From: Sphingopyxis sp. YR583
Lineage (GTDB): Bacteria > Pseudomonadota > Alphaproteobacteria > Sphingomonadales > Sphingomonadaceae
Direction of reading: 5' to 3'
DNA length: 64,000 nt
Assembly (NCBI RefSeq): GCF_900108295.1
Contig: NZ_FNWK01000003.1
Span: 248,001-312,000 of the forward strand
Part shown: positions 1 through 64,000 of the stretch, piece after piece
Numbering within the stretch: position 1 is the stretch's first letter
Layout of the letters: the number at the start of each line of letters is the position of its first letter
Notes under the pieces: generated by a model
What the model was told of the DNA's origin: nothing
Databases searched by the model: none
Seen by the model: the letters and a program-made list of their open reading frames with translations, nothing else
Program-made: the position numbers and the translations under genes

Positions 1-2004
1 CCGATCGATCTTGGCAGCGTCGAGGCCGCGGTTGCCGGGACGATCGGGATCGGCGGCACGACCGGAAGCGTGGTCGATCCGAACCTGCGCACATCGAGCG
101 ATACCGGCGCGCGCGCAACCAAAAGCCGCGTCTTCGATTTCGGCACCGATTGGCAGGCAACCGACAAGCTGAACGTCCGCGCCGAGGTGTCGCTGTCGAC
201 CTCCAAATCCGATTTCCCGAACTTCTCGACCACACTCGACTTTATCAACCCGAACGGCCCGCAGCCCGTATTCGGTCGCAGCATCGACAATGGCGTGCCG
301 ATCGAATTCGACCTTCGCGGCGGCACACTTCAATTCGGCATCGATCAGGCGAGCCCCTTCGCGCCGACAACCGCCCAATTGCTCGATCCCGCAAACTATC
401 AGCTACAACAGGTCACGCAGGGCGCCAACTCGACCGACAATCAGGAACGCGCCGCGCGTCTTGATTTCTCTTACGACACGACCGACCTCAACCCCTTCGT
501 TACGTCGGTTAATTTCGGTTATCGCTGGAATCGGACATCGGCCGAGAACAGCGAATTCTCGAACAATGTCAGCCTGACCAACACGACCAGCGCGTGGAAC
601 CGCCCGTCGGGCGATCTGTTCTCCGACATATTGATCCCGGGCCCACGCAACTTCAACGCCGCGGATGGGCGCCGGCTCTATTTCCCCGACTTCCTGCTGA
701 TCGATGGCGGGCTGGCGTTCCGCGATCCGGCGAGCGTCCTGTCGTCGCTCAACGAAGCAATCGCCGCGAGCAACGCAGCACGGACGCAGGGCCCAGCGGT
801 GGCTTCGCTGGCGACGCCGACCGAATCCTTTGCAGGCTTCTTCAAGATCAAGGAAACGACCAACGCTGCCTATTTCCAAGCGAATATGGAGGGCGAAATC
901 GCCGGCATGCCGGTGCGCGGCAACGCGGGTTTCCGCTGGCTGCACACCAAGCTGTCGTCGACCGGCAATAATATCGCGAACGGGGCGGTCACGGGGCAGA
1001 CGATCGCGAAGAGCTCATATAATTTTCTGCTACCGCGCTTCAGCCTTGTCCTCGAACCCGCGGACAAGCTGCTTGTCCGCGCGGGCATCGCGCGCGACAT
1101 CCGTCGCCCGAACTTCGATACGCTGTCGACGTCCTTTTCGTTCGGCACCGGCGCGAACACACCGGTCGCGGTCGGCAACCCCGGCCTCGTTCCCGAAGCC
1201 GTGTGGTCGTTCGACCTTTCGGGCGAATATTATTTCGCGCCGTCGAGCCTGATCAGCATCGGCTTCTTCCACAAGAGCCGCACGAACCTCTTCGCGCAGC
1301 GGCAGGAAGATCCGGCGCCCAACCTCGATGCCAACGGCAATCTCAATATCTCGATCGATCCCGCCTGCCCCGGCGGCGGCATCTATAACCCGATCGCGAA
1401 CCGCAACATCAACAACCCGATTCAGGGGGTCGGTATCTGCGTGCCGCGCAGCTCGACCTTCAACGTTCCGGGAACCACGACGCAGACGGGTATCGAAGTC
1501 GCATTCCAGCATGACCTGTCGGCATGGGAAGACATACTCGGTTTCGCCTCCGGCTTCGGCTTCATCGGCAACTTCACCTATCAGAAGGCGGGCGGGTCGG
1601 CGCGTGAATATCGCACCGCCGATGGTCCGCGGACGGTGTTCACGCAGCTCGGTTATCCCGGCTCTCAGGATCTGATCTCGCTGACCAACCTGTCGAAATA
1701 TGCCTATAATGCGACGCTGTTCTACGACAAATACGGGCTCAACGCGCGTCTGCGCTACACATGGCGGTCGAGCTATGTGTCGAACGATCCGTTCTTCTTC
1801 GGCCTGCCGCTGATCAACGGCGCGCGCGGACAACTCAACGCCAGCATCAACTACGACATCACCGAGAATATCAATGTCGGCGTCGAGGGCATCAACCTGC
1901 TGCGCGGCGACCAGAACCAATATTGCGTGAACAACAAGGCGCTGCTCTGCTTCCAGGGCCTGACCGACCGCCGGATCACCGCCGGGATCAGCGTGAAGTT
2001 CTGA
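1..2004 (+). CDS. TonB-dependent outer-membrane receptor, 5' end outside window
   Basis: The frame is open from base 1, so the N-terminal signal, TonB box and plug lie upstream; about 667 residues are visible. They look like the 22-strand barrel of a TonB-dependent receptor: alternating aromatic/polar strands, long Gly/Asn-rich loops, a late segment with RAGIARDIRRPN (typical of barrel strands in sugar-associated sphingomonad and xanthomonad receptors), and a C-terminal phenylalanine (SVKF) as expected for BAM recognition. Such receptors import scarce substrates across the outer membrane using TonB energy. The position next to a second receptor and a sulfoquinovosidase makes a sugar or sulfosugar ligand plausible, but no ligand can be read from the sequence. 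Family call is firm; substrate is inference. Confidence 0.9.
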   Translation, partial: PIDLGSVEAAVAGTIGIGGTTGSVVDPNLRTSSDTGARATKSRVFDFGTDWQATDKLNVRAEVSLSTSKSDFPNFSTTLDFINPNGPQPVFGRSIDNGVPIEFDLRGGTLQFGIDQASPFAPTTAQLLDPANYQLQQVTQGANSTDNQERAARLDFSYDTTDLNPFVTSVNFGYRWNRTSAENSEFSNNVSLTNTTSAWNRPSGDLFSDILIPGPRNFNAADGRRLYFPDFLLIDGGLAFRDPASVLSSLNEAIAASNAARTQGPAVASLATPTESFAGFFKIKETTNAAYFQANMEGEIAGMPVRGNAGFRWLHTKLSSTGNNIANGAVTGQTIAKSSYNFLLPRFSLVLEPADKLLVRAGIARDIRRPNFDTLSTSFSFGTGANTPVAVGNPGLVPEAVWSFDLSGEYYFAPSSLISIGFFHKSRTNLFAQRQEDPAPNLDANGNLNISIDPACPGGGIYNPIANRNINNPIQGVGICVPRSSTFNVPGTTTQTGIEVAFQHDLSAWEDILGFASGFGFIGNFTYQKAGGSAREYRTADGPRTVFTQLGYPGSQDLISLTNLSKYAYNATLFYDKYGLNARLRYTWRSSYVSNDPFFFGLPLINGARGQLNASINYDITENINVGVEGINLLRGDQNQYCVNNKALLCFQGLTDRRITAGISVKF

Positions 2005-2009
2005 TATAC

Positions 2010-2043
2010 TCCGGTCGGACCGGAAGGCAGCAATGGTCTTCCG
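2010..2043. terminator. Hairpin region between convergent genes
   Basis: A perfect 7-bp inverted repeat (TCCGGTC-G-GACCGGA, 2010-2024) starts six bases after the receptor stop. It overlaps a second possible stem CGGAAG/CTTCCG (2021-2043). It lies between the receptor and the convergent FMN reductase and probably ends both transcripts, but there is no clear U-run. Confidence 0.4.
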
Positions 2044-2055
2044 ATCCGGCCGGCG

Positions 2056-2655
2056 TCAAGCCGTCACGACGGCCTTGCCCTGATCGGCAAAGGCGCGCTT
2101 CATGCGCGCAAAGGTCACGACCTGTCCGGTCATGATGTCGAGTTGCGACGCAATTCCGTGATCGGTCAAAATCCCGTCGGGATCGAAGAGCGGCTGGCTG
2201 CTGTTCGCGGTGACCGCCATGGGGGTCGGCCAACCGCGCAGCGCATGGGTGATCGAGCGCAGCGTCGCGAGCGTGGTGCCCGCCGCCTGCCATCCGCCAG
2301 CGACCGCGATCAGCCCGACCGCGCGACCGTCGAAATAGGGCTGCGCGTCGGACACAAGATCCTGCGCATAATCGAGCGCATTCTTGACCACCCCCGACAC
2401 GGTGCCGTGATAGGCGGGCGAAGCGACAATAATGCCGTCGGCATCGCGCAGCGCGGCCATCAGCGCCTGTGCCTTCGAACAACGTTCGCTGCGGTGCGGG
2501 GCGTACATCGGAAGGTCGATGGCTTCGCCTGCGAAGAGCATGGTCGCCGCGCCTTCCGCTTCGCAGCGGATGAGCGCGTGGCGGAGCAAGCGTTCGGCCG
2601 AGCCGCCGGCGGTGGCGTTGCCGCCGAGTGCGACGATGCGGGGGCGATCGATCAT
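2056..2655 (-). CDS. NADPH-dependent FMN reductase, SsuE-like
   Basis: A 199-residue flavodoxin-fold protein of the FMN_red family. The N-terminal strand and phosphate loop (RIVALGGNATAGGSAERLL) and the segment ADGIIVASPAYHGTVSGV followed by KNALD correspond to the FMN-binding parts of SsuE-type reductases. These supply reduced FMN to two-component monooxygenases such as SsuD or SmoC. It is the second gene of a two-gene operon. A perfect AAGGAGG ribosome-binding site overlaps the stop codon of the dioxygenase upstream (10-bp gap), so translation is probably coupled. An SsuD-like monooxygenase is encoded at 18314-19381, so this is the natural candidate for its reductase partner (inference). 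It could equally serve another flavoenzyme. Confidence 0.85.
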   Translation of the reverse strand: MIDRPRIVALGGNATAGGSAERLLRHALIRCEAEGAATMLFAGEAIDLPMYAPHRSERCSKAQALMAALRDADGIIVASPAYHGTVSGVVKNALDYAQDLVSDAQPYFDGRAVGLIAVAGGWQAAGTTLATLRSITHALRGWPTPMAVTANSSQPLFDPDGILTDHGIASQLDIMTGQVVTFARMKRAFADQGKAVVTA

Positions 2656-2665
2656 GAGATCCTCC

Positions 2666-3430
2666 TTAGTTGAAGGTCACCTGGCTGCCGCCGCGCAGGA
2701 AAGCGATGGCGTTGCGGCGGAGGTGGTTGGTGCCGGGGTTGAGAATCGGCTCGGGCGAATATTGCGCAAGATAGACGCGGCGCATGTTCGGAGTGGAATT
2801 CGATCCGGTCGCGTGGAGAGCGAGGCTGGAGAAAGCGACGATGCTGCCGGCCGGAACCTCGAGCGTCACGCCTTCGCTGTCGCCGGTGTAGCCGACGAGG
2901 TCGTTGCTGCCCGGCTGACGGATGTGCGGGACGATGCCCTCGCGCGTTTCGGGCGCCTGCGAGAAAGGCAAGATACGTACGGTGCCGTTGGCGACCGTCG
3001 TATCGTCGAGCGTGCACCAGCAAGTCAGGTACGGCTTGTGATCGGCGGGGCCCCCGTTGCCGACGACATAACCCGAATCCTGGTGCCAGCTGAACGGCAT
3101 GCCTTCGCTCGCGCCCTTCACGACATATTGGTCGTAGAAGAAATAAGCGTCGTCGCCGAGCGTCGCGCGGCAGACGTCGGCCATCGTTTCGCTGAACAAC
3201 ATATTCCGGAGATCGGGCTGCTGGCGCTGGCATTCGCCGGCGAAGTAACGCTTGCCCTTGTGGCTGATACCATCGACTTCGACGCCTAACGCGTCGAGGC
3301 GCGCGTTTTCGCGGTCGATCACGCGGCCGCATTCTTCGCGGAGCAGGTCGAGCAGCGGGCCTTCGAGGATGCGTTCGAAAACCGCATAGCCTTCGGTGGC
3401 GAATTGTTCGCGCTGCGCCGCATAATCCAT
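2666..3430 (-). CDS. Phytanoyl-CoA dioxygenase (PhyH) family Fe(II)/2-oxoglutarate enzyme
   Basis: A 254-residue cupin-fold oxygenase. The iron triad is readable: H116 and D118 in WHQDSGY and a distal H206 in LALHATG, with an Arg pair about ten residues later for 2-oxoglutarate. These positions are normal for PhyH enzymes. I place the start at ATG 3430, preceded by GGGAGAG at a good distance, rather than the in-frame GTG six bases earlier. It is the first gene of an operon with the FMN reductase and is divergent from a LysR gene. PhyH-family enzymes hydroxylate many small molecules, and iron-dependent alkanesulfonate dioxygenases are known, including one acting on sulfoquinovose. In this sulfosugar context a C-S cleaving role is possible, but the substrate is not shown by sequence. 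Confidence 0.85.
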   Translation of the reverse strand: MDYAAQREQFATEGYAVFERILEGPLLDLLREECGRVIDRENARLDALGVEVDGISHKGKRYFAGECQRQQPDLRNMLFSETMADVCRATLGDDAYFFYDQYVVKGASEGMPFSWHQDSGYVVGNGGPADHKPYLTCWCTLDDTTVANGTVRILPFSQAPETREGIVPHIRQPGSNDLVGYTGDSEGVTLEVPAGSIVAFSSLALHATGSNSTPNMRRVYLAQYSPEPILNPGTNHLRRNAIAFLRGGSQVTFN

Positions 3431-3532
3431 CTTCACTCTCCCGTATCTTTTCGATCTTTACGCATATCGCAGAGGACGGTCATCGCATCCAATCGAATTG
3501 CATCCGCCGGTCATACGTCTATACTATGGCCT
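3431..3532. promoter_or_regulatory. Divergent promoter region, dioxygenase operon / LysR
   Basis: About 100 bp separate the start codons of the dioxygenase (leftward) and LysR regulator (rightward). This is the classical arrangement in which a LysR protein controls its divergent neighbour and itself. The stretch is less GC-rich than its flanks (for example around 3447-3470 and 3511-3526). I see no LysR box certain enough to mark to the base. Confidence 0.45.
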
Positions 3533-4456
3533 ATGCGAATGAGACAGGTTGAGGCGTTTCGCGCCGTGATGATGAGCGGGGGCATTACCGCCGCCGCGAC
3601 GATGCTCAACATCAGCCAGCCGTCGGTGAGCCGGCTGATCGCCGACATGGAGCGCGCGGTCGGTTTCCGGCTGTTCGACCGGCGCGGCGCGCGCGTGCAT
3701 CCGACCGCGCAGGCGCAGGCGCTGTATGAGGCGGTGCGGCGAAGCTATGCGGGGCTCGACCTGCTCGATCAGGCGGCGCGGCGTATTCGCGCCCACCCCG
3801 TCGGGACGGTGCGGATCGCGGCGCTGGCGGCGATCGCGATGGCGATATTGCCCGCAGTGATCGCGCGCTTCCGTATCCTGTATCCCGACATCAAGATCAT
3901 CGTGGAATCGCTGGGGCAGCGCGCGATCGAGGAGCGCGTGTTCCTGGGGCAAGCCGACCTGGGCGTCGGGGTCGATATGCAGGGACGCGAGGGCATAAGG
4001 TCGACCCCGCTCGCGCGCGCCGAATATGTGTGCATCCTGCCCGCCAATCACCCGCTGGCCGCGCGCGAGCGACTGGAAATTGCCGATCTGGCGGGCGAGG
4101 AGTTCGTCGGCCCGATGCACGAAGCCGATGCGCTGTGGACCGGGATCGACACCGCGCTGGAAACATCGGGCATCAGCGTGTCGCGACGGCTGGAAACGCA
4201 ACATTCGCAGATATTATATGCCTTCGTCGAAGCCGGGCTGGGCGTGACGATCGCCGAACCGTTCAGCGCGCCGCGCTTTCATCGGCTGGGCGTCGCCGTG
4301 CGGCCCATCTCACCGCCGGTCTATCTCGATTTCGCGCTGCTGGAGCCCGATATCGGCCCGACGCCGGAGATTGTGGCGTGGCTGAACGCCGATGTGCAGC
4401 GCGAAACGGCGGCATGCCTTGCACATGTGCAAAAGGTCGTCTCGTCCAAGTCATAG
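3533..4456 (+). CDS. LysR-family transcriptional regulator
   Basis: A 307-residue LysR-type regulator. The N-terminal winged helix-turn-helix runs over roughly residues 5-65 (AATMLNISQPSVSRLIADME is the recognition region). The periplasmic-binding-protein-like effector domain follows, with PANHPLA and GLGVTIAEPF as family landmarks. The frame is open further upstream, but the domain begins properly only at ATG 3533 (or 3539), so that is the start chosen. It is divergent from the dioxygenase/FMN reductase operon and lies 183 bp before a TonB receptor on the same strand, so either may be its target. The effector is unknown. Confidence 0.9.
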   Translation: MRMRQVEAFRAVMMSGGITAAATMLNISQPSVSRLIADMERAVGFRLFDRRGARVHPTAQAQALYEAVRRSYAGLDLLDQAARRIRAHPVGTVRIAALAAIAMAILPAVIARFRILYPDIKIIVESLGQRAIEERVFLGQADLGVGVDMQGREGIRSTPLARAEYVCILPANHPLAARERLEIADLAGEEFVGPMHEADALWTGIDTALETSGISVSRRLETQHSQILYAFVEAGLGVTIAEPFSAPRFHRLGVAVRPISPPVYLDFALLEPDIGPTPEIVAWLNADVQRETAACLAHVQKVVSSKS

Positions 4457-4639
4457 CATTTGGACATAATATACCGACATTTCTCGATTGGACTGATATG
4501 ATTTACGCGCGCATCCCTATGCGTGGCGAGTTGGCCCTTGGGCCGACCGGATGATTCTCGGCCGATTTTCGCGGCCGCGCCACGGTTCCAAGGTCCAGGC
4601 GAACGCATGATCCGCCGGACGCGAGTGGGGAGGTTTTCG

Positions 4640-6958
4640 ATGAAGACGACGAAGTTCAAGCTGGCTCTGGCGCTTTCGACCACGATGGCGATGGCGCTGA
4701 TCGCCGCCCCCGCCGCAGCGCAAGACGCCCCGGCCGAAGCCGACGCACCGTTCGCATCGACCGACATCATCGTCACCGCGCAGAAGCGCGAACAGAATTT
4801 GCAGGACGTGCCGGTCGCGATCTCGGTCGTGTCGGGCGAGCAGCTCGAACGGTCGAACGTCAATTCGGCCGAGCAGCTTTTCCAGCGCGTCCCCACGCTG
4901 ACCTTCCGCAAGGGCAACACCAACAAGGATTCGGCGCTGTCGATCCGCGGCGTCGGCACGATCAGCTTCTCGTCGGGCGTCGAGCCGTCGGTTTCGACCG
5001 TCATCGACGGCGTCGTCTATGCGCGCACCGGCCAGCAGACGTCGGATTTCCTCGACGTCGAGCGCATCGAAGTGCTGCGCGGTCCGCAGGGCAGCCTGTT
5101 CGGCAAGAATGCCAGCGCCGGCGTGATCAACATCGTGTCGCGTGAGCCCAGCAACGAGCTGGGCGGATACATCGACGCCGCCTGGTATGAGGGCAATGAA
5201 TATCGCATCCGCGGCAGCATCGGCGGCCCGCTGGGCGACGGCATCCGCGCGTCGCTGACCGGTTTCTGGTCGCAGTATGACGGCAACGCCCGCAACGTGT
5301 TCAACAACCACAAGGTCAACGGGTACGAACATTGGGGCGTGCGCGGCAAGGTGATCGCCGAGCCGACAGACAATCTGAAAATTACGCTGATCGCCGATTA
5401 TTCGAAGAACAGCGACAATGGTTTCGCCGACAGCATCGGCACCGTCTTCTCGTCGGCGTTCAACAATGCGGTGTTCATCCCGAGCCTCGCGCCGCTGACG
5501 CTCGACGGCAAGAACAAGGATATCGACAACGACCTCGATCCGTACACCAAGGACAAGAATAGCGGCGTGTCGGGGCAAATCGACCTCGATCTGGGCGGGG
5601 TCACGCTGACCTCGATCACCGCATATCGTCACTGGTATAACTTCCAGCAGCGCGACGGCGATTTCCGGTCGGATGCACCGCGTTACGTAAACACCGGCAC
5701 CGCGACGGGCGACGTCCGTTCGCACGATCGTGGCGACCTGAAGTTCGACCAGTTCACGCAGGAGCTGCGCATCGCGTCGGCCAATCCGCAATTCTTCGAA
5801 TATGTTGCGGGGCTTTATTATTATCACACGAAGGAAGTCGATTTCTTCAACCGGACGGTTACGAGCTGCACCGCATCGACGCTGCCGACCGTCGGCGGGC
5901 TGACGCCATGCGCCGCCGGATCGTCGACCTATCTGACCAACGAGGGCAACGCCGATTTCACGACCAAGCTCACCAGCTATTCGGCGTTCGGCCAAGCGAC
6001 GCTGAACTTTACCGATGCGTTCCGCGGCATCGTCGGCCTGCGCCATACCAATGACAAGGTCAGCTATGACTTTGCCCGCCGCTCGACTTCGCTCGCCGCC
6101 TTCTCCGGCGTGAACCCGGCCTTCGCCTCGGCCGGGTCGATCAAGGACACTGGCTGGTCGGGCAATGCCGGCCTGCAATATGACCTGACCGACGATATCG
6201 TCAGCTATGCGACCTATACCCGCGGTTACAAGGGTCCGGCGCTCAACGTGTTTTTCAACATGCTGGCGCGCGATACCGGCCGCATCGATCCCGAAAAGTC
6301 CGATGCCTATGAAGTCGGCCTGAAGACCCGGCTGTTCGATCGCCGCCTGACGCTGAACATCGCGGGCTTCTATGCGAAGTACGACAATTATCAGGCGAAC
6401 TTCCTCGATCTCGTCGCCGGGCAGGTCGTAACCCGCCTGACCAATGCGGGCACGGTGTCGACGCGCGGCATCGAAATGGATTTCAACGCCGCGATCACCG
6501 ACGATTTCTCGCTGTCGGGCGGCTTCAACTACACCGACGCGCATATCAACAAGTTCATCTGTCCGTCGGGCGCGGCGGTCACCTGCGCCGATGCGATCAA
6601 CGGCAAGCCGCTGCCCTTTGCCCCGAAATATAAGGGCACGGTGACGATGGACTGGCGCCTGCCGCTGAACATCGACGGCTTCAACGTCGATCTGAACAGC
6701 TCGCTCGTCTATCAGAGCCGCACCCAGTTCGACATCAACCAGAACCCCAATGCGTTCCAGAGCGCCTATGCGATCTGGGATGCCGGGATCAAGGTGAGCA
6801 CCGACGACGACAAATACAGCCTGTCGTTCATCGTCAAGAACCTGACCGACAAGCAGTTCGTGATCCAGCGCATCCCGAACGGCACGTCGTTCATGCGCCA
6901 GATCACCCCGCGCGATGCCGAGCGTTATTTCGGCGTCACCGCACGGATGAATTTCTGA
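4640..6958 (+). CDS. TonB-dependent receptor, candidate sulfosugar porin
   Basis: A 772-residue outer-membrane receptor. The start at ATG 4640 follows GGGGAGG and opens a clear signal peptide (MKTTKFKLALALST, cleavage after APAAAQ). The plug begins with the TonB-box-like STDIIVTAQKRE and QDVPVAISV, includes IEVLRGPQGSLFGKNASAG, and is followed by the barrel ending in FGVTARMNF. This IVTAQKRE type is common in sphingomonads for hydrophobic and sugar ligands. It sits 213 bp upstream of the sulfoquinovosidase on the same strand and behind a LysR gene. I therefore propose that it takes up sulfoquinovosyl glycerol or a related glycoside (inference from position only). Confidence 0.92.
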   Translation: MKTTKFKLALALSTTMAMALIAAPAAAQDAPAEADAPFASTDIIVTAQKREQNLQDVPVAISVVSGEQLERSNVNSAEQLFQRVPTLTFRKGNTNKDSALSIRGVGTISFSSGVEPSVSTVIDGVVYARTGQQTSDFLDVERIEVLRGPQGSLFGKNASAGVINIVSREPSNELGGYIDAAWYEGNEYRIRGSIGGPLGDGIRASLTGFWSQYDGNARNVFNNHKVNGYEHWGVRGKVIAEPTDNLKITLIADYSKNSDNGFADSIGTVFSSAFNNAVFIPSLAPLTLDGKNKDIDNDLDPYTKDKNSGVSGQIDLDLGGVTLTSITAYRHWYNFQQRDGDFRSDAPRYVNTGTATGDVRSHDRGDLKFDQFTQELRIASANPQFFEYVAGLYYYHTKEVDFFNRTVTSCTASTLPTVGGLTPCAAGSSTYLTNEGNADFTTKLTSYSAFGQATLNFTDAFRGIVGLRHTNDKVSYDFARRSTSLAAFSGVNPAFASAGSIKDTGWSGNAGLQYDLTDDIVSYATYTRGYKGPALNVFFNMLARDTGRIDPEKSDAYEVGLKTRLFDRRLTLNIAGFYAKYDNYQANFLDLVAGQVVTRLTNAGTVSTRGIEMDFNAAITDDFSLSGGFNYTDAHINKFICPSGAAVTCADAINGKPLPFAPKYKGTVTMDWRLPLNIDGFNVDLNSSLVYQSRTQFDINQNPNAFQSAYAIWDAGIKVSTDDDKYSLSFIVKNLTDKQFVIQRIPNGTSFMRQITPRDAERYFGVTARMNF

Positions 6959-6969
6959 CGACCCCCCTG

Positions 6970-7000
6970 CCCCGCCGCGTCCGTCCACGATGCGGCGGGG
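6970..7000 (+). terminator. GC-rich hairpin after TonB receptor
   Basis: A perfect 9-bp stem (CCCCGCCGC at 6970-6978 with GCGGCGGGG at 6992-7000) begins 11 bases after the receptor stop codon. No U-run follows, so termination may be partial and leave some read-through into the sulfoquinovosidase gene. Confidence 0.55.
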
Positions 7001-7010
7001 ACTCCCGCTT

Positions 7011-7140
7011 CCTCCCTGTCGCGCAGCGATGGGGAGGTGGCAGCGGCCTTGGCCGCTGACGGATGGGCGATTGCGCAACGTCGCGGCCCCTCCACCATCC
7101 TACGGATGGTCCCCCTCCCCATCGCTTCGCGACAAGGAGG
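7011..7140. repeat. Dispersed palindromic repeat between receptor and sulfoquinovosidase
   Basis: Imperfect inverted arms (7011-7038 and 7113-7140) flank a non-repetitive core. Just inside the right arm is a small perfect palindrome, ACCATCC-TAC-GGATGGT (7094-7110). The wording (GCGATGGGGAGG and its complement) is what I associate with intergenic repeats in sphingomonad genomes. The right arm ends in AAGGAGG, which by chance or selection forms a strong ribosome-binding site. Confidence 0.6.
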
Positions 7141-7171
7141 ATATTATGAAGGCTTGGAAAGGATCCTCCCC

Positions 7172-9181
7172 ATGGCGCTTGATGCGCGCGACACCGGCTT
7201 TGCACTCCGCCTCGGCGGGCAGGTGATCCTCTCGCATCAGGGCGGCGCGCCCTGTTTCTTTGTCGGGCGCGGCGAAGCGCATGTTCATTCGAAGCTTGGG
7301 CATTTCGATGTGTCGCAGACGGTGATCGAGCGTATTGCGCTGGGGCATGTCGAGGTCGATGGACCGGTCATACGATTTGCCGAGGCCGCGGGTTCGCCCT
7401 GGCTGCTCGAAGCGCGCATCGCGGGCGACGGCGACGATGCGACGATCGCGTTGACGGCGCTCGATCCGGCGCTCAACCGATTGTGGCTGCGCATTCCCGC
7501 CGACGCGGGCGAGCATGTGTGGGGCGGCGGCGAGCAATTCTCCTATTTCGACCTGCGCGGGCGGCATGTCCCTTTGTGGTCGAGCGAGCCGGGTGTTGGC
7601 CGCGATCCGTCGTCGGAGCTGTTCCGGCAGGTCGAGGCGCACCGCAAGGGCGGCGGCGGCAGCCCGACGCACACCAATTACCCGCAGCCGACGTTCGTGA
7701 GTTCGCGGCGGTACGCGCTGCATGTCGACAGCTTTGCCTATTCGGCGTTCGATTTCCGCGACGAGGGTTATCACGAGGTCGAGGTGTGGGAGATTCCCGC
7801 GAAGATCGAGCTGTGGGCGCGGCCGCGCTTTGCCGAGCTGGTGTCGGCGCTGTCGGCGCGCTTCGGGCGCCAGCCGCCGCTGCCCGAATGGCTGCTGAAG
7901 GGCGCGGTCATTGGCCTGAAGGATGGCGACAACAGTTTTGCGCGGCTCAAGGCCTATGAGGAGGCCGGGGTCGCGGTGTCGGGACTGTGGTGCGAGGACT
8001 GGGTCGGGCTTCGGATCACCAGTTTCGGCAATCGGTTGTTCTGGGACTGGCAGTGGAATGCGGAGCGCTATCCCGAATTGCCGGCGCGGATCGCGGAATT
8101 GCGCGAGCGCGGGATCCGGTTCCTTGGTTATGTGAACCCGTATCTAGCGGTCGATGGTCCGCTCTATGCCGAGGCCGCGGCGCAGGGGTTTATGGTGATG
8201 CGTCCCGACAAGGACGAGCCCTATATAATTGACTTTGGCGAGTTCGATTGCGGACATGTCGATTTCACCAATCCGGCGGCCGCAGCGTGGTTCGCCGACA
8301 CGATCATCGGCGAGAAGATGATCGATTTCGGGCTGTCGGGCTGGATGGCAGACTTTGGCGAGTATCTGCCCGTCGATGTGCGGCTGGCAAATGGCGAGAG
8401 CGGGATGACCGCGCATAATCGCTGGCCGGCGCTGTGGGGCGAAGTGAATGCCAAGGGCATCGCCATGCGCGGGCAGACCGGCGAGATGATGGTGTTCATG
8501 CGCTCGGGCGCGACCGGCGTTCAGGGGCATTGCCCGATGCTGTGGGCGGGCGACCAGTCGGTCGATTTCAGCCGCCACGACGGGATCGGGACGGTGATAT
8601 GCGCCGCGCTGTCGGCGGGGATGCTGGGCAACGCGCATCATCACAGCGATTGCGGCGGCTATACCAGCCTGTTCGAAACGACGCGCGATGCCGAACTGGC
8701 GATGCGCTGGGCCGAGATGTCGGCGTTTACGTCGATGATCCGCACGCATGAGGGCAACCGGCCGCGGCAGAATGTGCAATATGACGATGACGCCGAACTG
8801 CTCGCACATTTTGCGAAGATGACGCGGATTTATGCGCATCTGGCGCCGTATATCCGGCGGCTGTCGAAGGAGGCTTCGGAGACGGGGTTGCCGGTGCAGC
8901 GGCCGCTGTTCCTGCATTTCGAGGACGATCTCGAAACCTATGCGATCCAGACGTCGTATCTGCTCGGGCCCGATCTGCTTGTCGCGCCGGTGATCGCGAC
9001 GGGGAAGAGCGAGTGGACGACCTATCTGCCCGCCGGGGCCGACTGGGTGCATGTCTGGTCGGGGCAGAGCTATGCGGGCGGGAGCGATGTGACGGTCGCG
9101 GCGCCGTTCGGGGAGCCGCCGGTGTTTTACCGTGCGGGGTCGGCGGATAGCGCGCTGTTCGACGGGATCGTCTCGGCCTGA
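7172..9181 (+). CDS. yihQ: Sulfoquinovosidase, glycoside hydrolase family 31
   Basis: A 669-residue GH31 enzyme (E. coli YihQ has 678). It hydrolyses alpha-sulfoquinovosides such as sulfoquinovosyl glycerol to sulfoquinovose and glycerol. The nucleophile is D394 in SGWMADFGEYLP and the acid/base D461 in WAGDQSVD; their 67-residue spacing equals that of YihQ. The sulfonate-binding set is complete: K250 (GLKDG), E275 (WCEDW), R288 and W291 (GNRLFW), and Y497 (DCGGYTSLF). This is the KERWY version known from Agrobacterium rather than the QQRWY of E. coli. No signal peptide is present, so it should act in the cytoplasm. I chose ATG 7172 because the homologous domain begins there; an AAGGA motif lies a few bases upstream. 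Its 3' end overlaps the convergent LysR gene by 55 bp. Confidence 0.93.
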   Translation: MALDARDTGFALRLGGQVILSHQGGAPCFFVGRGEAHVHSKLGHFDVSQTVIERIALGHVEVDGPVIRFAEAAGSPWLLEARIAGDGDDATIALTALDPALNRLWLRIPADAGEHVWGGGEQFSYFDLRGRHVPLWSSEPGVGRDPSSELFRQVEAHRKGGGGSPTHTNYPQPTFVSSRRYALHVDSFAYSAFDFRDEGYHEVEVWEIPAKIELWARPRFAELVSALSARFGRQPPLPEWLLKGAVIGLKDGDNSFARLKAYEEAGVAVSGLWCEDWVGLRITSFGNRLFWDWQWNAERYPELPARIAELRERGIRFLGYVNPYLAVDGPLYAEAAAQGFMVMRPDKDEPYIIDFGEFDCGHVDFTNPAAAAWFADTIIGEKMIDFGLSGWMADFGEYLPVDVRLANGESGMTAHNRWPALWGEVNAKGIAMRGQTGEMMVFMRSGATGVQGHCPMLWAGDQSVDFSRHDGIGTVICAALSAGMLGNAHHHSDCGGYTSLFETTRDAELAMRWAEMSAFTSMIRTHEGNRPRQNVQYDDDAELLAHFAKMTRIYAHLAPYIRRLSKEASETGLPVQRPLFLHFEDDLETYAIQTSYLLGPDLLVAPVIATGKSEWTTYLPAGADWVHVWSGQSYAGGSDVTVAAPFGEPPVFYRAGSADSALFDGIVSA

Positions 9182-10044
9182 GCCACCTCCTTCAGCACAT
9201 CGACGAACGCGGCGACGAGCGCGCTGCGGCTGCGGTTGCGGAGGAGATGAATGGCATCGCGGGTGACTTCGGATGGCGGCAGCGCGATCATCGCGAGGCC
9301 GCTACGGATCGCGAGGCGCTGCGGCACGACGGTGATCGCGCGGCCGCTGCGTGCCATGTCGAGGCAGGCGGCGGTGGAATCGAGCTCATAATCGGGGAAT
9401 TGCCCCGCGGCGACGCGGGCGCGGAGGGCGCGGGGGAAGTTACTGCCCGGTGCAGGACGCGGGAGCGCCCAGGGGAAGTCAGCGCTGTCGCCCGCCCCTT
9501 TCGCGAGCGGATGATCGAGGGCGCAGACGAGCATCAAAGGTTCGGGCGGGAGCGGAATGCAGAGCACCTCGTCGGCGTGGCCCGAGGATGCGAATTTGGC
9601 GCGGTTGCAGACGACGAGGTCGAGGCGGCGGTCGACGAGGGTTTCAAGCAATTGCTCGGACGGGCCGCCGGTGACGGTGACGCGCACGCCTGGGTGGCTT
9701 TCTGCAAAGCGCACGATTGCGTCGGTGAGCAAGGGCTGCAGCGGATAGGGACCGCTGCCGACCGCGACGGTGCCGCCGCTCGGCTGGCCGAGGCCGCGCG
9801 CTTCCTGTTCGAGGTTCGCCGAGGCAGCGATGACGTCGCGCGCCGAGCGGATCAGGCGGTCGGCGTCGCTGGTCGGTCGGACATAGTGGGTGGTGCGGTC
9901 GAAGAGCGTGGCGCCCAGTTCTTCCTCGAGCTTCTGGATCGAGCGGGTCAGCGCCGACTGCGTGAGGCCGAGTTCGTCGGCGGCGCGCGCGTAGCTGGCG
10001 AGACGGTAGAGCGTGTCGAAATGGCGGAGGCGGCGGAGGTTCAT
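9127..10044 (-). CDS. LysR-family transcriptional regulator
   Basis: A 305-residue LysR protein. The start at ATG 10044 gives the standard beginning (MNLRRLRHFDTLYRL). The helix-turn-helix (AADELGLTQSALTRSIQKLE) is followed by an effector domain with a VAVGSGPYPLQPL segment where LysR proteins usually start their sensor lobe. It is divergent from the GlpD-like gene with 65 bp between starts and so probably controls the oxidase/kinase operon. Its end overlaps the end of the sulfoquinovosidase gene. The effector is unknown; a product of sulfoglycoside or polyol breakdown is a reasonable guess. Confidence 0.9.
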   Translation of the reverse strand: MNLRRLRHFDTLYRLASYARAADELGLTQSALTRSIQKLEEELGATLFDRTTHYVRPTSDADRLIRSARDVIAASANLEQEARGLGQPSGGTVAVGSGPYPLQPLLTDAIVRFAESHPGVRVTVTGGPSEQLLETLVDRRLDLVVCNRAKFASSGHADEVLCIPLPPEPLMLVCALDHPLAKGAGDSADFPWALPRPAPGSNFPRALRARVAAGQFPDYELDSTAACLDMARSGRAITVVPQRLAIRSGLAMIALPPSEVTRDAIHLLRNRSRSALVAAFVDVLKEVAQAETIPSNSALSADPAR

Positions 10045-10109
10045 GGCGCGCACCATATCATTCCTGTTTTGCAATACCAATAGCACCGTGATGCGCATAG
10101 CGTGAGGAT

Positions 10110-11663
10110 ATGAGCAGCACCCAACTCGATGCGCGGCGGCGTGTGCAGGTCTTTGCCGAACTGGAATCGCGGACGTTCGACCTCGCGGTGATCGGCGGCG
10201 GGATCACCGGCGCGGGGATCGCGCGCGATGCGGCGATGCGCGGGCTGTCGGTCGCGCTGGTCGAGGCGCGCGACTATGCGAGCGGCACGAGCAGTCGAAG
10301 CTCGAAGATGATCCATGGCGGGCTGCGCTATCTGGCGCAGGGCGACATTGCGCTGGTCAAGGAAGCGGCGTCGGAGCGGCAGATCCTGCGGCGGATCGCC
10401 CCGCACCTGACGCGGCTGTCGCCCTTCCTGATCCCGACGACGAACATGGCGATGACCGCGAAGCTGCGGACGGGGCTGTGGACGTTCGAGAAGCTCGGCA
10501 GCGTGCCCGAGGCCGAAAAGCATGAGGTGATCGGGCTGGCCGAACTGCAGCGGCGCGAGCCGTTGATGCGCACCGATAAGCTCAACGGCGCGGTGCTGTA
10601 TCCCGAATTCCTGACCGACGATGCGCGGCTGGTGCTCGCGAATATCCGCAGCGCGCAGGGTGCGGGCGCGGTGGTCGTGAGCCATGCGGCGGCGTCCGAG
10701 CTAACGGGTGACGGGCTGGTTGCGACGTCGACGCTCGACGACGGGCTGGGCGCGCGGATCAAGGCGAAGCTGGTCGTCAACGCCGCGGGCGCGTGGGTCG
10801 ATCAGGTGCGCGGGCTCGAAGCGGGCGAAGGCGACGCACGCATGTCGCTGAGCCGCGGCATCCATCTGGTGCTGCCGCGCGTGCGGTTGACGATCAATTC
10901 CACGATCATCATCCGCGCGCCCGACAAGCGCAGCATCTTCGCGGTGCCGCGCGGGGCATTCACCTATATCGGCACGACCGACGTGTTCCATGACGGCGCC
11001 GATTACTGGCCCGCACCGACGCGAGGCGACATCGACTATCTGCTGCGCGCGACCGAGGCGGCGCTGGCGATCGATCCGATCCGCGATGCCGAGATCGCCT
11101 CGCTCTGGTCGGGGGTGCGGCCGCTGATCGCGCAGCCGGGGAAGAAGGCGAACGAGGTATCGCGCAAGGACGAGATCTGGACCTCGCCCAGCGGGCTGGT
11201 GTCGATCGCGGGGGGCAAGCTCAGCGCCTATCGCGCGATGGCCGAGCGTGTCGTCGATCTGGTGGTCGAGCGGTTGGGCGCGACCGCTCTGCCTTGTTCG
11301 ACCGCCGATGCGCCGCTGCCGGGCGGCTTTCGCGAGTTGCGGCTGGCCGGACTCGATCCGTTGGCGGCCGAGCGGCTGGCGGGGCTGTACGGCGACGAGG
11401 CGAACGAGATCGTGATCGCGGGCGGCGATGTCGCTGCCGAGGCGGCGCGCGCGGTGACGCACGAAGGCGCATCGACGCTGGAGGATTATTGGGTGCGGCG
11501 GAGTGCGCGCGCGTGGTTCGACGACGGTGCGGGCCTCGCGGCGCTGGCGCCTGCCGCCAATGTGATGGGCGCGCTGCTCGGGTGGGATGACGCCATGAAG
11601 GCGGACCAGATCGCGCATTGCCGCCGGATCAACGATGAGAGCCGCAGGCTTTTGGGAGAGTGA
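10110..11663 (+). CDS. GlpD-like FAD-dependent glycerol-3-phosphate (or polyol-phosphate) dehydrogenase
   Basis: A 517-residue FAD enzyme of the GlpD family. The dinucleotide loop is GGGITGAG (residues 29-36), and the family signature GTSSRSSKMIHGGLRYL follows about 45 residues later. YIGTTDVFHDG and SLWSGVRPL are further GlpD landmarks, and the length is normal. GlpD oxidises sn-glycerol 3-phosphate to dihydroxyacetone phosphate and passes electrons to quinone at the inner membrane. It is first in a tight operon with an FAD oxidase (1-bp gap) and an FGGY kinase (8-bp overlap). Glycerol from sulfoquinovosyl glycerol would fit. However, EryB of erythritol pathways belongs to the same family, and the neighbouring kinase is not a typical glycerol kinase, so the substrate is left open. 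Confidence 0.85.
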   Translation: MSSTQLDARRRVQVFAELESRTFDLAVIGGGITGAGIARDAAMRGLSVALVEARDYASGTSSRSSKMIHGGLRYLAQGDIALVKEAASERQILRRIAPHLTRLSPFLIPTTNMAMTAKLRTGLWTFEKLGSVPEAEKHEVIGLAELQRREPLMRTDKLNGAVLYPEFLTDDARLVLANIRSAQGAGAVVVSHAAASELTGDGLVATSTLDDGLGARIKAKLVVNAAGAWVDQVRGLEAGEGDARMSLSRGIHLVLPRVRLTINSTIIIRAPDKRSIFAVPRGAFTYIGTTDVFHDGADYWPAPTRGDIDYLLRATEAALAIDPIRDAEIASLWSGVRPLIAQPGKKANEVSRKDEIWTSPSGLVSIAGGKLSAYRAMAERVVDLVVERLGATALPCSTADAPLPGGFRELRLAGLDPLAAERLAGLYGDEANEIVIAGGDVAAEAARAVTHEGASTLEDYWVRRSARAWFDDGAGLAALAPAANVMGALLGWDDAMKADQIAHCRRINDESRRLLGE

Positions 11664-11664
11664 A

Positions 11665-13068
11665 ATGAGTTCGATTGCCGAAGCCCTTGCCAGCCTTATC
11701 GGCGCCGACCGCGTCGCGAGCGATGCCGATGCGCTCAATGCGCGGCGTTACGACCAATGGGCGGTCAAGCATTTGCGCGACTGGCGCGGCGAAGCGGTGC
11801 CCGCGCCGGGGTGCGTCGTGCGGCCGCAGTTGGTCGAGGATGTCCAGAAGGTCGTGCGCTTCGCTGCAGAGATGCGCGTGCCGCTGATCCCCTATGGCCT
11901 TGGCAGCGGGGTGTGCGGCGGGATCCAGCCGACGCCAGACTCGATCCTGCTCGACATGAGTTCGATGAACCGCGTCCGTTACATCGACAGCGACGATTTG
12001 CTCGCGAGCTTCGATGCGGGGCTGAACGGCATGGCGGCCGAGGAAGCCGTCGCGGCGCACGGGCTGACGATCGGCCACTGGCCGCAGTCGATCGCGATCA
12101 GCAGCGTCGGCGGCTGGGTCGCAACGCGCGCGTCGGGGCAGTTCTCGACCGCTTATGGCAATATCGAGGACATCATCCATTCGATCGAGGCGGTGCTGCC
12201 GAACGGCGAACTGGTGACGCTGGGCAAGGCGGTGCGCGCCGCTGCCGGACCCGACCTCCGCCACTTGCTGATGGGCGCCGAAGGGACGATGGGCGTCATC
12301 ACCGGGGTGACCTTTTCGCTGCGCGCGAAGGCGCCGCACCGGGATTACAGCATCTTTTACGCGAACGACATGCGCGCCGGGTTCGAGGCGCAGCGGCAGA
12401 TTATCCGCGCCGACTGGCGGCCGCCGGTGATGCGCCAGTATGACGGGCGCGAGGTACGGCGGCTGTTCCGCGACTATGAACGCGATGGCAAGGCGATGCT
12501 GCTAATGGTCCATGAGGGGCCGAAATCTCGCGTCGATGCCGAACTGGCGGCGATGCACGAGATTTGCGCCAGCGCGGGCCTCGAAGCGGGCGATCCGATG
12601 GCGGCCAAGCAGTGGATCGAAAAGCGCAACCATGTGCCGAGCTGGCGCGACATGTTCGAGCGCGGCTATGTCGCCGACACGGTCGAGATTTCGGGGCGCT
12701 GGAGCGAAATAGGCGCGATCTATGACGACAGCATTGCGGCGCTCAACGCGATCCCCGGCGTGATCAACGCGTCGGCGCACAGCAGCCATGTCTATCGGTC
12801 GGGCATCAACCTCTATTTCAGCTTCGCCGCGACCTTCGAGGATAGCGCGAAGATGGAGCCCGCCTATTTCGCCGGCTGGCGCGCGATCATGGAGGCGACC
12901 GCGAAACATGGCGGCGGGGTTGCGCACCATCATGGCGCGGGGCGGCTGAGGAAGCCGTATCTGCACCATGATCTGGGCGAGAGCGGCGTTGCGTTGCTGC
13001 GGCAATTGAAGAATTGTCTCGATCCGGAGGGGATCATGAATCCGGGCAATCTGATACCCGATGCCTGA
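11665..13068 (+). CDS. FAD-linked oxidase related to alkyl-dihydroxyacetonephosphate synthase
   Basis: A 467-residue flavoprotein with an N-terminal FAD_binding_4 (PCMH) domain and a C-terminal FAD-oxidase_C domain. The landmarks GLGSGVCGG and LLMGAEGTMGVITGVTF contact the flavin. A C-terminal triple histidine H421-H423 (VAHHHGAGRLRKPYL) resembles the active-site motif of AGPS more than that of D-lactate or glycolate oxidases. The start ATG 11665 follows GGGAGAG and lies two bases after the upstream stop. The reaction is unknown. Bacterial AGPS-like proteins need not make ether lipids, and a 2-hydroxyacid or polyol-phosphate oxidation is as likely. Confidence 0.82.
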   Translation: MSSIAEALASLIGADRVASDADALNARRYDQWAVKHLRDWRGEAVPAPGCVVRPQLVEDVQKVVRFAAEMRVPLIPYGLGSGVCGGIQPTPDSILLDMSSMNRVRYIDSDDLLASFDAGLNGMAAEEAVAAHGLTIGHWPQSIAISSVGGWVATRASGQFSTAYGNIEDIIHSIEAVLPNGELVTLGKAVRAAAGPDLRHLLMGAEGTMGVITGVTFSLRAKAPHRDYSIFYANDMRAGFEAQRQIIRADWRPPVMRQYDGREVRRLFRDYERDGKAMLLMVHEGPKSRVDAELAAMHEICASAGLEAGDPMAAKQWIEKRNHVPSWRDMFERGYVADTVEISGRWSEIGAIYDDSIAALNAIPGVINASAHSSHVYRSGINLYFSFAATFEDSAKMEPAYFAGWRAIMEATAKHGGGVAHHHGAGRLRKPYLHHDLGESGVALLRQLKNCLDPEGIMNPGNLIPDA

Positions 13069-14479
13069 GCTTCTGCTCGCACTCGATGCGGGCACGACGG
13101 GCGCGCGCGCGATGCTGGTCGATCCGGCGGGCACCGTGCTGGGCGTCGACAAAAGGCCGATCGCGAGCCGCTTCCCCGGGCCCGGGATGGTCGAGCAGGA
13201 TGCCGCCGAGGTCGGGGCCATCTGCCGCGCGGTGATCGATGGCGCGCTAGCGGCGGCGGGGCGCAGCATCGCCGATGTCGCCGCGATCGGGGTGACGACG
13301 CAGCGCGCGAGTATCGTGCTATGGGATCGCGCCACCGGCGAGCCGGTCGCGCCGATGCTGGTGTGGAGCGATCTGCGCGGGATGGAGGAATATAAGGCCC
13401 TGCGCGCGGCGGGTTTCACCGGCTGGCCGCAGGTGCCGTCGGCGAAGCTGCCTGCTGCGATTGCGCTGTCGGGGCGCGATCCGGCGGCGCTGCAATGGGG
13501 GACGCTCGATAGCTGGCTGATCTATAAGCTGAGCGGCGCGCATGTCACCGACGCCTCGGCGGCTTGGCTGACGGGCTATTATGATTATGCGAACGGCGCC
13601 GGATGGGATGCGGCGCTACTCGCGCACCAGCGCCTGCCAGCGAGCATGTTTCCGGCGCAGGTCGAAAGCTGGGGTCCGATTGCGGAAAGCGATCCCGCCG
13701 TGCTTGGCGTACACGTTCCGATCACCGCGCTGATCGCCGATCAGGAGGCTGCGATGGTCGCGCATGGTGCGCTGGGACGCGGCGACTGGAAAGCGACCTA
13801 TGGCACGTCGGGCGTACTGATGGCCGGAACCGGCGAGACGCCCGAGACGATCCACAGCAGCATGCCCGCCGAGGCACTAGCTTTCGCCGGCGGGAAGCCG
13901 CGTTTCTGCGTCGAGGGGATGGTGATCACGACCGGGTCGATGATTGAATGGCTGTGCGGCGGGCTCGGCCTGTTCGCATCGCCCGCGGCGCTCGAAGCGG
14001 CGGCGGCTTCGGTCGGGGATGCGGGGAATGTGGTGGTACGGCCGTCGCTGGCGGGCATGGGCGCGCCGCACGGGAAATTCGAGGCGCGCGGACTGATCGC
14101 GGGGCTGAGCTTTGCCGACGGGCCGGGACAGGTCGCCCGCGCGGCGTTGCAAGGCATCGCGTTCCGTTTTCGCGAGATTGCCGAGGTGATCGCGGCGTCG
14201 CTGCCGGTGCCCGAGGCGCTGCCCGTCGCGGGCGGGCTGTCGGCTAGCGATACGCTGATGCAGTTGCAGGCCGACGCTTTGCAACGGCCGGTACGGCGGC
14301 ACGCGGTGCGCGAGGCGAGCGCCTATGGCGCGGCGCTGGCGGCGGGGATGGGCGCAGGGCTGTTCGGTGAGAGCGATTTGAAGCGGCTCGCGCGGTACGA
14401 TGCCGAATTTCTGCCGAGGGTGTCGCGCGACGAAGCCGATGCGGCGTTTGCGCGCTGGCGGGATGCGGTGGCGGTATGA
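13061..14479 (+). CDS. FGGY-family carbohydrate/polyol kinase
   Basis: A 472-residue FGGY kinase with both lobes: DAGTTGARAMLVD (phosphate 1 loop, residues 9-21), the catalytic base D227 in IADQEAA, YGTSGVLMAGTG, and the C-terminal LPVAGGLSASDTLMQ. In glycerol kinase, the substrate is held by an Arg-Glu pair in the NQRE motif. Here the motif reads TTQRAS, so R82 is kept but Glu is replaced by A83. The protein is also somewhat shorter than GlpK. I therefore do not call it glycerol kinase; a tetritol, pentitol or other polyol may be the substrate. It overlaps the oxidase gene by 8 bp, so it is translationally coupled. Confidence 0.85.
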   Translation: MPELLLALDAGTTGARAMLVDPAGTVLGVDKRPIASRFPGPGMVEQDAAEVGAICRAVIDGALAAAGRSIADVAAIGVTTQRASIVLWDRATGEPVAPMLVWSDLRGMEEYKALRAAGFTGWPQVPSAKLPAAIALSGRDPAALQWGTLDSWLIYKLSGAHVTDASAAWLTGYYDYANGAGWDAALLAHQRLPASMFPAQVESWGPIAESDPAVLGVHVPITALIADQEAAMVAHGALGRGDWKATYGTSGVLMAGTGETPETIHSSMPAEALAFAGGKPRFCVEGMVITTGSMIEWLCGGLGLFASPAALEAAAASVGDAGNVVVRPSLAGMGAPHGKFEARGLIAGLSFADGPGQVARAALQGIAFRFREIAEVIAASLPVPEALPVAGGLSASDTLMQLQADALQRPVRRHAVREASAYGAALAAGMGAGLFGESDLKRLARYDAEFLPRVSRDEADAAFARWRDAVAV

Positions 14480-14501
14480 CTCAGCCCCATATTCCGTTTG
14501 T

Positions 14502-14577
14502 CCTGAGCTTGTCGAAGGACCGCCCTTCTTCCTTTCACCGACGGGAAAAGAAAGAACGGCCCTTCGACAAGCTCAGG
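14502..14577. repeat. Perfect 17-bp inverted repeat, dispersed family, likely bidirectional terminator
   Basis: CCTGAGCTTGTCGAAGG (14502-14518) and its exact complement (14561-14577) form a stem with a 42-base loop, extended imperfectly on both sides. This wording recurs in many sphingomonad intergenic regions. It lies between two convergent genes and could terminate both. Confidence 0.75.
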
Positions 14578-14607
14578 GCGAACGGGATTTGGGTGACGCG
14601 GAAAGTG

Positions 14608-15444
14608 TCAGGCCCCGCTCACCTCGCGCCACAGACCGCGAACGATATCGCGCATGCGCTGCGCTTCATCCCAGCGGTTCGTGAGTTCGCTGCCGTCGGG
14701 CGCGGTGATCGCATAGGGCGGCGGGCCGAGTTCGCACATGAAGGTCAGCGCGTCATCGCCCCGCGCCTGTTCGAGCCAGAGTTCGAAGCCGCGACGCCAC
14801 CACGCGATATGCTGGTCGAGCCAGGCCTGATGCTGCGGCGCGTCGAGCGCAACCTGGACCTGATGCGTTGTCGAGACGCGGCCGTGGAAATTATGGCTGC
14901 CCTGCAGGATCGTCTCGATCGCCGCCAGTTGGTCGTCGCGGAGCGGCAGTTCCATCTCGCCCGCGACGGGATAATGCGAGAGATCGGCGGTGAGCGGCAG
15001 GCCGGGGCGTTCCTCGAGCAATTGCAGCGTGAAAAGCAGGTCGTTGGTGAGGCGGCCGCGGTGAGTTTCGAACCACACGGGGAGCGGCGCATCCTTCGCC
15101 GCGGCGATCAGGCTGTCGATCAGGCGCAGCGCGGCGCGGAAGTCGGCGGTCGGGCCGGCGATCTGGACGTTGAGGTGATGCGCGCCGAGGCGGTGCGCTT
15201 CGCCGATCCAGTGGCGGAGCTGGTCGGCGTCATGGATGAGCACCTGTCCTTCCCATGCGAGGCCGAGCGGGTTCATGACGCGCGCGACGCCGTCGGTGCG
15301 CGCGGTGCGTGCGAGGTTGACGCCAACGCCGTCGAACCCGGCGGCGACGACCTCGTTCAGCGCCTCGTCGAGGCGATTTTCGATGTCGAAACCGGGGCAT
15401 TTGTCGAGGCCCCAGACCGATTGAAGAACGAGCAATTCGGGCAT
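14608..15444 (-). CDS. Sugar phosphate isomerase/epimerase-like TIM barrel protein
   Basis: A 278-residue xylose-isomerase-like (AP_endonuc_2) TIM barrel. Metal- or substrate-binding positions of this fold are visible as the Glu in WFETHRGR and the Asp-His in LTADLSHYP, with further His residues in the third quarter. ATG 15444 follows AAAAGGAAG. Such proteins isomerise or epimerise free or phosphorylated sugars, for example EryC-type isomerases in tetritol pathways. It is the only leftward gene in this part, divergent from the spinster-type MFS gene, and its promoter carries a LacI-like operator at 15458-15471. The reaction is unknown. Confidence 0.75.
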   Translation of the reverse strand: MPELLVLQSVWGLDKCPGFDIENRLDEALNEVVAAGFDGVGVNLARTARTDGVARVMNPLGLAWEGQVLIHDADQLRHWIGEAHRLGAHHLNVQIAGPTADFRAALRLIDSLIAAAKDAPLPVWFETHRGRLTNDLLFTLQLLEERPGLPLTADLSHYPVAGEMELPLRDDQLAAIETILQGSHNFHGRVSTTHQVQVALDAPQHQAWLDQHIAWWRRGFELWLEQARGDDALTFMCELGPPPYAITAPDGSELTNRWDEAQRMRDIVRGLWREVSGA

Positions 15445-15457
15445 TGGCTTCCTTTTC

Positions 15458-15471
15458 AGACAACGCTGTCA
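15458..15471. promoter_or_regulatory. LacI-type operator, isomerase / MFS divergent promoter
   Basis: AGACAACGCTGTCA is a near-perfect dyad with the central CG typical of LacI-family operators. It lies 14 bp before the isomerase start, where binding would block initiation. It belongs to a set of four similar sites around the LacI regulator encoded at 23066-24070. Confidence 0.6.
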
Positions 15472-15503
15472 TATCTTGTTGGGTGTCGGAGTCAACGATC
15501 CTG

Positions 15504-15582
15504 TCGTCATGCGGGACTTGATCCGGCATCCATGAATGCAGGCGTTGGGAGAATGGACCCCGGATCAAGTCCGGGGTGACGA
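15504..15582. repeat. Dispersed inverted repeat
   Basis: Exact 13-bp arms GGACTTGATCCGG (15514-15526) and CCGGATCAAGTCC (15560-15572) sit inside longer imperfect arms. This is a different family from the repeats at 14502 and 18212. It lies unusually in a divergent promoter region, just upstream of the MFS gene. Confidence 0.7.
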
Positions 15583-15609
15583 AAGAAGAGAAAATGATGA
15601 GAGGATGAG

Positions 15610-16947
15610 ATGATAAGCGAAGCCCCCACCCTGCCCGCCGCAGCGCCCTTGTCGCCCGCGTACCGCCGCTATGCGCTGACGGTATTGCTGATCATCTATA
15701 TCCTCAATTTCCTCGACCGGCAGATCGTCTCGATCCTTGCCGAGCCGATCAAGAATGAGCTGCACCTCGCCGACTGGCAGCTCGGCGTGATGACAGGGCT
15801 CGCCTTTGCGCTTTTCTATACGGTGCTCGGCATCCCGATCGCGCGCTTTGCCGAAACGGGCGACCGGCCAAGGATCATCGCGGTCGCCGCGGGACTGTGG
15901 AGCGTGTTCACCGTTGCGTGCGGCTTTGCGCAGAATTTCGTCCAGCTCGTACTCTGCCGGATCGGCGTCGGGATTGGCGAAGCGGGGTGTACGCCGCCGG
16001 CGCATTCGCTGATCACCGACTATACGCCAAAGGAGAAGCGCGCCTCCGCCCTCGCCTTCTACTCGCTCGGAATTCCCCTGGGCGGGCTGCTTGGGCTCGC
16101 GATGGGTGGGCTGATCGCCGATGCTTATGGATGGCGGACGGCGTTCCTTGTCGCGGGCGCGCCAGGCGTGCTGATGGCGCTGATCGCGTGGGCGACGCTG
16201 AAGGAACCGCGGCGGCAGCAGATGAATGCCGACCTCGCGGCGCTAAAGGCCTCGCGGCCCGATTTCAGGACCGCGATGGCCGAGATCCGCAGCAAGCGCA
16301 CCTTCTGGCTGATCGCCTTCGCCGCGGCGATCAAGGCGTTCATCGGCTATGGTGCCGCGGCCTTCCTCGCTCCCTTTTTCTTTCGCAACCATGCCGAGGA
16401 ACTGACGGTGATCGCGGGCGATTTCGGGCTGGGGCTGACCGGGTTTCTCGGCGTTGCACTCGGCATCGTGCTCGGGCTGACCGGCGCGCTCGGGACGTGG
16501 ATGGGCGGGCAGCTTGCCGACAAATATGGCGGGCGCGATTTGCGCGCCTATGTCGCGATCCCGGCGGTTTCGACCTTTCTCGGCATCCCCTTTTACATCG
16601 CGGGACTGATGGCGGATTCGGCGGTGTTCGCGCTGATCATGTTTGCCTTTCCGCCTATCCTCAACACGCTCTGGTACGGGCCGGGCTTCGCCGCGGTGCA
16701 GGGGCTGGTGCAGCCGCAGACGCGCGCGACGGCGGTGGCGGTGCTGCTGTTCATCATCAACCTGCTGGGCCTCGGATTAGGCCCACTCGGCGTCGGCGCG
16801 GTCAGCGATTTCCTCTCGGGCCCGATGGAGCTAGGATCGGCGGAGGGCGTGCGCTGGTCGCTGATGATCTTCATCCTGTTCGGCGCGCTCGCCTCGGCGC
16901 TGTTCTGGATGGCGCGCAAAACGATCCGTGAGGAGATGGTCAGTTGA
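15610..16947 (+). CDS. MFS transporter, spinster-like
   Basis: A 445-residue, 12-helix major-facilitator protein. The first helix region has NFLDRQIVSILAEPIKNE, and the loop GIGEAGCTPPAHSLITDY with PKEKRASALAFYSLGIPLG is typical of the spinster-like subgroup common in sphingomonads. The start ATG 15610 follows GAGAGG. It overlaps the iron alcohol dehydrogenase by four bases (TTGA), so the two form one unit. It probably moves a product or substrate of this pathway across the inner membrane; direction and ligand are not readable. A LacI-like operator lies about 140 bp upstream. Confidence 0.88.
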   Translation: MISEAPTLPAAAPLSPAYRRYALTVLLIIYILNFLDRQIVSILAEPIKNELHLADWQLGVMTGLAFALFYTVLGIPIARFAETGDRPRIIAVAAGLWSVFTVACGFAQNFVQLVLCRIGVGIGEAGCTPPAHSLITDYTPKEKRASALAFYSLGIPLGGLLGLAMGGLIADAYGWRTAFLVAGAPGVLMALIAWATLKEPRRQQMNADLAALKASRPDFRTAMAEIRSKRTFWLIAFAAAIKAFIGYGAAAFLAPFFFRNHAEELTVIAGDFGLGLTGFLGVALGIVLGLTGALGTWMGGQLADKYGGRDLRAYVAIPAVSTFLGIPFYIAGLMADSAVFALIMFAFPPILNTLWYGPGFAAVQGLVQPQTRATAVAVLLFIINLLGLGLGPLGVGAVSDFLSGPMELGSAEGVRWSLMIFILFGALASALFWMARKTIREEMVS

Positions 16948-18110
16948 GTATCGCGAGTATCGCCCTGCCCCGTATCTTCCGCATCGGCGGCGGGGCGTCG
17001 AAGCAATTGCCCGAGGTGCTGGAGTCGCTGGGGCTGTCGCGGCCGCTGATCGTGACCGATGGCTGGCTGGTGAGCAGCGGGCGGGTGGTGGAATTGGTCG
17101 ATGGGCTGGCGGCGGCTGGGATTTCTGCGCGGGTGTTCTCGGATACAGTGCCCGATCCGACGGTGGCTTCGGTCGATGCGGGCGTGGCATTTCTGCTCGA
17201 CGGTGAGCATGATTGCGTCGTCGGCTTCGGCGGCGGCAGCCCGCTCGACAGCGCCAAGGCGATTGCCCTGCTCGGCAAACACGGCGGGGCGATGGCGGAT
17301 TACAAGGCGCCGCATGTGCAGGACGCGCCGGGCCTGCCGGTGATCGCGATCCCGACGACCGCGGGCACGGGGTCGGAGGCAACGCGCTTCACGATCATCA
17401 CCGACGAGACGACCGACGAAAAGATGCTGTGCCCCGGGCTCGCCTATCTGCCGATCGCGGCGCTGGTCGATTACGAGCTGACCTTCACCAAGCCCAAAAG
17501 GCTGACCGCCGACACCGGCATCGACTCGCTGGTCCATGCGATCGAGGCCTATGTGTCGAAGCGCGCCAACCCGTTCAGCGATGGCATGGCACTGCTCGCG
17601 ATGCGCGCGCTCGCGCCGAATTTGCGCCGCGTGTGCAGCGACCCGATGGACGCCGCGGCGCGCGAGGCGATGATGCTGGGCGCGACGCAGGCGGGGATCG
17701 CTTTCTCGAACAGTTCGGTCGCGCTGGTGCACGGGATGAGCCGGCCGATCGGCGCGCATTTCCATGTGCCGCATGGGCTGTCGAATGCGATGCTGCTCCC
17801 CGCGGTGACGGCATGGTCGGCGCCCGCGGCGCTGCATCGTTATGCCGATTGCGCACGCGCAATGGGAGTGGCGGACGAAGCCGAGGGCGATCAGGCGGCG
17901 GTGGCACGGTTGCTCGACGAGCTGGCGGCATTGAACCGCGAGCTCGAGGTGCCGGGACCGGCGGCATGGGGCATAGACGCGGCGCGCTGGGATGCGCTGG
18001 TGCCGACGATGTGCGCGCAGGCGGCGGCGTCGGGATCGCCCGCGAACAATCCGCGGGTGCCGGATGCGGAGGAGATGGCGGCACTTTATGCCGCGGTTTG
18101 GGCGGGATAA
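16944..18110 (+). CDS. Iron-containing alcohol dehydrogenase
   Basis: A 388-residue group III (Fe-ADH) dehydrogenase. The nucleotide loop is GGGSPLDSAKAIA, followed by PTTAGTGSEATRF. The metal ligands are expected in ADTGIDSLVHAIEAYVS and in LVHGMSRPIGAHFHVPHGLSNA, both well conserved here. Translation starts at a TTG inside the stop of the MFS gene (TTGA overlap), with GAGGAG upstream. Such enzymes interconvert alcohols with aldehydes or ketones using NAD(P)H. A role on a polyol or hydroxy-aldehyde made by the neighbouring kinase and oxidases is plausible but unproven. Confidence 0.88.
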   Translation: MSIASIALPRIFRIGGGASKQLPEVLESLGLSRPLIVTDGWLVSSGRVVELVDGLAAAGISARVFSDTVPDPTVASVDAGVAFLLDGEHDCVVGFGGGSPLDSAKAIALLGKHGGAMADYKAPHVQDAPGLPVIAIPTTAGTGSEATRFTIITDETTDEKMLCPGLAYLPIAALVDYELTFTKPKRLTADTGIDSLVHAIEAYVSKRANPFSDGMALLAMRALAPNLRRVCSDPMDAAAREAMMLGATQAGIAFSNSSVALVHGMSRPIGAHFHVPHGLSNAMLLPAVTAWSAPAALHRYADCARAMGVADEAEGDQAAVARLLDELAALNRELEVPGPAAWGIDAARWDALVPTMCAQAAASGSPANNPRVPDAEEMAALYAAVWAG

Positions 18111-18135
18111 CACCTTCGGTTAATCGACGGGCAAG

Positions 18136-18156
18136 GCGCGCTCTGCTTTAGCGCGC
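18136..18156 (+). terminator. Hairpin after Fe-ADH gene
   Basis: A perfect 7-bp stem GCGCGCT/AGCGCGC with a 7-base loop lies 26 bases after the stop codon. It has no U-run. Confidence 0.45.
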
Positions 18157-18211
18157 TCGCCCCGTCTCCCTCTCTCCTACGTCTCATCGAGGAGGCGGGG
18201 CATCCCCAAAT

Positions 18212-18307
18212 CGTCATTGCGAGCGCAGCGAAGCAATCTCCAGCTATCGAACCTGCGCAAGGCCGATGGCAGGAGATTGCCGCGTCGCGTCGCTCCTCGC
18301 AATGACG
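18212..18307. repeat. Dispersed inverted repeat at a convergent junction
   Basis: The outer arm CGTCATTGCGAGCG (18212-18225) pairs imperfectly with the CTCGCAATGACG end (18296-18307). An inner perfect pair GCAATCTCC/GGAGATTGC (18233-18241, 18272-18280) extends the stem. The wording matches a palindromic repeat seen widely in alphaproteobacteria. It sits between the convergent Fe-ADH and monooxygenase genes. Confidence 0.7.
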
Positions 18308-18313
18308 GGTAGC

Positions 18314-19381
18314 TCAGAGTTCCAGCGGCCCGTGCTTCATCTTCGGCAGCACATGGCGCGCGAAGAGGTCGGCTTCGGCGGCGTGCGGGTAGCCCGAGAG
18401 GATGAAGGCTTCGATGCCCATGTCCTGATAGCGGGCAAGCTTCGCGAGCACCTGATCGGGGTCGCCGACGATCGCGGCGCCGCAGCCCGAGCGGGCGCGG
18501 CCGACGCCGGTCCACAGATTGTCCTCGACATAGCCGTCGTCGGACGCGGCTTCGCGCAAGGCAACCTGTGCGTTGACGCCGAACGATTGCGAGTCGAGCG
18601 ACTTCGCCTTGATCTCGGCGCCCTTCGCGGCGTCGAGCTTCGAGAGCAGGCGGTCGGCGGCGGTGCGCGCTTCGCTTTCGGTGTCGCGCACGATCATATG
18701 CGCGCGATAGCCGAATTTGAGGGTGCGGCCGTATGCGGCGGCGCGCTGGGCCATGTCGGCGATGATCTCCTTCACCACCTCTTCGCGGTCGGGCCACATC
18801 AGGAAGACGTCGCAGCCCTTGGCGGCGGCGTCGCGCGCGGCCGGGGAAAGCCCGCCGAAGTAGAGCGGCGGCGCCTTGCCCGACACGGTCCCGACGCGCG
18901 CGGGTGCGACCTGCAGCTTCCAGAACTCGCCGTCATGGTCGAGTTCCTCGCCATTGAGCAGGGTCTTCAGGATATGCATCGCCTCGACCGTGCGGCGGTA
19001 GCGCGGTTCGGAGTCCATCGCCTCGCCGGGCATGTCCGAGGAGATGATGTTGACCGTCAGGCGGCCGCCGAGGATCTGGTCGATCGTCGCGATCTGGCGC
19101 GCGAGCTGCGGCGGCCAGCTTTCGCCGATGCGCACCGCCATCAGCAGACGGATGCGCTTCACCATCGTCGCGATCGCCGCGGCGAAGGCGGTGGTGTCGA
19201 TGCCGAGCGCATAGCCCGAGGGGAGCAGGATATTGTCGAAACCCTGACTGTCGGCCTGCATCACGATGTCGCGGCAATGCTCCCAGCTCGATTTGAGCAT
19301 CGGGTCGGGAACGCCTAGGAATTCATAGTCGTCGTCGCAGAGCGCCGAAAACCAGCTAACCTCGCACGAGCGGTCGGTCAT
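18314..19381 (-). CDS. SsuD/SmoC-like FMNH2-dependent sulfonate monooxygenase
   Basis: A 355-residue luciferase-like monooxygenase of the alkanesulfonate type. Four active-site residues of E. coli SsuD are present at the same numbers: R226 and H228 (FGYRAHMIVR), R297 (RARSGCG) and Y331 (LSGYPH). GGRLTVNIISSDMPGE and PPLYFGG are further family marks. SsuD's Cys54 position is not Cys. SmoC enzymes use FMNH2 and oxygen to cleave the C-S bond of sulfoquinovose, giving 6-oxo-glucose and sulfite. Its ATG overlaps the stop of the aldo/keto reductase (ATGA), exactly the SmoB/SmoC pairing. With a sulfoquinovosidase in the same locus, sulfoquinovose is the likeliest substrate; another alkanesulfonate cannot be excluded. 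Confidence 0.88.
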   Translation of the reverse strand: MTDRSCEVSWFSALCDDDYEFLGVPDPMLKSSWEHCRDIVMQADSQGFDNILLPSGYALGIDTTAFAAAIATMVKRIRLLMAVRIGESWPPQLARQIATIDQILGGRLTVNIISSDMPGEAMDSEPRYRRTVEAMHILKTLLNGEELDHDGEFWKLQVAPARVGTVSGKAPPLYFGGLSPAARDAAAKGCDVFLMWPDREEVVKEIIADMAQRAAAYGRTLKFGYRAHMIVRDTESEARTAADRLLSKLDAAKGAEIKAKSLDSQSFGVNAQVALREAASDDGYVEDNLWTGVGRARSGCGAAIVGDPDQVLAKLARYQDMGIEAFILSGYPHAAEADLFARHVLPKMKHGPLEL

Positions 19382-20289
19382 GGCAGATTCTCCCCCATCG
19401 ATGTTTGCAGCACCGCATACCATTCGGCGCGCGTCCAGCGCGGGGCGAAGGCCTGCGGAATTTCGCGGATACGTTCGACATTCTGCGTGCCGACGATCGG
19501 GATCGGGCGCGCGGGATGCGCCATCACCCAGCTGTAGGTCGCGGCGGCGCGCGAGACGCCATATTCGGCGGCCTTCGCGTCGAGCAGTCCGGCGACTGCG
19601 CGCGTGCGCTCGTCGGCCGGATCGCCGAGCCGGCCGCCACCGAGCGGCGACCAGGCGAGGAAGGACATGCCCTCGGCCATCGACTGGTCGAAGATACCGT
19701 CGAAGAGCGGGTTCAGGTGAAGCGGCGAAAATTCGCTCTGATGGCTGACCACCGGAACGGACAGGAATTTGGCGAGTGCCGCCGCCTGCGAGGGCGTGAA
19801 GTTCGAGACGCCAATCGCACCGATCTTGCCCGCGCGGTGCGCATCCTCGAGCGTGCGCGCGATTTCCTGCGGATGGGTGAGCAGGTCGGGACGGTGGATC
19901 TGCCACAGTTCGACATGGTCGGCGCGCAGGCGTTTCAGCGAAATGTCGATCGCCGACGTCAGATAGGCCGCGCTGCTGTCGTAAGGCACGCCGAGGATGA
20001 TCCCGCCCTTGGTGGCAAGGACCATCTTGTCACGCAGGCCCGGAGCTTCGGCGAACACCTCGCCTAGCAAAGCCTCGGCGGAGCCGAAACCGCCGGGGGT
20101 GTCGCAGCCGTAGATGTCGGCGGTGTCGAACAGCGTGACGCCGGTTTCGAACGCGGCGTCGATCCGCGCGCGCGCCGTAGCCACGTCAACGCCGGCGAAG
20201 CGCCACATGCCCCAGGCGATGGGTGAAACCTCATGGCCGGCGATGGTCACATTGGCGGGAGCGGGAAGAAAATCTGACATCGCTGTCAT
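19378..20289 (-). CDS. Aldo/keto reductase, SmoB-like (candidate 6-oxo-glucose reductase)
   Basis: A 303-residue AKR-fold oxidoreductase with the full catalytic tetrad: D55 and Y60 (LFDTADIYG), K94 (LATKGG) and H132 (WQIHRPD). ISVSNF-type NADPH-site wording appears as IGVSNFTPSQ. In the sulfo-SMO pathway SmoB reduces 6-oxo-glucose to glucose, which then enters central metabolism. The gene lies between the anion MFS permease and the monooxygenase on the same strand and overlaps the latter by four bases. Three in-frame ATGs are possible (20298, 20289, 20280). GGAG sits three bases before 20289, and a LacI-like operator (20275-20288) covers the last two starts, so the start is not certain. Confidence 0.85.
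   Translation of the reverse strand: MTAMSDFLPAPANVTIAGHEVSPIAWGMWRFAGVDVATARARIDAAFETGVTLFDTADIYGCDTPGGFGSAEALLGEVFAEAPGLRDKMVLATKGGIILGVPYDSSAAYLTSAIDISLKRLRADHVELWQIHRPDLLTHPQEIARTLEDAHRAGKIGAIGVSNFTPSQAAALAKFLSVPVVSHQSEFSPLHLNPLFDGIFDQSMAEGMSFLAWSPLGGGRLGDPADERTRAVAGLLDAKAAEYGVSRAAATYSWVMAHPARPIPIVGTQNVERIREIPQAFAPRWTRAEWYAVLQTSMGENLP
20275..20288. promoter_or_regulatory. LacI-type operator at the aldo/keto reductase start
   Basis: TGACATCGCTGTCA, a dyad with a central CG, matches the operator in front of the isomerase at 9 of 11 contiguous core positions. It overlaps the start codons of the reductase, downstream of the MFS gene, and may act as an internal roadblock or local promoter operator. 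Confidence 0.5.
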
Positions 20290-20337
20290 ATACTCCATAA
20301 TTCAGGTCGAGGGAAGCGGCTTTGTTCGGATGGCGTG

Positions 20338-21591
20338 TCAGTGGGCGAGGATCGGACCGGCCTCGCCGTCCTCCTCCTCATCGACCGCGACGATGCGCGG
20401 CAGGATGAGGTGGATCGCGGCGAGCGCGACGAGATAGGTTCCGGCGCAGACGAGGAACATCGGCAGATAGCCCCTGCCCGTGTCGAGCGACCAGCCCGCG
20501 AACTCGATCATCGCCATGCCCGACAGATTGCCGGCAAAGGCGCCGATGCCGATCGCCGAGCCGACGATGCGCGCTGGGAAGACGTCGGTGGTGAGGCCGA
20601 AGAGATTGGTCGAAAAGCCCTGGTGCGCGAAGAGCGCGAGGCCGAGGATCATGGCCGCGACCCATGCGCTATCGACCCCGACGAGCAAGGGCACGGGCAG
20701 GATCAGCAGCGCATAGATGAGCATCGTCGTCTTGCGCGCGGCGTTCACGCTCCAGCCGCGGCGACCCATCAGATAGGACGGGAGAAAACCACCGGTGATG
20801 CCGCCGAGCGCGGCCATGAAATAGACGAAGGCGACCGGGAGACCGAGCGTGCCCTGCGTCAGCCCGAAGACGCGGTGAAACAGGTCGGGCATGAAGAATA
20901 GCAGGAACCACCACACCTGATCGGTGAGCGCCTTGCCGAGGATGACGGCCCACTGGCGACGATCGCGGAGCAGGCTGGACCATGCGATTTTCGGCGCGGC
21001 GGCGTCGCGCGCGGCGTTGGGCTGTTCGGGAATGCGGACGGCGAGCCAGACGACGACCCAGACGAGCCCGAGCCCGCCCGCGATCAGGAAGGTCGCCTGC
21101 CAGCCCCACATCATCGCCATCAAGGGAATGAGCAAGGGCGTCAGGATCGCGCCGACGTTCGGCGCGATCCCGCCGAGGCCAAGGACGAAACTTCGTTCCT
21201 TGGCGTTGAAATAGGTCGCCGCAGTCTTCACCGCGGCGGGGGTGCCGATCGATTCCGCGGCGCCGAGCACGGCGCGCGAGGCGACGAAGCCCGATACGGT
21301 GGTCGCAAAGGCGTGCGCCATGCCCGCAAGGCTCCACACGCCGACGCCGATCGCGAAGCCCCAGCGCAGCCCGACGCGGTCGATGAACCAGCCGGTGCCG
21401 AGAAATGCGAGCGCGGCGGCGAACTGGAAGGCCGAGGCCATGTGGCTGTAATCGCGGTCGGTCCAGTCGAATTCGGCCTGCAAGGTCGGCTTCAGCAGCG
21501 CGAGGATCTGGCGGTCGACATAGTTGAGGACGATCGCGATGAAGACGAGCCCCACCACAAGCCAACGGCGTTTATCGGCGATTTGCGCCAA
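20338..21591 (-). CDS. MFS permease, anion:cation symporter (ExuT-like), candidate sulfoquinovose transporter
   Basis: A 417-residue, 12-helix MFS protein. The N-terminal NYVDRQILALLKPTLQAEF and the RAVLGAAESIGTPAAVK loop followed by TAATYFNAKERS identify the anion:cation symporter group, which moves hexuronates and other sugar acids. Sulfoquinovose is also an anionic sugar. The start is a TTG at 21591 with GGGGAGAG upstream. It heads the run MFS - reductase - monooxygenase with about 50 bp to the next gene. A LacI-like operator is 36 bp before its start. I propose inner-membrane uptake of sulfoquinovose or its glycerol glycoside (inference). Confidence 0.85.
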   Translation of the reverse strand: MAQIADKRRWLVVGLVFIAIVLNYVDRQILALLKPTLQAEFDWTDRDYSHMASAFQFAAALAFLGTGWFIDRVGLRWGFAIGVGVWSLAGMAHAFATTVSGFVASRAVLGAAESIGTPAAVKTAATYFNAKERSFVLGLGGIAPNVGAILTPLLIPLMAMMWGWQATFLIAGGLGLVWVVVWLAVRIPEQPNAARDAAAPKIAWSSLLRDRRQWAVILGKALTDQVWWFLLFFMPDLFHRVFGLTQGTLGLPVAFVYFMAALGGITGGFLPSYLMGRRGWSVNAARKTTMLIYALLILPVPLLVGVDSAWVAAMILGLALFAHQGFSTNLFGLTTDVFPARIVGSAIGIGAFAGNLSGMAMIEFAGWSLDTGRGYLPMFLVCAGTYLVALAAIHLILPRIVAVDEEEDGEAGPILAH

Positions 21592-21625
21592 GATCGTCTC
21601 TCCCCGAATCTGTCGTTGCCGGATA

Positions 21626-21639
21626 AGATAACGTTGTCA
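21626..21639. promoter_or_regulatory. LacI-type operator before the permease-reductase-monooxygenase operon
   Basis: AGATAACGTTGTCA, a near-dyad with central ACGT, is 36 bp upstream of the permease start and thus in the expected position for repression. It matches the other sites of the set in 9-10 of 12 core bases. Confidence 0.6.
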
Positions 21640-21715
21640 TACTGGAAAGGACAGACGTTTTTTCATTACGGCGGGAATGGGGTGGGAAGCGTTCATCATT
21701 GCAATGATGCTTCAG

Positions 21716-22897
21716 TCAGAAATCCAACATCCACCCCGCCAATCCTCCCGCGAGAACGAGCGCTGGAGCGACCAGCTTTCCTTTCCAGCGCCAAACTATC
21801 GGAAGGGCGACCAAAAACAGGAGAACAGACACAAGGAGATTTGTCGAACGCCCTGCGGTAGACCAGCCGAGTTGCAACAGCGTCGCCGCAATCACCCCAA
21901 CGACCGCCGCAGCTACTCCGGCCAACACACGATGCAGCGCGGGGTGCTCAACAACCGCCTCCAGCTGTTCGAAGAAGATCATCGAGAAAGCAAAGGCAGG
22001 CAGAAACATGCCCACCGTGATGGCGAGGGCACCCGGAAATCCCGCCGAGACATAGCCGACAAAAGTCGCGAAGATAACGAGCGGCGCGGGCAGCATCCCC
22101 GCAAATGCGACTCCGTCCAGAAAGCTCGCGTCGCTGATCCAGCCCCGGCCCACCGTGTCAGATCGCACGTAAGGGATCGCGGTGTAGGCACCGCCGAAGG
22201 TTAGGAGACCACCCTTCAATCCGGCGACGAACAGAGCAACTACCCCCACCTCGCTCGGCACACCAGCTACGGCGATCGGCGGTTCGGTTCCTAGCACAGC
22301 GAAGCCCACCAGGATCGCTGCGGCCGATAGGCCGGCCGCAATGATCGGCCGCTCCGCAAATGTGTAAATCAGTCCCGATGCGATCAAGGGTATCCAGAAC
22401 GGCACACCCGCCAATGTCGCGGCGAGGGCGGCCCCGGCAAATAGCCACAGCAGCCAATCTTCGAGAATGTGCGTTCCGATCCGTTGCACCGCGCGCGCAA
22501 TGATCGCCAGCACGACCACCTGCACACCAAGGAAAACTGACGCCAGTGCGGAGTTGCCGACGATCCAGGCGCTATAGACCCAAGCCGCCGCCAGCATCAG
22601 CAAGAAGCCCGGCAACATGAAACCGAGCCCGGCGATCAATCCTCCGATCCGCCCGCGGGCAAGCATCCCCAAATGAACACAAAGTTCGTGAGCTTCTGGT
22701 CCGGGCAAAATTTGCATGACGGCAAGCAAGCGGTTGAACCGCGCCGGTGAAATCCAACGCTCTTCCTCAACGAGAGCCTGCTTGACCATGGCGATTTGCG
22801 CGACCGGGCCACCGAAAGCGAGGAAGCCGAAGCGCAAGAAGCGAAGAAAAAGTTGAAACAATGAGATACTGGGCGGAGAATAGATATCGGTTGTCAT
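21716..22897 (-). CDS. chrA: Chromate transporter family protein (ChrA, full-length)
   Basis: A 393-residue membrane protein with the two homologous halves of long-chain ChrA: FGFLAFGGPVAQIAMV and QILPGPEAHELCVHLGM in the first, GGLLTFGGAYTAIPYVR and AGMLPAPLVIFATFVGY in the second. ChrA exports chromate, a sulfate analogue, by proton-linked antiport. I use ATG 22897; a GTG nine bases upstream is nearer to the AGGGAG motif. By eye this gene is a little less GC-rich and uses more A/T-ending codons than its neighbours, suggesting later arrival. It sits inside the sulfosugar locus, so export of sulfate or sulfite instead of chromate is a testable thought, not a conclusion. Confidence 0.88.
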   Translation of the reverse strand: MTTDIYSPPSISLFQLFLRFLRFGFLAFGGPVAQIAMVKQALVEEERWISPARFNRLLAVMQILPGPEAHELCVHLGMLARGRIGGLIAGLGFMLPGFLLMLAAAWVYSAWIVGNSALASVFLGVQVVVLAIIARAVQRIGTHILEDWLLWLFAGAALAATLAGVPFWIPLIASGLIYTFAERPIIAAGLSAAAILVGFAVLGTEPPIAVAGVPSEVGVVALFVAGLKGGLLTFGGAYTAIPYVRSDTVGRGWISDASFLDGVAFAGMLPAPLVIFATFVGYVSAGFPGALAITVGMFLPAFAFSMIFFEQLEAVVEHPALHRVLAGVAAAVVGVIAATLLQLGWSTAGRSTNLLVSVLLFLVALPIVWRWKGKLVAPALVLAGGLAGWMLDF

Positions 22898-23065
22898 TGC
22901 AAGCACGCTCCCTGCCGCAGGCGCGGCTTATGGAGCGGAACTTGGGCGAGGCTTCGCCTGAACGGGCGTCCGCATTGCCCGCGTCCTCTGTCTACCGAGG
23001 TCATATGAAAAAGGAAGATAGACTTTATTTCAACGCGGCGTTGGAATGACCACAATCGATCGTTT

Positions 23066-24070
23066 TCAGCCTTTCGGCGCCGCTGTCGAACCGCGCACGA
23101 CCAGCTTGTGCGGCAATTGCCGGCGCTCGATCGTCTCGCCGAATTCGAGCAGCAGGTCGGCGGCGGCATAGCCCAAGTCGCGGATCGGTTGGTGGATCGT
23201 GGTGAGCGACGGCCAGACGACCTGTGCAAGATCGGTGTCGTCGAAGCCCGCGACCGAGAGCTGGTCGGGCACCGCGACGCCCAAGCGGTGCGCGGCAGCG
23301 AGGACGCCTGCGGCCATATCGTCGCTGCTCGCGAAGATCGCGGTCGGCGGCTGGTCGAGCGCCAGCAAGGCTTCGGCAGCAGCAGTGCCCGACTGGAAAT
23401 CGAACTGGCCCGGAAAGACCAGCGCCGCATCGAAGCCGATGCCCGCGCGCTGGAGCGCCTGCCGGTAGCCGGTCAGCCGCTGGCCGCTCGCGAAATAATT
23501 GCCGTGGCCGGTGACGAAACCGATGCGGCGATGCCCGAGCGAGATCAGATAGGCCGTCATGTCGTCGGCGGCCTGCACATTGTCGATATAAACCGCCGAT
23601 GTCGCCGTCAGATCGGTACCCGGCTGGACGCGCACGACGGGAATCTTGCGTCGGAACAGCTCGGCAAGTGCGGTGCCGACGTCGGTGACGGGCGGCGTCA
23701 TGATGATGCCGTCGAGCTGCGCCTGATCGATCAGCGCCCCGATATCGTCGACGAGACCGGGCGAGTTGATGTCGCACGGCTGGACGATCATGCGGAAATC
23801 GGCCTCGCGGCACCGCTGTCCGACCCCCGCCTGCATGTTGAAGATATAATAGGGGCTGGGGTTGTCGTGGATCAGCCCGATCTGGAAAGAGCGCTTTCCG
23901 GCGAGTGTCCGCGCCGCCTGACTGGGGTGATAGTTGAGGCGCGCGACCGCTTCCTCGACCTTTTGCCGCATGTCGTCGCTGACATAGCGTTCCTTGTTGA
24001 GCACGCGCGACACCGTCTTGATCGACACGCCCGCGACGCGCGAGACGTCCTTGATCGTCGCCCGGGTCAT
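23066..24070 (-). CDS. LacI-family repressor, candidate regulator of the sulfoquinovose locus
   Basis: A 334-residue LacI/GalR regulator. Residues 1-60 hold the helix-turn-helix and hinge (TIKDVSRVAGVSIKTVSRVL, then HPSQAARTLAGKR). The sugar-binding core follows, with FQIGLIHDNPSPYY, RRIGFVTGHGNY and a C-terminal VPDQLSVAGFDDTDLA. I start at ATG 24070, the normal LacI beginning (MTRATIKDV), although the frame runs further up. It is divergent from the YeiH-like exporter. LacI proteins with this hinge bind dyads with a central CG, and four such dyads are present around it. Predicted role: derepress uptake and desulfonation genes when sulfoquinovose or an intermediate is present. Confidence 0.88.
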   Translation of the reverse strand: MTRATIKDVSRVAGVSIKTVSRVLNKERYVSDDMRQKVEEAVARLNYHPSQAARTLAGKRSFQIGLIHDNPSPYYIFNMQAGVGQRCREADFRMIVQPCDINSPGLVDDIGALIDQAQLDGIIMTPPVTDVGTALAELFRRKIPVVRVQPGTDLTATSAVYIDNVQAADDMTAYLISLGHRRIGFVTGHGNYFASGQRLTGYRQALQRAGIGFDAALVFPGQFDFQSGTAAAEALLALDQPPTAIFASSDDMAAGVLAAAHRLGVAVPDQLSVAGFDDTDLAQVVWPSLTTIHQPIRDLGYAAADLLLEFGETIERRQLPHKLVVRGSTAAPKG

Positions 24071-24228
24071 GCGCGCTTGCGCTCCGTCCCCGGCTGGCAA
24101 ATCGCTATCACGGCTCCGCATCTCCCCGTTCGGCCTGTTGACCATCGTTGTCTGCTTTGGCGCGTCGCGCCGCCCACCGCAAGAGAAGCCTTGCGCCGCC
24201 ACCCGGCATCACGATATGACGCGACCTT

Positions 24229-25329
24229 ATGACAACGCTGGACAGAAATGACTTAACCTCGATGCGCCATGCGCATTGGAACAATCTGCCGAGCGGCGGT
24301 GACCTGTTCGGCGAATTGCATCTGGCGCAGACCGTCGCAGGTGCGGCGCCGAAGGGCAGCTTCTTTCCCGGCCTCGCGGCCTGCGCCGCGGCGTCGGCCG
24401 CCGCCGCGTGGCTGTCCGATCATTATGGCTTTCCGATCATCCTTCTCGGGCTGCTCGTCGGACTCGCGCTCAATTTCATTTCGGCGAACGAGGCCACGCA
24501 CCGTGGGCTGGACTTCGCGTCGCGCACCTTCCTGCGCATCGGCATCGTCGTGCTGGGGCTACAGGTCACCTTCATGCAGATCGCGGTGCTTGGGCCGGTG
24601 CCCTTTGCAGCGCTGATCATCATCATGACATTGACGATGGGGGCCGGATTCCTGGGGGCACGCCTGTCGGGACAGACGCCTTATTCGGGCCTGCTCGCCG
24701 GCGGCGCGACGGCGATCTGCGGCGCGAGCGCGGCGCTGGCGCTATATGGGGTGATCGGGCGGCAGCGATTGTCGCAGGCGCAGTTCGCGCTGACATTGGT
24801 CGGCGTCTCGCTCGCGAGCGCGCTCGCGATGACGATTTATCCGTTGCTTGCCAGCAAGTTCGGCCTTTCCGATGCGCAGGCGGGCTTCCTGATCGGCGCA
24901 TCGGTCCACGACGTCGCGCAGGCGATCGGCGGCGGCTATGCCTTTTCCGACGCCGCGGGTGCGAGCGCGACGATCGTCAAACTCGCGCGTGTTGCGATGC
25001 TGGCGCCGGTGGTTGCGCTTGTCGGCCTGTTGCTGAAGCCCGAGGACGACGGCGATACGCAAATCTGGCGCCGCCTCGCCCTGCCTTGGTTTATCGTCGC
25101 CTTTTTCGCGGTGGTCGCCCTCAACAGCGCCGTCGCGATCCCCGAAGGCGTGCGCGGGGCGGCGCTGACCGCGTCGAAGGCACTGTTGCTGCTCGCGGTC
25201 ACCGCGACCGCGATGCGCACCCGGCTCGACCTGCTGCTCGAAATGGGCTGGCGCGCAACCGTCCCCGTGCTGCTCGCGTCGCTGACGAGTTTTGCCGTGT
25301 CGCTGCTCTTCGCGCTGGCAATCGTCTAG
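24229..25329 (+). CDS. YeiH/UPF0324 family membrane protein, putative sulfate/sulfite exporter
   Basis: A 366-residue polytopic protein (about 10 helices) of the YeiH family, which is annotated as putative sulfate exporter. Marks are GLLVGLALNFISANE, RIGIVVLGLQVTF, LLAGGATAICGASAALA and GASVHDVAQAIGGGYAFSD. Two starts are possible. ATG 24229 overlaps a LacI-like operator; ATG 24262 may be the true one (355 residues). Neither has a good ribosome-binding site. Oxygenolytic desulfonation releases sulfite, which must be oxidised or exported, so divergence from the LacI regulator gives it a logical place in the pathway. Its stop shares CTAG with the stop of the convergent amidohydrolase. Confidence 0.82.
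   Translation: MTTLDRNDLTSMRHAHWNNLPSGGDLFGELHLAQTVAGAAPKGSFFPGLAACAAASAAAAWLSDHYGFPIILLGLLVGLALNFISANEATHRGLDFASRTFLRIGIVVLGLQVTFMQIAVLGPVPFAALIIIMTLTMGAGFLGARLSGQTPYSGLLAGGATAICGASAALALYGVIGRQRLSQAQFALTLVGVSLASALAMTIYPLLASKFGLSDAQAGFLIGASVHDVAQAIGGGYAFSDAAGASATIVKLARVAMLAPVVALVGLLLKPEDDGDTQIWRRLALPWFIVAFFAVVALNSAVAIPEGVRGAALTASKALLLLAVTATAMRTRLDLLLEMGWRATVPVLLASLTSFAVSLLFALAIV
24230..24243. promoter_or_regulatory. LacI-type operator (one strong half) at exporter/repressor promoter
   Basis: TGACAACGCTGGAC has one perfect half-site of the set and a weaker second half. It coincides with the first possible ATG of the exporter (24229) and lies 160 bp from the repressor start. It could mediate autoregulation and control of the exporter. 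Confidence 0.45.
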
Positions 25330-26168
25330 AGACCGAGCAGCTTCCGCGCATTGCCCGAACGGATCTTCGCGCGTTCCTCGTCGGTCAGGTCGAGCTTGGC
25401 AAAAGCTTCGAGCGTCTTCGGCAACGAGATCTGCGGGAAGTCCGACGCGATCAGCACATGGTCGACGCCGACGTTGCGGATCGTCCAGACATATTCGGCC
25501 TCGATCGGCGAGTCCGCAGCGAGGATCACGCTCGCCGAAATATCGAAATAGATATTGTCGGCGACAAGATTTTCGGCGGTGCGCGCGAGCGCGAGGATGT
25601 TCCAGAAGCGGAAGCCGAGGCCGCCCATATGGCCGAAAATGAACTTCGTCTTCGGCGCCGCGAGCGCAAGATTGAAGAGCTTCTCATTGTCGTCGGGTAC
25701 GATGCCGGCATTGTCCATCACGACGACCATGCCCTTGTCGCCCGCGCGTTTGACCAGCGCGAGCACGCGCGGATCGGCGGCGTCGAATTTCTGGGTGTGC
25801 GGGTGGATCTTGAGCAGCTTGACGCCGCGCGCGGCGACGCGATCGATCTCGGCCAGCGCGGCCTCGCCGTCATAGGGGTGGACCGTGGCAATCGCGATCA
25901 TGCCCGGGGTTTTCGCAGCGAGCGCAATCAGTTCGTCGTTGCGTTTGGCGATATCGGAGGGGTTGCCGACGAGCGCCTGGTTCGGGCCGCCGAACCACAT
26001 CGCACCGAACGCGTCGACCGATTGCCCCGACGCCTTGAGCTGCGCCCGATATTCGGCCACCGACGCCTCACCCTTATGCAGATGGACATGGGTGTCGATG
26101 ACGGCCTCCTGCGCAAAAACAGGCGTAGCAGGCGCCAGCAGGGCGATCGAGAGCAGCAGGGTTCGCAT
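25326..26168 (-). CDS. Secreted amidohydrolase (metal-dependent TIM barrel)
   Basis: A 280-residue Amidohydro_2-type hydrolase. The start at ATG 26168 gives a signal peptide (MRTLLLSIALLAPATPVFAQ). Metal ligands are visible as HVHLH near the mature N-terminus, a central KIHPH, GHMGG, and an Asp in ASDFPQIS. The family includes decarboxylases and hydrolases of small aromatic or lactone substrates. The signal places it in the periplasm, which is unusual among characterised members. It converges on the YeiH-like gene with a four-base overlap. No operon partner; function unknown. Confidence 0.8.
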   Translation of the reverse strand: MRTLLLSIALLAPATPVFAQEAVIDTHVHLHKGEASVAEYRAQLKASGQSVDAFGAMWFGGPNQALVGNPSDIAKRNDELIALAAKTPGMIAIATVHPYDGEAALAEIDRVAARGVKLLKIHPHTQKFDAADPRVLALVKRAGDKGMVVVMDNAGIVPDDNEKLFNLALAAPKTKFIFGHMGGLGFRFWNILALARTAENLVADNIYFDISASVILAADSPIEAEYVWTIRNVGVDHVLIASDFPQISLPKTLEAFAKLDLTDEERAKIRSGNARKLLGL

Positions 26169-26299
26169 GAAAGCTCCGGAGAGAGAAAGACTGGATGCGC
26201 CGACCTGCCACAAAGCCGGCGCCCGGCCAATTCCCACAAGCCAATGCCGCCCCCGCCGGGAGAATGCGGGGGCGGCATCGGCCTGCGCCTGCGGGACGC

Positions 26300-27178
26300 T
26301 TATTTGCGGACTATGACCTTGAGATAGGTCGCCGGGATTTCGGTGCGATCGGCACCGCCGCGATTTTCGCGTTCGAACAATTGCTCAAGCTCGGTCTGAA
26401 GCTCGGCGCGGCGGCCGCTTGCCTCGGCGGCAGCGAAGGCGTTCATCGTCGGACCGTAATAGTCGCGGAAGATCGCGAGAAATTCGCGCGGGCTTCTGGC
26501 GTAGCGGAAGGTGTAGGTCGCACGTTCGCAGCTGATCCGGTCGTCTGCGACACCCGCGGCGCCGAAGCGTTCGCGCACCGCTTCCTCCTGCCCCCAGGTC
26601 ACCGGGCTGATGAAGCCTTCGGGCGGCGGCGGGGTGTAAGCGGCGCAAATCTTGAGCACCTGCGCAATGAGGGTCGGATCGCCGGGAATCCAGTTGCCCA
26701 TTACGATGCGCCCGCCGGGGCGTGTCACGCGGACCATTTCGGCGGCGGTGTCGAGCGGCCGCGGCGCGAACATCGCGCCGAAGATGGTGACGACCAGATC
26801 GAAGCTGTCGTCGGCCAGCGCATCGAGATGCGAGGCGTCGCCTTCCTCGAAACGCAGGTTCGAGAGGCCGGCTTCACGCGCGCGGACATTGCCGGCGACG
26901 ACGAGGTTCGATGCGATGTCGACGCCGAGCACCGCCGCGCCGCGGTACGCCGACGGCAGCGCGGTGGTGCCGTCGCCGCAGCCGAGGTCGAGCACGTCGA
27001 GCCCGGCGTGGACGCCGAGACTGTCGATCAGTTCGTCACCGCTTTCGCGCATGCAGGCGGCGAGACGGGTAAAATCCCCCTTCTCCCAAAGAGCCTTGTT
27101 CGGGTTGGCGGGGGTTGATAGATTTTCGGTCTGCGGCGCGGCGGGGGGCGCGGCCGCTTTGGTGGTTGCAAGCGTCAC
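26300..27178 (-). CDS. SAM-dependent methyltransferase, class I
   Basis: A 292-residue protein with a Rossmann methyltransferase core. Motif I is VLDLGCGDGT, motif II VLGVDIASN, motif III FEEGDASHLDALAD, then VRVTRPGGRIVMGNW, as in UbiE/menaquinone-type enzymes. A Pro/Ala-rich N-terminal tail of about 25 residues precedes the fold. I choose GTG 27178 because AAGGAG lies six bases upstream; the next ATG would run into the divergent regulator gene. The substrate is unknown. It may be controlled by the CadC-like regulator whose start is 68 bp away on the other strand. Confidence 0.85.
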   Translation of the reverse strand: MTLATTKAAAPPAAPQTENLSTPANPNKALWEKGDFTRLAACMRESGDELIDSLGVHAGLDVLDLGCGDGTTALPSAYRGAAVLGVDIASNLVVAGNVRAREAGLSNLRFEEGDASHLDALADDSFDLVVTIFGAMFAPRPLDTAAEMVRVTRPGGRIVMGNWIPGDPTLIAQVLKICAAYTPPPPEGFISPVTWGQEEAVRERFGAAGVADDRISCERATYTFRYARSPREFLAIFRDYYGPTMNAFAAAEASGRRAELQTELEQLFERENRGGADRTEIPATYLKVIVRK

Positions 27179-27245
27179 TATAGTCTCCTTGATCCGAACC
27201 GGGGGGTGGTTCGATGGGGACACCGAATAAGCTTTCCGTGGTCCC

Positions 27246-28871
27246 ATGCTTGAAGACGGCATGGAGAATTTATGGAGAAATGCCGCTTTGTCCTTTGGCG
27301 CGTCCCTGATCTATCGCTTCGAAGGCTTCGAGCTCGACCCCGGCAAGTTCGAGTTGCGCGAACTGGGTGAGGCAAAGCATCTGGAGCCGCAGGTGCTGTC
27401 GCTGCTGATCCTGCTCGCGAGCAACGCCGATCGCCTCGTCAGCAAGGACGAGATCATCGAAAAGATCTGGGGCGGGCGGATCGTGTCCGAAGCTGCGGTG
27501 GCGTCGCGCGTCAAGGCGGCGCGGCAGGCGCTGGGCGATGACGGCAAGGAACAACGCTTCATCCGCACCGTCCATGGCAAAGGGTTCCGGTTCGGCGCGC
27601 AGGTCACATTCGATCAGATGCATGAGCCCGCGCGGGTCTTCGCTACCGTCTCGGCCGAAGCGACTCCCCAAATTACGGCGGCAGAGGAGCGGCCGTCGAT
27701 CGCGGTCCTGCCCTTTCACCTTGTCGGCGGCCCCGGCCCGTTGTCGATCGTCGCCGACGCGCTCGCCGACGAGTTGATCGGCGACCTTTCGCGGCTACGC
27801 TGGCTGCTCGTGATCGCGCGCACCTCGACCTTCCGGTTTCGCGGGCAGGACATCGGATGCGAGCAGGTCGGGGCCGCGCTGAATGTCCGCTATTGCCTGA
27901 CCGGGACGCTCGAGGAAGCGCGCGGCAAGGTCATGCTGGCGGTCACGCTCGCGCGGACATGCGACGGCGCGGTGGTGTGGGCCGACCGGTTCACCGCCGG
28001 CGGCGACGAATTGCACGAATTGCGCTGCGAAGTGCTCGACGCCGTGGTCGCCAATCTGGAGACGCGGATCATCCAGAATGAGGTCGAGCGCGCGCGCCGG
28101 ATGCCCGCGGGCGGGCTGGATGCCTGGTCCTCCTATCACCTCGGGCTCGACCATATGTTCCGGTTCAACCGGTCGGACAATGCGCGCGCGGCGTCGCTGT
28201 TCGCGCAGGCGCTGGCGCGCGATCCCAATTTCTCTCGCGCGCTGTCGGGCCTGTCCTTCACGCGCTTTCAGGATTGCTTCCTGCAATATTCGCCCGACTC
28301 CGACGCAATGGCCGAGCAGGCACGCGCGTTCGCCGAACGTGCGGTGCAGGTCGATCCGCTCGATCCCTTCGCGCATCTCAACCTCGGCCGGTCCTTGTGG
28401 TTCGCCGACGCGGTGCCCGAAAGCATGGAGCGGCTGTCGGCGGCGATTACGCTCAGCCCCAATTATGCGCAGGCGATCTATTCGAAGGCGTGGGCCGAGA
28501 TGACGCAGTGCGACGTCGGGCATAGCGACGAAAATGCGCGATTGGCCCTCCGCCTGAGCCCGCTCGACCCGCTACGCTATGCCATGCTGGGGGTACGGTC
28601 GGTCAGCGCGCTGATGCGCGGCGACCACCAGAGCGCGCTCGAATGGGGCGAGCGTGCAGCGCAGTCGCCGGGAGCGCACAAGCATATCGCGGTGATCGCG
28701 GCAATTGCGGCGGAAGCCGCGGGCCATCACGAACGCGCGGCACAGTGGATCGCGCGCGCGCGGCAACTCGACCCGCAGGTGTCGCAGGCGACCTTCCTGC
28801 GATCCTTCCCTTTCGCCGCGACGACCGGGCGCGAGGTGATCGAACGGACGCTGCAAGCAACGGGGCTCTGA
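27246..28871 (+). CDS. Winged-helix (OmpR/CadC-type) regulator with TPR domain, soluble
   Basis: A 541-residue regulator. The OmpR/PhoB-type winged helix spans roughly residues 22-115 (LSLLILLASNADRLVSKDEI and RVKAARQALGDDG followed by RTVHGKGFRF). A central TolB-like segment follows (PSIAVLPFHLVGG at about 150, ADALADELIGDLSRL). The C-terminal half has TPR-like helical repeats (AQALARDPNFSRALSGL, FAERAVQVDPLDPFAHLNLG). CadC itself has a membrane helix between DNA-binding and sensor parts; I see none here, so it should be cytosolic. ATG 27261 is an alternative start. It is divergent from the methyltransferase, its likely target. Confidence 0.85.
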   Translation: MLEDGMENLWRNAALSFGASLIYRFEGFELDPGKFELRELGEAKHLEPQVLSLLILLASNADRLVSKDEIIEKIWGGRIVSEAAVASRVKAARQALGDDGKEQRFIRTVHGKGFRFGAQVTFDQMHEPARVFATVSAEATPQITAAEERPSIAVLPFHLVGGPGPLSIVADALADELIGDLSRLRWLLVIARTSTFRFRGQDIGCEQVGAALNVRYCLTGTLEEARGKVMLAVTLARTCDGAVVWADRFTAGGDELHELRCEVLDAVVANLETRIIQNEVERARRMPAGGLDAWSSYHLGLDHMFRFNRSDNARAASLFAQALARDPNFSRALSGLSFTRFQDCFLQYSPDSDAMAEQARAFAERAVQVDPLDPFAHLNLGRSLWFADAVPESMERLSAAITLSPNYAQAIYSKAWAEMTQCDVGHSDENARLALRLSPLDPLRYAMLGVRSVSALMRGDHQSALEWGERAAQSPGAHKHIAVIAAIAAEAAGHHERAAQWIARARQLDPQVSQATFLRSFPFAATTGREVIERTLQATGL

Positions 28872-28886
28872 CACCGTCAGAACCCC
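28862..28886. terminator. Strong hairpin overlapping a stop codon, convergent junction
   Basis: GGGGCTCTGAC (28862-28872) and GTCAGAACCCC (28876-28886) pair with one mismatch over a 3-base loop. The stem contains the stop codon of the CadC-like gene and lies 11 bases from the stop of the convergent TonB receptor, so it can serve both. Confidence 0.65.
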
Positions 28887-28896
28887 GCGCCTTATA

Positions 28897-31644
28897 TCAG
28901 AGCGGCGATCCGCCGAGCTTGTAGGTGAGCTGCATGAAGACGCTGCGCCCGATGCTGTCGAACCAGCTGGTGTTGTAATAGGGATAGCCCGACCAGGTCG
29001 GATCCTTCACCGGCATCTTGTCGAAGACATTCCGCACCGTCAGCGAACCGCGCATATGATCGGTGAAATCATATTGCAGCGTCGCGTTGAACAAATAGCT
29101 GGCCTTGATGAAGGCGTCCTCGTCATAGTTCGGCAGCTTGCCGAGGCGCGTGCCCGAGAAGGTGAACTGCACGCCGTCCGATGCCCAGCTGATGCTGCCG
29201 TTCGACTTGTCACGCGGCAGATAATAGCCGCTGTCGGCCGCCAGCTTGTTCTCGATCGGATCGCCCGTGTACTGGGTCAATGTGTGCTTGAACACATGGC
29301 TGTGCGCGAGCGACAGGGTGAAGTCGCCGAAGCTGGTGGGCAGCGTGCCGCGGAAAGCGACGTCGATGCCGCTCGTCTTTTCGCGCGCGACGTTGATCGG
29401 GTTGATCGAGACCGATTCGATCTCGCCAGCCAGCGCGCCGGTCGCGAAGCGGTTGACGCGCGCGATTGCCGCCTGACAAGTCGGCGAATTGGGATCGAGC
29501 GTGGTGTTGCCAGCGCCGTCGGGGCGGCAATCGGCCTCGTCGCGCGTCAGTTCGCTGGCACGCAGATCGTTGACCTGATTGTCGAGCGACACGCGGAAAT
29601 AATCGACCGACAGGCTGATGCGGTTCGACGGCGCGAAGACGAGGCCGGCGGTCAGCGTCTTGCCGGTCTCTGCCTTGAGGTCGCGGTTGCCGCTGCGCTG
29701 CGCGACGATGTCGACTTCATAATCCTCGCAATCGCTGATCCCCGCGCCCGGTGTATCCTGACGGCAGGTGTAATAGTCGACCACGCTGCTTTCGACATTG
29801 CCCGGACCGGTGAACAGATAATGGAGGTCGGGCGCGCGGAAGGCGGTACCATAGGCGGCACGGAACAGCAGGCTGTTCGTCGGGCGCACCTCGACCCCGC
29901 CATTATAGGTGAATTTGTCGGCATTGCGCCCGGCATAGCCGAAGCGGTCGTAGCGGCCGGCCCCCGTCAGCGTGACGAAATCGAGCACGGGTATGCGCAC
30001 TTCGCCGCCGACCGCGGCATGGCTGCGCTTGCCCGAACCGTCGCTGTCCTTCCAGCTGTAATAATAGTCGGTGAGTGCCAGCGGATCGGGGCGGAGATTA
30101 TAGCCTTGCTTGCCATATTCGGCGACGACCGCGACGCCGACGGCGCCCGCGGGCAACTGGAACAGCTCGCCATTGGTCAACGTCACCTGCGCGTTGCTGG
30201 TCCAGCTATAGGGGCGATAGACGGTATCGGCCGAGATGCTGTCATATTCGGCGGGCGTCAGCCTGCGATACAGATTCGTCGCGGGATCGGCATTGAACGA
30301 CGGATAATCGTCGTCGCCGAGGCCATTTTGCGGGCCGAGGAAAAAGTCCTTGGCCTTCTGGTTGATGATCTGCGGCCAGCGGACGATCGACTGGTAACGG
30401 CTGTAGTTGAACGACGCCTCGTAATTCCAGGCCTTGCCGAAATTGCCGCGGATGCCGGGGGTGATGCTGTAGGTCGTCTGCTTGCTGCGCTGCATCTCGA
30501 ACCCGCCGGTTTCTTCCGGCGTGAACTGACGGCCCCAATCCTCGATCTGGCCCGTGAAGCTGTTGTAGAAATAATTGTCCGAGCTGCTCGACGATTGTTC
30601 GAAGGCCCAGCTCGTCACGTCGTACATCAGCCGGACCTTGCTGATCCCGAGCTGCGCATCGACGAACAGCTTGGCATTGTCGGACAGTTCATAGGTCGCG
30701 GTGGCAAAGCTGTTGAAGCCCTTGCGGCCCGAAATGATCGTGCCGAAACCGATCGATTCCTTGCTGCCGCAGAAATCGCCGTAACGCGGACGGTTGTAGA
30801 GCGCGACCGTGCCGAAATTCAGGTCCGACAGCGCCTCGCAAGTGCCGTCATCGGGGGTGATATAATCGTCGTTATAATCGGCGCGGTAAAAGGTCCGCCG
30901 CGCGATCCGGCTCGACGCGACGGGGCTGTCGTCGGTGCTGTCCTGAATCTTGCGCTGGTAGCCCCACAGCGGCCGCTGATCGAGGTATTCGATGCCGCCG
31001 ACGATGCTGAACCGGTCGGTCGACCAGCCGCCCGTCGCGGTGATCCGGTGCGACAGACCGCCGCCGTGCTGGGTGCGGCCGTGGCGATAGTCGAGCGTGA
31101 TGCCGTCGAGCTTTTCCTTCATCTTGAAGTTCACGACGCCCGCGATCGCGTCGGAGCCGTAGATGGCCGATGCCGCGCCGCTCAGGATTTCGACCTTGTC
31201 GATCAGGCTGACGGGGATGTTCGAGATGTCGGTGAAGTTGCTGCGACCGATATAGGGCAGCGGGAAGTCGGCGATGCGGCGGCCATTGACCAGCACGAGC
31301 GTGTGGTTGGGACCGAGGCCGCGAAGGTCGACCTGTTGTGCACCGGGGGTGAAGTCGGCGCTGCTTCCCGATTGCGGGCTTTGCGTTTCGCCACTGTTCT
31401 GCGTCATCGCGGCGAGAAGTTCGGGAACGCTGGTATAGCCGTTGGCGCGGATGGTATCGGATGTGATCGTGGTGACCGGCGACGGCCCCTCATCGCGGAT
31501 TGTCGGGATGCGCGATCCGGTAACGATGATTTCCTGCTCGCCGCCCTCGGCCGCGTCCTGCGCAAAGGCCGGCGCCGCCAGCGCGGGCATGCACACGCCA
31601 AGCCCGAGGGCAATCCGAAACGCCCGTTTCCCGAAATTCGTCAT
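28897..31644 (-). CDS. TonB-dependent receptor (IVTGSR class)
   Basis: A 915-residue outer-membrane receptor. ATG 31644 opens a signal peptide (MTNFGKRAFRIALGLG, cleavage after APAFAQ). The plug starts with EQEIIVTGSRIPTIRD and contains GPNHTLVLVNGRRI and KVEILSGAASAIYGSDAIAG, followed by a barrel with long disordered loops. This class (900-1000 residues, IVTGSR) is abundant in sphingomonads and often linked to peptides or complex polymers. The C-terminus ends in YKLGGSPL and not the usual aromatic residue. It is divergent from the cyanophycinase/isoaspartyl peptidase fusion over a 185-bp AT-richer promoter region, so uptake of an amino-acid polymer or its fragments is conceivable (inference). 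Confidence 0.9.
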   Translation of the reverse strand: MTNFGKRAFRIALGLGVCMPALAAPAFAQDAAEGGEQEIIVTGSRIPTIRDEGPSPVTTITSDTIRANGYTSVPELLAAMTQNSGETQSPQSGSSADFTPGAQQVDLRGLGPNHTLVLVNGRRIADFPLPYIGRSNFTDISNIPVSLIDKVEILSGAASAIYGSDAIAGVVNFKMKEKLDGITLDYRHGRTQHGGGLSHRITATGGWSTDRFSIVGGIEYLDQRPLWGYQRKIQDSTDDSPVASSRIARRTFYRADYNDDYITPDDGTCEALSDLNFGTVALYNRPRYGDFCGSKESIGFGTIISGRKGFNSFATATYELSDNAKLFVDAQLGISKVRLMYDVTSWAFEQSSSSSDNYFYNSFTGQIEDWGRQFTPEETGGFEMQRSKQTTYSITPGIRGNFGKAWNYEASFNYSRYQSIVRWPQIINQKAKDFFLGPQNGLGDDDYPSFNADPATNLYRRLTPAEYDSISADTVYRPYSWTSNAQVTLTNGELFQLPAGAVGVAVVAEYGKQGYNLRPDPLALTDYYYSWKDSDGSGKRSHAAVGGEVRIPVLDFVTLTGAGRYDRFGYAGRNADKFTYNGGVEVRPTNSLLFRAAYGTAFRAPDLHYLFTGPGNVESSVVDYYTCRQDTPGAGISDCEDYEVDIVAQRSGNRDLKAETGKTLTAGLVFAPSNRISLSVDYFRVSLDNQVNDLRASELTRDEADCRPDGAGNTTLDPNSPTCQAAIARVNRFATGALAGEIESVSINPINVAREKTSGIDVAFRGTLPTSFGDFTLSLAHSHVFKHTLTQYTGDPIENKLAADSGYYLPRDKSNGSISWASDGVQFTFSGTRLGKLPNYDEDAFIKASYLFNATLQYDFTDHMRGSLTVRNVFDKMPVKDPTWSGYPYYNTSWFDSIGRSVFMQLTYKLGGSPL

Positions 31645-31829
31645 AGTCCAACCCCTTTGTTTATCCCGGTACGAATCGAAGCCGTTCGCCCACCCACCGG
31701 ATATGTCGCCTATACCACCAGAAAGCGTCGATAATTTCAATCACTATGACAAAATTGGAAATCATATTGTCTTTTGGTGCAGTCATTATGTAACGTCGCG
31801 CCTTTCATGGGTCGCCAAAGGGAAGATGA
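31645..31829. promoter_or_regulatory. Divergent promoter region, TonB receptor / cyanophycinase fusion
   Basis: This 185-bp interval contains the most AT-rich stretch of the region (31733-31795), consistent with two back-to-back promoters. The Lrp/AsnC regulator encoded just downstream of the fusion is the natural candidate to bind here. I could not fix -35/-10 elements with confidence. Confidence 0.5.
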
Positions 31830-33767
31830 ATGCTGCGGATGATGATGCGGGGAATCTGGCTGCTACTCGCCGCGACGGGGCTGGCGCTCGCGCCGGCGAC
31901 GGCGAAGGAAGCCAAGGAAAAGCCCTATGAACATTATATCTTCGGCAAATTGAACACGCCGACCCCCGGCCCGGTTTCGGGGGGATTGCTGTTGATGGGC
32001 GGCGGCGACCGCAATGTCGATGCGATGAAATGGTTCTTCGGCAAAGCCGGGAACGGCCATATCGTCGTGATCAGCGCATCCTATGGCAAGGAAATCGGCC
32101 AAGAATTCTTCCATGACGTCGGCGGCATCCAGTCGACCGAAATCTTCGTCTTCCACGCGCGATCGCAGGCGACGAACAGGAAGATTCTCGACCGGCTGAA
32201 AAAAGCCGACGGCATCTTCATCGCCGGCGGCGATCAGGCGCGTTATGTCCGTTACTGGCGCGGCACCCCCGTCGGCGACATCCTCAACGCGCATGTCGCG
32301 GCAGGCAAGCCGCTTGCGGGAACCAGCGCCGGCCTCGCGATCCAGGGCGAGAAGCTTTATGGCGCGATGGACGACGGCAGCATTCGCAGCCCCGAGGCGC
32401 TGGCCGACCCGTTCGGCCCCGCCAACACGATCGAGGGCGACTTCCTGCATTTCGCGCTGCTGAAAGGCATCGTCACCGACACGCATTTCAAGGAACGCGA
32501 GCGGCTCGGCCGCCTGTTCGCTTTCGTCGCCAAGGCGCAGGTCGGACGGCCCGCCGACCAGCCCGCGATGCTCGGCCTCGGCGTCGACGAGAGCGCGGCC
32601 CTCGCGGTCGAGCCCGACGGCTCCGCGCGCATCTATGCGACCGAACCCGACGGCTATGCGTGGGTTGTCGATGGCGCAGGGCTGCGCGGACTGGAACAGC
32701 GCGGGCCGCTCGACGCGCCGCGGGTCAAGGTGACGGGCGTCGGCCCCGGGTCGGTGCTGCACCTGCCCTCGGGACAGGTCGATGCGCCGCTCTTCGTGCG
32801 GAGCTATTCAGCGCGCGCCGGTGAAATCGTCGAAGTGCCGCGCTGGTCGCTTGCGATTCATGGCGGCGCGGGGGTGATCGAGCGCAAGACGCTCTCGCCC
32901 GAAAAGGAAAAGGCGTATCGCGCCGGGCTCGACGAGGCGCTGCGTACCGGCAGCGCGGTGCTCGACAAGGGCGGAGCGGCGCTCGACGCCGTCGCCGCAG
33001 CGGTGCGTGTGCTCGAGGATAATCCCCTGTTCAACGCCGGACGCGGCGCGGTGTTTACGGCGGAGGGCAAGAATGAACTCGACGCCGCGATCATGGACGG
33101 CAAGACGCAAAAGGCCGGCGCCGTCGCCGGCGTCACGCGGACGCGTCATCCGATCGACCTCGCCCGCGCGGTGATGGACAAGAGCCCGCACGTCATGCTG
33201 AGCGGTGCGGGCGCCGACCGCTTCTCGGTCGAGCGCGGGCTCGAACAGGTCGATCCAAGCTGGTTCCGGACCGAGGAGCGCTGGCAAAGCCTGCTCCGCT
33301 GGCGCGAGAAGCAGGTTTCTGCGATCGACCCGACGCATCTGTTCGGCACCGTCGGCGCGGTCGCGCTCGACGCCGACGGCAATCTCGCCGCCGCGACCTC
33401 GACCGGCGGGATGACGGGCAAGCGCTGGGGCCGGATCGGGGACTCGCCGATCATCGGCGCCGGCACTTACGCCAAGAACGGCCAATGCGCGGTGTCGGCG
33501 ACCGGGTCGGGCGAATATTTCATTCGCGAAAGCGCCGCGCGGCAGGTGTGCGACCGCGTCGCATGGAGGGGCGAGAGCCTGAAGGGCGCCGCGCAGGCGA
33601 CGATCGAGGCGGTCGGCGCGATCGGCGGCGACGGCGGGTTGATCGCGATGGGCCCCGACGGGCGCCCGGCCTTTGCGATCAACGACCTCGGCATGTATCG
33701 TGGGCGGATAAGCGCCGGAGGAACGCCACAAACTGCGATCTTCGCCGACGAAAAGTTGGCCGACTGA
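31830..33767 (+). CDS. Bifunctional secreted cyanophycinase (S51) - isoaspartyl peptidase (Ntn) fusion
   Basis: A 645-residue single chain with a signal peptide (WLLLAATGLALAPATA). Residues 45-330 form an S51 peptidase of the cyanophycinase type: GGLLLMGGGDRN, FIAGGDQARY, nucleophile S166 in AGTSAGLAI, and DTHFKERERLGRL. Residues 337-640 are a complete isoaspartyl peptidase/L-asparaginase: LAIHGGAGVI, NPLFNAGRGAVFT, nucleophile T507 in GTVGAVALD, and TSTGGMTGKRWGRIGDSP. Cyanophycinase cuts the Asp-Arg polymer to beta-Asp-Arg dipeptides; isoaspartyl peptidase splits those to Asp and Arg. The fusion could therefore finish the job in one periplasmic or secreted protein, provided the Ntn half self-cleaves before T507. 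Domain calls are firm; the polymer substrate is inferred. Translation of the Lrp gene is coupled (TGATG). Confidence 0.9.
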   Translation: MLRMMMRGIWLLLAATGLALAPATAKEAKEKPYEHYIFGKLNTPTPGPVSGGLLLMGGGDRNVDAMKWFFGKAGNGHIVVISASYGKEIGQEFFHDVGGIQSTEIFVFHARSQATNRKILDRLKKADGIFIAGGDQARYVRYWRGTPVGDILNAHVAAGKPLAGTSAGLAIQGEKLYGAMDDGSIRSPEALADPFGPANTIEGDFLHFALLKGIVTDTHFKERERLGRLFAFVAKAQVGRPADQPAMLGLGVDESAALAVEPDGSARIYATEPDGYAWVVDGAGLRGLEQRGPLDAPRVKVTGVGPGSVLHLPSGQVDAPLFVRSYSARAGEIVEVPRWSLAIHGGAGVIERKTLSPEKEKAYRAGLDEALRTGSAVLDKGGAALDAVAAAVRVLEDNPLFNAGRGAVFTAEGKNELDAAIMDGKTQKAGAVAGVTRTRHPIDLARAVMDKSPHVMLSGAGADRFSVERGLEQVDPSWFRTEERWQSLLRWREKQVSAIDPTHLFGTVGAVALDADGNLAAATSTGGMTGKRWGRIGDSPIIGAGTYAKNGQCAVSATGSGEYFIRESAARQVCDRVAWRGESLKGAAQATIEAVGAIGGDGGLIAMGPDGRPAFAINDLGMYRGRISAGGTPQTAIFADEKLAD

Positions 33768-34213
33768 TGGCGCAATCGGGCGTCAATCTCGACGAGATCG
33801 ACGAACGCCTGCTCACCCTGCTGCGCGACGACGCGCGGCAGACGATCGCCCAGCTTGCCAAGGAACTCGGCCTGTCGCGCGGCGCGATCTATTCGCGCCT
33901 CGCGCGGCTGGAAGAGGACAAGGTCGTCGCAGGCTATACGGTGCGGCTGGGCAACGCCTTTGCCGCCAGCCGCGTGCGCGCACATATGATGATCAAGACG
34001 CTGCCGCGCTTTCACCGCGAGGTCGAACAGGCGCTCGCTGCGTTTTCGCTGGTGCAGGCGATCCATGCGATCAGCGGCGAATATGACATCATCGCGATGC
34101 TGGAGGCCGAGGACGGCGTCCAGCTCAACGAACTGATCGACGAGATCGGACTGCTCGACGGGGTCGAACGCACGACGACTTCGGTCATTCTCGCGACGAA
34201 GGTCGAGCGTTAA
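33767..34213 (+). CDS. Lrp/AsnC-family transcriptional regulator
   Basis: A 148-residue Lrp/AsnC protein: a helix-turn-helix over residues 8-58 (LDEIDERLLTLLRDDARQT, AKELGLSRGAIYSRLARLEE) and a RAM ligand domain with ISGEYDIIAMLEAED. Its ATG overlaps the stop of the cyanophycinase fusion by one base, so the two are co-translated. Lrp-type regulators sense amino acids; arginine or aspartate released by the upstream enzyme would be logical ligands, but this is inference. The likely target is the divergent promoter at 31645-31829. Confidence 0.9.
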   Translation: MAQSGVNLDEIDERLLTLLRDDARQTIAQLAKELGLSRGAIYSRLARLEEDKVVAGYTVRLGNAFAASRVRAHMMIKTLPRFHREVEQALAAFSLVQAIHAISGEYDIIAMLEAEDGVQLNELIDEIGLLDGVERTTTSVILATKVER

Positions 34214-34237
34214 TCGCTTCAGCTCGCCCGGTCGAAC

Positions 34238-35890
34238 TCAGTTCGTCCAGTAGATATAATCCTGCCCATCCTTCCATGGCGCATTCTGGGGCACGTCGAT
34301 CCGCACCGGCGCCTCGACCAACCCCGGCCAGATCGGCTTCGCCATGCCCTTGTTCTGCGCGTCGATCATCGCGCGGAGTTCGGCGACGCGTTGCGGTTCG
34401 CTGGCCGACAGGTCGTGTCGTTCGGTCGGATCGGCGGCGAGATTGTAGAGACGTATCTTTTCGGGTCGTTTCGTCACCTGCAGCTTCCAGTCGCCCGCCC
34501 GCACGGCACGATAGTCGCCCGAGCGCCAGTACATCGCCGGCCTTTTCGCGGGGCCGGCCAGAATATCCTCGCTGTCGACGATGCGGTCGGACGGTATTGT
34601 CGCCCCCGCCGCGGCCGCGATGGTCGAGAACAGGTCGATATGCCCCGTCACGTCGGCGCGCGTCGATCCGGGCGCGAGGTGCCCCGGCCAGCGCATGAAG
34701 AAGGGGGTGCGGATGCCGCCTTCGAAAAAGGTCGCCTTCCACCCGCGATAGGGCGCGTTCAGATTGTCGATGCCCGTGTACCAGGCGCCGCCATTATCGC
34801 TGGTGAAGATGACGAGCGTATTGTCGTCGATGCCCAATTCCTTGAGCTTGGCCATCACATCGCCGATGCGCCGGTCGAGCTGCGCGATCATCGCGCCATA
34901 GACGCGCGTCTTGTGATCCTTGATCTGCGGCAGCTTCGCATAATCCGCCTTCGTCGCCTGGAACGGCGTGTGCGGGGCATTGAATGCCAGATACATGAAG
35001 AAGGGCCGATTCCGGTTGGCCTCGATCGCCGAAATCGCCTCATCGGCGAAATAGTCGGTCATGTGACCCTTGGGATGAAAGCGCTTGCTGCCGTTGAAGG
35101 TCACCGCATGGCGCAAATTGGCCCAGATGAAACGGTCGATGCGGTCCCACGGCAGTTTCGCATTCACCGCATCGGGATCATCCTCCGGCAGGAACATCGC
35201 CGCGCCGCCGAGCACGGCGAGGCTTTCGTCAAAGCCCTGCGCCTGCGGCTGCAACGAAGGGGACTCGCCCAGATGCCATTTGCCGATATGGAGCGTGTGA
35301 TAGCCCGCAGCCTTTACCGCCTCGGCAATCGTCACTTCCTTTGCCGGAACCCCCATGTCGGGATAGTCGGGGATGTCGGGCGTAATCAGATCCTTGTGGA
35401 AGATCGCCTTGTGCGGGCCGACGCCCTCGCCGTGCGAAACGCTTTCGGCAAACGCGACCGGAACGGCGGTATATTCGAAACCGAAGCGCGTCGGATAGCG
35501 CCCCGTCATCATCGCCGCGCGCGACGGCGAGCAGGTCGCGTTGGCGGCATAGGCGGTCGTGAAATTGACGCCCTCGCGCGCCAACGCATCGATGTTCGGG
35601 GTCTTGACGATTCCGCCGGCGACACCTCCACCATTGAGGCTGATGTCGTTGTAGCCGAGGTCGTCGGCGACGATCAGGATGATATTCGGCGGACGTTTGC
35701 CGCCCTGCAAAACGGCGGGTGGCGCCGTCGGACCCTGTTGCCATGCGACCGCACGGTTCGGCTGCACCGGGTCTTTCCAGTCCTGCACAAGGCCCGGAAG
35801 CTTGTATTTATTCGCCTCGAACGCCCAATATCCGCCCGCACCCGCCAATGCCAGCACCCCGAGCGCGACCCATTTTTTCTGCATCCCCAT
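34238..35890 (-). CDS. Type I sulfatase (formylglycine-dependent)
   Basis: A 550-residue arylsulfatase-family enzyme. The formylglycine motif is C120-SPSR with MMTGR following. Metal ligands D76-D77 lie in NIILIVADDLGYND, and a second pair in FTSDNGGAWY. The N-terminus carries one hydrophobic helix (VALGVLALAGAGGYWAF), which may be an uncleaved anchor, so the enzyme probably works in the periplasm tethered to the inner membrane. ATG 35884 is an alternative start with a better-spaced AGGGGA. It is divergent from the TetR-FGE pair. The substrate is a sulfate ester (steroid, aryl or sugar) and cannot be read from sequence. Confidence 0.9.
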   Translation of the reverse strand: MGMQKKWVALGVLALAGAGGYWAFEANKYKLPGLVQDWKDPVQPNRAVAWQQGPTAPPAVLQGGKRPPNIILIVADDLGYNDISLNGGGVAGGIVKTPNIDALAREGVNFTTAYAANATCSPSRAAMMTGRYPTRFGFEYTAVPVAFAESVSHGEGVGPHKAIFHKDLITPDIPDYPDMGVPAKEVTIAEAVKAAGYHTLHIGKWHLGESPSLQPQAQGFDESLAVLGGAAMFLPEDDPDAVNAKLPWDRIDRFIWANLRHAVTFNGSKRFHPKGHMTDYFADEAISAIEANRNRPFFMYLAFNAPHTPFQATKADYAKLPQIKDHKTRVYGAMIAQLDRRIGDVMAKLKELGIDDNTLVIFTSDNGGAWYTGIDNLNAPYRGWKATFFEGGIRTPFFMRWPGHLAPGSTRADVTGHIDLFSTIAAAAGATIPSDRIVDSEDILAGPAKRPAMYWRSGDYRAVRAGDWKLQVTKRPEKIRLYNLAADPTERHDLSASEPQRVAELRAMIDAQNKGMAKPIWPGLVEAPVRIDVPQNAPWKDGQDYIYWTN

Positions 35891-36006
35891 TCCCCTGCGG
35901 CAAGCTGTCGGCTTGCTTCGAAACTATTGGCACTATATGTGTCACTATATTGGTCGATACGCAAGATTGTTTGACCCCGGCGTCAAGTCGGGCCAGCAGG
36001 GGCGCC
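35891..36006. promoter_or_regulatory. Divergent promoter, sulfatase / TetR-FGE
   Basis: This is an AT-richer 116-bp interval with a direct repeat of CACTATAT (35931-35938 and 35943-35950) around GTGTCAC. A GTGACAC-WTA element also occurs in front of the second sulfatase (39379-39388) and could be a TetR half-site. Confidence 0.4.
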
Positions 36007-36633
36007 ATGGCGACAGGGTTAGGGAAATCGAACGCGCAAAAGGTCGAGGCCGATCGGGTCGACGGCCGGCGCGAACGCGGGCGATCGAGCCACAAGCGCA
36101 TCGTCGAGGCGATGATGGAATTGATCGTCGCGGGCGACCTGTCGCCGAGCGCGGCGCGCGTCGCCGAAGAGGCCGGTATTGGCCTGCGCACCGTGTTCCG
36201 CCATTTCGACGATATGGACGCGCTCTATTCCGAAATCACCGGAATGATAACCGAGCGCGTGATGCCGATCGTCATGGCGCCCTATCCCGACCAACCGTGG
36301 CGCGCGAATGTCCGCGACCTCGTTCGCCGCCGCGTCCGGGTGTTCGAGACGACGCTGCCCTTCCGGCTCGCCGCGAACATCAAGCGGTACAATTCACCCT
36401 TTCTGATGGGGCAATATAGCCGCGTCGTGATGCTCGAACGCGAGTTGATCCTGCGCCTGCTTCCGGGCCCGGTGCTCACCGACCGGATCGCGGTCGAGGC
36501 CCTGTGCGCGGCGCTGTCCTTCCATACATGGCGCACGCTGCGCCATGACCAGAGCCTGTCCGCCGAGGAAGCGGGAACGGTGATGGGCCAGATGGTCGAG
36601 GCGATATTGGCGACGATCGTCGAAGACGCCTGA
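36007..36633 (+). CDS. TetR-family transcriptional regulator
   Basis: A 208-residue TetR regulator with the N-terminal helix-turn-helix visible in residues 30-75 (RIVEAMMELIVAGDLSPSAA, then VAEEAGIGLRTVFRHFDDMD). The C-terminal ligand-binding helices are variable as usual. ATG 36007 is chosen because the domain begins shortly after; the frame is open upstream through the promoter. It is divergent from the first sulfatase and its stop overlaps the start of the formylglycine-generating enzyme (TGATG). It should repress this sulfatase cluster until an inducer, perhaps the desulfated product, appears. Confidence 0.88.
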   Translation: MATGLGKSNAQKVEADRVDGRRERGRSSHKRIVEAMMELIVAGDLSPSAARVAEEAGIGLRTVFRHFDDMDALYSEITGMITERVMPIVMAPYPDQPWRANVRDLVRRRVRVFETTLPFRLAANIKRYNSPFLMGQYSRVVMLERELILRLLPGPVLTDRIAVEALCAALSFHTWRTLRHDQSLSAEEAGTVMGQMVEAILATIVEDA

Positions 36634-37571
36634 TGCGCGAAGGGTCCATATTGCTCTCCCTCGCCTTGCTCGGCGCGCTCGCGGCGTGCGGCGAGGCGAA
36701 GGATACCAAGACTGTCGAGGCGAAGACGCCCGAATGCCCCGCAATGCCCAAGCAGGATTATGCGTGGATCCCCGGTGCGACCTTCGCGATGGGCGCCGAC
36801 GCGCATCTGCCCGAGGAGGGTCCGGCGCGCGATGCGACGGTCGCAGGCTTCTGGATCGCGACGCACGAGGTCACCAACGCCGAGTTTGCCGAATTCGTGA
36901 AAGCGACCGGCTACAAGACGCTCGCCGAGCAAGACCCGCCGAAGCTGCCCGGTGCGCCGCCCGAGATGCTGATCCCGGGCTCCGCGGTCTTCACCGCGCC
37001 GACCGACGGCAATCCGAACTGGTGGCGCTGGGTCGTCGGCGCCGAATGGCGGCATCCCGCCGGCCCCGACACGAATATCGACGGACGCGGCCGCGATCCT
37101 GTCGTGCAGATCGGTTATGATGACGCGCTCGCCTATGCCAAGTGGAAGGGCAAGGCGCTGCCGAGCGAGGAACAATGGGAGTTGGCCGCCGCGACTGGCG
37201 GCGCCGACCGCAATGTGCCGGTCGACAAGGACGGCAAGCCGCTAGCCAATTATTATCAAGGCGCCTTTCCGGCACGCGACCTTGGCACCGATGGCTTTAC
37301 CGGCCGCGCGCCGGTCGCCTGTTTTCCCGCCGACCAGCATGGCGTCCACGACCTGATCGGCAATGTGTGGGAATGGACGACGAGCAAGGCGGGCGGCGAG
37401 AGCAATGTCATCAAGGGCGGCAGCTTCCTGTGCGCCGCCAATTATTGCGCGCGCTATCGCCCCGCCGCGCGCCAGTTTCAGGAACGCAGCCTAGGCACCG
37501 ACCATATCGGCTTTCGCCTGATCGACACGGCGCGCCCGGCGCCGGCGGCGCCAGTTCCAGACAAGCGCTGA
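36633..37571 (+). CDS. Formylglycine-generating enzyme with lipoprotein signal
   Basis: A 312-residue FGE-sulfatase-fold protein, which converts the sulfatase motif cysteine to formylglycine using copper and oxygen. The copper-binding/active cysteines C267 and C272 stand in GGSFLCAANYCARYRPAAR with the same spacing as human FGE. FWIATHEVTNAEFAEFV and GNVWEWTT are fold signatures. Unusually, the N-terminus is a lipoprotein signal (SLALLGALAAC, lipobox Cys19), so this FGE should be anchored to a membrane in the periplasm, where the sulfatases also go. It is coupled to the TetR gene and overlaps the convergent second sulfatase by 81 bp. Confidence 0.9.
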   Translation: MREGSILLSLALLGALAACGEAKDTKTVEAKTPECPAMPKQDYAWIPGATFAMGADAHLPEEGPARDATVAGFWIATHEVTNAEFAEFVKATGYKTLAEQDPPKLPGAPPEMLIPGSAVFTAPTDGNPNWWRWVVGAEWRHPAGPDTNIDGRGRDPVVQIGYDDALAYAKWKGKALPSEEQWELAAATGGADRNVPVDKDGKPLANYYQGAFPARDLGTDGFTGRAPVACFPADQHGVHDLIGNVWEWTTSKAGGESNVIKGGSFLCAANYCARYRPAARQFQERSLGTDHIGFRLIDTARPAPAAPVPDKR

Positions 37572-39332
37572 CAGCAGGAGGGCGATGCCGCCCACCCACA
37601 GGCCGAGGCGGATCAGCCGCGGCTTGCCCTGATGTTCGAAAGCATAACGGTTGATCTGTTCGTCGGCGGTATAGCCCGCGGGCATGTCGAGAACGCCGTT
37701 CGCCTTCGCATAGGCACGATAATCGGCCATCATCGCGGTAAAGCGGTCGGGCTCCACCGCCGCCAGATCGCGCGTTTCGCCGGGGTCGGTCTTCAGATTG
37801 AACAGGCGCCATCGGCCGTCGCCGGTCGGCGCGAGATTGCGCACGAGCTTGTAATCGCCGCGAAACAGCGCCGAATTGCCGGAGAGTTCATAACCTAGCG
37901 GTTCGTCGCCGTGAACGCTGCCCGGCGCGCCCTTGAGCATGGGGACGAGGCTGCGCCCGGTGACGGACTCGACCGCCTTGCCCTGCCAGCTTCCGCCATG
38001 GTCCGACACACCCGCAAGATCGGTCAGCGTCGGCAAGATGTCGGTGACATGCGCGAGGCCGTCGCTGATGCCGCCGGCGCGGATATTCGCATTGCCCGGC
38101 CAGGCGATGATCAGCGGGACGCGCAGCCCGCCCTCGGTCGCGCTGAACTTATATCCCGACAGGGGCGATACCGCCGCGCTCGCCCAGCCCGGTCCGATCG
38201 CGGCGAAACTGCCGCGCCGGCCGATGTTGGCGGTCGCGAGGTCGTATTGCATGCCGAGGAACAAGCGGTTGCGCAGGCTGCTGAACGGATTTGTCGGCTC
38301 GGCACCATTGTCCGAGAGGAAGACGAAGATCGTGTTGTTGTAATCACCCGTGGCCTTGAGATGCGCGACGAGGCGGCCGATCTCGCGGTCCATCGCGGTC
38401 GCCATGCCGCCATAGGCCTGCATGACCCGAATGGCGGCCGCGCGCTCTTCAGCGTCGAGTTTCTTCCAGTCGGGCGTCGTCGCCATCGTAACGATCGGCA
38501 CCCCCGCGGGCACGATGCCGAGTGCCGCAGCCCGCTTTGCCCGCGCTTCGCGCAGCGCGGTCCAACCATCCTTGTACATCGCCGAATAGCGCGCGATGTC
38601 GCTGTCGGGCGCCTGTACCGGAATATGGTTCGCGAGGAAGTTGATCGAAGCGAGGAAGGGTTTGCCGCTCTTCCGGTCCGCCTCGATATAATCGATCATC
38701 CGCTGGACGACGAAATGCGACGAATAATAATCCTTGGGCAAGGTGGCGGGCTTGCCATTCTCGGTCCAGGCGGCGGTGTCGTACATGCCCTCGATCGGAC
38801 GCTGCTCGAAATTGTCGGCGCCTGCATCGGCGAGACTATAGGCGCGGTCGTAACCGCGCGCATGCGGAAGGCGCTTCGCATCGCTGCCAAGGTGCCATTT
38901 GCCGGTGAGATAGGTGCGATAGCCCGCGGCCTTGAGCAATTGCGCGATCGTCACGACGCGCAGGTTCATCACCGTGTCGTATCCGGGCTTGCCGCGATGT
39001 TCGTCGGGGATCGTCTCGGGCATGTTGCCCAGGCCGTTGCGGTGGTTCATCACCCCCGTCTGCAGCATCGCGCGTGTCGGCGAGCACGACCCGGCGACAT
39101 GGAAGTTGGAGAAGCGCATCCCCGCCTTTGCCAGTGCATCGATATTCGGGGTCGCGATTTCGGAACCGAACGAGCCGACGTCGGAAAAGCCCCAGTCGTC
39201 GGCGAGCAGGATCACGATATTGGGATGCTTTGCCACCGGTGCGACCGGTTGCGCCCGCGCAGGCGCCATGCCGATCAGGGCGGCGATAGCGATGATGGCA
39301 GCACGCCGGGACACGCCTAAGCGACCCGGCAT
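37491..39332 (-). CDS. Type I sulfatase with C-terminal membrane anchor
   Basis: A 613-residue arylsulfatase-family enzyme. An N-terminal signal (AAIIAIAALIGMAPARAQ) is followed by NIVILLADDWGFSD (D45, D46) and the formylglycine motif C83-SPTRAML. VFLSDNGAEP gives the second metal pair. The C-terminus has a hydrophobic helix (LGLWVGGIALLLSALVW) and an Arg-rich cytosolic tail, indicating a tail anchor with the catalytic domain in the periplasm. GGAGG precedes ATG 39332. Together with the sulfatase at 34238, TetR and FGE it forms one sulfate-ester module. The 3' end overlaps the FGE gene by 81 bp. Substrate unknown. Confidence 0.9.
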   Translation of the reverse strand: MPGRLGVSRRAAIIAIAALIGMAPARAQPVAPVAKHPNIVILLADDWGFSDVGSFGSEIATPNIDALAKAGMRFSNFHVAGSCSPTRAMLQTGVMNHRNGLGNMPETIPDEHRGKPGYDTVMNLRVVTIAQLLKAAGYRTYLTGKWHLGSDAKRLPHARGYDRAYSLADAGADNFEQRPIEGMYDTAAWTENGKPATLPKDYYSSHFVVQRMIDYIEADRKSGKPFLASINFLANHIPVQAPDSDIARYSAMYKDGWTALREARAKRAAALGIVPAGVPIVTMATTPDWKKLDAEERAAAIRVMQAYGGMATAMDREIGRLVAHLKATGDYNNTIFVFLSDNGAEPTNPFSSLRNRLFLGMQYDLATANIGRRGSFAAIGPGWASAAVSPLSGYKFSATEGGLRVPLIIAWPGNANIRAGGISDGLAHVTDILPTLTDLAGVSDHGGSWQGKAVESVTGRSLVPMLKGAPGSVHGDEPLGYELSGNSALFRGDYKLVRNLAPTGDGRWRLFNLKTDPGETRDLAAVEPDRFTAMMADYRAYAKANGVLDMPAGYTADEQINRYAFEHQGKPRLIRLGLWVGGIALLLSALVWNWRRRRRARRVDQAKADMVGA

Positions 39333-39416
39333 TTAGTGGTCCTCCTGCGCACTGCCATCACTCCCACCCCCTCGGGATGTGACACTTACTATGTCAATAT
39401 ATCGTCGAGTCAATGG

Positions 39417-39431
39417 GGGCGATAATCGCCC
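39417..39431 (-). terminator. Short perfect hairpin after crotonase gene
   Basis: GGGCGA-TAA-TCGCCC forms a 6-bp perfect stem 8 bases beyond the crotonase stop. It has no clear U-run on the leftward strand. Confidence 0.4.
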
Positions 39432-39438
39432 GCTAACC

Positions 39439-40227
39439 TTATCGTTCGCGATAGTCCGGCGCGCGCTTTTCAAGGAAGGCGGCCAGCGCTTCGCGATGGT
39501 CTTCGGTCGCCGAAAGGATGACCTGCTGGCGGTCCTCGATCGCCATCGCCGCGTCGAGACTGGGTGCATCGATGTTGAGATTGAGCGCCTGTTTGGAGAG
39601 ACGCAGGCCGTAGGGCGAGGTCGCCAGCATCTCATCGGCAAGCGCGAGACCGCGTGTCAGCAAAGCCTCTTCCTCGACAATCTCGCTGACGAGGCCGGCG
39701 CGGAGCGCCCGCTCGGCATCGATAAAGCGACCGGTCAGGATCATCTCGGACGCGAGGCTGGCGCCGACGAGGCGCGGCAGGAAATAGCTCGACGCCATAT
39801 CGCACCCGCCAAGGCCGATACGGATATAGGCCGCGTTGCAACGGAACGACGGCGCGGCGTACCGGACGTCGGATGCGAGCAGCAACGACAGCCCGCCACC
39901 CGCCGCCGCACCATGGCCGAGCGCGATGATCGGCTGCGGGCATGCGCGCATCTTGCGATAGATATTGCCGATGCTGGTCTGGGTGCGCAGCGTGCGGAGG
40001 ACCGGCGTCTCGTCCGAAGACCGGTCTTCCTGGATATCGAGCCCGGCGCAGAATCCTCGCCCGGCGCCGCGCAGGAGGACGACGCGGACGTAGGGACGGT
40101 CGGCAAGCCCGCCGAAATAGGCGTTGAGTTCGCCCACCAGCCCTTCGCTCAGCGCATTGAGCCGTTCGGGCCGGTTGAGCGTCGCGATTTCGACCGCACC
40201 GCGGCGGTCGATCAGCAACTCGCTCAC
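39439..40227 (-). CDS. Crotonase-fold protein (enoyl-CoA hydratase family), atypical active site
   Basis: A 262-residue crotonase-superfamily protein. The oxyanion-hole segments are present (RGFCAGLDIQED and GHGAAAGGGLSLLLASD), and the C-terminal LTGRFIDAERALRAGLV is standard. But both catalytic glutamates of true hydratases are missing: the first site is S114, and the second falls in RCNAAYIRIG with no Glu. So it is probably not a simple hydratase; an isomerase, hydrolase or ring-cleaving member is possible. Translation starts at GTG 40227, overlapping the stop of the SDR gene (GTGA). Function in the SDR-crotonase operon is unknown. Confidence 0.85.
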   Translation of the reverse strand: MSELLIDRRGAVEIATLNRPERLNALSEGLVGELNAYFGGLADRPYVRVVLLRGAGRGFCAGLDIQEDRSSDETPVLRTLRTQTSIGNIYRKMRACPQPIIALGHGAAAGGGLSLLLASDVRYAAPSFRCNAAYIRIGLGGCDMASSYFLPRLVGASLASEMILTGRFIDAERALRAGLVSEIVEEEALLTRGLALADEMLATSPYGLRLSKQALNLNIDAPSLDAAMAIEDRQQVILSATEDHREALAAFLEKRAPDYRER

Positions 40228-41000
40228 AATGTCTGTCCGTCGTCGACGGTGATCACGCTGCCGGTGATGCCGAGCGCGGCGTCGGAACAGAGCAGCAGCA
40301 GCGGCGCGTGAAGGTCGCTCGGCGGCCGCATCCGCTGGCGCGGGAAGCTCTTTACCATCGCCGCGCCGGTGTCGCTTTCGAACAACTCGGCGGTCATTTC
40401 GGATTCGAAATAGCCGGGCTGGATCACATTGACGCTGATCCCGCGCCGCGCCCACTCGCGCGCAAGAGCCTTGCCGAGGTGGCGCACCGCCGCCTTGGTC
40501 GCGCCATAGACCGAGGTCGCGGGAAAGACCTTCTCTGCGGTGATCGATCCGATCAGGACGATACGGCCGTTCTGTTTCTCGCGGCTACCGGCCTTGTCGA
40601 GCCGCTTCGCGCCCTCGGTCGCGGTCAGGAAGACGCCGCGGACATTGGCCGCGAGCAGGAAATCGACGTCGTCGACCGACAGCCCCATCGCCATTTTTTC
40701 GGTCGCCACACCGGCGTTGGCGACGATCGTGTCGACAGTGCCGAAGGCGGCCTCGGCGGCGTCATATGCGGCTTTGGTCGATGCTTCGTCGGTGACGTCC
40801 ATGCTGACGGCGATCGCCTGCCCGCCCGCCGCCTCGATCGCGGCGACCTGTTCGGCCAGCTTGTCGGCGCGGCGCGCGGCGAGCACAACCTTCGCGCCTG
40901 CCGCGGCAAGCGCCTTCGCAAAGCCCGCGCCCAGCCCCGATGAGGCGCCGGTCACCAACGCCACACGGCCCGTGAGATCGAACTTCGGTTGCTCCGCCAT
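40224..41000 (-). CDS. Short-chain dehydrogenase/reductase
   Basis: A 258-residue classical SDR: cofactor loop TGASSGLGAGFAKAL, NAG motif VANAGVA, catalytic Ser in VLIGSITAEK and YGATK (Tyr, Lys), and a substrate loop beginning QPGYFESEM. The ARRAD after the second strand suggests NADP(H) preference. ATG 41000 follows AAAGGA; an earlier in-frame ATG at 41030 is less likely. It is coupled to the crotonase gene. A TTGACGT-TT-ACGTCAA palindrome lies 40 bp upstream and suggests tight regulation, perhaps in acyl-CoA or steroid metabolism. Confidence 0.88.
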   Translation of the reverse strand: MAEQPKFDLTGRVALVTGASSGLGAGFAKALAAAGAKVVLAARRADKLAEQVAAIEAAGGQAIAVSMDVTDEASTKAAYDAAEAAFGTVDTIVANAGVATEKMAMGLSVDDVDFLLAANVRGVFLTATEGAKRLDKAGSREKQNGRIVLIGSITAEKVFPATSVYGATKAAVRHLGKALAREWARRGISVNVIQPGYFESEMTAELFESDTGAAMVKSFPRQRMRPPSDLHAPLLLLCSDAALGITGSVITVDDGQTL

Positions 41001-41039
41001 CAGATGTCCTTTCCTTAGCTTGCTTCGCATTGGCCTCGA

Positions 41040-41055
41040 TTGACGTTTACGTCAA
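41040..41055. promoter_or_regulatory. 16-bp palindromic operator upstream of SDR-crotonase operon
   Basis: TTGACGT-TT-ACGTCAA has perfect 7-bp half-sites with a 2-base spacer, 40 bp before the SDR start. This architecture suits a MerR- or TetR-type regulator of acyl-CoA metabolism. No such regulator gene adjoins it. Confidence 0.6.
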
Positions 41056-41091
41056 CCGGAAGGCGCTTCACGAAAAACCGCGAAAAACGAG

Positions 41092-41122
41092 TTGACGGAT
41101 TTATTTTGTTCCCCTAATGTTC
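41092..41122 (+). promoter_or_regulatory. LexA-controlled promoter facing right, no annotated gene behind it
   Basis: TTGACG (41092-41097), a 17-bp spacer and TAATGT (41115-41120) form a strong sigma-70-like promoter. The alphaproteobacterial SOS box GTTC-N7-GTTC (41108-41122) covers its -10 element. Downstream on this strand are only a 19-codon frame and a hairpin before the Kef gene, which reads the other way. Confidence 0.6.
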
Positions 41123-41143
41123 TCCTTGTGCACAACGAACCTC

Positions 41144-41180
41144 ATCCCCCGTCGCGGCTGCCAAGCGCGGCGGGCGGGGG
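41144..41180. terminator. GC-rich hairpin after Kef gene
   Basis: CCCCCGTCGCGG and CGCGGCGGGCGGGGG form a long imperfect stem 8 bases beyond the stop of the Kef gene. It would also stop a rightward transcript from the LexA-boxed promoter at 41092. Confidence 0.5.
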
Positions 41181-41187
41181 ATAAAGG

Positions 41188-42996
41188 TCACCGCGTATCG
41201 GCGGGCTTCACAATATATTGATCGCGATCCTCCACGGGGACATTGCCCTGAATCAGATGTCGACTGGCGTAGACGCCGTCGCAGATTTCGATGTCGAACC
41301 GCTCCTGATCGCGCCGCCGCGTTTCGTCCATGATATCGCCGATGGCGTCCTCGTCGACCTCAAGCCGCCGCAGCGCTTCTTCCGCCATCACCAGCGCCGA
41401 CTCAAAGGTTTCGCGGACCTGATAATCGACATTGGCGTGGATCAGTTCGATCGCATGTTCGCGGTCGAATGCCCGCGACAGCACGGGGGTATGCGGAAAC
41501 TCGGCCTTCAGCAGCTCGACGATCTTGAGCGTCCCCTCGCGGTCGTCGGTCGCGACGATGATCAACCGCGCATCATGCGCGCCCGCCGCATGAAGGATGT
41601 CGAGGCGCGTCCCGTCGCCATAATAGATATTGAAACCGAACGCCTTGGATTCGCGGATCGCAACCGTGTCGGTGTCGATCAACGAGATGCTGCAACCGTT
41701 GGCGAAGAGCGGCTGGCTGACGATCTGGCCGAAGCGTCCGAAGCCGATCATCAGGATGCTTGCGTTCAAATTGTCGGCGACGTCGAGGTCGTCGGTCCTT
41801 TCGGCGGCGCGCGGCATGAAACGGTCGTGCAGGATGATCATGATCGGCGTCAGCACCATCGACACGATGATGATTGCGGTCAGTGTCGCATTGCTCTCCG
41901 CATCGATGATCCCAACGCCGGCCGCCGCGGCGTAGAGCACGAAAGCGAACTCGCCGCCCTGCGCCATCAGCACCGCGCGTTCGACCGCCTCGGCGTGGCC
42001 GCTCTTGAACAGGCGCGCGACCGCATAGATGACGAAGATCTTGAGCGTCATATATGCGGTGACCGAGATGGCGATCAGCCCGGCATTGGCGGCAACGATA
42101 TTGAGGTCGAGCGCCATACCGACGCCGAGGAAAAACAGCCCGAGCAAGACGCCGCGAAAGGGTTCGACATCGGCTTCGAGCTGATGGCGGAACGAGGATT
42201 CGGAGAGCAGCACGCCGGCGAGGAAGGCGCCCATTGCCATCGAAAGGCCCGCGAGTTGCATCGCGAGCGCGGCGCCGAGAACGACGAGCAGCGCTGCGGC
42301 GGTCATCACCTCGCGCGCCTTCGCCCGCCCGAGCAGGCGGAACATCGGGTCGAGCAGATAGCGGCCGGCGATGATCAGCCCGACGATCGCGCCGAGGCCG
42401 ATCGCCACGGCGACCAGCCTGTCGGTCATCGACACCGCCTCGCCGCCCGGCGCGAGAAAGGCGGTCAGCGCGAGCAAGGGCACGATCGCCAGATCCTCGA
42501 GCAGCAGGATCGCGATGATCCGCCGCCCCTTGGGCTGACCCATCTCGCGCCGTTCGTCGAGCATCTGCATGACGATAGCGGTCGAGGTAAGCACGAAGCC
42601 GGTGCCGGCGACGAAACTGGCCGCCACCGGATAGCCGAGCGCGAGCCCGACGCAGATGAGCAGCGCGATCGCGCCGCCGACCTGCGCCGCGCCGAGCCCG
42701 AAAATCTCGCCGCGCATCGCCCACAGCCGCGATGGCTGCATCTCCAGCCCGATGATGAAGAGGAACATGACAACGCCGAGTTCGGCGACGTGCAAAATCG
42801 TCTGCGCGTCGGAGAACAGCGCCAGCCCAAAGGGGCCGATCGCCAGGCCGGCGGCGAGATAGCCGAGAACCGAGCCGAGGCCGAGCCGCTTGAACAGCGG
42901 AACCGCGACTACCGCCGCCGCGAGCAGGATCACGATCGGCAACAGGTCGAACCCGTGTGCCGCCGCCTCTGCGGCATGTGCTGTTTCGGCGGCCAT
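41188..42996 (-). CDS. Kef-type monovalent cation:proton antiporter (CPA2)
   Basis: A 602-residue CPA2 transporter. About 12 membrane helices span residues 15-385, with marks GSVLGYLAAGLAIGPFGL and SSFRHQLEADVEPFRG. A C-terminal RCK/TrkA-N domain begins at ILMIGFGRFGQIV (Rossmann GxGxxG), followed by YYGDGTRLDIL and IIVATDDREG. KefB/KefC proteins expel potassium to acidify the cytoplasm during electrophile stress and are gated by glutathione adducts through the TrkA-N domain. ATG 42996 follows AGGGGAC. It stands alone between the SDR operon and the D-aminoacylase gene. Confidence 0.92.
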   Translation of the reverse strand: MAAETAHAAEAAAHGFDLLPIVILLAAAVVAVPLFKRLGLGSVLGYLAAGLAIGPFGLALFSDAQTILHVAELGVVMFLFIIGLEMQPSRLWAMRGEIFGLGAAQVGGAIALLICVGLALGYPVAASFVAGTGFVLTSTAIVMQMLDERREMGQPKGRRIIAILLLEDLAIVPLLALTAFLAPGGEAVSMTDRLVAVAIGLGAIVGLIIAGRYLLDPMFRLLGRAKAREVMTAAALLVVLGAALAMQLAGLSMAMGAFLAGVLLSESSFRHQLEADVEPFRGVLLGLFFLGVGMALDLNIVAANAGLIAISVTAYMTLKIFVIYAVARLFKSGHAEAVERAVLMAQGGEFAFVLYAAAAGVGIIDAESNATLTAIIIVSMVLTPIMIILHDRFMPRAAERTDDLDVADNLNASILMIGFGRFGQIVSQPLFANGCSISLIDTDTVAIRESKAFGFNIYYGDGTRLDILHAAGAHDARLIIVATDDREGTLKIVELLKAEFPHTPVLSRAFDREHAIELIHANVDYQVRETFESALVMAEEALRRLEVDEDAIGDIMDETRRRDQERFDIEICDGVYASRHLIQGNVPVEDRDQYIVKPADTR

Positions 42997-43078
42997 CGTT
43001 CGTCCCCTGCGCGGTCGGTGAGCGTTCACCGTGCCCGCGAAAGCTATCGGGAATCAAGACCTGGCGGCAAAATCCCGA

Positions 43079-44722
43079 TCAGCGCGCGGCGCAGCCAGTC
43101 GGCGGCGGCCGCAGCAGGGCGCGCCCGACGGCGACGCCGGTCGTGCGACCGTTATCGACCGCGAGCGCGCCGTTGACGAACAATTTGCTGACCCCGACGC
43201 TGAGTTCGCGTGGACGGACATAATCGGCACGCGGCGCATAGCGGTCGGGATCGAAAACGAGGATGTCGGCGAAATAGCCGGGACGCAGATAGCCGCGCCG
43301 GTCGAGCTTGTAGATGTCGGCGGTGCGTCCCGTCGACTGGCGGATGAAGGCCCCGAGGTCGATCACCTGCCGCTCGCGGACATAGCGCACATATTTTTCG
43401 GGGAAGGTCGCAAACATGCGCGGGTGGCCGTCCGACCCGTCCGACGATGTCACCATCCATGGCTGCTTCATCAGCAGGTCGACGTCGGCCTGCGCCATGT
43501 TGAACGAAGCGACCGCCGCGCCGCCGCCGGTCCGTCGTTGCTCCTTCGATTCGATGCTCTGCCGGATGATGCGCAGCGCCGCGTCGCGGCTGTCCATCTT
43601 CCATTCGGCCGCCACCTGTTCAAGCGTCTGGCCGGTCCACGGAAAACCTTGCGCAATCAGCAGGAGGGCGCTCGCCCCGCCGCGCCGCCGCAGATTCTCC
43701 TGCATCTCGTCCCGGATCCGCGCGAGCGTGGCCGGATCGTCGAGACGCTTCAGCAACGCCGGTCCGCCGCCATCGACCGCCCAGCGCGGTAGCAGCGACG
43801 CGTCGAGGCTCGAACCCGACGCCAGCCACGGATATTGGTCGGCGGTCACGTCCACTCCCGCCTTGCGCGCATCGTCGATGGCGGCGATCACCGCGCCCGC
43901 CTGTCCATGGACGTCGACGCCGAGCGCCTTCAGATGGGCGAAATGAACCGGCATTCCCGCCTGTCGCCCGATGTCGATCGCTTCCTTCACCGATCCGAGC
44001 AGGCCGATGCTGTAGCTCGATTCGTCGCGCTGATGGGTGTCGTAGACCCCGCCCCGGATGGCCGCCTCGCGCGCGACCGCCACGACCTCCGCGGTCGTGG
44101 CAAAGCTTTGCGGTGCATAGAAAAGTCCGGTGGAGAGCCCGACGGCCCCCTCGCACATGCCCTTTGCCACGAGTGCCTTCATCCGGTCGAGTTCCGCCGG
44201 CGTCGGCGCGCGCGCATCCTGACCGAGCACGCGTTGGCGAACCGGTCCGAACCCGACGAAGGGGACGATATTGGTGCCGATTCCCGACGCCGCCAGCTTG
44301 CCCGCATCCTCCGCGACGTCGGGCGTACCCGAACCGTCGACCCCGATCATCACGGTGGTCACACCCTGATTGAGCCACGCCGCGTTGACGCGCTCGGCTT
44401 TGTCGGGCGAGCGGATGAAGCTGTCGGCATGCGTGTGCGGATCGATGAAACCCGGGGCGACGATTAGCCCTTTCGCATCGATGACTTGCCGAGCCGAATA
44501 GCGACGCGTGTCGCCGACATGAACGATGCGGTCGCCCTCGATCGCGATATCGCCGACAACCGGCTTCCCTTCGCCGCCGTCATAGATCGTGCCGCCGCGG
44601 ATGATCACATCGACGCTCTGATCCGCCTTTGCCGCCACGCCCGAAACACAGAGCAAGGCCGCCGCGGTCGACAACAGGCCGATCGTCCGGCGAACGGATG
44701 GTGAGGCAAATGGCATCGACAT
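43079..44722 (-). CDS. N-acyl-D-amino-acid deacylase (D-aminoacylase) family, secreted
   Basis: A 547-residue amidohydrolase of the D-aminoacylase type. A signal peptide (GLLSTAAALLCVSGVAAKA) is followed by DVIIRGGTIYDGGEGKP, metal motif PGFIDPHTHADSF, and the family marks ADQYPWLASGSSLDA, SSDGSDGHPRMFATFPEK and LRPGYFADILVFDPD. These enzymes remove acyl groups from N-acyl-D-amino acids, for example N-acyl-D-Glu. ATG 44722 is the start with AAAGG upstream. It is divergent from a LysR gene that precedes the DgcN/DgcA genes for D-glutamate breakdown, so D-amino-acid scavenging is the likely role. Export signals place the reaction in the periplasm. Confidence 0.88.
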   Translation of the reverse strand: MSMPFASPSVRRTIGLLSTAAALLCVSGVAAKADQSVDVIIRGGTIYDGGEGKPVVGDIAIEGDRIVHVGDTRRYSARQVIDAKGLIVAPGFIDPHTHADSFIRSPDKAERVNAAWLNQGVTTVMIGVDGSGTPDVAEDAGKLAASGIGTNIVPFVGFGPVRQRVLGQDARAPTPAELDRMKALVAKGMCEGAVGLSTGLFYAPQSFATTAEVVAVAREAAIRGGVYDTHQRDESSYSIGLLGSVKEAIDIGRQAGMPVHFAHLKALGVDVHGQAGAVIAAIDDARKAGVDVTADQYPWLASGSSLDASLLPRWAVDGGGPALLKRLDDPATLARIRDEMQENLRRRGGASALLLIAQGFPWTGQTLEQVAAEWKMDSRDAALRIIRQSIESKEQRRTGGGAAVASFNMAQADVDLLMKQPWMVTSSDGSDGHPRMFATFPEKYVRYVRERQVIDLGAFIRQSTGRTADIYKLDRRGYLRPGYFADILVFDPDRYAPRADYVRPRELSVGVSKLFVNGALAVDNGRTTGVAVGRALLRPPPTGCAAR

Positions 44723-44797
44723 GACCTTTTCGCGGAAACGACCTCCGACGAAATGTCCCGAATAAGCGCCGGAGGTCCAGAGTGCGTTGTTGCACCC

Positions 44798-44817
44798 CCT
44801 ATAACCCGATGGCATAG
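44798..44817. promoter_or_regulatory. CCTATA-type motif, D-aminoacylase / LysR divergent promoter
   Basis: CCTATA-N9-CATAG, an imperfect dyad in the size range of LysR boxes, lies between the divergent D-aminoacylase and LysR genes. Similar motifs occur at 45779-45795 and 55682-55699. Confidence 0.4.
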
Positions 44818-44898
44818 AGATTGAAGCCGTCGCAAATCCTCGGCCGAAACAAGGGCGTATCCGATACGCTTCCACCGCAGCCTTGGGGCCATGACGCG

Positions 44899-45783
44899 AT
44901 GAACCTGCGCCAGATCGAGATATTCCACGCGGTCTTCCTGCACGGCACCGTCAGCGCGGCCGCCCGTTCGCTCAACGTGTCGCAGCCGTCGGTGACGAAG
45001 GTGCTGCGCCATGCCGAACGATCGATCGGGTTGACGCTGTTCGAACGGTCGAAAGGGCGGCTGATCCCGACACAGGACGCGCACACATTGTTCGCCGAAG
45101 TGTCGGACATTCAGGATCGCGTGCGCTCATTGCGGCAGGCGTGCCAGAATCTGCGCCATGGGCGCGGCGGGCTGCTCCGCATCTCGGCGCTCCCCTCGCT
45201 TGGCCTCGGCGCGGTGCCCGAAGCGGTATCGCGCTTCCTTGGCGATCATGATGACATCATGTTCGACCTTCAAACGCTCCACCACGACGAAATGGTGCGA
45301 AAGCTCTATGAGCATGAAACCGACATCGCGATCAGCTTCGAGGTGCCGCTGTCGGCGCCGGTCGCGCATCAGGTGATCGGCGAAGGCGAACTGGTCGTCA
45401 TCTATCGCGAAGAGGATATGCCCGGCGCGCCGCCGCGATTGCACCTCGACGAGCTATGCGGACACAAATTCATCAGCCCGGTCCAGGGCGGTCCGATCGG
45501 GCGCATGCTGTCGAGCGAACTCAGCCGGCTCGAGGTCGAACTCGACGAGGTCGTGTCCGCGCGCACCTATTATGTCGCCGCGGCGCTGGTGAATGCGGGG
45601 GTCGGCATGGCGATCGTCGACAATTTCACTGCACAGGCCGCGCTGCCCCCGGGCCTGTCGAGCCGGCCGCTGCAGCCCGCGATCACCTTCGACATCAATG
45701 CGGTCTATCTCCAGAACCGTCCGCCGTCGAAAACGGCCTCTGCGTTCCTCGCCGTGCTTGCAGGGGTGCTCGAGGCCTTATAG
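44899..45783 (+). CDS. LysR-family regulator of D-amino-acid genes
   Basis: A 294-residue LysR protein starting at ATG 44899, where the canonical N-terminus begins (MNLRQIEIFHAVFLHG). The helix-turn-helix is AARSLNVSQPSVTKVLRHAE; the effector domain has LLRISALPSLGLGAVPEAV and ALVNAGVGMAIVDNF. It is divergent from the D-aminoacylase and 95 bp upstream of dgcN, on the same strand. A dyad TATAG-N7-CTATA lies directly after its stop codon. It is therefore the likely activator of both units, with a D-amino acid or acyl derivative as effector (inference). Confidence 0.9.
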   Translation: MNLRQIEIFHAVFLHGTVSAAARSLNVSQPSVTKVLRHAERSIGLTLFERSKGRLIPTQDAHTLFAEVSDIQDRVRSLRQACQNLRHGRGGLLRISALPSLGLGAVPEAVSRFLGDHDDIMFDLQTLHHDEMVRKLYEHETDIAISFEVPLSAPVAHQVIGEGELVVIYREEDMPGAPPRLHLDELCGHKFISPVQGGPIGRMLSSELSRLEVELDEVVSARTYYVAAALVNAGVGMAIVDNFTAQAALPPGLSSRPLQPAITFDINAVYLQNRPPSKTASAFLAVLAGVLEAL

Positions 45784-45795
45784 CATCAGGCTATA
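45779..45795. promoter_or_regulatory. LysR-box-like dyad before dgcN operon
   Basis: TATAG-CATCAGG-CTATA has perfect 5-bp half-sites in the T-N11-A format of LysR boxes. It overlaps the LysR stop codon and lies 84 bp upstream of the dgcN start. Confidence 0.55.
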
Positions 45796-45878
45796 GGATA
45801 TGAGGCGCTAGATATTTGGGCGCCGCGACCGCCGGGAGTAGAACCGGCTTTTCCATCGTCACGCAGGCTGACCGACCC

Positions 45879-46901
45879 ATGATCGAAACACCCTATCTCC
45901 TCTACCTCGGCCATTCGAGCGACCCCGCCGACATCAAGACTTCGCGCGGGCTCGCCGTGTTCCGTCCCGACATTTGCGTCGGCGAATATCGCCACGACGA
46001 TTGCCCGCTGACGCTGCACCTGACGCGCATGGATTTCGCCGCCGCATATGCGGCCGGCGCGCGCACGCTGGTGCTCGGCATCGCCAACGCCGGCGGCAAG
46101 CTGGGCGAGGATCTAATCGTCGACGCGCTCGCCGCGATGGAAGCTGGGCTCGATATCGCATCGGGGCTGCACCAGCGGCTGAACGCCCAGCCGCGGCTGG
46201 TCGAAGCCGCCGCAAGGCTCGGCCGCAAGCTCCACGATGTGCGCGATCCGCGGCCCGACATTCCGATCGGCAATGGCAAGAAACGCGCGGGCAAAAGGCT
46301 GCTGACCGTCGGCACCGATTGCTCGGTTGGCAAGATGTACACGACGCTCTGCCTCGCCAGCGCGCTCGAAAAGCGGGGCGTCGCCGCCGATTTCCGCGCA
46401 ACCGGGCAGACGGGCATATTGGTCGCGGGCGACGGCGTGCCGCTCGACGCCGTGATCGCCGACTTCATCTCAGGCGCGATCGAGCAGATTTCCCCCGCGC
46501 GCAGCGACGACGGCTGGGATCTGATCGAGGGACAGGGATCGCTCTATCACCCATCGTTCGCCGGGGTGTCGACGGGTTTGCTGCACGGGTCGCAGCCCGA
46601 CGCGCTCGTGCTCTGTCACGATCCCGTGCGCCCGCATATGCGCGGCCTGCCGCATTATCCGCTGCCCGGCATCGCCGAAACCATTGAAGCCAATCTGCGC
46701 GTCGCGCGGCTGACCAACGCCGATGTGCGCGTCGTGGGCATCGCGCTCAACACCTCGGCGATGGCGGAGGATGAGGCGCAGGCGCTCTGCGCCAGCATCG
46801 AGGCCGAGTTCGGGCTGCCGACGAGCGATCCTTATCGTTTCGGAGTCGAAGCCATCCTCGACCAGCTGCTCGATACTCCTGCCGCCGCCGAAACCGTCTG
46901 A
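45879..46901 (+). CDS. dgcN: DUF1611 protein, DgcN-like D-glutamate N-acetyltransferase
   Basis: A 340-residue DUF1611 protein with a P-loop-like GTDCSVGK (residues 145-152) and the conserved DLIEGQGSLYHPSFAGVS. VLCHDPVRPHMRGLPHYPLP is another family block. DgcN proteins acetylate D-glutamate as the first step of a marine D-Glu pathway; DgcA then racemises N-acetyl-D-Glu. Here the epimerase gene follows after 10 bp, the same dgcN-dgcA order. ATG 45879 gives the family N-terminus (MIETPYLLYLGH). Function is inferred from family and pairing. Confidence 0.82.
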   Translation: MIETPYLLYLGHSSDPADIKTSRGLAVFRPDICVGEYRHDDCPLTLHLTRMDFAAAYAAGARTLVLGIANAGGKLGEDLIVDALAAMEAGLDIASGLHQRLNAQPRLVEAAARLGRKLHDVRDPRPDIPIGNGKKRAGKRLLTVGTDCSVGKMYTTLCLASALEKRGVAADFRATGQTGILVAGDGVPLDAVIADFISGAIEQISPARSDDGWDLIEGQGSLYHPSFAGVSTGLLHGSQPDALVLCHDPVRPHMRGLPHYPLPGIAETIEANLRVARLTNADVRVVGIALNTSAMAEDEAQALCASIEAEFGLPTSDPYRFGVEAILDQLLDTPAAAETV

Positions 46902-46911
46902 TCGTCCGGCA

Positions 46912-47904
46912 ATGCACCGCACGCTGACCGCTGCCGGCGAGATATTTCCGCTGCACACGCCCTTTCGCATTTCGCGCGGGGTGAGGACCGCGGCGCAGGT
47001 GGTGATTGTCGCCATCGCGCAGGACGGCGTCACCGGGCGCGGCGAATGTGTGCCCTACCCGCGTTATGGCGAGAATGCCGAGAGCACGATCCTCGCGATC
47101 GAAGCGATACGCGGCGCGATCGAACAGGGCGCGGGGCGGCAAGAGCTGCTGGAATTGATGCCTGCGGGTGCCGCGCGCAACGCGGTCGACTGCGCGTTGT
47201 GGGATCTGGAACTGCGGCTTTCCGGAAGCGACATTGCCACCGCGCTGAACCTCGAAAAGCCGCTCCGCCCGATCGTTACCGCGATGACGGTCAGCCTCGA
47301 TGCCCCCGATCATATGGCCGCAGCAGCCGCAGCCCTTGCCGATGCTCCGCTGCTCAAGGTGAAGGTCGACCGCAGCGATCCCGCCGAGCAGATCAAAGCC
47401 GTTCGCGCCGCGGCGCCGAAACCGAAAATGATCGTCGATCCCAACGAAAGCTGGACGATCGCCGAGGTACGCGACCTGCAAGGCCTGCTCACCGACCTTC
47501 GCGTCGACCTGCTCGAACAGCCCCTTCCCGCCGACGACGACGATGACCTTATCGGTTTTCGCTCGGCGATCCCGATCGCTGGCGACGAGGCGGTGCATGT
47601 TGCCAGCGATCTCGACACATTGCCCGATGGCTATGGCGTCGTGAACATCAAGCTCGACAAGACGGGCGGACTGACTGCCGCGTTGGAACTCGCCGAGGCG
47701 GCGCGGGCGCGCGGGCTCGGCGTGATGACGGGCTGCATGATCTGTTCGTCGCTGTCGATCGCGCCCGCATGGGCGATTGCGGCGCAGAGCAGTTTCGTCG
47801 ACCTTGACGGACCGCTCTGGCTTGCAGAGGATCGCGACGGCGGGGTCAGTGCGGCGAACGGTATCATGTCGCCGCCAAAGCCCGGTTTCTGGGGCGGGAT
47901 TTGA
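46912..47904 (+). CDS. dgcA: Enolase-superfamily epimerase, DgcA-like N-acetyl-D-glutamate racemase / dipeptide epimerase
   Basis: A 330-residue mandelate-racemase/muconate-cycloisomerase type enzyme. The catalytic bases K149/K151 (LLKVKVD) and K247 (NIKLDK) flank the barrel, and metal ligands D176 (IVDPNES), E202 (LLEQPLP) and D225 (AGDEAV) are all present. This active-site layout fits Ala-Glu dipeptide epimerases as well as DgcA. Next to a DgcN-like protein, the racemisation of N-acetyl-D-Glu is preferred; L-Ala-D/L-Glu epimerisation in murein recycling is the alternative and would also suit the AmpG gene in the operon. Confidence 0.85.
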   Translation: MHRTLTAAGEIFPLHTPFRISRGVRTAAQVVIVAIAQDGVTGRGECVPYPRYGENAESTILAIEAIRGAIEQGAGRQELLELMPAGAARNAVDCALWDLELRLSGSDIATALNLEKPLRPIVTAMTVSLDAPDHMAAAAAALADAPLLKVKVDRSDPAEQIKAVRAAAPKPKMIVDPNESWTIAEVRDLQGLLTDLRVDLLEQPLPADDDDDLIGFRSAIPIAGDEAVHVASDLDTLPDGYGVVNIKLDKTGGLTAALELAEAARARGLGVMTGCMICSSLSIAPAWAIAAQSSFVDLDGPLWLAEDRDGGVSAANGIMSPPKPGFWGGI

Positions 47905-47926
47905 TACGACTAAAACAGGGGGACGG

Positions 47927-49165
47927 ATGACGGGGTTTCTTCGCGGCTGGTTCGCAGTGCCGCTGTGGCAACGCGTATTGGGCGCGATGGTCGTCGGCGT
48001 GCTGCTGGGCCTTCTGTGGCCTGCCGCGACCGGCGTGATCGCCTTCATCGGCGAATTGTTCGTCCGCGTGATCCGGATGCTCGTCGTCCCGATCGTTTTC
48101 ATCAGCATCGCATCGGGCGTCACCGCGCTCGCCGACCCGCGCAAGCTGGGTTCGGTCGGCGCGCGGACGGTCGGGATGTTCGCGGCGACCACTTTCTGCG
48201 CGGTGTCGATCGGCATGATCGTCGGCCTGTTGCTCGAACCGGGGCAAGGCGCCGCGCTGGGCAACGCCGTCCCGCACGCGCTCGGCGAGCCCAAGTCATT
48301 GCACGACCAGCTGATCGGCATCGTCCCGGTCAATATCGTGCAGGCGCTGGTCGAGGGCGACATGCTCGCGATCATCTTCTTTTCGATCCTCTTCGGCTTC
48401 GGGGTCATCCTTGCCGGCGAAGCGGGGCGCCCGATGGCCGACCTGCTGCAATCGGCGGGACAGGTGCTGTTCCAGCTCGTGCGCATCGTCATGGAGATCA
48501 CCCCGTTCGGCGTACTCGCGCTGATCGCAAAGGCGGTCGCCGACAATGGCGTCGCGGTGTTCGCCAATATCGGCTGGCTCGCGGTCGGGGTCGCGGTCGG
48601 CGTGATCCTGCAGATATTGCTCGTTCATCTGCCGCTGATCGCCTTTGTCGCGCGGCGGCCGGTGCTGCGCTTCTATCGCACCATCGTCGATGCGCTAGCG
48701 GTCTCCTTTTCGACCGCATCATCAGCCGCCACCCTGCCCGTCGCGCTGCGCATCGCGCTCGAGGATCTGCGCATCGCGCCCGGCGTCGCCAAGACCGTGC
48801 TGCCGATCGGCGCGAGCATCGGCAAGGACGGCACCGCCATGTATGTCGGGCTGCTCAGCATCTTCGCACTGCAGGCGGTCGGCGTCGAACCCGACCTGTC
48901 GATGCTGGCGATCGTCCTGCTCACCGGCGCGCTCGCCGCATTCGGCACCGCTCCGATCCCGTCGGCGTCGCTGTTCATGCTTGCCGCGGTCCTTTCCGCG
49001 GTCGGCGTGTCAGCCGAACAGACCGCGCTCGTCGTCGGCTTCGTCCTGCCCTTCGACCGGCTGCTCGACATGACGCGCACCGTCGCAAGCGCGAGCGCGA
49101 ACCTGACCGTCACGAGCGTCGTCGCGCGTTGCGAAAATGCCGTCGAGCCCGAGGCGGACGGATGA
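47927..49165 (+). CDS. Dicarboxylate/amino acid:cation symporter (DAACS), altered ion motif
   Basis: A 412-residue symporter of the GltP/DctA family. The re-entrant hairpin reads SFSTASSAATLPVAL, and family helices start with MLVVPIVFISIASGVTAL. The normally near-invariant NMDGT (or NLDGT) motif is IGKDGT here: G299 and K300 replace Asn and Met/Leu. A lysine there could substitute for a cation site, so coupling may differ from Na-dependent relatives. The start at ATG 47927 follows GGGGGAC. It is located between dgcA and ampG (four-base overlap with the latter), which points to glutamate, D-glutamate or an acyl derivative as ligand. Confidence 0.88.
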   Translation: MTGFLRGWFAVPLWQRVLGAMVVGVLLGLLWPAATGVIAFIGELFVRVIRMLVVPIVFISIASGVTALADPRKLGSVGARTVGMFAATTFCAVSIGMIVGLLLEPGQGAALGNAVPHALGEPKSLHDQLIGIVPVNIVQALVEGDMLAIIFFSILFGFGVILAGEAGRPMADLLQSAGQVLFQLVRIVMEITPFGVLALIAKAVADNGVAVFANIGWLAVGVAVGVILQILLVHLPLIAFVARRPVLRFYRTIVDALAVSFSTASSAATLPVALRIALEDLRIAPGVAKTVLPIGASIGKDGTAMYVGLLSIFALQAVGVEPDLSMLAIVLLTGALAAFGTAPIPSASLFMLAAVLSAVGVSAEQTALVVGFVLPFDRLLDMTRTVASASANLTVTSVVARCENAVEPEADG

Positions 49166-50742
49166 CCGCCGCGGCATTCGATGCCGACACCCCGGCGGTG
49201 ACGGTCTCGGACGATAGCGCCGCCAAATCGGCGCAGCGGCGCTGGCGCGCACTCTATCTGCTGCTCGGCTTTTCGGCGGGGCTGCCATTTTACATGTTCT
49301 CGACCGTGTTGGCGGTACGGCTGACCGATCACGGCGTCGCGCTGGCGATCATCGGTTTCTTTGCTTGGGTGCAATTGTTGCCCACCTTCAAATTTCTGTG
49401 GGCGCCGCTGCTCGACCGCTATGCGGTGCCGGGTTTCACGCGTTTTTGGGGCAAGAGGCGCGGCTGGATCATGCTGTCCCAGCTCGGCATCCTGACCGCG
49501 ATGTTGGCGATGGCGTTCACGTCCGCCGACGACAGCCTGGCGCTGACCGCCTTGTTCGCGGTCCTGCTCGCCTTCTGGACCACCACGCTGGAGGTCGCCG
49601 CCGACGCCTGGCGGATCGAACTGGCCCCGACGCGCGAGTTGCAGGGACCGCTCGCCGCCGCGAACCTGTGGGGATATCGCACCGCGATGGTCGCGGCAGG
49701 CAGCGGAGCGCTGTTGTTCGCCGATGCCGAAGGCAGCCTGGCACCGGCGCTCAGCGTATTGGGGATCGCGCCGGGCTGGACGGCCGCCTATCTGTTGATC
49801 GCGGCGGCGGCGTTCGTGCCCCTGCCGATCCTCGCGGCGCTGCCGCCCGAACGGCGCGGCGACGGCGGTCGTTCGGCCGCGCTGGCGAGCGGGTTGGCAA
49901 CAAGCGCGGCGATCCTGCTCGCGCTTGCAGCGCTGGTTGCGGTGGTCGGTGGGCTCTTGCTCGGCGCCGCCGCGGGTCTCGGGATCAGTGCCAAGACCAA
50001 TGTCACGCCCTGGGTGCTCGGCATCGCGATGCTGCCGTTTCTGGCGATGGCCGCGATGCTGCCCCGGATCCGTAATGCCGCACCGACATCGCCGCTGCGC
50101 GCATCGGCGGCGATCGGTCCCTATGTGGATTTCTTCTGGCGCTATGGCGGCCTCGCGATCGCACTGATGGCCTTTATTTCCGTCTATCGGATGGGCGATG
50201 TGCTGGCGCTCAACCTGTCGAAACCGATGATCCTCGGGCTCGGCTATACCAAGACCGAGATCGGCTGGGCGGACGGCGTGGTGGCATTGGCCGCCAGCAT
50301 CGTCGGCGTGGGGCTGGGCGGATGGATGACGACCCGCTGGCGTTTCGGCATCACCCTGACGATCGGCGCGCTCTTTGCGGCGATCGGCAACTTCGGCTTC
50401 GTCTGGCTCGCGCACCAGCCGCTCGATCAGGACCTCCTCTATATCGCGACCGCCGCCGACCAGTTCGGCAATGGCATGGCCGGCGCCATCTTCGTCGTCT
50501 ATCTCTCGATGCTGGTGAACCCGCGCTATCCCGGCGCACAATATGCGTTCCTGTCGGGCTTCGCCTTTTTGTTGCCGCGCCTGTTATCGGGGGCGGGCGG
50601 CACGGTGGTCGGACGACTGGACGACGCGGGATATAATGGCTTCGACCTGTTCTTTCTGGCCTCGGGCGCGATCAGCCTGGCGGCGATATTGTTCCTGCCG
50701 TTGATCGGGCGCGCCAAGGCCCGCGAGGACGACCGGCCATGA
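49162..50742 (+). CDS. ampG: AmpG-type muropeptide MFS permease
   Basis: A 526-residue MFS protein of the AmpG type: GFSAGLPFYMFSTVLAVRL, KFLWAPLLDRYAVP, TLEVAADAWRIEL and the late YRMGDVLALNLSKPMILGLG are characteristic. Length agrees with long AmpG versions, which have two extra helices. AmpG imports GlcNAc-anhydroMurNAc peptides from the periplasm for recycling. Overlaps of four bases with the genes on both sides (ATGA each) show tight coupling. Its presence supports a peptidoglycan-fragment source for the D-glutamate handled by DgcN/DgcA. Confidence 0.88.
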   Translation: MTAAAFDADTPAVTVSDDSAAKSAQRRWRALYLLLGFSAGLPFYMFSTVLAVRLTDHGVALAIIGFFAWVQLLPTFKFLWAPLLDRYAVPGFTRFWGKRRGWIMLSQLGILTAMLAMAFTSADDSLALTALFAVLLAFWTTTLEVAADAWRIELAPTRELQGPLAAANLWGYRTAMVAAGSGALLFADAEGSLAPALSVLGIAPGWTAAYLLIAAAAFVPLPILAALPPERRGDGGRSAALASGLATSAAILLALAALVAVVGGLLLGAAAGLGISAKTNVTPWVLGIAMLPFLAMAAMLPRIRNAAPTSPLRASAAIGPYVDFFWRYGGLAIALMAFISVYRMGDVLALNLSKPMILGLGYTKTEIGWADGVVALAASIVGVGLGGWMTTRWRFGITLTIGALFAAIGNFGFVWLAHQPLDQDLLYIATAADQFGNGMAGAIFVVYLSMLVNPRYPGAQYAFLSGFAFLLPRLLSGAGGTVVGRLDDAGYNGFDLFFLASGAISLAAILFLPLIGRAKAREDDRP

Positions 50743-51746
50743 TCGACCGCGCTTTTGAGCCGGTGGCGGCAGCGCTGGACGCCGGACGCATTCCCGGCGC
50801 GGCGCTGGGTGTCGTGTCCGCCGATGGTATGAGTGCCGTGCGCTTCGCCGGAATGGCCGCGCTCGTTCCCGAACGCGAAGAACTGACGCGTGACCACTGG
50901 TTCGACCTCGCGTCGCTCAGCAAGGTGATCGCGACCACCACGATGATCCTGCAACTCGCCGAACAGGGCCGCCTCGACCTCGACCGGCCGCTGACCGACG
51001 CGATCCCGGATCTCCGCCAATATGACGTCGCAGGTGCGGCCGAGCGCCGGCTGACCTTTCGCGACTGCCTGATGCACCGCAGCTTCCTGCCCGCGGTCGA
51101 GCCCATCTATACCTATGGCGACGATCCGGCGCGGCTGCGTGCGTTCGTGCTGCAACGCGAGTGGCGGCACGGCCCGCCCGTCTATTCGGACATCAACTTC
51201 ATCCTGCTCGGCATCGCGATCGAGCGTCTGACCGGGGCGCCGCTGTCGGACTGGCCGCTCGATGCGGGCCTCAGCTTTGGCCCACCTCCCGGCCCGGCGG
51301 TCGCGACTGAAAATTGCAGCTGGCGTGGGCGGGTGATGAAGGGCGAGGTGCATGACGAAAATGCCTATGCGCTCGGCGGCGCGCCGGGTCATGCGGGGCT
51401 GTTCGGTACCGTCGACGGCGTGCTCGGCTTTGCGCACGCGATGCTGCGCGGCGAAATCCTGTCACCCGCGATGATTGCGGAGGTGCGCACCGCGAACGAA
51501 CGCCACCGCACCTGCGGATGGGAACGCGCTTTCGCCGGATGGCATGGCGGCGACGCCTGTTCGGCCGACACGATCGGGCATACGGGGTTCACCGGCACCG
51601 GCCTCTGGATCGATTTCAAGCGCGGCCTCGCCTGGACATTGCTCACCAACCGGGTCCACCCGACCCGTCACGCCGACAGCGGCATCACGACGCTCCGCCC
51701 CGCGGTGGGCGAGCGGATCATTTCAGCTTGGGACGAACGGACATAA
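50739..51746 (+). CDS. Serine hydrolase, beta-lactamase/DD-peptidase fold (class C-like)
   Basis: A 335-residue beta-lactamase-family (PF00144) protein. Motif 1 is S59-LSK62 (DLASLSKVIATTT), motif 2 Y148-SD (PPVYSDIN), motif 3 HTGFTG in place of KTG. The His version is common in esterase and D-aminopeptidase members, so antibiotic hydrolysis is not implied. No signal peptide is visible, suggesting a cytoplasmic role, for instance on imported muropeptides. It overlaps ampG by four bases and precedes the PBP4-type gene by one base. The true substrate is unknown. Confidence 0.85.
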   Translation: MIDRAFEPVAAALDAGRIPGAALGVVSADGMSAVRFAGMAALVPEREELTRDHWFDLASLSKVIATTTMILQLAEQGRLDLDRPLTDAIPDLRQYDVAGAAERRLTFRDCLMHRSFLPAVEPIYTYGDDPARLRAFVLQREWRHGPPVYSDINFILLGIAIERLTGAPLSDWPLDAGLSFGPPPGPAVATENCSWRGRVMKGEVHDENAYALGGAPGHAGLFGTVDGVLGFAHAMLRGEILSPAMIAEVRTANERHRTCGWERAFAGWHGGDACSADTIGHTGFTGTGLWIDFKRGLAWTLLTNRVHPTRHADSGITTLRPAVGERIISAWDERT

Positions 51747-51747
51747 T

Positions 51748-53220
51748 ATGACGCCATCGATCAGACGCCTTGCCCTCGCCTCTGCCCTCGCCCTGTCGCT
51801 GACAGCGGCCCATGCGCAGACGGGCCCGGCCCCCGCGTCGCTTCGGACAACGGTCGAGCAAAAGCTGGCCGAAGGGCCCGCAGGTTCGCGCTTCGGCATG
51901 CTGGTCACGACGCTCGAAGGCGAAGTGCTGGTGTCGATCGCCCCCGACCAGCGGTTTATCCCGGCGTCGAACACCAAGATGTTCACCACCGCGATCGCTT
52001 ACGCCGAACTGCCGCTGCTCCAGCAAAACGCCAAAGGCGCGGGCGTCCGACTGGAGGAGCATGGCGGCATATCCGATGTCGTCCTTCACGGCCGCGGCGA
52101 CGCCGTGCTTTCGAGCGCCGACGACTGCAAGACCGACTGCCTGCAGACGCTCGCCGACGCCGTCGCCGCGAAGACGCGCCACGTGCGCAACATCGTCGGC
52201 GACGACAGCTGGTTCCCCGACGAACGCTGGAGCCCGGGGATGAGCTGGAACAATATCCAGTCGCGTTACGGGACCGGCGTGTCCGCCCTGACGCTCGACG
52301 ACAATGAGCTGGTGATGACGCTCAAGCCCGGCGCAATCGGCGCCGGACCGACCATCGGGGCATCCGGCTATTTCACGATCGAAAACCGCGTCATCACCGT
52401 CGCCGGGAAAGCCGATGAAATCGAGGCGTTCCGCATGCCGAACAGCCGCGTGCTTTACCTGACCGGCACCGTCGGCGCCGACGTGGCACCGATGACGCTG
52501 CGTTATGGCATCGACGACCCGGCGCATTATGCGGCGTGGCGTCTTGGCGAGTTGCTGCACGCGCGCGGCGTGCGCGTCGACGGGACGATCGAGGTGCGCC
52601 ACCGCCCGCTGACCGCCGCCGACGATCCCGAGAAGCGCAAGGGGGCAGCCGTCACCCTGCCCGCCGAACCCGCGATGCTCGCCGAACTGCCCGCGCCGTC
52701 GCTCGCCGAAAATATGGTGCGAATCAATAAGGAGAGCCAAAATCTCCATACCGAACTGATGTTGCGGCGCGTCGCGCGGCAGGCGGGTAGCGGCTCGATC
52801 GCCGACGGGCAGGCGGTGATGCACAAGGTGATGGGCGAAGCCGGGCTGCCCGCGACAGCTTATCACTTCGCCGACGGGTCGGGGATGTCATCCTATAACC
52901 GCATATCCCCACGCGCCGCGGTGGCACTGCTGAGCTGGATTTCCCGCCAGCCGTGGAGCATGGACTGGCGCGCGACGCTGCCGATCGCAGGGCGCGACGG
53001 CACGCTGCAAAGCCGCTTCAAGGGCACGATCCTCGAAGGCAGGTTGTTCGCCAAGACCGGATCGCTCAACGCATCGCGCGCGCTGTCGGGTTACCTGACG
53101 ACGCGCAGCGGCAAGACTTTGATCTTCTCGGCACTCGCGAACGACATGCCCGAGGATACCGACAGCCAGGCCACCGCCGCGGTCGACCGCGCGCTCGTCG
53201 CAATCGCCGAGGCGCTTTAG
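51748..53220 (+). CDS. dacB: D-alanyl-D-alanine carboxypeptidase/endopeptidase, PBP4 (DacB) type
   Basis: A 490-residue S13 peptidase. A signal peptide (LALASALALSLTAAHAQ) places it in the periplasm. The three penicillin-binding motifs are S74-NTK (PASNTKMFT), SYN (GMSSYNRIS) and KTG (FAKTGSLNAS), with the long insert between the first two that is typical of PBP4. It removes terminal D-Ala and cuts D-Ala-mDAP cross-links, producing fragments for recycling. It is the last gene of the dgcN-to-dacB operon and ends in a four-base overlap with the convergent acylase gene. Confidence 0.92.
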   Translation: MTPSIRRLALASALALSLTAAHAQTGPAPASLRTTVEQKLAEGPAGSRFGMLVTTLEGEVLVSIAPDQRFIPASNTKMFTTAIAYAELPLLQQNAKGAGVRLEEHGGISDVVLHGRGDAVLSSADDCKTDCLQTLADAVAAKTRHVRNIVGDDSWFPDERWSPGMSWNNIQSRYGTGVSALTLDDNELVMTLKPGAIGAGPTIGASGYFTIENRVITVAGKADEIEAFRMPNSRVLYLTGTVGADVAPMTLRYGIDDPAHYAAWRLGELLHARGVRVDGTIEVRHRPLTAADDPEKRKGAAVTLPAEPAMLAELPAPSLAENMVRINKESQNLHTELMLRRVARQAGSGSIADGQAVMHKVMGEAGLPATAYHFADGSGMSSYNRISPRAAVALLSWISRQPWSMDWRATLPIAGRDGTLQSRFKGTILEGRLFAKTGSLNASRALSGYLTTRSGKTLIFSALANDMPEDTDSQATAAVDRALVAIAEAL

Positions 53221-55598
53221 GCGGGCGTCAACGTCGTGCGCACGGCGGCGTGCCGGTCGACCGCCGCCTTGCTGTACCACAGGGGCTGCATCGCGCCCGC
53301 AAGCCAATAGGGATAAAAGTCGCGATAGCGCGGCGAGCGCGGGTCGGCGGACTGGCCGGGCAGCAGCAGGAAGCGGCTGTTGTCCCAGGCGCCGACGTCG
53401 GCGACGAACAAATAGCTCGCGCCATGCGACACGTCGAAACTGCGTTTGGCATTGAAACCGCGCGCCATCGGCGTCGTGCCGTCACCGCCAGAGCGTCCAC
53501 CCTGGATCTTGGGAAAGGCGGCAGCAATCGCGGGGTGCGACGCCGCCAGCGGGTGCGCAATCGTCACGCGGTGCAGGTCGCCCCACTTCCAACCCGCCGG
53601 ATCTGGACCGCCGAGCTCGACCGCCTTTTTCCATCCCGCCGCGAGCGCGCGGTCGATGATCGCATCGCGCGACGCGGCCGGATTTTCGCCAAGACGCTTG
53701 TCAGGCGACGCAAGGATGCGCAGCATTTCGGACAGATTGACCGACGGGATTAGGTCGCGCGCCGCCGCGGGCATGATCCGGTCGTAAAAGTCGGTCGACA
53801 GCGCCGGCATCACCATTTCGTACAGCAAAGCAGCGGCGCTATCGGCCTCGACCCCGCAATCCCAGCGCTTGAGCAATGCGGCAGCGGGTGCCGCCTCCGG
53901 CGATGGGTTGGCGGGGAGCAGCTTCAGCAAAGCGCGTGCGGGCAGCGACTGAACATCGTGTTGGAGCGCGATGCTGTCCTCGATCCGGTGCTTCGGCTGC
54001 GCGCTGAGCACCTCGGCGATGCGGTTGTAGCGGAAGGGGTCGCTCCAGCCGAAACTGATGATCCTTTCGCGATACGGATAGTCTGCCGGCAGGTTCATCT
54101 GGTTCGCCGATGCGAACCACCCTTCGCTGGGGTTATAGACGTGAGGCATATCCTCGACCGGCAGGATGCCCGCCCAGTCGAAATCGCCATCGCCCGGGGC
54201 CGGAAACAGCCCGTCATGCTTTGGCCGGCGCGGGGTGAAGCCGATCGTCTGCCAGCCGGTGTTGCCGTCGATATCGGCATAATGGTGGTTGGTCGGCGAC
54301 ACATGCAGCTTGAACGCCTGCCGCAACGAGGCCCAATCCTTCGACAGGTTGATCGCAATGATCGCGAAGCGCTGGTTGGCGCCGGGCAGCATGCTGACGG
54401 TGGCGAAGGCCACCGCGCGGTCGCGGGCGGCGTCTTGCGACACGATCGGGCGGCCTGCGGCATAGCGCAAGGTCACGCGTTCGGGCGGCGCCCCCTTGAC
54501 GAGAATCTCGTCCTCGAACGTCTCGAATGCCTTCCACTTGCCCTTGTGCCAATAGCGGCCGGGGTCGCCCTGCTTGGTGCGCAGGATGAAAAGGTCGGTC
54601 TGGTCGATGTGGAAATTGGTGCGGCCGAAGGCGAAACGGTCGGTATGGCCCTGCATGATGCCGGGGAGCCCCGGCGCGCCCGCGCCGATGACGTCGAGCC
54701 CCGGCGCCGTCAGGTGGCACATGTGCCGCGGACTGGCGCGGCCGATGCCGAGGTGCGGGTCGTTCGCGAGGATCGGCCGCCCGGTCGCGCTCCGCGACGG
54801 CGCGATCGTCCAGGCATTGCTGCCCAGCGCGAAGCGATCGCTCCGGCGCGCTTCGGGATCGAGCTGCGCTTCCTGTACCGGATCGAACGCCGCCGGCCGG
54901 TTCGCCGGATCCAATATGCCAAGGTCAGCCTCGGTCACCGCCGCGCAGTCGAGCCCGTCGGGAACGGTGAAGTTCCATGCCGGGCGCAGCGGTGCCATCA
55001 ACTGGTCGGCATCAAGCAGTCCGCGCGCCTGCAATTGCGCGCGGCGCACCTCGTCATCGGCATCGCCCATGCCGATGCCCCGGTTGCGCACAAGGTCGGT
55101 AATATCCCAACGCAGCGGGCTGATCCCGAGAATAGCATATTCGAGCGGCCGGCTTGCGGGATCGGCGGCGAGTTCATCGATCCGCGCATTCACCCCCGCG
55201 ACATAGCCCCGCGCGCATTCGAGAACGTCGGGAGGAAGCGCCGCGAGTTCGGCATCGATATCGCCGCGATAGAGGAACAGCCGCGCCGCCTTGTCCGCGG
55301 CCACGAAACGCGGCCCGAAGGCCTCAGCCATCCGCCCCATGTCGCGGCGATGCTCCATGTCGATCTGGAACAGCCGATCGCGCGCGACCAGATAGCCCTG
55401 ACCGAAAAAGGCATCGTGCAGCGAGGCGGCGCGGACATGCGGCACACCCAGTTCGTCTTCGACGACCTCGACCGGCGCGCGCGCGCCGGATAGCTTGACT
55501 TTGCGTACCTCGCCCTTGACCCGGGGTTTCGCCAAAAGGCTTCCCGGCATTGCGGCGAGCGCAACCGAAGCCAGCAGGAATGCGCGGCGCTGGATCAA
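53217..55598 (-). CDS. Penicillin-acylase-family N-terminal nucleophile hydrolase
   Basis: A 793-residue secreted acylase of the penicillin G/AHL acylase family (S45). I start at TTG 55598 because GGGAGG stands six bases before it; this gives a signal peptide (RRAFLLASVALAAMPGSLLA). The precursor is cleaved before S260 (ALGSNAWTIAPS), the catalytic Ser of the beta chain. GRPILANDPHL, GLPGIMQGHTDRFAFGRTN and a late NQMNLPADYPY are family marks. Substrates may be acyl-homoserine lactones, beta-lactams or N-acyl amino acids. The neighbours (D-aminoacylase, PBP4) make N-acylated amino acids or cell-wall amides the likelier choice, but this is open. Confidence 0.88.
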   Translation of the reverse strand: MIQRRAFLLASVALAAMPGSLLAKPRVKGEVRKVKLSGARAPVEVVEDELGVPHVRAASLHDAFFGQGYLVARDRLFQIDMEHRRDMGRMAEAFGPRFVAADKAARLFLYRGDIDAELAALPPDVLECARGYVAGVNARIDELAADPASRPLEYAILGISPLRWDITDLVRNRGIGMGDADDEVRRAQLQARGLLDADQLMAPLRPAWNFTVPDGLDCAAVTEADLGILDPANRPAAFDPVQEAQLDPEARRSDRFALGSNAWTIAPSRSATGRPILANDPHLGIGRASPRHMCHLTAPGLDVIGAGAPGLPGIMQGHTDRFAFGRTNFHIDQTDLFILRTKQGDPGRYWHKGKWKAFETFEDEILVKGAPPERVTLRYAAGRPIVSQDAARDRAVAFATVSMLPGANQRFAIIAINLSKDWASLRQAFKLHVSPTNHHYADIDGNTGWQTIGFTPRRPKHDGLFPAPGDGDFDWAGILPVEDMPHVYNPSEGWFASANQMNLPADYPYRERIISFGWSDPFRYNRIAEVLSAQPKHRIEDSIALQHDVQSLPARALLKLLPANPSPEAAPAAALLKRWDCGVEADSAAALLYEMVMPALSTDFYDRIMPAAARDLIPSVNLSEMLRILASPDKRLGENPAASRDAIIDRALAAGWKKAVELGGPDPAGWKWGDLHRVTIAHPLAASHPAIAAAFPKIQGGRSGGDGTTPMARGFNAKRSFDVSHGASYLFVADVGAWDNSRFLLLPGQSADPRSPRYRDFYPYWLAGAMQPLWYSKAAVDRHAAVRTTLTPA

Positions 55599-56015
55599 CA
55601 GGGCCCTCCCGTTTTGAAAATGAACGAAGTGGGACCCTATCGCAGCATGACACGCCAAGGCCATAGCAAGCGGGCTGCGTCCTATAACTGCAAGCTATCC
55701 GCATGGACGCCGCCCATCGCCAACACCATTCCTTCAGGCTATATGTCTATATCGCGAGGTTAGCTGCGAAGCGGTTGACCGGCTGCGGCCACCCTGTAAC
55801 CTCGCTGTAACTAAACTGGCCGTCGGCGCGCCTTTGACCGCGACGATAGCCGGAGCGGCACGGCGCATATCGCCGGAACAATATAAGAAGGCGGGGCAAA
55901 CATCCGCCGAACGATCAGGTAGGACAAAACAGGGCAGCCAACCCGGCAGGGCGCCGGGGCACGACGTCTTCGCGGCGTGTGGCTCGCCCTTTGGGCAAAA
56001 AAGGGGACTGCTGAC
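55599..56015. other. Gene-free 417-bp divergent intergenic region
   Basis: This region lies between the leftward acylase and rightward TonB receptor. It contains two CTATA-rich motifs: 55682-55699 and CTATATGTCTATA at about 55739-55751. It presumably holds both promoters. A possible 70-codon frame (55834-56046) has no coding features and overlaps the receptor start. I see no RNA gene or repeat. Confidence 0.6.
55682..55699. promoter_or_regulatory. CCTATA-type motif upstream of acylase gene
   Basis: CCTATA-N8-CTAT resembles the dyads at 44798 and 45779 and lies 84 bp before the acylase start. This hints that the same LysR regulator also controls the acylase. Confidence 0.35.
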
Positions 56016-59000
56016 ATGCGTAATTTTGAACGAAATCGTGGGCTGATGGGGCGCAAGGTCCGGATCGGCATGGCGATGACCGCCCTGGCTCTGGTGCAGG
56101 CCGCACCGGCGCTGGCACAGGAAACTGCAGCCCCCGCCGACAGCAGCGAAGCCGCGCTCAGCGAACAGATCATCGTCACCGGCTCGCGCGTCGCGCGCGA
56201 CGGCTTTGAGGCCCCGACCCCGCTGGTCGTGCTGACGCAGCAGGACATCCAGAACACATCGCCGACAAACAATATCGCCGACTTCGTCAACCAGCTGCCC
56301 CAGCTCGCCGGTTCGACGCGGCCCGCCAACTCGCGCCTGAACATTTCGAACGGTTCGGCGGGTATCAACGCGCTCAACATGCGCAACCTCGGCGAAAGCC
56401 GCGTGCTGATCCTCGTCGATGGCCGCCGTTCGGTCGGTTCGACGATCTTTGGCTGGGTCGACATCAACACGATCCCGCAGGCGCTGGTCGACCGGGTCGA
56501 GGTCGTCACGGGCGGCGCATCCTCGGCCTATGGTTCTGACGCGGTCACCGGCGTCGTCAACTTCGTCCTCAACAAGAAGATGGAGGGGCTGCGCATCACC
56601 GGCGACATCGGAGTCACCGACAAGGGCGACGGCTTCAACTATTCGGGCAGCATCGCGGGCGGCATGTCGTTCGCCGACGGGCGCGGCCATGCCATCTTCA
56701 ACGCCGAGATCGCGCATCAGGACGGCATCTACGAAATCGATCCGAACGACCGGCCGTGGAATCACCGTGGCTATCTGGCCTTTGCCAACCCGGCCTATGT
56801 CGCGGGGAACGGCCAGCCGGCCTTTATCACTTTCCGCGAGAATGCCGGCCAGACGAACCAGGCGCCGGGCGGCTTTATCACGGGGTCGGTCGGCACCACC
56901 AACAATACGCTCCGCGGCCGCTATTTCGGCGTGAACGGCCAGGTCAACCAGTTCAACTATGGTTCGTTCAACTCGCCGGTGCTGGGCGGAAGCGCCGCAG
57001 TGACGCGCACGGTCGGCGGCGATTGGCGGCTCAACGATTCGGGCCGCCGCATCGGGCTCAACCCCAAGGACGACCGCTGGGGCGCCTATGGCCGCCTGAG
57101 CTACGAAGTCGCCGACGGCGTCGAAATCTTTGCCGAAGGTTCGTACAACCGTCAGGAAGTCTTCTTCAACGCCGGCCCCAATCTGGGCTCGGCCACGCTC
57201 GATACGCGCGGCTGCACGACCGTCCCGGTTGCCATCACCTGCAATGCCTTCGCGCTGCAGACGCTGGGTGCGGCGGCGCTCACGGGGGTCGACAATTTCA
57301 GCATCACGACCACGGCGGCGGACCTGCCGTTCCGCGGCATCAACAACAAGCGCCAGGTCCAGCGCTATGTCATCGGCGCCGAGGGCGAGTTCGATGCGTT
57401 CGGCAAGCCGGCGCGCTGGGACGTCTATGGCCAATATGGCCGGTCCGACCTGCGCGAACAGCTCCGCAACATCATGCATGTCGCGCGCATGGCCGCGGCC
57501 ACCAACGCGGCATTTGCGCCGGCCGGCAATACGGGCGGCTATGCGGTCGGTTCGATCCAGTGCCTGATCAACGTCGACGCCAGCACCACGAACAACGACC
57601 CGAACTGCGTACCGCTCAATCGCCTCGGCCTTGGCGTCGCGGATCCGGCAGCGATCGATTATGTGCTTGGCGATCCCTATCGCAAGCAGGTGCTGGAGCA
57701 ATATGTCACCGGCGCCAACCTGTCGCTGACGCCCTTCGCCACTTGGGCGGGCGACGTCAGCATCGCGGTCGGCGCCGAATATCGCGAGGAGAAGATCCGC
57801 GGCACCGTGCCCGAGGAATTCCAGCCGATCATCAATCCCAACGGCACGACGTCCAACCGCTGGTCGGTCGGCAACTACCTGCCGTTCAAAGGCAGCTATA
57901 ATGTGAAGGAAGCCTATCTCGAAACCGTGGTTCCGCTGGGCCTTGGCCTCGAGTTCAACGGCGCCGTGCGCGCCACCGACTATTCGAACTCAGGCTATGT
58001 CACCACCTGGAAGCTGGGGGCGACCTGGGCACCGATCGAGGATATCCGGTTCCGCGTGACGCGGTCCCGCGACATTCGCGCGCCGAACCTCAACGAACTG
58101 TTCCAGGCAGGCACCGCGAACAGCGATTCGGTACGCAACCCCGCCTTCACGGCAGACTTGGCAAATGGTCCGCAATTCTTTCCCTATTCGGGCCTGACGA
58201 CGGGCAACCCGAATCTGAAGCCCGAAAAGGCAGATTCGTGGAACATCGGCGCGGTGGTGACGCCGCGCTTCCTGCCGGGCTTTTCGGCATCGGTCGATTA
58301 TTTCCGTATCGACCTCGAAGGCGCGATCGATTCGCTCAGCGCGCAGGAGACGGTCAATCGCTGTTACGAGGGACGGCAGGAATATTGCGACGCGATCACC
58401 GACGATCCGATCCGTTCGACGCCGGCCATTCCGTATAAGCTGATCCGGACCCAGCCGTTCAACTTCGTCAGCAAGCTGGTCCGCGGCATCGACTTCGACG
58501 CCGCCTATCGCCTGCCGGTCGGCGGCGAAAGCGCCATCACGCTGAAGGGTACGGCGACGCGCTACATCGACAATATCTCCGACACCGGCATCGCCGGGGT
58601 CACGCCGGTCAACACGGTCGGCGCGGTCGGCACCCAGGGCAGCACGCCGAAATGGATTTTCCGCACTAGCGTCAATTTCGAAACGCCGACCTTCTCGGGC
58701 ACCGTCGTTGGCCGCGGCGTCAGCTCGGGCAAATATCTGGCAAATGCGATCGAATGCACGACCGGGTGCCCAACCTCGAGCAGCCAGTTCCCGACCTATG
58801 ACAACAACCACGTCAAGGGGACGTTCTACGTCGACCTCAACCTGACGCAGAAGGTCGGCGTCCGGAGCGGATCGGAGGCGGAGCTCTTCTTCAACGTCAC
58901 CAATCTGTTCGACGCCGATCCGTTGCTGCTGCCCGAAACGGGTCTGGCCGCGGCGAGCACCTATTCGGACCTGCTCGGCCGGTCGTTCCGCATCGGCGTT

Positions 59001-59018
59001 CGCTTCAAGACGAAGTGA
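56016..59018 (+). CDS. Large TonB-dependent receptor (IVTGSR class)
   Basis: A 1000-residue outer-membrane receptor. ATG 56016 follows AAGGGG; ATG 56046 is a shorter option that also keeps the signal peptide (MAMTALALVQAAPALAQ). The plug carries SEQIIVTGSRVARDGFEAP, a long Asn-rich region, ESRVLILVDGRRSVG and RVEVVTGGASSAYGSDAV. The barrel ends RIGVRFKTK, lacking a terminal aromatic residue. It closely resembles the receptor at 28897-31644 in plan. It is divergent from the penicillin-acylase gene, so peptides or acylated amino acids may be ligands (inference). A strong terminator follows. Confidence 0.92.
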   Translation: MRNFERNRGLMGRKVRIGMAMTALALVQAAPALAQETAAPADSSEAALSEQIIVTGSRVARDGFEAPTPLVVLTQQDIQNTSPTNNIADFVNQLPQLAGSTRPANSRLNISNGSAGINALNMRNLGESRVLILVDGRRSVGSTIFGWVDINTIPQALVDRVEVVTGGASSAYGSDAVTGVVNFVLNKKMEGLRITGDIGVTDKGDGFNYSGSIAGGMSFADGRGHAIFNAEIAHQDGIYEIDPNDRPWNHRGYLAFANPAYVAGNGQPAFITFRENAGQTNQAPGGFITGSVGTTNNTLRGRYFGVNGQVNQFNYGSFNSPVLGGSAAVTRTVGGDWRLNDSGRRIGLNPKDDRWGAYGRLSYEVADGVEIFAEGSYNRQEVFFNAGPNLGSATLDTRGCTTVPVAITCNAFALQTLGAAALTGVDNFSITTTAADLPFRGINNKRQVQRYVIGAEGEFDAFGKPARWDVYGQYGRSDLREQLRNIMHVARMAAATNAAFAPAGNTGGYAVGSIQCLINVDASTTNNDPNCVPLNRLGLGVADPAAIDYVLGDPYRKQVLEQYVTGANLSLTPFATWAGDVSIAVGAEYREEKIRGTVPEEFQPIINPNGTTSNRWSVGNYLPFKGSYNVKEAYLETVVPLGLGLEFNGAVRATDYSNSGYVTTWKLGATWAPIEDIRFRVTRSRDIRAPNLNELFQAGTANSDSVRNPAFTADLANGPQFFPYSGLTTGNPNLKPEKADSWNIGAVVTPRFLPGFSASVDYFRIDLEGAIDSLSAQETVNRCYEGRQEYCDAITDDPIRSTPAIPYKLIRTQPFNFVSKLVRGIDFDAAYRLPVGGESAITLKGTATRYIDNISDTGIAGVTPVNTVGAVGTQGSTPKWIFRTSVNFETPTFSGTVVGRGVSSGKYLANAIECTTGCPTSSSQFPTYDNNHVKGTFYVDLNLTQKVGVRSGSEAELFFNVTNLFDADPLLLPETGLAAASTYSDLLGRSFRIGVRFKTK

Positions 59019-59038
59019 CGCACCGCGCATGAATGCAG

Positions 59039-59072
59039 AAGGGAGGGTCCGCCGGGCCCTCCCTTTTCTTTT
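59039..59072 (+). terminator. Rho-independent terminator after TonB receptor
   Basis: A perfect stem AAGGGAGGG/CCCTCCCTT with a short GC-rich loop is followed by TTCTTTT, 20 bases after the receptor stop. It is the clearest intrinsic terminator in the window. Confidence 0.9.
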
Positions 59073-59277
59073 GGCCGATCGGGTGCTGCAGATTTTTCCG
59101 CGCGCACGGACGATCAACGGCGAAACAAAAGGCGCTCTATTTTCGTCTTAGGGGCGCGGCTACACGCGGCCAGCGAAGAATCACAGCGCAAGGCAAATCG
59201 CGAATTGCAGGAAGCTTCGTGAGTAACGGCGCTGACCGCCGCTTGCGAACCGGAGTTGTCCAATACGATCCACCGGC

Positions 59278-59352
59278 TGGCTGGGGCGGCAGGATTCGAA
59301 CCTGCGCATGGCGGCATCAAAAGCCGCTGCCTTACCGCTTGGCGACGCCCCA
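59278..59352 (-). tRNA. tRNA-Gln (anticodon UUG)
   Basis: On the minus strand a 75-base cloverleaf is visible. The acceptor stem TGGGGCG/CGCCCCA is followed by discriminator G and an encoded CCA. The anticodon arm is GCGGC-TTTTGAT-GCCGC with anticodon TTG, and the T-loop is GGTTCGAATCC. All stems pair well. It reads CAA/CAG glutamine codons. Confidence 0.96.
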
Positions 59353-59406
59353 ACGGCCGGTGAGAGCGCGTCTATAGCGCCTCCCCGCCACTTGGCAAGC
59401 CAGCGG

Positions 59407-60492
59407 TCAGAGCCGGGTGACCCAGCCGTAGCGATCTTCGGCGCGGCCGCGCTGGATGTCGACGAGCTTGCCCTTGAGCATCTCGGTCACCTGCCCCGGG
59501 CCGCCCGCGCCGATCGTGAAGCTGGCATCGCCCCGCGTCACCTTGCCGACGGGCGTCACCACCGCAGCGGTCCCGCAGGCAAAGCTTTCGGTGAGCTTGC
59601 CGCTCTCCGCATCGGCCTGCCACTGGTCGATCGCATAAGGCTCCTCACGCACCGTCAGGCCAGCGTCGCGCGCCAGCGTGATGATCGCGTCGCGCGTGAT
59701 GCCCGGCAGGATCGTGCCGGTCAACGGCGGGGTCACGATGCTGCCATCGTCGAAGACGAAGAACATGTTCATGCCGCCCAGTTCCTCGATCCAGCGATGC
59801 TCGGCGGCGTCGAGGAAGACGACCTGATCGTGCCCCTTCGCGATCGCCTCGCGCTGCGCGACGAGGCTGGAGGCATAATTGCCGCCGCACTTGGCGGCGC
59901 CGGTGCCGCCGGGAGCCGCGCGGGTATAATCCTCCGACACCCAGAGCGAAATCGCGGGCGCACCCGACTTGAAATAATTGCCGACGGGCGAAGTGATGAC
60001 GAGGAACTGATATTCGGACGCCGGCTTGACGCCGAGGAACACCTCGCTCGCGAACATGAAGGGGCGCAGGTACAGCGCGCCGCCGTCGACCGGCGGGAAC
60101 CAGCCGGCGTCGGCAGCGACCGCTTCCTTGACCGCCGCGATGAACAGTTCCTCGGGCAGTTCGGCCATCGCCATGCGGCGCGCGCTGGCGTTGAAACGCG
60201 CGGCATTGGCTTCGACGCGGAACAGCGCCATCGAGCCGTCGTCGAGTCGATAGGCTTTCAGCCCCTCGAAGATTTCCTGCGCATAATGGAGCACCGCGGT
60301 CGCGGGATCGAGCGACAGCGGCCCGCGCGGCATCACCTGCGCATCGTGCCAGCCCTTGTCGTCCGAATAGCGGATCGAGACCATATGATCGGTAAAGACG
60401 CGCCCGAACGCAGGGTCGGCGATCGCTGCCGCCCGTACATCGTCCGCGATCAGATTGGGGTGCGGCAGATGGGTGAAGGCGGGAGCGGACAT
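59407..60492 (-). CDS. ilvE: Branched-chain amino acid aminotransferase
   Basis: A 361-residue fold-type IV aminotransferase of the longer (eukaryote-like) BCAT group. PLP lysine K201 is in GTGAAKCGGNYASSL; other marks are YAQEIFEGLKAYR, LYLRPFMFASE and WIEELGGMNMFFVF. It transfers amino groups between Leu, Ile or Val and 2-oxoglutarate in the cytoplasm. ATG 60492 is preceded by AGGGA. It is divergent from a MarR gene, 80 bp between starts, which may regulate it. Length and motifs are fully normal. Confidence 0.95.
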   Translation of the reverse strand: MSAPAFTHLPHPNLIADDVRAAAIADPAFGRVFTDHMVSIRYSDDKGWHDAQVMPRGPLSLDPATAVLHYAQEIFEGLKAYRLDDGSMALFRVEANAARFNASARRMAMAELPEELFIAAVKEAVAADAGWFPPVDGGALYLRPFMFASEVFLGVKPASEYQFLVITSPVGNYFKSGAPAISLWVSEDYTRAAPGGTGAAKCGGNYASSLVAQREAIAKGHDQVVFLDAAEHRWIEELGGMNMFFVFDDGSIVTPPLTGTILPGITRDAIITLARDAGLTVREEPYAIDQWQADAESGKLTESFACGTAAVVTPVGKVTRGDASFTIGAGGPGQVTEMLKGKLVDIQRGRAEDRYGWVTRL

Positions 60493-60571
60493 GCAAAAAA
60501 TCCCTGTAGCTTGAGGGTCTATGGAGCGCGCCTCTTGCCAAAGACCGGCGCGGCGCGCAACGGTAGCGACT

Positions 60572-61081
60572 ATGCCGGATGAGAATTTTCTTTCACAAGT
60601 ACCCGCCGCCTCTGCTCTTTTCTTGCGCGAAGAGGAGGTACGCCGCGGTATCGAATTCCTCTTTTTCGCCCATGCCTCGCTATGGCGCGCAATCGATGCG
60701 CGGCTCGCCGAAAAAGAGCTCGGCCGCGCGCATTACCGCGCGCTCTATTTCATCGCGCGGCAGCCGGGATTGACGATTTCGGACCTGCTCGCCTTGCTCG
60801 GCATCACCAAACAGTCGCTGGGCCGCGTGGTGAAGGAGCTGGAGGCGCGCGACTATCTGACCACCCGACCGGGCAACCGCGACCGGCGAGCCAAGGAGCT
60901 ACGCCTGACCGACGCTGGCCGCGCGGCCGAGAGCGCAATTTTCACGACGCTGCGCGACACGATGAGCCGCGCCTATACCCATGCCGGACAACAGGCGGTG
61001 ACGGGATTCTGGCAGGTCAGCGAGGCGCTTGTGCCCCCGCGCGAGCGCCGCCGGATCGCCGCGCTCGGCAAGGAGGGCTAG
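60572..61081 (+). CDS. MarR-family transcriptional regulator
   Basis: A 169-residue MarR protein. The winged helix is in residues 40-115: RALYFIARQPGLTISDLLAL, GITKQSLGRVVKELEARDYL and the wing RPGNRDRRAKELRLTDAGR. ATG 60572 gives the compact form; the upstream in-frame ATG lies in the ilvE promoter. It is divergent from ilvE and convergent with proC (one base between the stops). Regulators of this type next to ilvE are frequent in sphingomonads, but the ligand is unknown. Confidence 0.9.
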   Translation: MPDENFLSQVPAASALFLREEEVRRGIEFLFFAHASLWRAIDARLAEKELGRAHYRALYFIARQPGLTISDLLALLGITKQSLGRVVKELEARDYLTTRPGNRDRRAKELRLTDAGRAAESAIFTTLRDTMSRAYTHAGQQAVTGFWQVSEALVPPRERRRIAALGKEG

Positions 61082-61082
61082 C

Positions 61083-61913
61083 TCAGCTTTCGCCCCGCGC
61101 GATATCGGCGAGTTCGCGCCCGCGGTCGCGTGCTGCGCGCAGGACGTTGGTAAGGAGCGCGGCGAGCTGGCCTTCACTGTCGAGCACGTCGAGCCCGGCC
61201 TGAGTCGTACCGCCCTTGCTCGCGACCTGCGCGATCAGCACGCCCGGCTTTTCGCCGCTATCGGCGAGCAGTGCGGTCGCGCCGCCGAAGGTCGCGGTCG
61301 CGAGCGCCAGCGAATCCTCGGCCGAGAGACCAAGGCGTTCGCCCGCCGCGGCGTAGGATTCGATCAGGCGAAAAACAAAGGCCGGACCGCTGCCGGTAAA
61401 GGCCGTCACGAGATCCATTGTCGAATCATCGGCGAGCGTCACCGTTTTGCCGAGCGGATCGAGCAGCGCATTGATCGCCTTGTCATCGGCATCGCCCGAT
61501 GTAGCGACCGCCGACACGCCCGCACCGATGCGCGCGGCGAGATTGGGCAGAATGCGGACCTGCGCTCCGGCGTCGGGGAAGCGGGCGGCGAGATCGGCGA
61601 GCGACACGCCCGCGAGGATCGACAGAAGATGGACCTGCCCCGTTGCGAGCGGCGCGAGTATCTCGGCCACGTCGCCCAGCTGCTGCGGCTTCATGCCGAG
61701 CATGATCCAGTCGGCGCTGCCGCCTGCGGCTTGCCATTCGTCCAGCGCCGCGTGCTGGACGATACCGGCGCGCGGCGTCGCGAAAGGATCGACGATCGCG
61801 ACCAGCGCCGGGTCGAGCCCCGCCGCCAGCCAGCGATCGAGCATTGCGCCCGCCATATTGCCACAGCCAACCAGCAGGAGCCGGCCGGAGAAATTCCGCA
61901 ATGCTTTGGTCAT
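61083..61913 (-). CDS. proC: Pyrroline-5-carboxylate reductase
   Basis: A 276-residue ProC. The NADPH loop is LLLVGCGNMAGAML, followed by IMLGMKPQQLGDV, ISILAGVSL-like LLSILAGVSLADL and the C-terminal proline-enzyme signature region (ALLADSGEKPGVLIAQVASK, then GGTTQAGL). It makes proline from pyrroline-5-carboxylate in the cytoplasm. Length and motifs are standard. It lies 20 bp downstream of phoK on the same strand, perhaps with read-through from it. Confidence 0.95.
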   Translation of the reverse strand: MTKALRNFSGRLLLVGCGNMAGAMLDRWLAAGLDPALVAIVDPFATPRAGIVQHAALDEWQAAGGSADWIMLGMKPQQLGDVAEILAPLATGQVHLLSILAGVSLADLAARFPDAGAQVRILPNLAARIGAGVSAVATSGDADDKAINALLDPLGKTVTLADDSTMDLVTAFTGSGPAFVFRLIESYAAAGERLGLSAEDSLALATATFGGATALLADSGEKPGVLIAQVASKGGTTQAGLDVLDSEGQLAALLTNVLRAARDRGRELADIARGES

Positions 61914-61933
61914 AGGTCCTTCGTTTCTTGTCC

Positions 61934-63604
61934 TTATCGACAGCTGCTTTCGGGCCCCGACAACAGGTCGAGGCAGCGGCCGTCGATCTTGCTTGTATCG
62001 ACCGGCAAGCCGATCACCGACGCCAGCGTCGGCATGATATCCACCGTCATCACCGAATTGGGCTGTTCGAAACCCGCCAGCCCCTTGCGCCAGAACAGGA
62101 TCGGCACCCGGCGGTCATAATCCCACACCGACCCGTGCGTCGCGACATAGCCCATGCCAGGTTCGTTGATCGGGGTGACCCGCGGCTTCAACGCGATGAT
62201 GAAATCGCCCGACCGCTGCGGGTTGTACGAGGCGCGCAGCTTGTCGAGCAGGCTCCACGTATCGGGCGCGCGCTTCGAAATGGGGTGTGCATCGAGCTGG
62301 TCGCGCGTCACCACCGCCTCGACCTGCGGATGCGCGCGCAGGCGCGGCAGAATCTCCGCAAGCACAGCCTTGCGCTGCGCTGCGGTCAGCGTCTTGGCGA
62401 AATAATAATCGTCACCGTCGCCATAGAAGATGGGCTGCGGCAGGCCGAGTTTCTCCGCGATTTCCTTGCCCATCGCACCGGGATTCAGCGCCTTGTCGAT
62501 GCGCTGTGCATCAGGCCAAGCGTTTTGCCGGTTGCGTTCGGGCAGGTCGTGGCCGCCATGATCGGCGGTCAGCGCGACGACATAATCAATCCCTGTCGCA
62601 TCAAGCCGCGCAAAGAAATCGCCGAGCTCGCGGTCGAGCCCCGCCATCTGGATGCACATTTCGCTGCCTTCGGTACCGGTGCTGTGCCCGACATAATCGG
62701 TGGCCGACAGGCCGACGATCAGCAGGTCGGTGCTGGCACCCTCACCCATCTTGCGCACCTGGCGAAGCGCCGCGGCGGTCGCGAGCACCGCGCCGTCGGC
62801 TTCGGGCGACGCCTGAAAACGCCGGAAATCGCTGGCGTCGCGTGCCATCCGGCCGGTGCCCACCGTCGCGCCCTTGTCGCCAATCGGAATCGCGATGTCG
62901 TGCGCCGTGCAATCGGCAGGCAGCGCCAGCGCGGCACGCGGCTGGTTGATCGCGGCGGCGATCGCGGCGCTTGCCTGCTGCGCGGCGGGCGACAGCGTCG
63001 TGCCGCGATAGCTGGTGAGGCCCGTCGGCGCGAGCCACATCAACTCGTCGGCTTGTCGGCCGCCCATCATGATCGCCGAACGATCCTTGCCCGATACCGA
63101 GACGACCTGCGCCTTCGGATCGCGTACCTTCATCAGATCACCGAGCGTCGGGACGAGAAGATGATTGACCGACGGCGCATATTGGCCGCTTTTCGATGTC
63201 GTCCCGGCGACCGCCTCATCCTCGGCGCAATAAACGCGCTTGTCTTCGCGCGCGGCCGACAGGTCGAAATAATTATTGGCGACGATCCCGGTGTGCGCCG
63301 GATGGTTGCCGGTCAGGATTGTCGAATGGCCGGGGCAGGTCTCGGTCGCGCCATGCGCCTGATAGCCCGACGGAAAAACGATTCCCGATGCGAGCCGCGC
63401 GAGGCCGCCGGTGAAATGGCCGCGATATTCGGCAAAAAGGTCGGCCGAAAATTGATCGACCGCGATCATCACGACCAGCTTCGGCGCCGGGGTCGCAGCC
63501 GTAACCTTTTGCACGGGCGGGGCCGAATTCTGCGCAAGACCGGTTCCGGCAGCGGCAACACAAAGCACGGCGGCAAGGGCAGTGGACAGATATTTCAGCT
63601 TCAC
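61934..63604 (-). CDS. phoK: PhoK-type alkaline phosphatase (secreted)
   Basis: A 556-residue alkaline phosphatase of the PhoK/PafA kind, which uses threonine in place of serine as nucleophile. I start at GTG 63604, nine bases after GGAG; this puts the nucleophile at T89 (ATETCPGHSTILTGNHP) and the ligand Asn at N110, the numbers I recall for Sphingomonas PhoK (SPAP). K173 and R175 in SGKDRSAIMMGG contact phosphate, and LTADHGGHD supplies metal ligands. A signal peptide (STALAAVLCVAAAGTGLAQ) sends it to the periplasm or outside. It releases phosphate from monoesters. An upstream TTG (63619) is less likely. Confidence 0.92.
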   Translation of the reverse strand: MKLKYLSTALAAVLCVAAAGTGLAQNSAPPVQKVTAATPAPKLVVMIAVDQFSADLFAEYRGHFTGGLARLASGIVFPSGYQAHGATETCPGHSTILTGNHPAHTGIVANNYFDLSAAREDKRVYCAEDEAVAGTTSKSGQYAPSVNHLLVPTLGDLMKVRDPKAQVVSVSGKDRSAIMMGGRQADELMWLAPTGLTSYRGTTLSPAAQQASAAIAAAINQPRAALALPADCTAHDIAIPIGDKGATVGTGRMARDASDFRRFQASPEADGAVLATAAALRQVRKMGEGASTDLLIVGLSATDYVGHSTGTEGSEMCIQMAGLDRELGDFFARLDATGIDYVVALTADHGGHDLPERNRQNAWPDAQRIDKALNPGAMGKEIAEKLGLPQPIFYGDGDDYYFAKTLTAAQRKAVLAEILPRLRAHPQVEAVVTRDQLDAHPISKRAPDTWSLLDKLRASYNPQRSGDFIIALKPRVTPINEPGMGYVATHGSVWDYDRRVPILFWRKGLAGFEQPNSVMTVDIMPTLASVIGLPVDTSKIDGRCLDLLSGPESSCR

Positions 63605-63728
63605 GGACGGCTTCTCCAACCTAGGGGTGTCAGCGCGGGCTGTCCTCTCGTCGAAACCCGCCTATATGGCAAGCCTTCGAACGATGAACGGGCGCGGGCA
63701 GAGCATGAATTTGGCAAATGAGGCTTTT

Positions 63729-64000
63729 GTGACACGCGCATGGCAGATGCTGCTGGCCTTGCTGGCCCTGACTCTGGCCACCATCAGTCCCGCTCACGCG
63801 CAATCGACACATATCCAGCCGAAACTCGTCGCCGAGTCGGCGGCGCCCGCTCCCGGAAGCGGCACGACGTTGGCGCTGACGATGGCGCCCGAAAAGACCT
63901 GGCACGGCTATTGGATCAATGGCGGTGACGCGGGTTTCGGCCTGTCGGTCGAATGGAACGCGCCCGAGGGCGTCACGATCGCGCCTTTTCACTATCCGGT
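63729..64000 (+). CDS. DsbD-like thiol:disulfide interchange protein, N-terminal part, cut by window end
   Basis: The frame runs open to the last base. GTG 63729, five bases after GAGG, opens a signal peptide (MTRAWQMLLALLALTLATIS, cleavage after AHA); ATG 63705 is an alternative. The mature start (QPKLVAESAAPAPGSGT, LALTMAPEKTWHGYWIN, GGDAGFGLSVEW) matches the periplasmic DsbC/DsbD N-terminal-like domain of cytochrome-c-biogenesis DsbD relatives in sphingomonads. Such proteins carry electrons across the inner membrane to periplasmic thiols. The membrane and thioredoxin parts would be beyond the window. It is divergent from phoK. Confidence 0.75.
   Translation, partial: MTRAWQMLLALLALTLATISPAHAQSTHIQPKLVAESAAPAPGSGTTLALTMAPEKTWHGYWINGGDAGFGLSVEWNAPEGVTIAPFHYP

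Follow-up and report, generated by a model that had tools for sequence, protein, structure and literature searches.

Genes and predicted operators of the locus

The window analysed, a 64-kb stretch of DNA from Sphingopyxis sp. YR583, carries between positions 2056 and 25329 the following genes and predicted operators, listed with their strand (SQ, sulfoquinovose; SQase, sulfoquinovosidase; SMO, SQ monooxygenase; AKR, aldo/keto reductase).

2056..2655 (-): NAD(P)H:FMN reductase (PF03358, 84 bits; relatives in SMO loci)
2666..3436 (-): PhyH-type Fe(II)/2-oxoglutarate oxygenase (PF05721, 78.5 bits)
3404..4456 (+): LysR-type regulator 1 (LysR1), divergent from PhyH (Pfam)
4640..6958 (+): TonB-dependent receptor linked to SQ genes (PF00593/PF07715)
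7172..9181 (+): GH31 sulfoquinovosidase (927 bits to 5ohy; sulfonate-binding and catalytic residues 7/7)
9127..10098 (-): LysR-type regulator 2 (LysR2), divergent from the GlpD-like gene (Pfam)
10110..11663 (+): GlpD-like FAD glycerol-3-phosphate dehydrogenase paralog (PF01266/PF16901; below NCBIfam GlpD cut-offs)
11665..13068 (+): AGPS-like FAD enzyme, relative of alkyldihydroxyacetonephosphate synthase (192 bits to 2uuu)
13061..14479 (+): FGGY glycerol-kinase-like kinase with altered polyol pocket (247 bits to GlpK 2dpn)
14608..15444 (-): AP_endonuc_2/xylose-isomerase-like TIM-barrel protein (PF01261, 18.4 bits, below the cut-off of 31.1)
15458..15471: predicted LacI-type operator, TIM-barrel/MFS1 divergent promoter, AGACAACGCTGTCA, 2 mismatches
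15610..16947 (+): spinster-like MFS transporter, MFS1 (274 bits to 6e8j)
16944..18110 (+): iron-containing alcohol dehydrogenase, FeADH (PF00465/PF25137; below all NCBIfam cut-offs; 4 bp overlap with MFS1)
18314..19381 (-): SQ monooxygenase, SmoC/SquD-like, FMNH2-dependent (7olf 388 bits; 7jv3 233; 1m41 201)
19378..20289 (-): SmoB/SquF-like aldo/keto reductase (161 bits to 7bbz; 4 bp overlap with SMO)
20275..20288: predicted LacI-type operator, AKR-SMO start, TGACATCGCTGTCA, 2 mismatches
20338..21591 (-): MFS anion:H+ symporter-like permease, MFS2, DgoT/ExuT type (133 bits to 6e9n)
21626..21639: predicted LacI-type operator upstream of MFS2, AGATAACGTTGTCA, 2 mismatches
21716..22906 (-): ChrA family gene
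23066..24070 (-): LacI-family regulator, presumed owner of the operator (Pfam)
24229..25329 (+): YeiH-type putative sulfite/sulfate exporter (PF03601, 180 bits)

The genes named in a preliminary description of this DNA were recovered where it had placed them; it had overlooked PhyH, the TIM barrel, the ChrA family gene and the LysR genes at 3404-4456 and 9127-10098.

In PDB sequence comparisons, the GH31 product scored 927 bits against 5ohy and 5ohs, which we take to be the Agrobacterium sulfoquinovosidase. Specifically, K250, E275, R288, W291, Y497, D394 and D461 align with K245, E270, R283, W286, Y491, D388 and D455 in reference SQase numbering, of which the first five presumably bind the sulfonate and Asp 388 and 455 are presumably the catalytic pair; since all seven are kept, the product shows the full KERWY set and both aspartates expected of a GH31 sulfoquinovosidase, as the preliminary description had read it.

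The monooxygenase matched 7olf and 7oh2, presumably SmoC, at 388 and 382 bits, versus 233 for the alkanesulfonate monooxygenase 7jv3 and 201 for 1m41/1nqk, which we take to be E. coli SsuD, and it scores below the NCBIfam alkanesulfonate monooxygenase cut-off. The locus thus holds the SmoC/SquD-type FMNH2 monooxygenase of the sulfo-SMO (sulfo-ASMO) pathway and, sharing a 4 bp overlap with it, the co-located SmoB/SquF-type reductase, whose gene (19378-20289 or -20298; start candidates 20298, 20289 or 20280) has as top matches 7bbz and 7bby (161 and 160 bits), presumably SmoB. Both assignments agree with those made earlier. The flavin reductase of the pathway is represented by the PF03358 gene, 15.7 kb from SMO; the earlier label SsuE-like stands as to family, but the protein falls under the NCBIfam SsuE and MsuE cut-offs. 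Relatives at 44-50% are present in SMO loci, in some after SMO (e.g. L061, L100), and the gene is likely to supply the reductant for the SQ monooxygenase.

Uptake, export and regulation

The surroundings of SMO were compared in the best 80 of at least 586 loci found by scanning genome contigs, a sample biased towards close relatives in which contig ends cut many loci and tblastn matches covering less than 30% of a query were dropped. Among these best 80, the clusters of the TonB-dependent receptor, MFS2, LacI and the FMN reductase were found in 50, 45, 48 and 18 loci, respectively, while GH31 (28) and GH188-like genes (29) never occurred together and 23 loci had neither. TonB and/or MFS genes of this type lay near SMO in 62 of the same 80. 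Therefore, TonB and ExuT-like MFS uptake genes do accompany the aerobic sulfo-SMO set (PF00593/PF07715; MFS2 at 133 bits to 6e9n, a structure linked to D-galactonate transport), but a novelty of such uptake genes in sphingomonads was not borne out. A further receptor gene, at 70-2004, is the 3' part of a gene continuing upstream (1,002-1,016 aa in four congeners). Pfam confirmed the LacI regulator, the two MFS transporters and the YeiH-type exporter, the last reaching 117 bits against TIGR00698, below the cut-off of 232.6.

The predicted LacI-type operator occurs at three sites in the window, compared to a mean of 0.07 and a maximum of 1 in 200 shuffles, a count that uses a consensus idealised after the palindrome upstream of MFS2 had been seen. 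These sites lie at the TIM-barrel/MFS1 promoter of the middle module, at AKR-SMO and at the permease MFS2. The operator matrix gives 21.0 bits at 15458..15471 and 11.95 at the best other window position; as it contains words from congener loci that are identical to those at the three window sites, these scores are not independent, and the count against shuffles is the fairer test. In the best 80 of the at least 586 loci, which are related to each other, 66 sites were found in 38, versus 0-3 in ten shuffled sets, and they stand before MFS2, AKR, GH188-like and YeiH genes, as well as before MFS1/TIM barrel in five of six module-bearing loci. In the literature searched, the papers listed for SQ with LacI and operator concern E. 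coli.

In the window, no operator was found in front of the GlpD-AGPS-kinase run. In addition, the palindrome scan gave none upstream of the first TonB receptor gene, SQase or PhyH, and matrix scores there never exceeded 10 bits; this block is therefore probably controlled by LysR1 and LysR2. LysR1, whose true start is probably near 3533, lies next to PhyH in L153, L172 and L175 and less than 4 kb from it in L177-L179. LysR2 was found in five of seven congeners.

We infer the SQ chemistry and its regulation from known families. Sulfoquinovosides would enter through the TonB receptor of the outer membrane and through the permease MFS2 and be hydrolysed to SQ by a cytoplasmic SQase; with FMNH2 from the FMN reductase, SMO would cut the C-S bond to give sulfite and 6-dehydroglucose, which AKR would reduce to glucose, while YeiH would export the sulfite. 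The LacI repressor, through the operator TGACAACGTTGTCA, would control MFS2, AKR-SMO and the divergent TIM-barrel/MFS1-FeADH promoter.

The middle module and its candidate substrate

Between SQase and SMO lie five genes, encoding the GlpD-like, AGPS-like and glycerol-kinase-like enzymes, the TIM barrel and the spinster-like MFS1. The preliminary description had recognised here an extra polyol module and proposed a synteny comparison, which located the module between SQase and SMO in all seven congeners read, of eight with full-length SMO at 93% or above. The position was thus right, but the module is not incidental, given this conservation and the SQ operator in its MFS1/TIM-barrel promoter. 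The TIM-barrel gene is present in 7/7 congeners, and in 7/7 the GlpD-like gene comes with the AGPS-like one; in two of them (loci L184 and L186, genomes G013 and G027), in which LysR2 was not found, the SQase stop and the GlpD-like start overlap by 4 bp (GTGA). L033 of Sphingobium boeckii and L035 of Sphingomonas colocasiae likewise have the module between SQase and SMO. In G415, which belongs to a different family, it accompanies a 64% SQase. In a sample of the class, own genome excluded, SMO was present in 3/6 genomes with an AGPS-like ortholog (at least 54% identity; eight genomes with 30-36% matches left out) versus 17/378 others (Fisher 0.002; 0.02 when each genus is represented by one genome).

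The linkage has exceptions. G594 has the module 31 kb from SMO, and G364 and G467 have the two on different contigs; among module-bearing genomes, G357 has neither an SMO ortholog (best 22%) nor an SQase match, and G482 gave no match to either. In Sphingopyxis soli (L029; SMO 96%) the order is TonB-SQase-FeADH-SMO-AKR-MFS2, with no module and no gaps; the module is therefore dispensable for the SQ genes, and it is better read as a dispensable part of the SQ regulon. FeADH goes with the SQ core and not with the module: L029 keeps it without the module, and in genomes G208, G415 and G656, as in loci L145, L151-L152, L164 and L173-L174, none was found next to the module. Its assignment to the module was therefore dropped.

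The AGPS-like protein has 2uuu AGPS as its top PDB match (192 bits, versus 112 for D-lactate dehydrogenase). The residues R419, Y578 and H615-617, presumably catalytic in AGPS, are all kept, as R267, Y394 and H431-433 in the 477-aa reading from 11635 (R267 by hand count on the PDB alignment). It thus shares sequence relationship and catalytic residues with AGPS (2uuu, 4bby), but is bacterial and shorter, and its operon also encodes a kinase and a GlpD-like partner. The kinase scores 322 bits against TIGR01311, below the cut-off of 590. Glu84, Tyr135 and Phe270, which we take to be the glycerol-contacting residues of GlpK, are kept in 3/3 canonical GlpK aligned, whereas in 6/6 module kinases, window included, they are replaced by A/S/T, Q and V/T. 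MFS1 has 6e8j first (274 bits), with SPNS1 and SPNS2 among the next PDB matches. The TIM barrel, with a model of pLDDT 94 whose nearest folds are UlaE and IolE, is assigned by fold only, as putatively UlaE/IolE-like. Erythritol-type polyol operons combine an FGGY kinase, a GlpD-like enzyme and a TIM-barrel isomerase, as the module does; unlike them, it has a kinase nearest GlpK among solved structures and adds AGPS-like and spinster-like genes.

An ordinary sulfo-SMO locus, in which the kinase and GlpD-like enzyme burn plain glycerol from SQ-glycerol and the AGPS-like gene is a passenger, would suit two enzymes nearest to glycerol enzymes. Canonical GlpK and/or GlpD-like genes do lie near other SQ loci (L041, L048, L054, L059, G415), and L029 could do without the module at no cost, provided that it has another GlpK. 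We nevertheless consider it rather doubtful: the altered residues of the kinase and the separate canonical GlpK elsewhere in the same genome weaken it, G415 has both kinase versions within 40 kb, and the AGPS-like protein, constantly paired with the GlpD-like one in the congeners, has its residues intact in the window.

The loss of the glycerol residues from the kinase, the canonical GlpK elsewhere, the kept AGPS residues, the spinster-like MFS1 and the acyl-CoA ligase adjoining SQase in relatives (G007, G009, G208, G415, G656) all argue that the substrate would be a 1-O-substituted glycerol, which might be the sulfolipid aglycone. Taken together, the locus is probably an aerobic sulfolipid-utilisation regulon with a separable five-gene module for the catabolism of such a compound, for example a monoacyl- or alkylglycerol from a sulfolipid diet. 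The kinase would form the 3-phosphate, the GlpD-like enzyme would oxidise it to the substituted DHAP, and the AGPS-like enzyme, acting in the catabolic direction, would remove the substituent to leave DHAP; substrate and reaction order are those that we infer here. Further lipid-type neighbours in relatives are aldehyde dehydrogenase, thioesterase and FA_hydroxylase genes; in the window, no aldehyde dehydrogenase or lipase was recognised adjoining the module. No described catabolic AGPS-type enzyme was found in the literature searched.

More tentatively, the sulfolipid might be degraded as a whole molecule: the spinster-like importer and the SQ permease would import lyso-sulfolipid or its pieces, SQase would free SQ and an acyl- or alkylglycerol, the kinase/GlpD-like/AGPS-like cascade would strip the chain to DHAP under a partly SQ-responsive LacI regulon, and PhyH would add a further oxygenation. 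Acylglycerols could be handled by plain esterases. To our knowledge, ether SQ-lipids are not an established diet.

The PhyH-type oxygenase, remaining alternatives and known systems

The PhyH gene lies on the same strand as the FMN reductase gene, 10 bp before it. H118, D120 and H208 are invariant in 41 sequences, and the model (pLDDT 86) has SnoN and prolyl hydroxylase as nearest folds. The gene was found in G007 at 96% (tblastn) and is fused with LysR1 in the ORF calls of L183. A phytanoyl-CoA enzyme was rejected: human PHYH is not among the six PDB matches at E<=0.001 (EvdO2, ectoine hydroxylase, ThoJ-type, SnoK, the PhyH-labelled 7dt0 and EctD), and in the fold list SnoN and prolyl hydroxylases rank ahead of human PHYHD1.

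Another reading makes PhyH an Fe/2OG dioxygenase of SQ, a second enzyme that would cleave the C-S bond beside SMO or, in some species, instead of it; we regard this as unlikely. In 69 sampled genomes of the G415 family, five have PhyH and SMO, two PhyH only, three SMO only and 59 neither (Fisher 1e-4, ignoring kinship). G415 and G661 have PhyH and no SMO ortholog (best matches 28% and 30%), G415 retaining SQase and a PF03601-type exporter, and in G639, about 690 kb from its SMO, the order is TonB-MFS2-LysR1-GH188-PhyH. However, SMO accompanies PhyH in 5/7 PhyH genomes of this family and is lacking in 2/7, which rejects a simple replacement. In addition, the six PDB sequence matches and 50 fold matches listed include no sulfonate-cleaving homolog, AKR was not found in L145, L163, L164, L172 and L179, and no SQ genes were recognised next to the weaker relatives of PhyH in G486 (52%) and G297 (39%).

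A desulfonation of cross-fed DHPS by the module, in which the kinase would give DHPS-3-phosphate, the GlpD-like enzyme 1-sulfo-DHAP and the AGPS-like enzyme would expel sulfite from an FAD-N5 adduct, is chemically parallel to the AGPS mechanism and would fit a sulfonate regulon with an exporter, but is very improbable, MFS1 being spinster-like and not of the anion type and the neighbours in relatives lipid-type. Sequence cannot give specificity with certainty, yet that the luciferase-like monooxygenase serves another sulfonate, with SQase adjacent by chance, is hardly credible in view of its much higher score to 7olf than to other alkanesulfonate monooxygenases and of the GH31 or GH188-like genes, never both, in SMO loci.

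Among GH188-type sphingomonad clusters, locus L073, presumably the same strain as Sphingomonas sp. Leaf17, resembles the window in LacI, YeiH, MFS2, TonB, AKR, SMO, FMN reductase and operator, but has a GH188-like gene instead of GH31 and no AGPS-like module in its 21 kb. With the sulfo-SMO pathway of Agrobacterium, reportedly the subject of Sharma 2022, the window shares homologs of SQase, monooxygenase, reductase and flavin reductase. The SQ-glycerol ABC importer mentioned for Agrobacterium in passages of a review (PMC9594981) contrasts with the TonB and MFS genes here. As far as passages of the same review go, SquD and SquF of N. aromaticivorans have been biochemically characterised (Liu 2021, cited through PMC9594981 and PMC12890257) and this organism is said to be without SsuE (PMC9594981). 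The SQ chemistry at the locus is thus not new, and with a Leaf17 cluster also named in a figure legend of PMC10755693, the pathway cannot count as novel for sphingomonads. Like N. aromaticivorans DSM 12444, a sphingomonad with SQase, SquD-type monooxygenase and SquF-type reductase in these review passages, Novosphingobium loci L087 and L088 show a single run of TonB, SQase, LacI, AKR and SMO, with MFS2 and YeiH as well in L087; unlike N. aromaticivorans as reviewed, the window has its genes split around the module, plus PhyH, two LysR regulators and a flavin reductase.

Sulfoquinovose is placed among the most abundant organosulfur compounds in part of a review (PMC12890257), and, in the portion of PMC13372026 consulted, the users labelled by 13C-SQ in mangrove were dominated by Novosphingobium, with sulfo-SMO predicted. 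With this operator, the sphingomonad SQ regulon can be searched for and tested. Should the module prove to be what it looks like, processing of the glycerolipid aglycone would be a further task of some SQ loci, and an enzyme of the AGPS type would be working in catabolism.

Core sulfoquinovose genes and their distribution

The preliminary description had proposed a sulfoquinovose (SQ) degradation locus in the window, 64 kb of a 4.3 Mb genome, and our comparisons confirm it, with matches for a GH31 sulfoquinovosidase (SQase), a SmoC/SquD-like SQ monooxygenase (SMO), a SmoB/SquF-like aldo/keto reductase (AKR), a DgoT/ExuT-type permease (MFS2), a YeiH protein and a LacI regulator. Specifically, in a comparison with PDB sequences, the GH31 protein reached 927 bits with 5ohy, which we take to be the Agrobacterium sulfoquinovosidase, 671 bits with YihQ (5aed) and 149 bits with the YicI-type 8t7z. 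All 7 key SQase residues are conserved, and no obvious signal sequence was seen by eye at the N-terminus (MALDARDTGF). The SMO scored 388 bits with 7olf and 382 bits with 7oh2, compared to 233 with 7jv3 and 201 with 1m41, while the AKR, whose gene shares 4 bp with that of SMO, found its top matches in 7bbz and 7bby. MFS2 is DgoT-like by sequence comparison, and YeiH and LacI gave clear Pfam matches, YeiH falling under the TIGR00698 cut-off.

Of 35 congeners, 8 carry an SMO of 93-98% identity and 4 one of 71-73%; one more has an 88% fragment. A contig scan for SMO relatives found at least 586, of which the best 80 loci were analysed by clustering of called genes.

Loci carrying each gene among the best 80 of at least 586 SMO loci
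AKR: 61
TonB-dependent receptor: 50
LacI: 48
MFS2: 45
YeiH: 33
Gfo/Idh: 29
GH31: 28
FMN reductase: 18
AGPS-like: 6
PhyH: 4 (5 by tblastn)

A TonB receptor or MFS2 is present in 62 of these best 80 loci; therefore such uptake genes are usual, and the window belongs to a known pathway. Known SQ pathways are covered in PMC9594981, PMC12890257, PMC13372026 and PMC10755693. The Gfo/Idh gene of one locus (L073) gave 361 bits with 8qc3, one of the SqgA (GH188) structures given in PMC10755693. GH31 and GH188-like genes were never found together in the best 80 loci (0/80), and 23 of them, many truncated, had neither.

A SorA-like molybdopterin sulfite dehydrogenase and a SorB-like small haem-binding protein each occur in 18 of the same 80 loci (for example, L050:11719-12927 and L100:11657-13176), and represent an alternative to export for sulfite disposal; these genes were not recognised near SMO in the window. 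In addition, the SMO of five Rhizobium loci (L086, L098, L101, L103 and L106) is of sphingomonad type (72-73%) and the genes that flank it in sphingomonads are missing, which suggests horizontal exchange.

A separable module within the locus

Between SQase and SMO lies a module of GlpD-like, AGPS-like and glycerol-kinase-like genes, a TIM barrel and a spinster-like transporter (MFS1). The gene list of the preliminary description was incomplete, as it left out the TIM barrel and the PhyH oxygenase; the genes to be added are the following.

2666-3436, minus strand: PhyH-type Fe/2OG oxygenase (PhyH), on the same strand as the FMN reductase gene and 10 bp ahead of it
14608-15444: TIM-barrel gene, convergent with the kinase gene
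21716-22906: ChrA-type transporter gene, in the interval from MFS2 to LacI

We compared stretches from 7 of the 8 congeners with a full-length SMO of at least 93% identity. SQase, the five module genes, an iron-containing alcohol dehydrogenase (FeADH), SMO, AKR and MFS2 were present in 7/7; PhyH, the FMN reductase, the LysR-type regulator LysR1 and the receptor TonB1 in 6/7, the contig of G009 stopping at that point; LacI and YeiH in 6/7, a second regulator, LysR2, in 5/7 and an acyl-CoA ligase in 2/7. ChrA was found in none of the seven; at its position, G013 and G027 carry a 602-aa gene, of ABC exporter type by Pfam in G027, the one scanned. In these two congeners, where LysR2 was not found, the SQase stop and the GlpD-like start overlap as GTGA, an arrangement which points to a single transcript for the two genes.

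Sphingobium boeckii and Sphingomonas colocasiae share this gene order, with identities of 68-86%. In G208, a distance of about 260 kb separates the module, MFS2 and LacI from another block, SQase-ligase-TonB-LysR1-PhyH-AKR-SMO, and in G415, a genome of another family from which an SMO ortholog is absent, the module stands beside SQase, TonB, MFS2 and PhyH, with MFS1 and YeiH further along. Across the class sample, an AGPS-like ortholog of at least 54% identity occurs in 6 of 384 other genomes; SMO is present in 3 of these 6, compared to 17 of the remaining 378 (Fisher 0.002; 0.02 at one genome per genus).

The module is also separable from the SQ genes. A gap-free 10 kb contig of Sphingopyxis soli (L029), whose SMO is 96% identical to that of the window, reads TonB-SQase-FeADH-SMO-AKR-MFS2 with the module absent, and thus the SQ genes can do without it. 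Since FeADH is kept there between SQase and SMO, it belongs to the SQ core; its assignment to the module was dropped, given this contig and the module without recognised FeADH in G208, G415 and G656. The same strain offers a natural module-free comparison. The AGPS-like gene occurs in two genomes (G357 and G482) with neither an SMO ortholog nor an SQase match, and in three others (G364, G467 and G594) the module does not adjoin SMO. This occurrence away from SQ genes argues for a separable unit that joined SQ loci in some lineages.

As to what the module may do, AGPS is the closest match of its FAD protein (192 bits with 2uuu vs 112 for D-lactate dehydrogenase), and the AGPS catalytic residues are conserved. 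The kinase is nearest to GlpK, whose glycerol-contacting residues are Glu84, Tyr135 and Phe270. All three are conserved in 3 canonical GlpK proteins, one of them encoded in the window's own genome, and are replaced by A/S/T, Q and V/T, respectively, in 6/6 module kinases aligned. MFS1 is spinster-like by sequence comparison, and animal spinsters transport lysolipids and sphingosine phosphate. An acyl-CoA ligase adjoins SQase in G007, G009, G208, G415 and G656; around the module or SQase there are also an aldehyde dehydrogenase and an FA_hydroxylase in G415, G656 and partly G661, and an acyl-CoA thioesterase in G364. The kinase, GlpD-like and AGPS-like proteins would carry out phosphorylation, C2 oxidation and C1-O exchange, in this order, on a 1-O-substituted glycerol; such a route is the simplest chemistry for the three, the substituent being acyl, alkyl or other.

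A shared LacI-type operator

A palindrome seen upstream of MFS2 led to the operator consensus TGACAACGTTGTCA. At up to 2 mismatches, the 64 kb window holds 3 sites, compared to 0.07 on average, and never more than 1, in 200 dinucleotide shuffles; at up to 3 mismatches there are still 3, with 0.89 expected and 7/100 shuffles reaching 3. They are placed one each at the MFS2, AKR-SMO and TIM barrel/MFS1-FeADH promoters of the locus. We also scored positions with a matrix of 27 distinct sites from related loci, among them the very words of the window sites. The three window sites reach 21-22 bits, compared to 12 for the next position in the window and to best values of 10.4 to 15.2 in four other stretches of 16-20 kb.

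In the best 80 of at least 586 SMO loci, which stem from related genomes and are not independent locus by locus, 66 sites were found in 38 loci, vs 0-3 in ten shuffled sets. When sites were assigned to called starts falling within -60 to 250 bp, the starts were those of MFS2 (20), AKR (19), GH188-like genes (13), YeiH (13), MFS1 (5), the TIM barrel (5), TonB (3), SQase (1) and unnamed genes (2); 12 sites had no assigned start. The module site occurs at up to 2 mismatches in 5 of the 6 module-bearing loci of this set and at 3 mismatches in the sixth (L035), and G208 (L151) has it at the same place with 1 mismatch. Judged from sequence, this recurrence at the module promoter would make MFS1 and the TIM barrel members of the SQ-gene regulon. 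No site was found in the G415 locus L145, in L087 and L088, or before the GlpD-AGPS-kinase run, for which LysR2 control or read-through from SQase is probable.

Short intergenic repeats occupy 14476-14600, between the kinase and TIM-barrel genes, and 15530-15580, before MFS1; they are of the GGATCAAGTCCGGGG type and read FDKLRANG in one frame.

The PhyH oxygenase and the novelty of the locus

In the family of G415, of which 69 genomes were sampled, 7 have PhyH (E <=1e-60) and 8 have SMO (E <=1e-80), with both in 5, PhyH only in 2 and SMO only in 3 (Fisher 1e-4, uncorrected for kinship). In L175, PhyH is grouped with LysR1, GH188-like and TonB genes; in L177, L178 and L179, MFS2 joins them. In the class sample, a close ortholog occurs, apart from the window, in G415 alone; SQ neighbours were not recognised beside the weaker relatives in G486 (52%) and G297 (39%). 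Within the close family, PhyH goes with SQ use. Its predicted fold (pLDDT 86; five models from 61 to 86) resembles, in the model, small-molecule oxygenases of the PhyH type, with identity of about 20%.

In the interval between PhyH and LysR1 (3480-3535), CCAATCGAATTGCATC...ATCATACGTCTATACTATG is conserved in congeners and partly in G208, and is possibly a LysR1 site and promoter. G415 (L145 and L164) and G661 (L172), the latter also with no SMO ortholog found, carry PhyH and LysR2 orthologs, G415 together with SQase, a TonB receptor and YeiH; on gene content, both are candidates for an undescribed SQ route.

The layout had been presented as new. This does not hold for the pathway, which is known, or for TonB/MFS uptake, which is usual in sphingomonads, but it stands for a new variant. 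In conclusion, what is new in this locus is the AGPS-like module, probably co-regulated with the SQ genes, together with the operator and PhyH.
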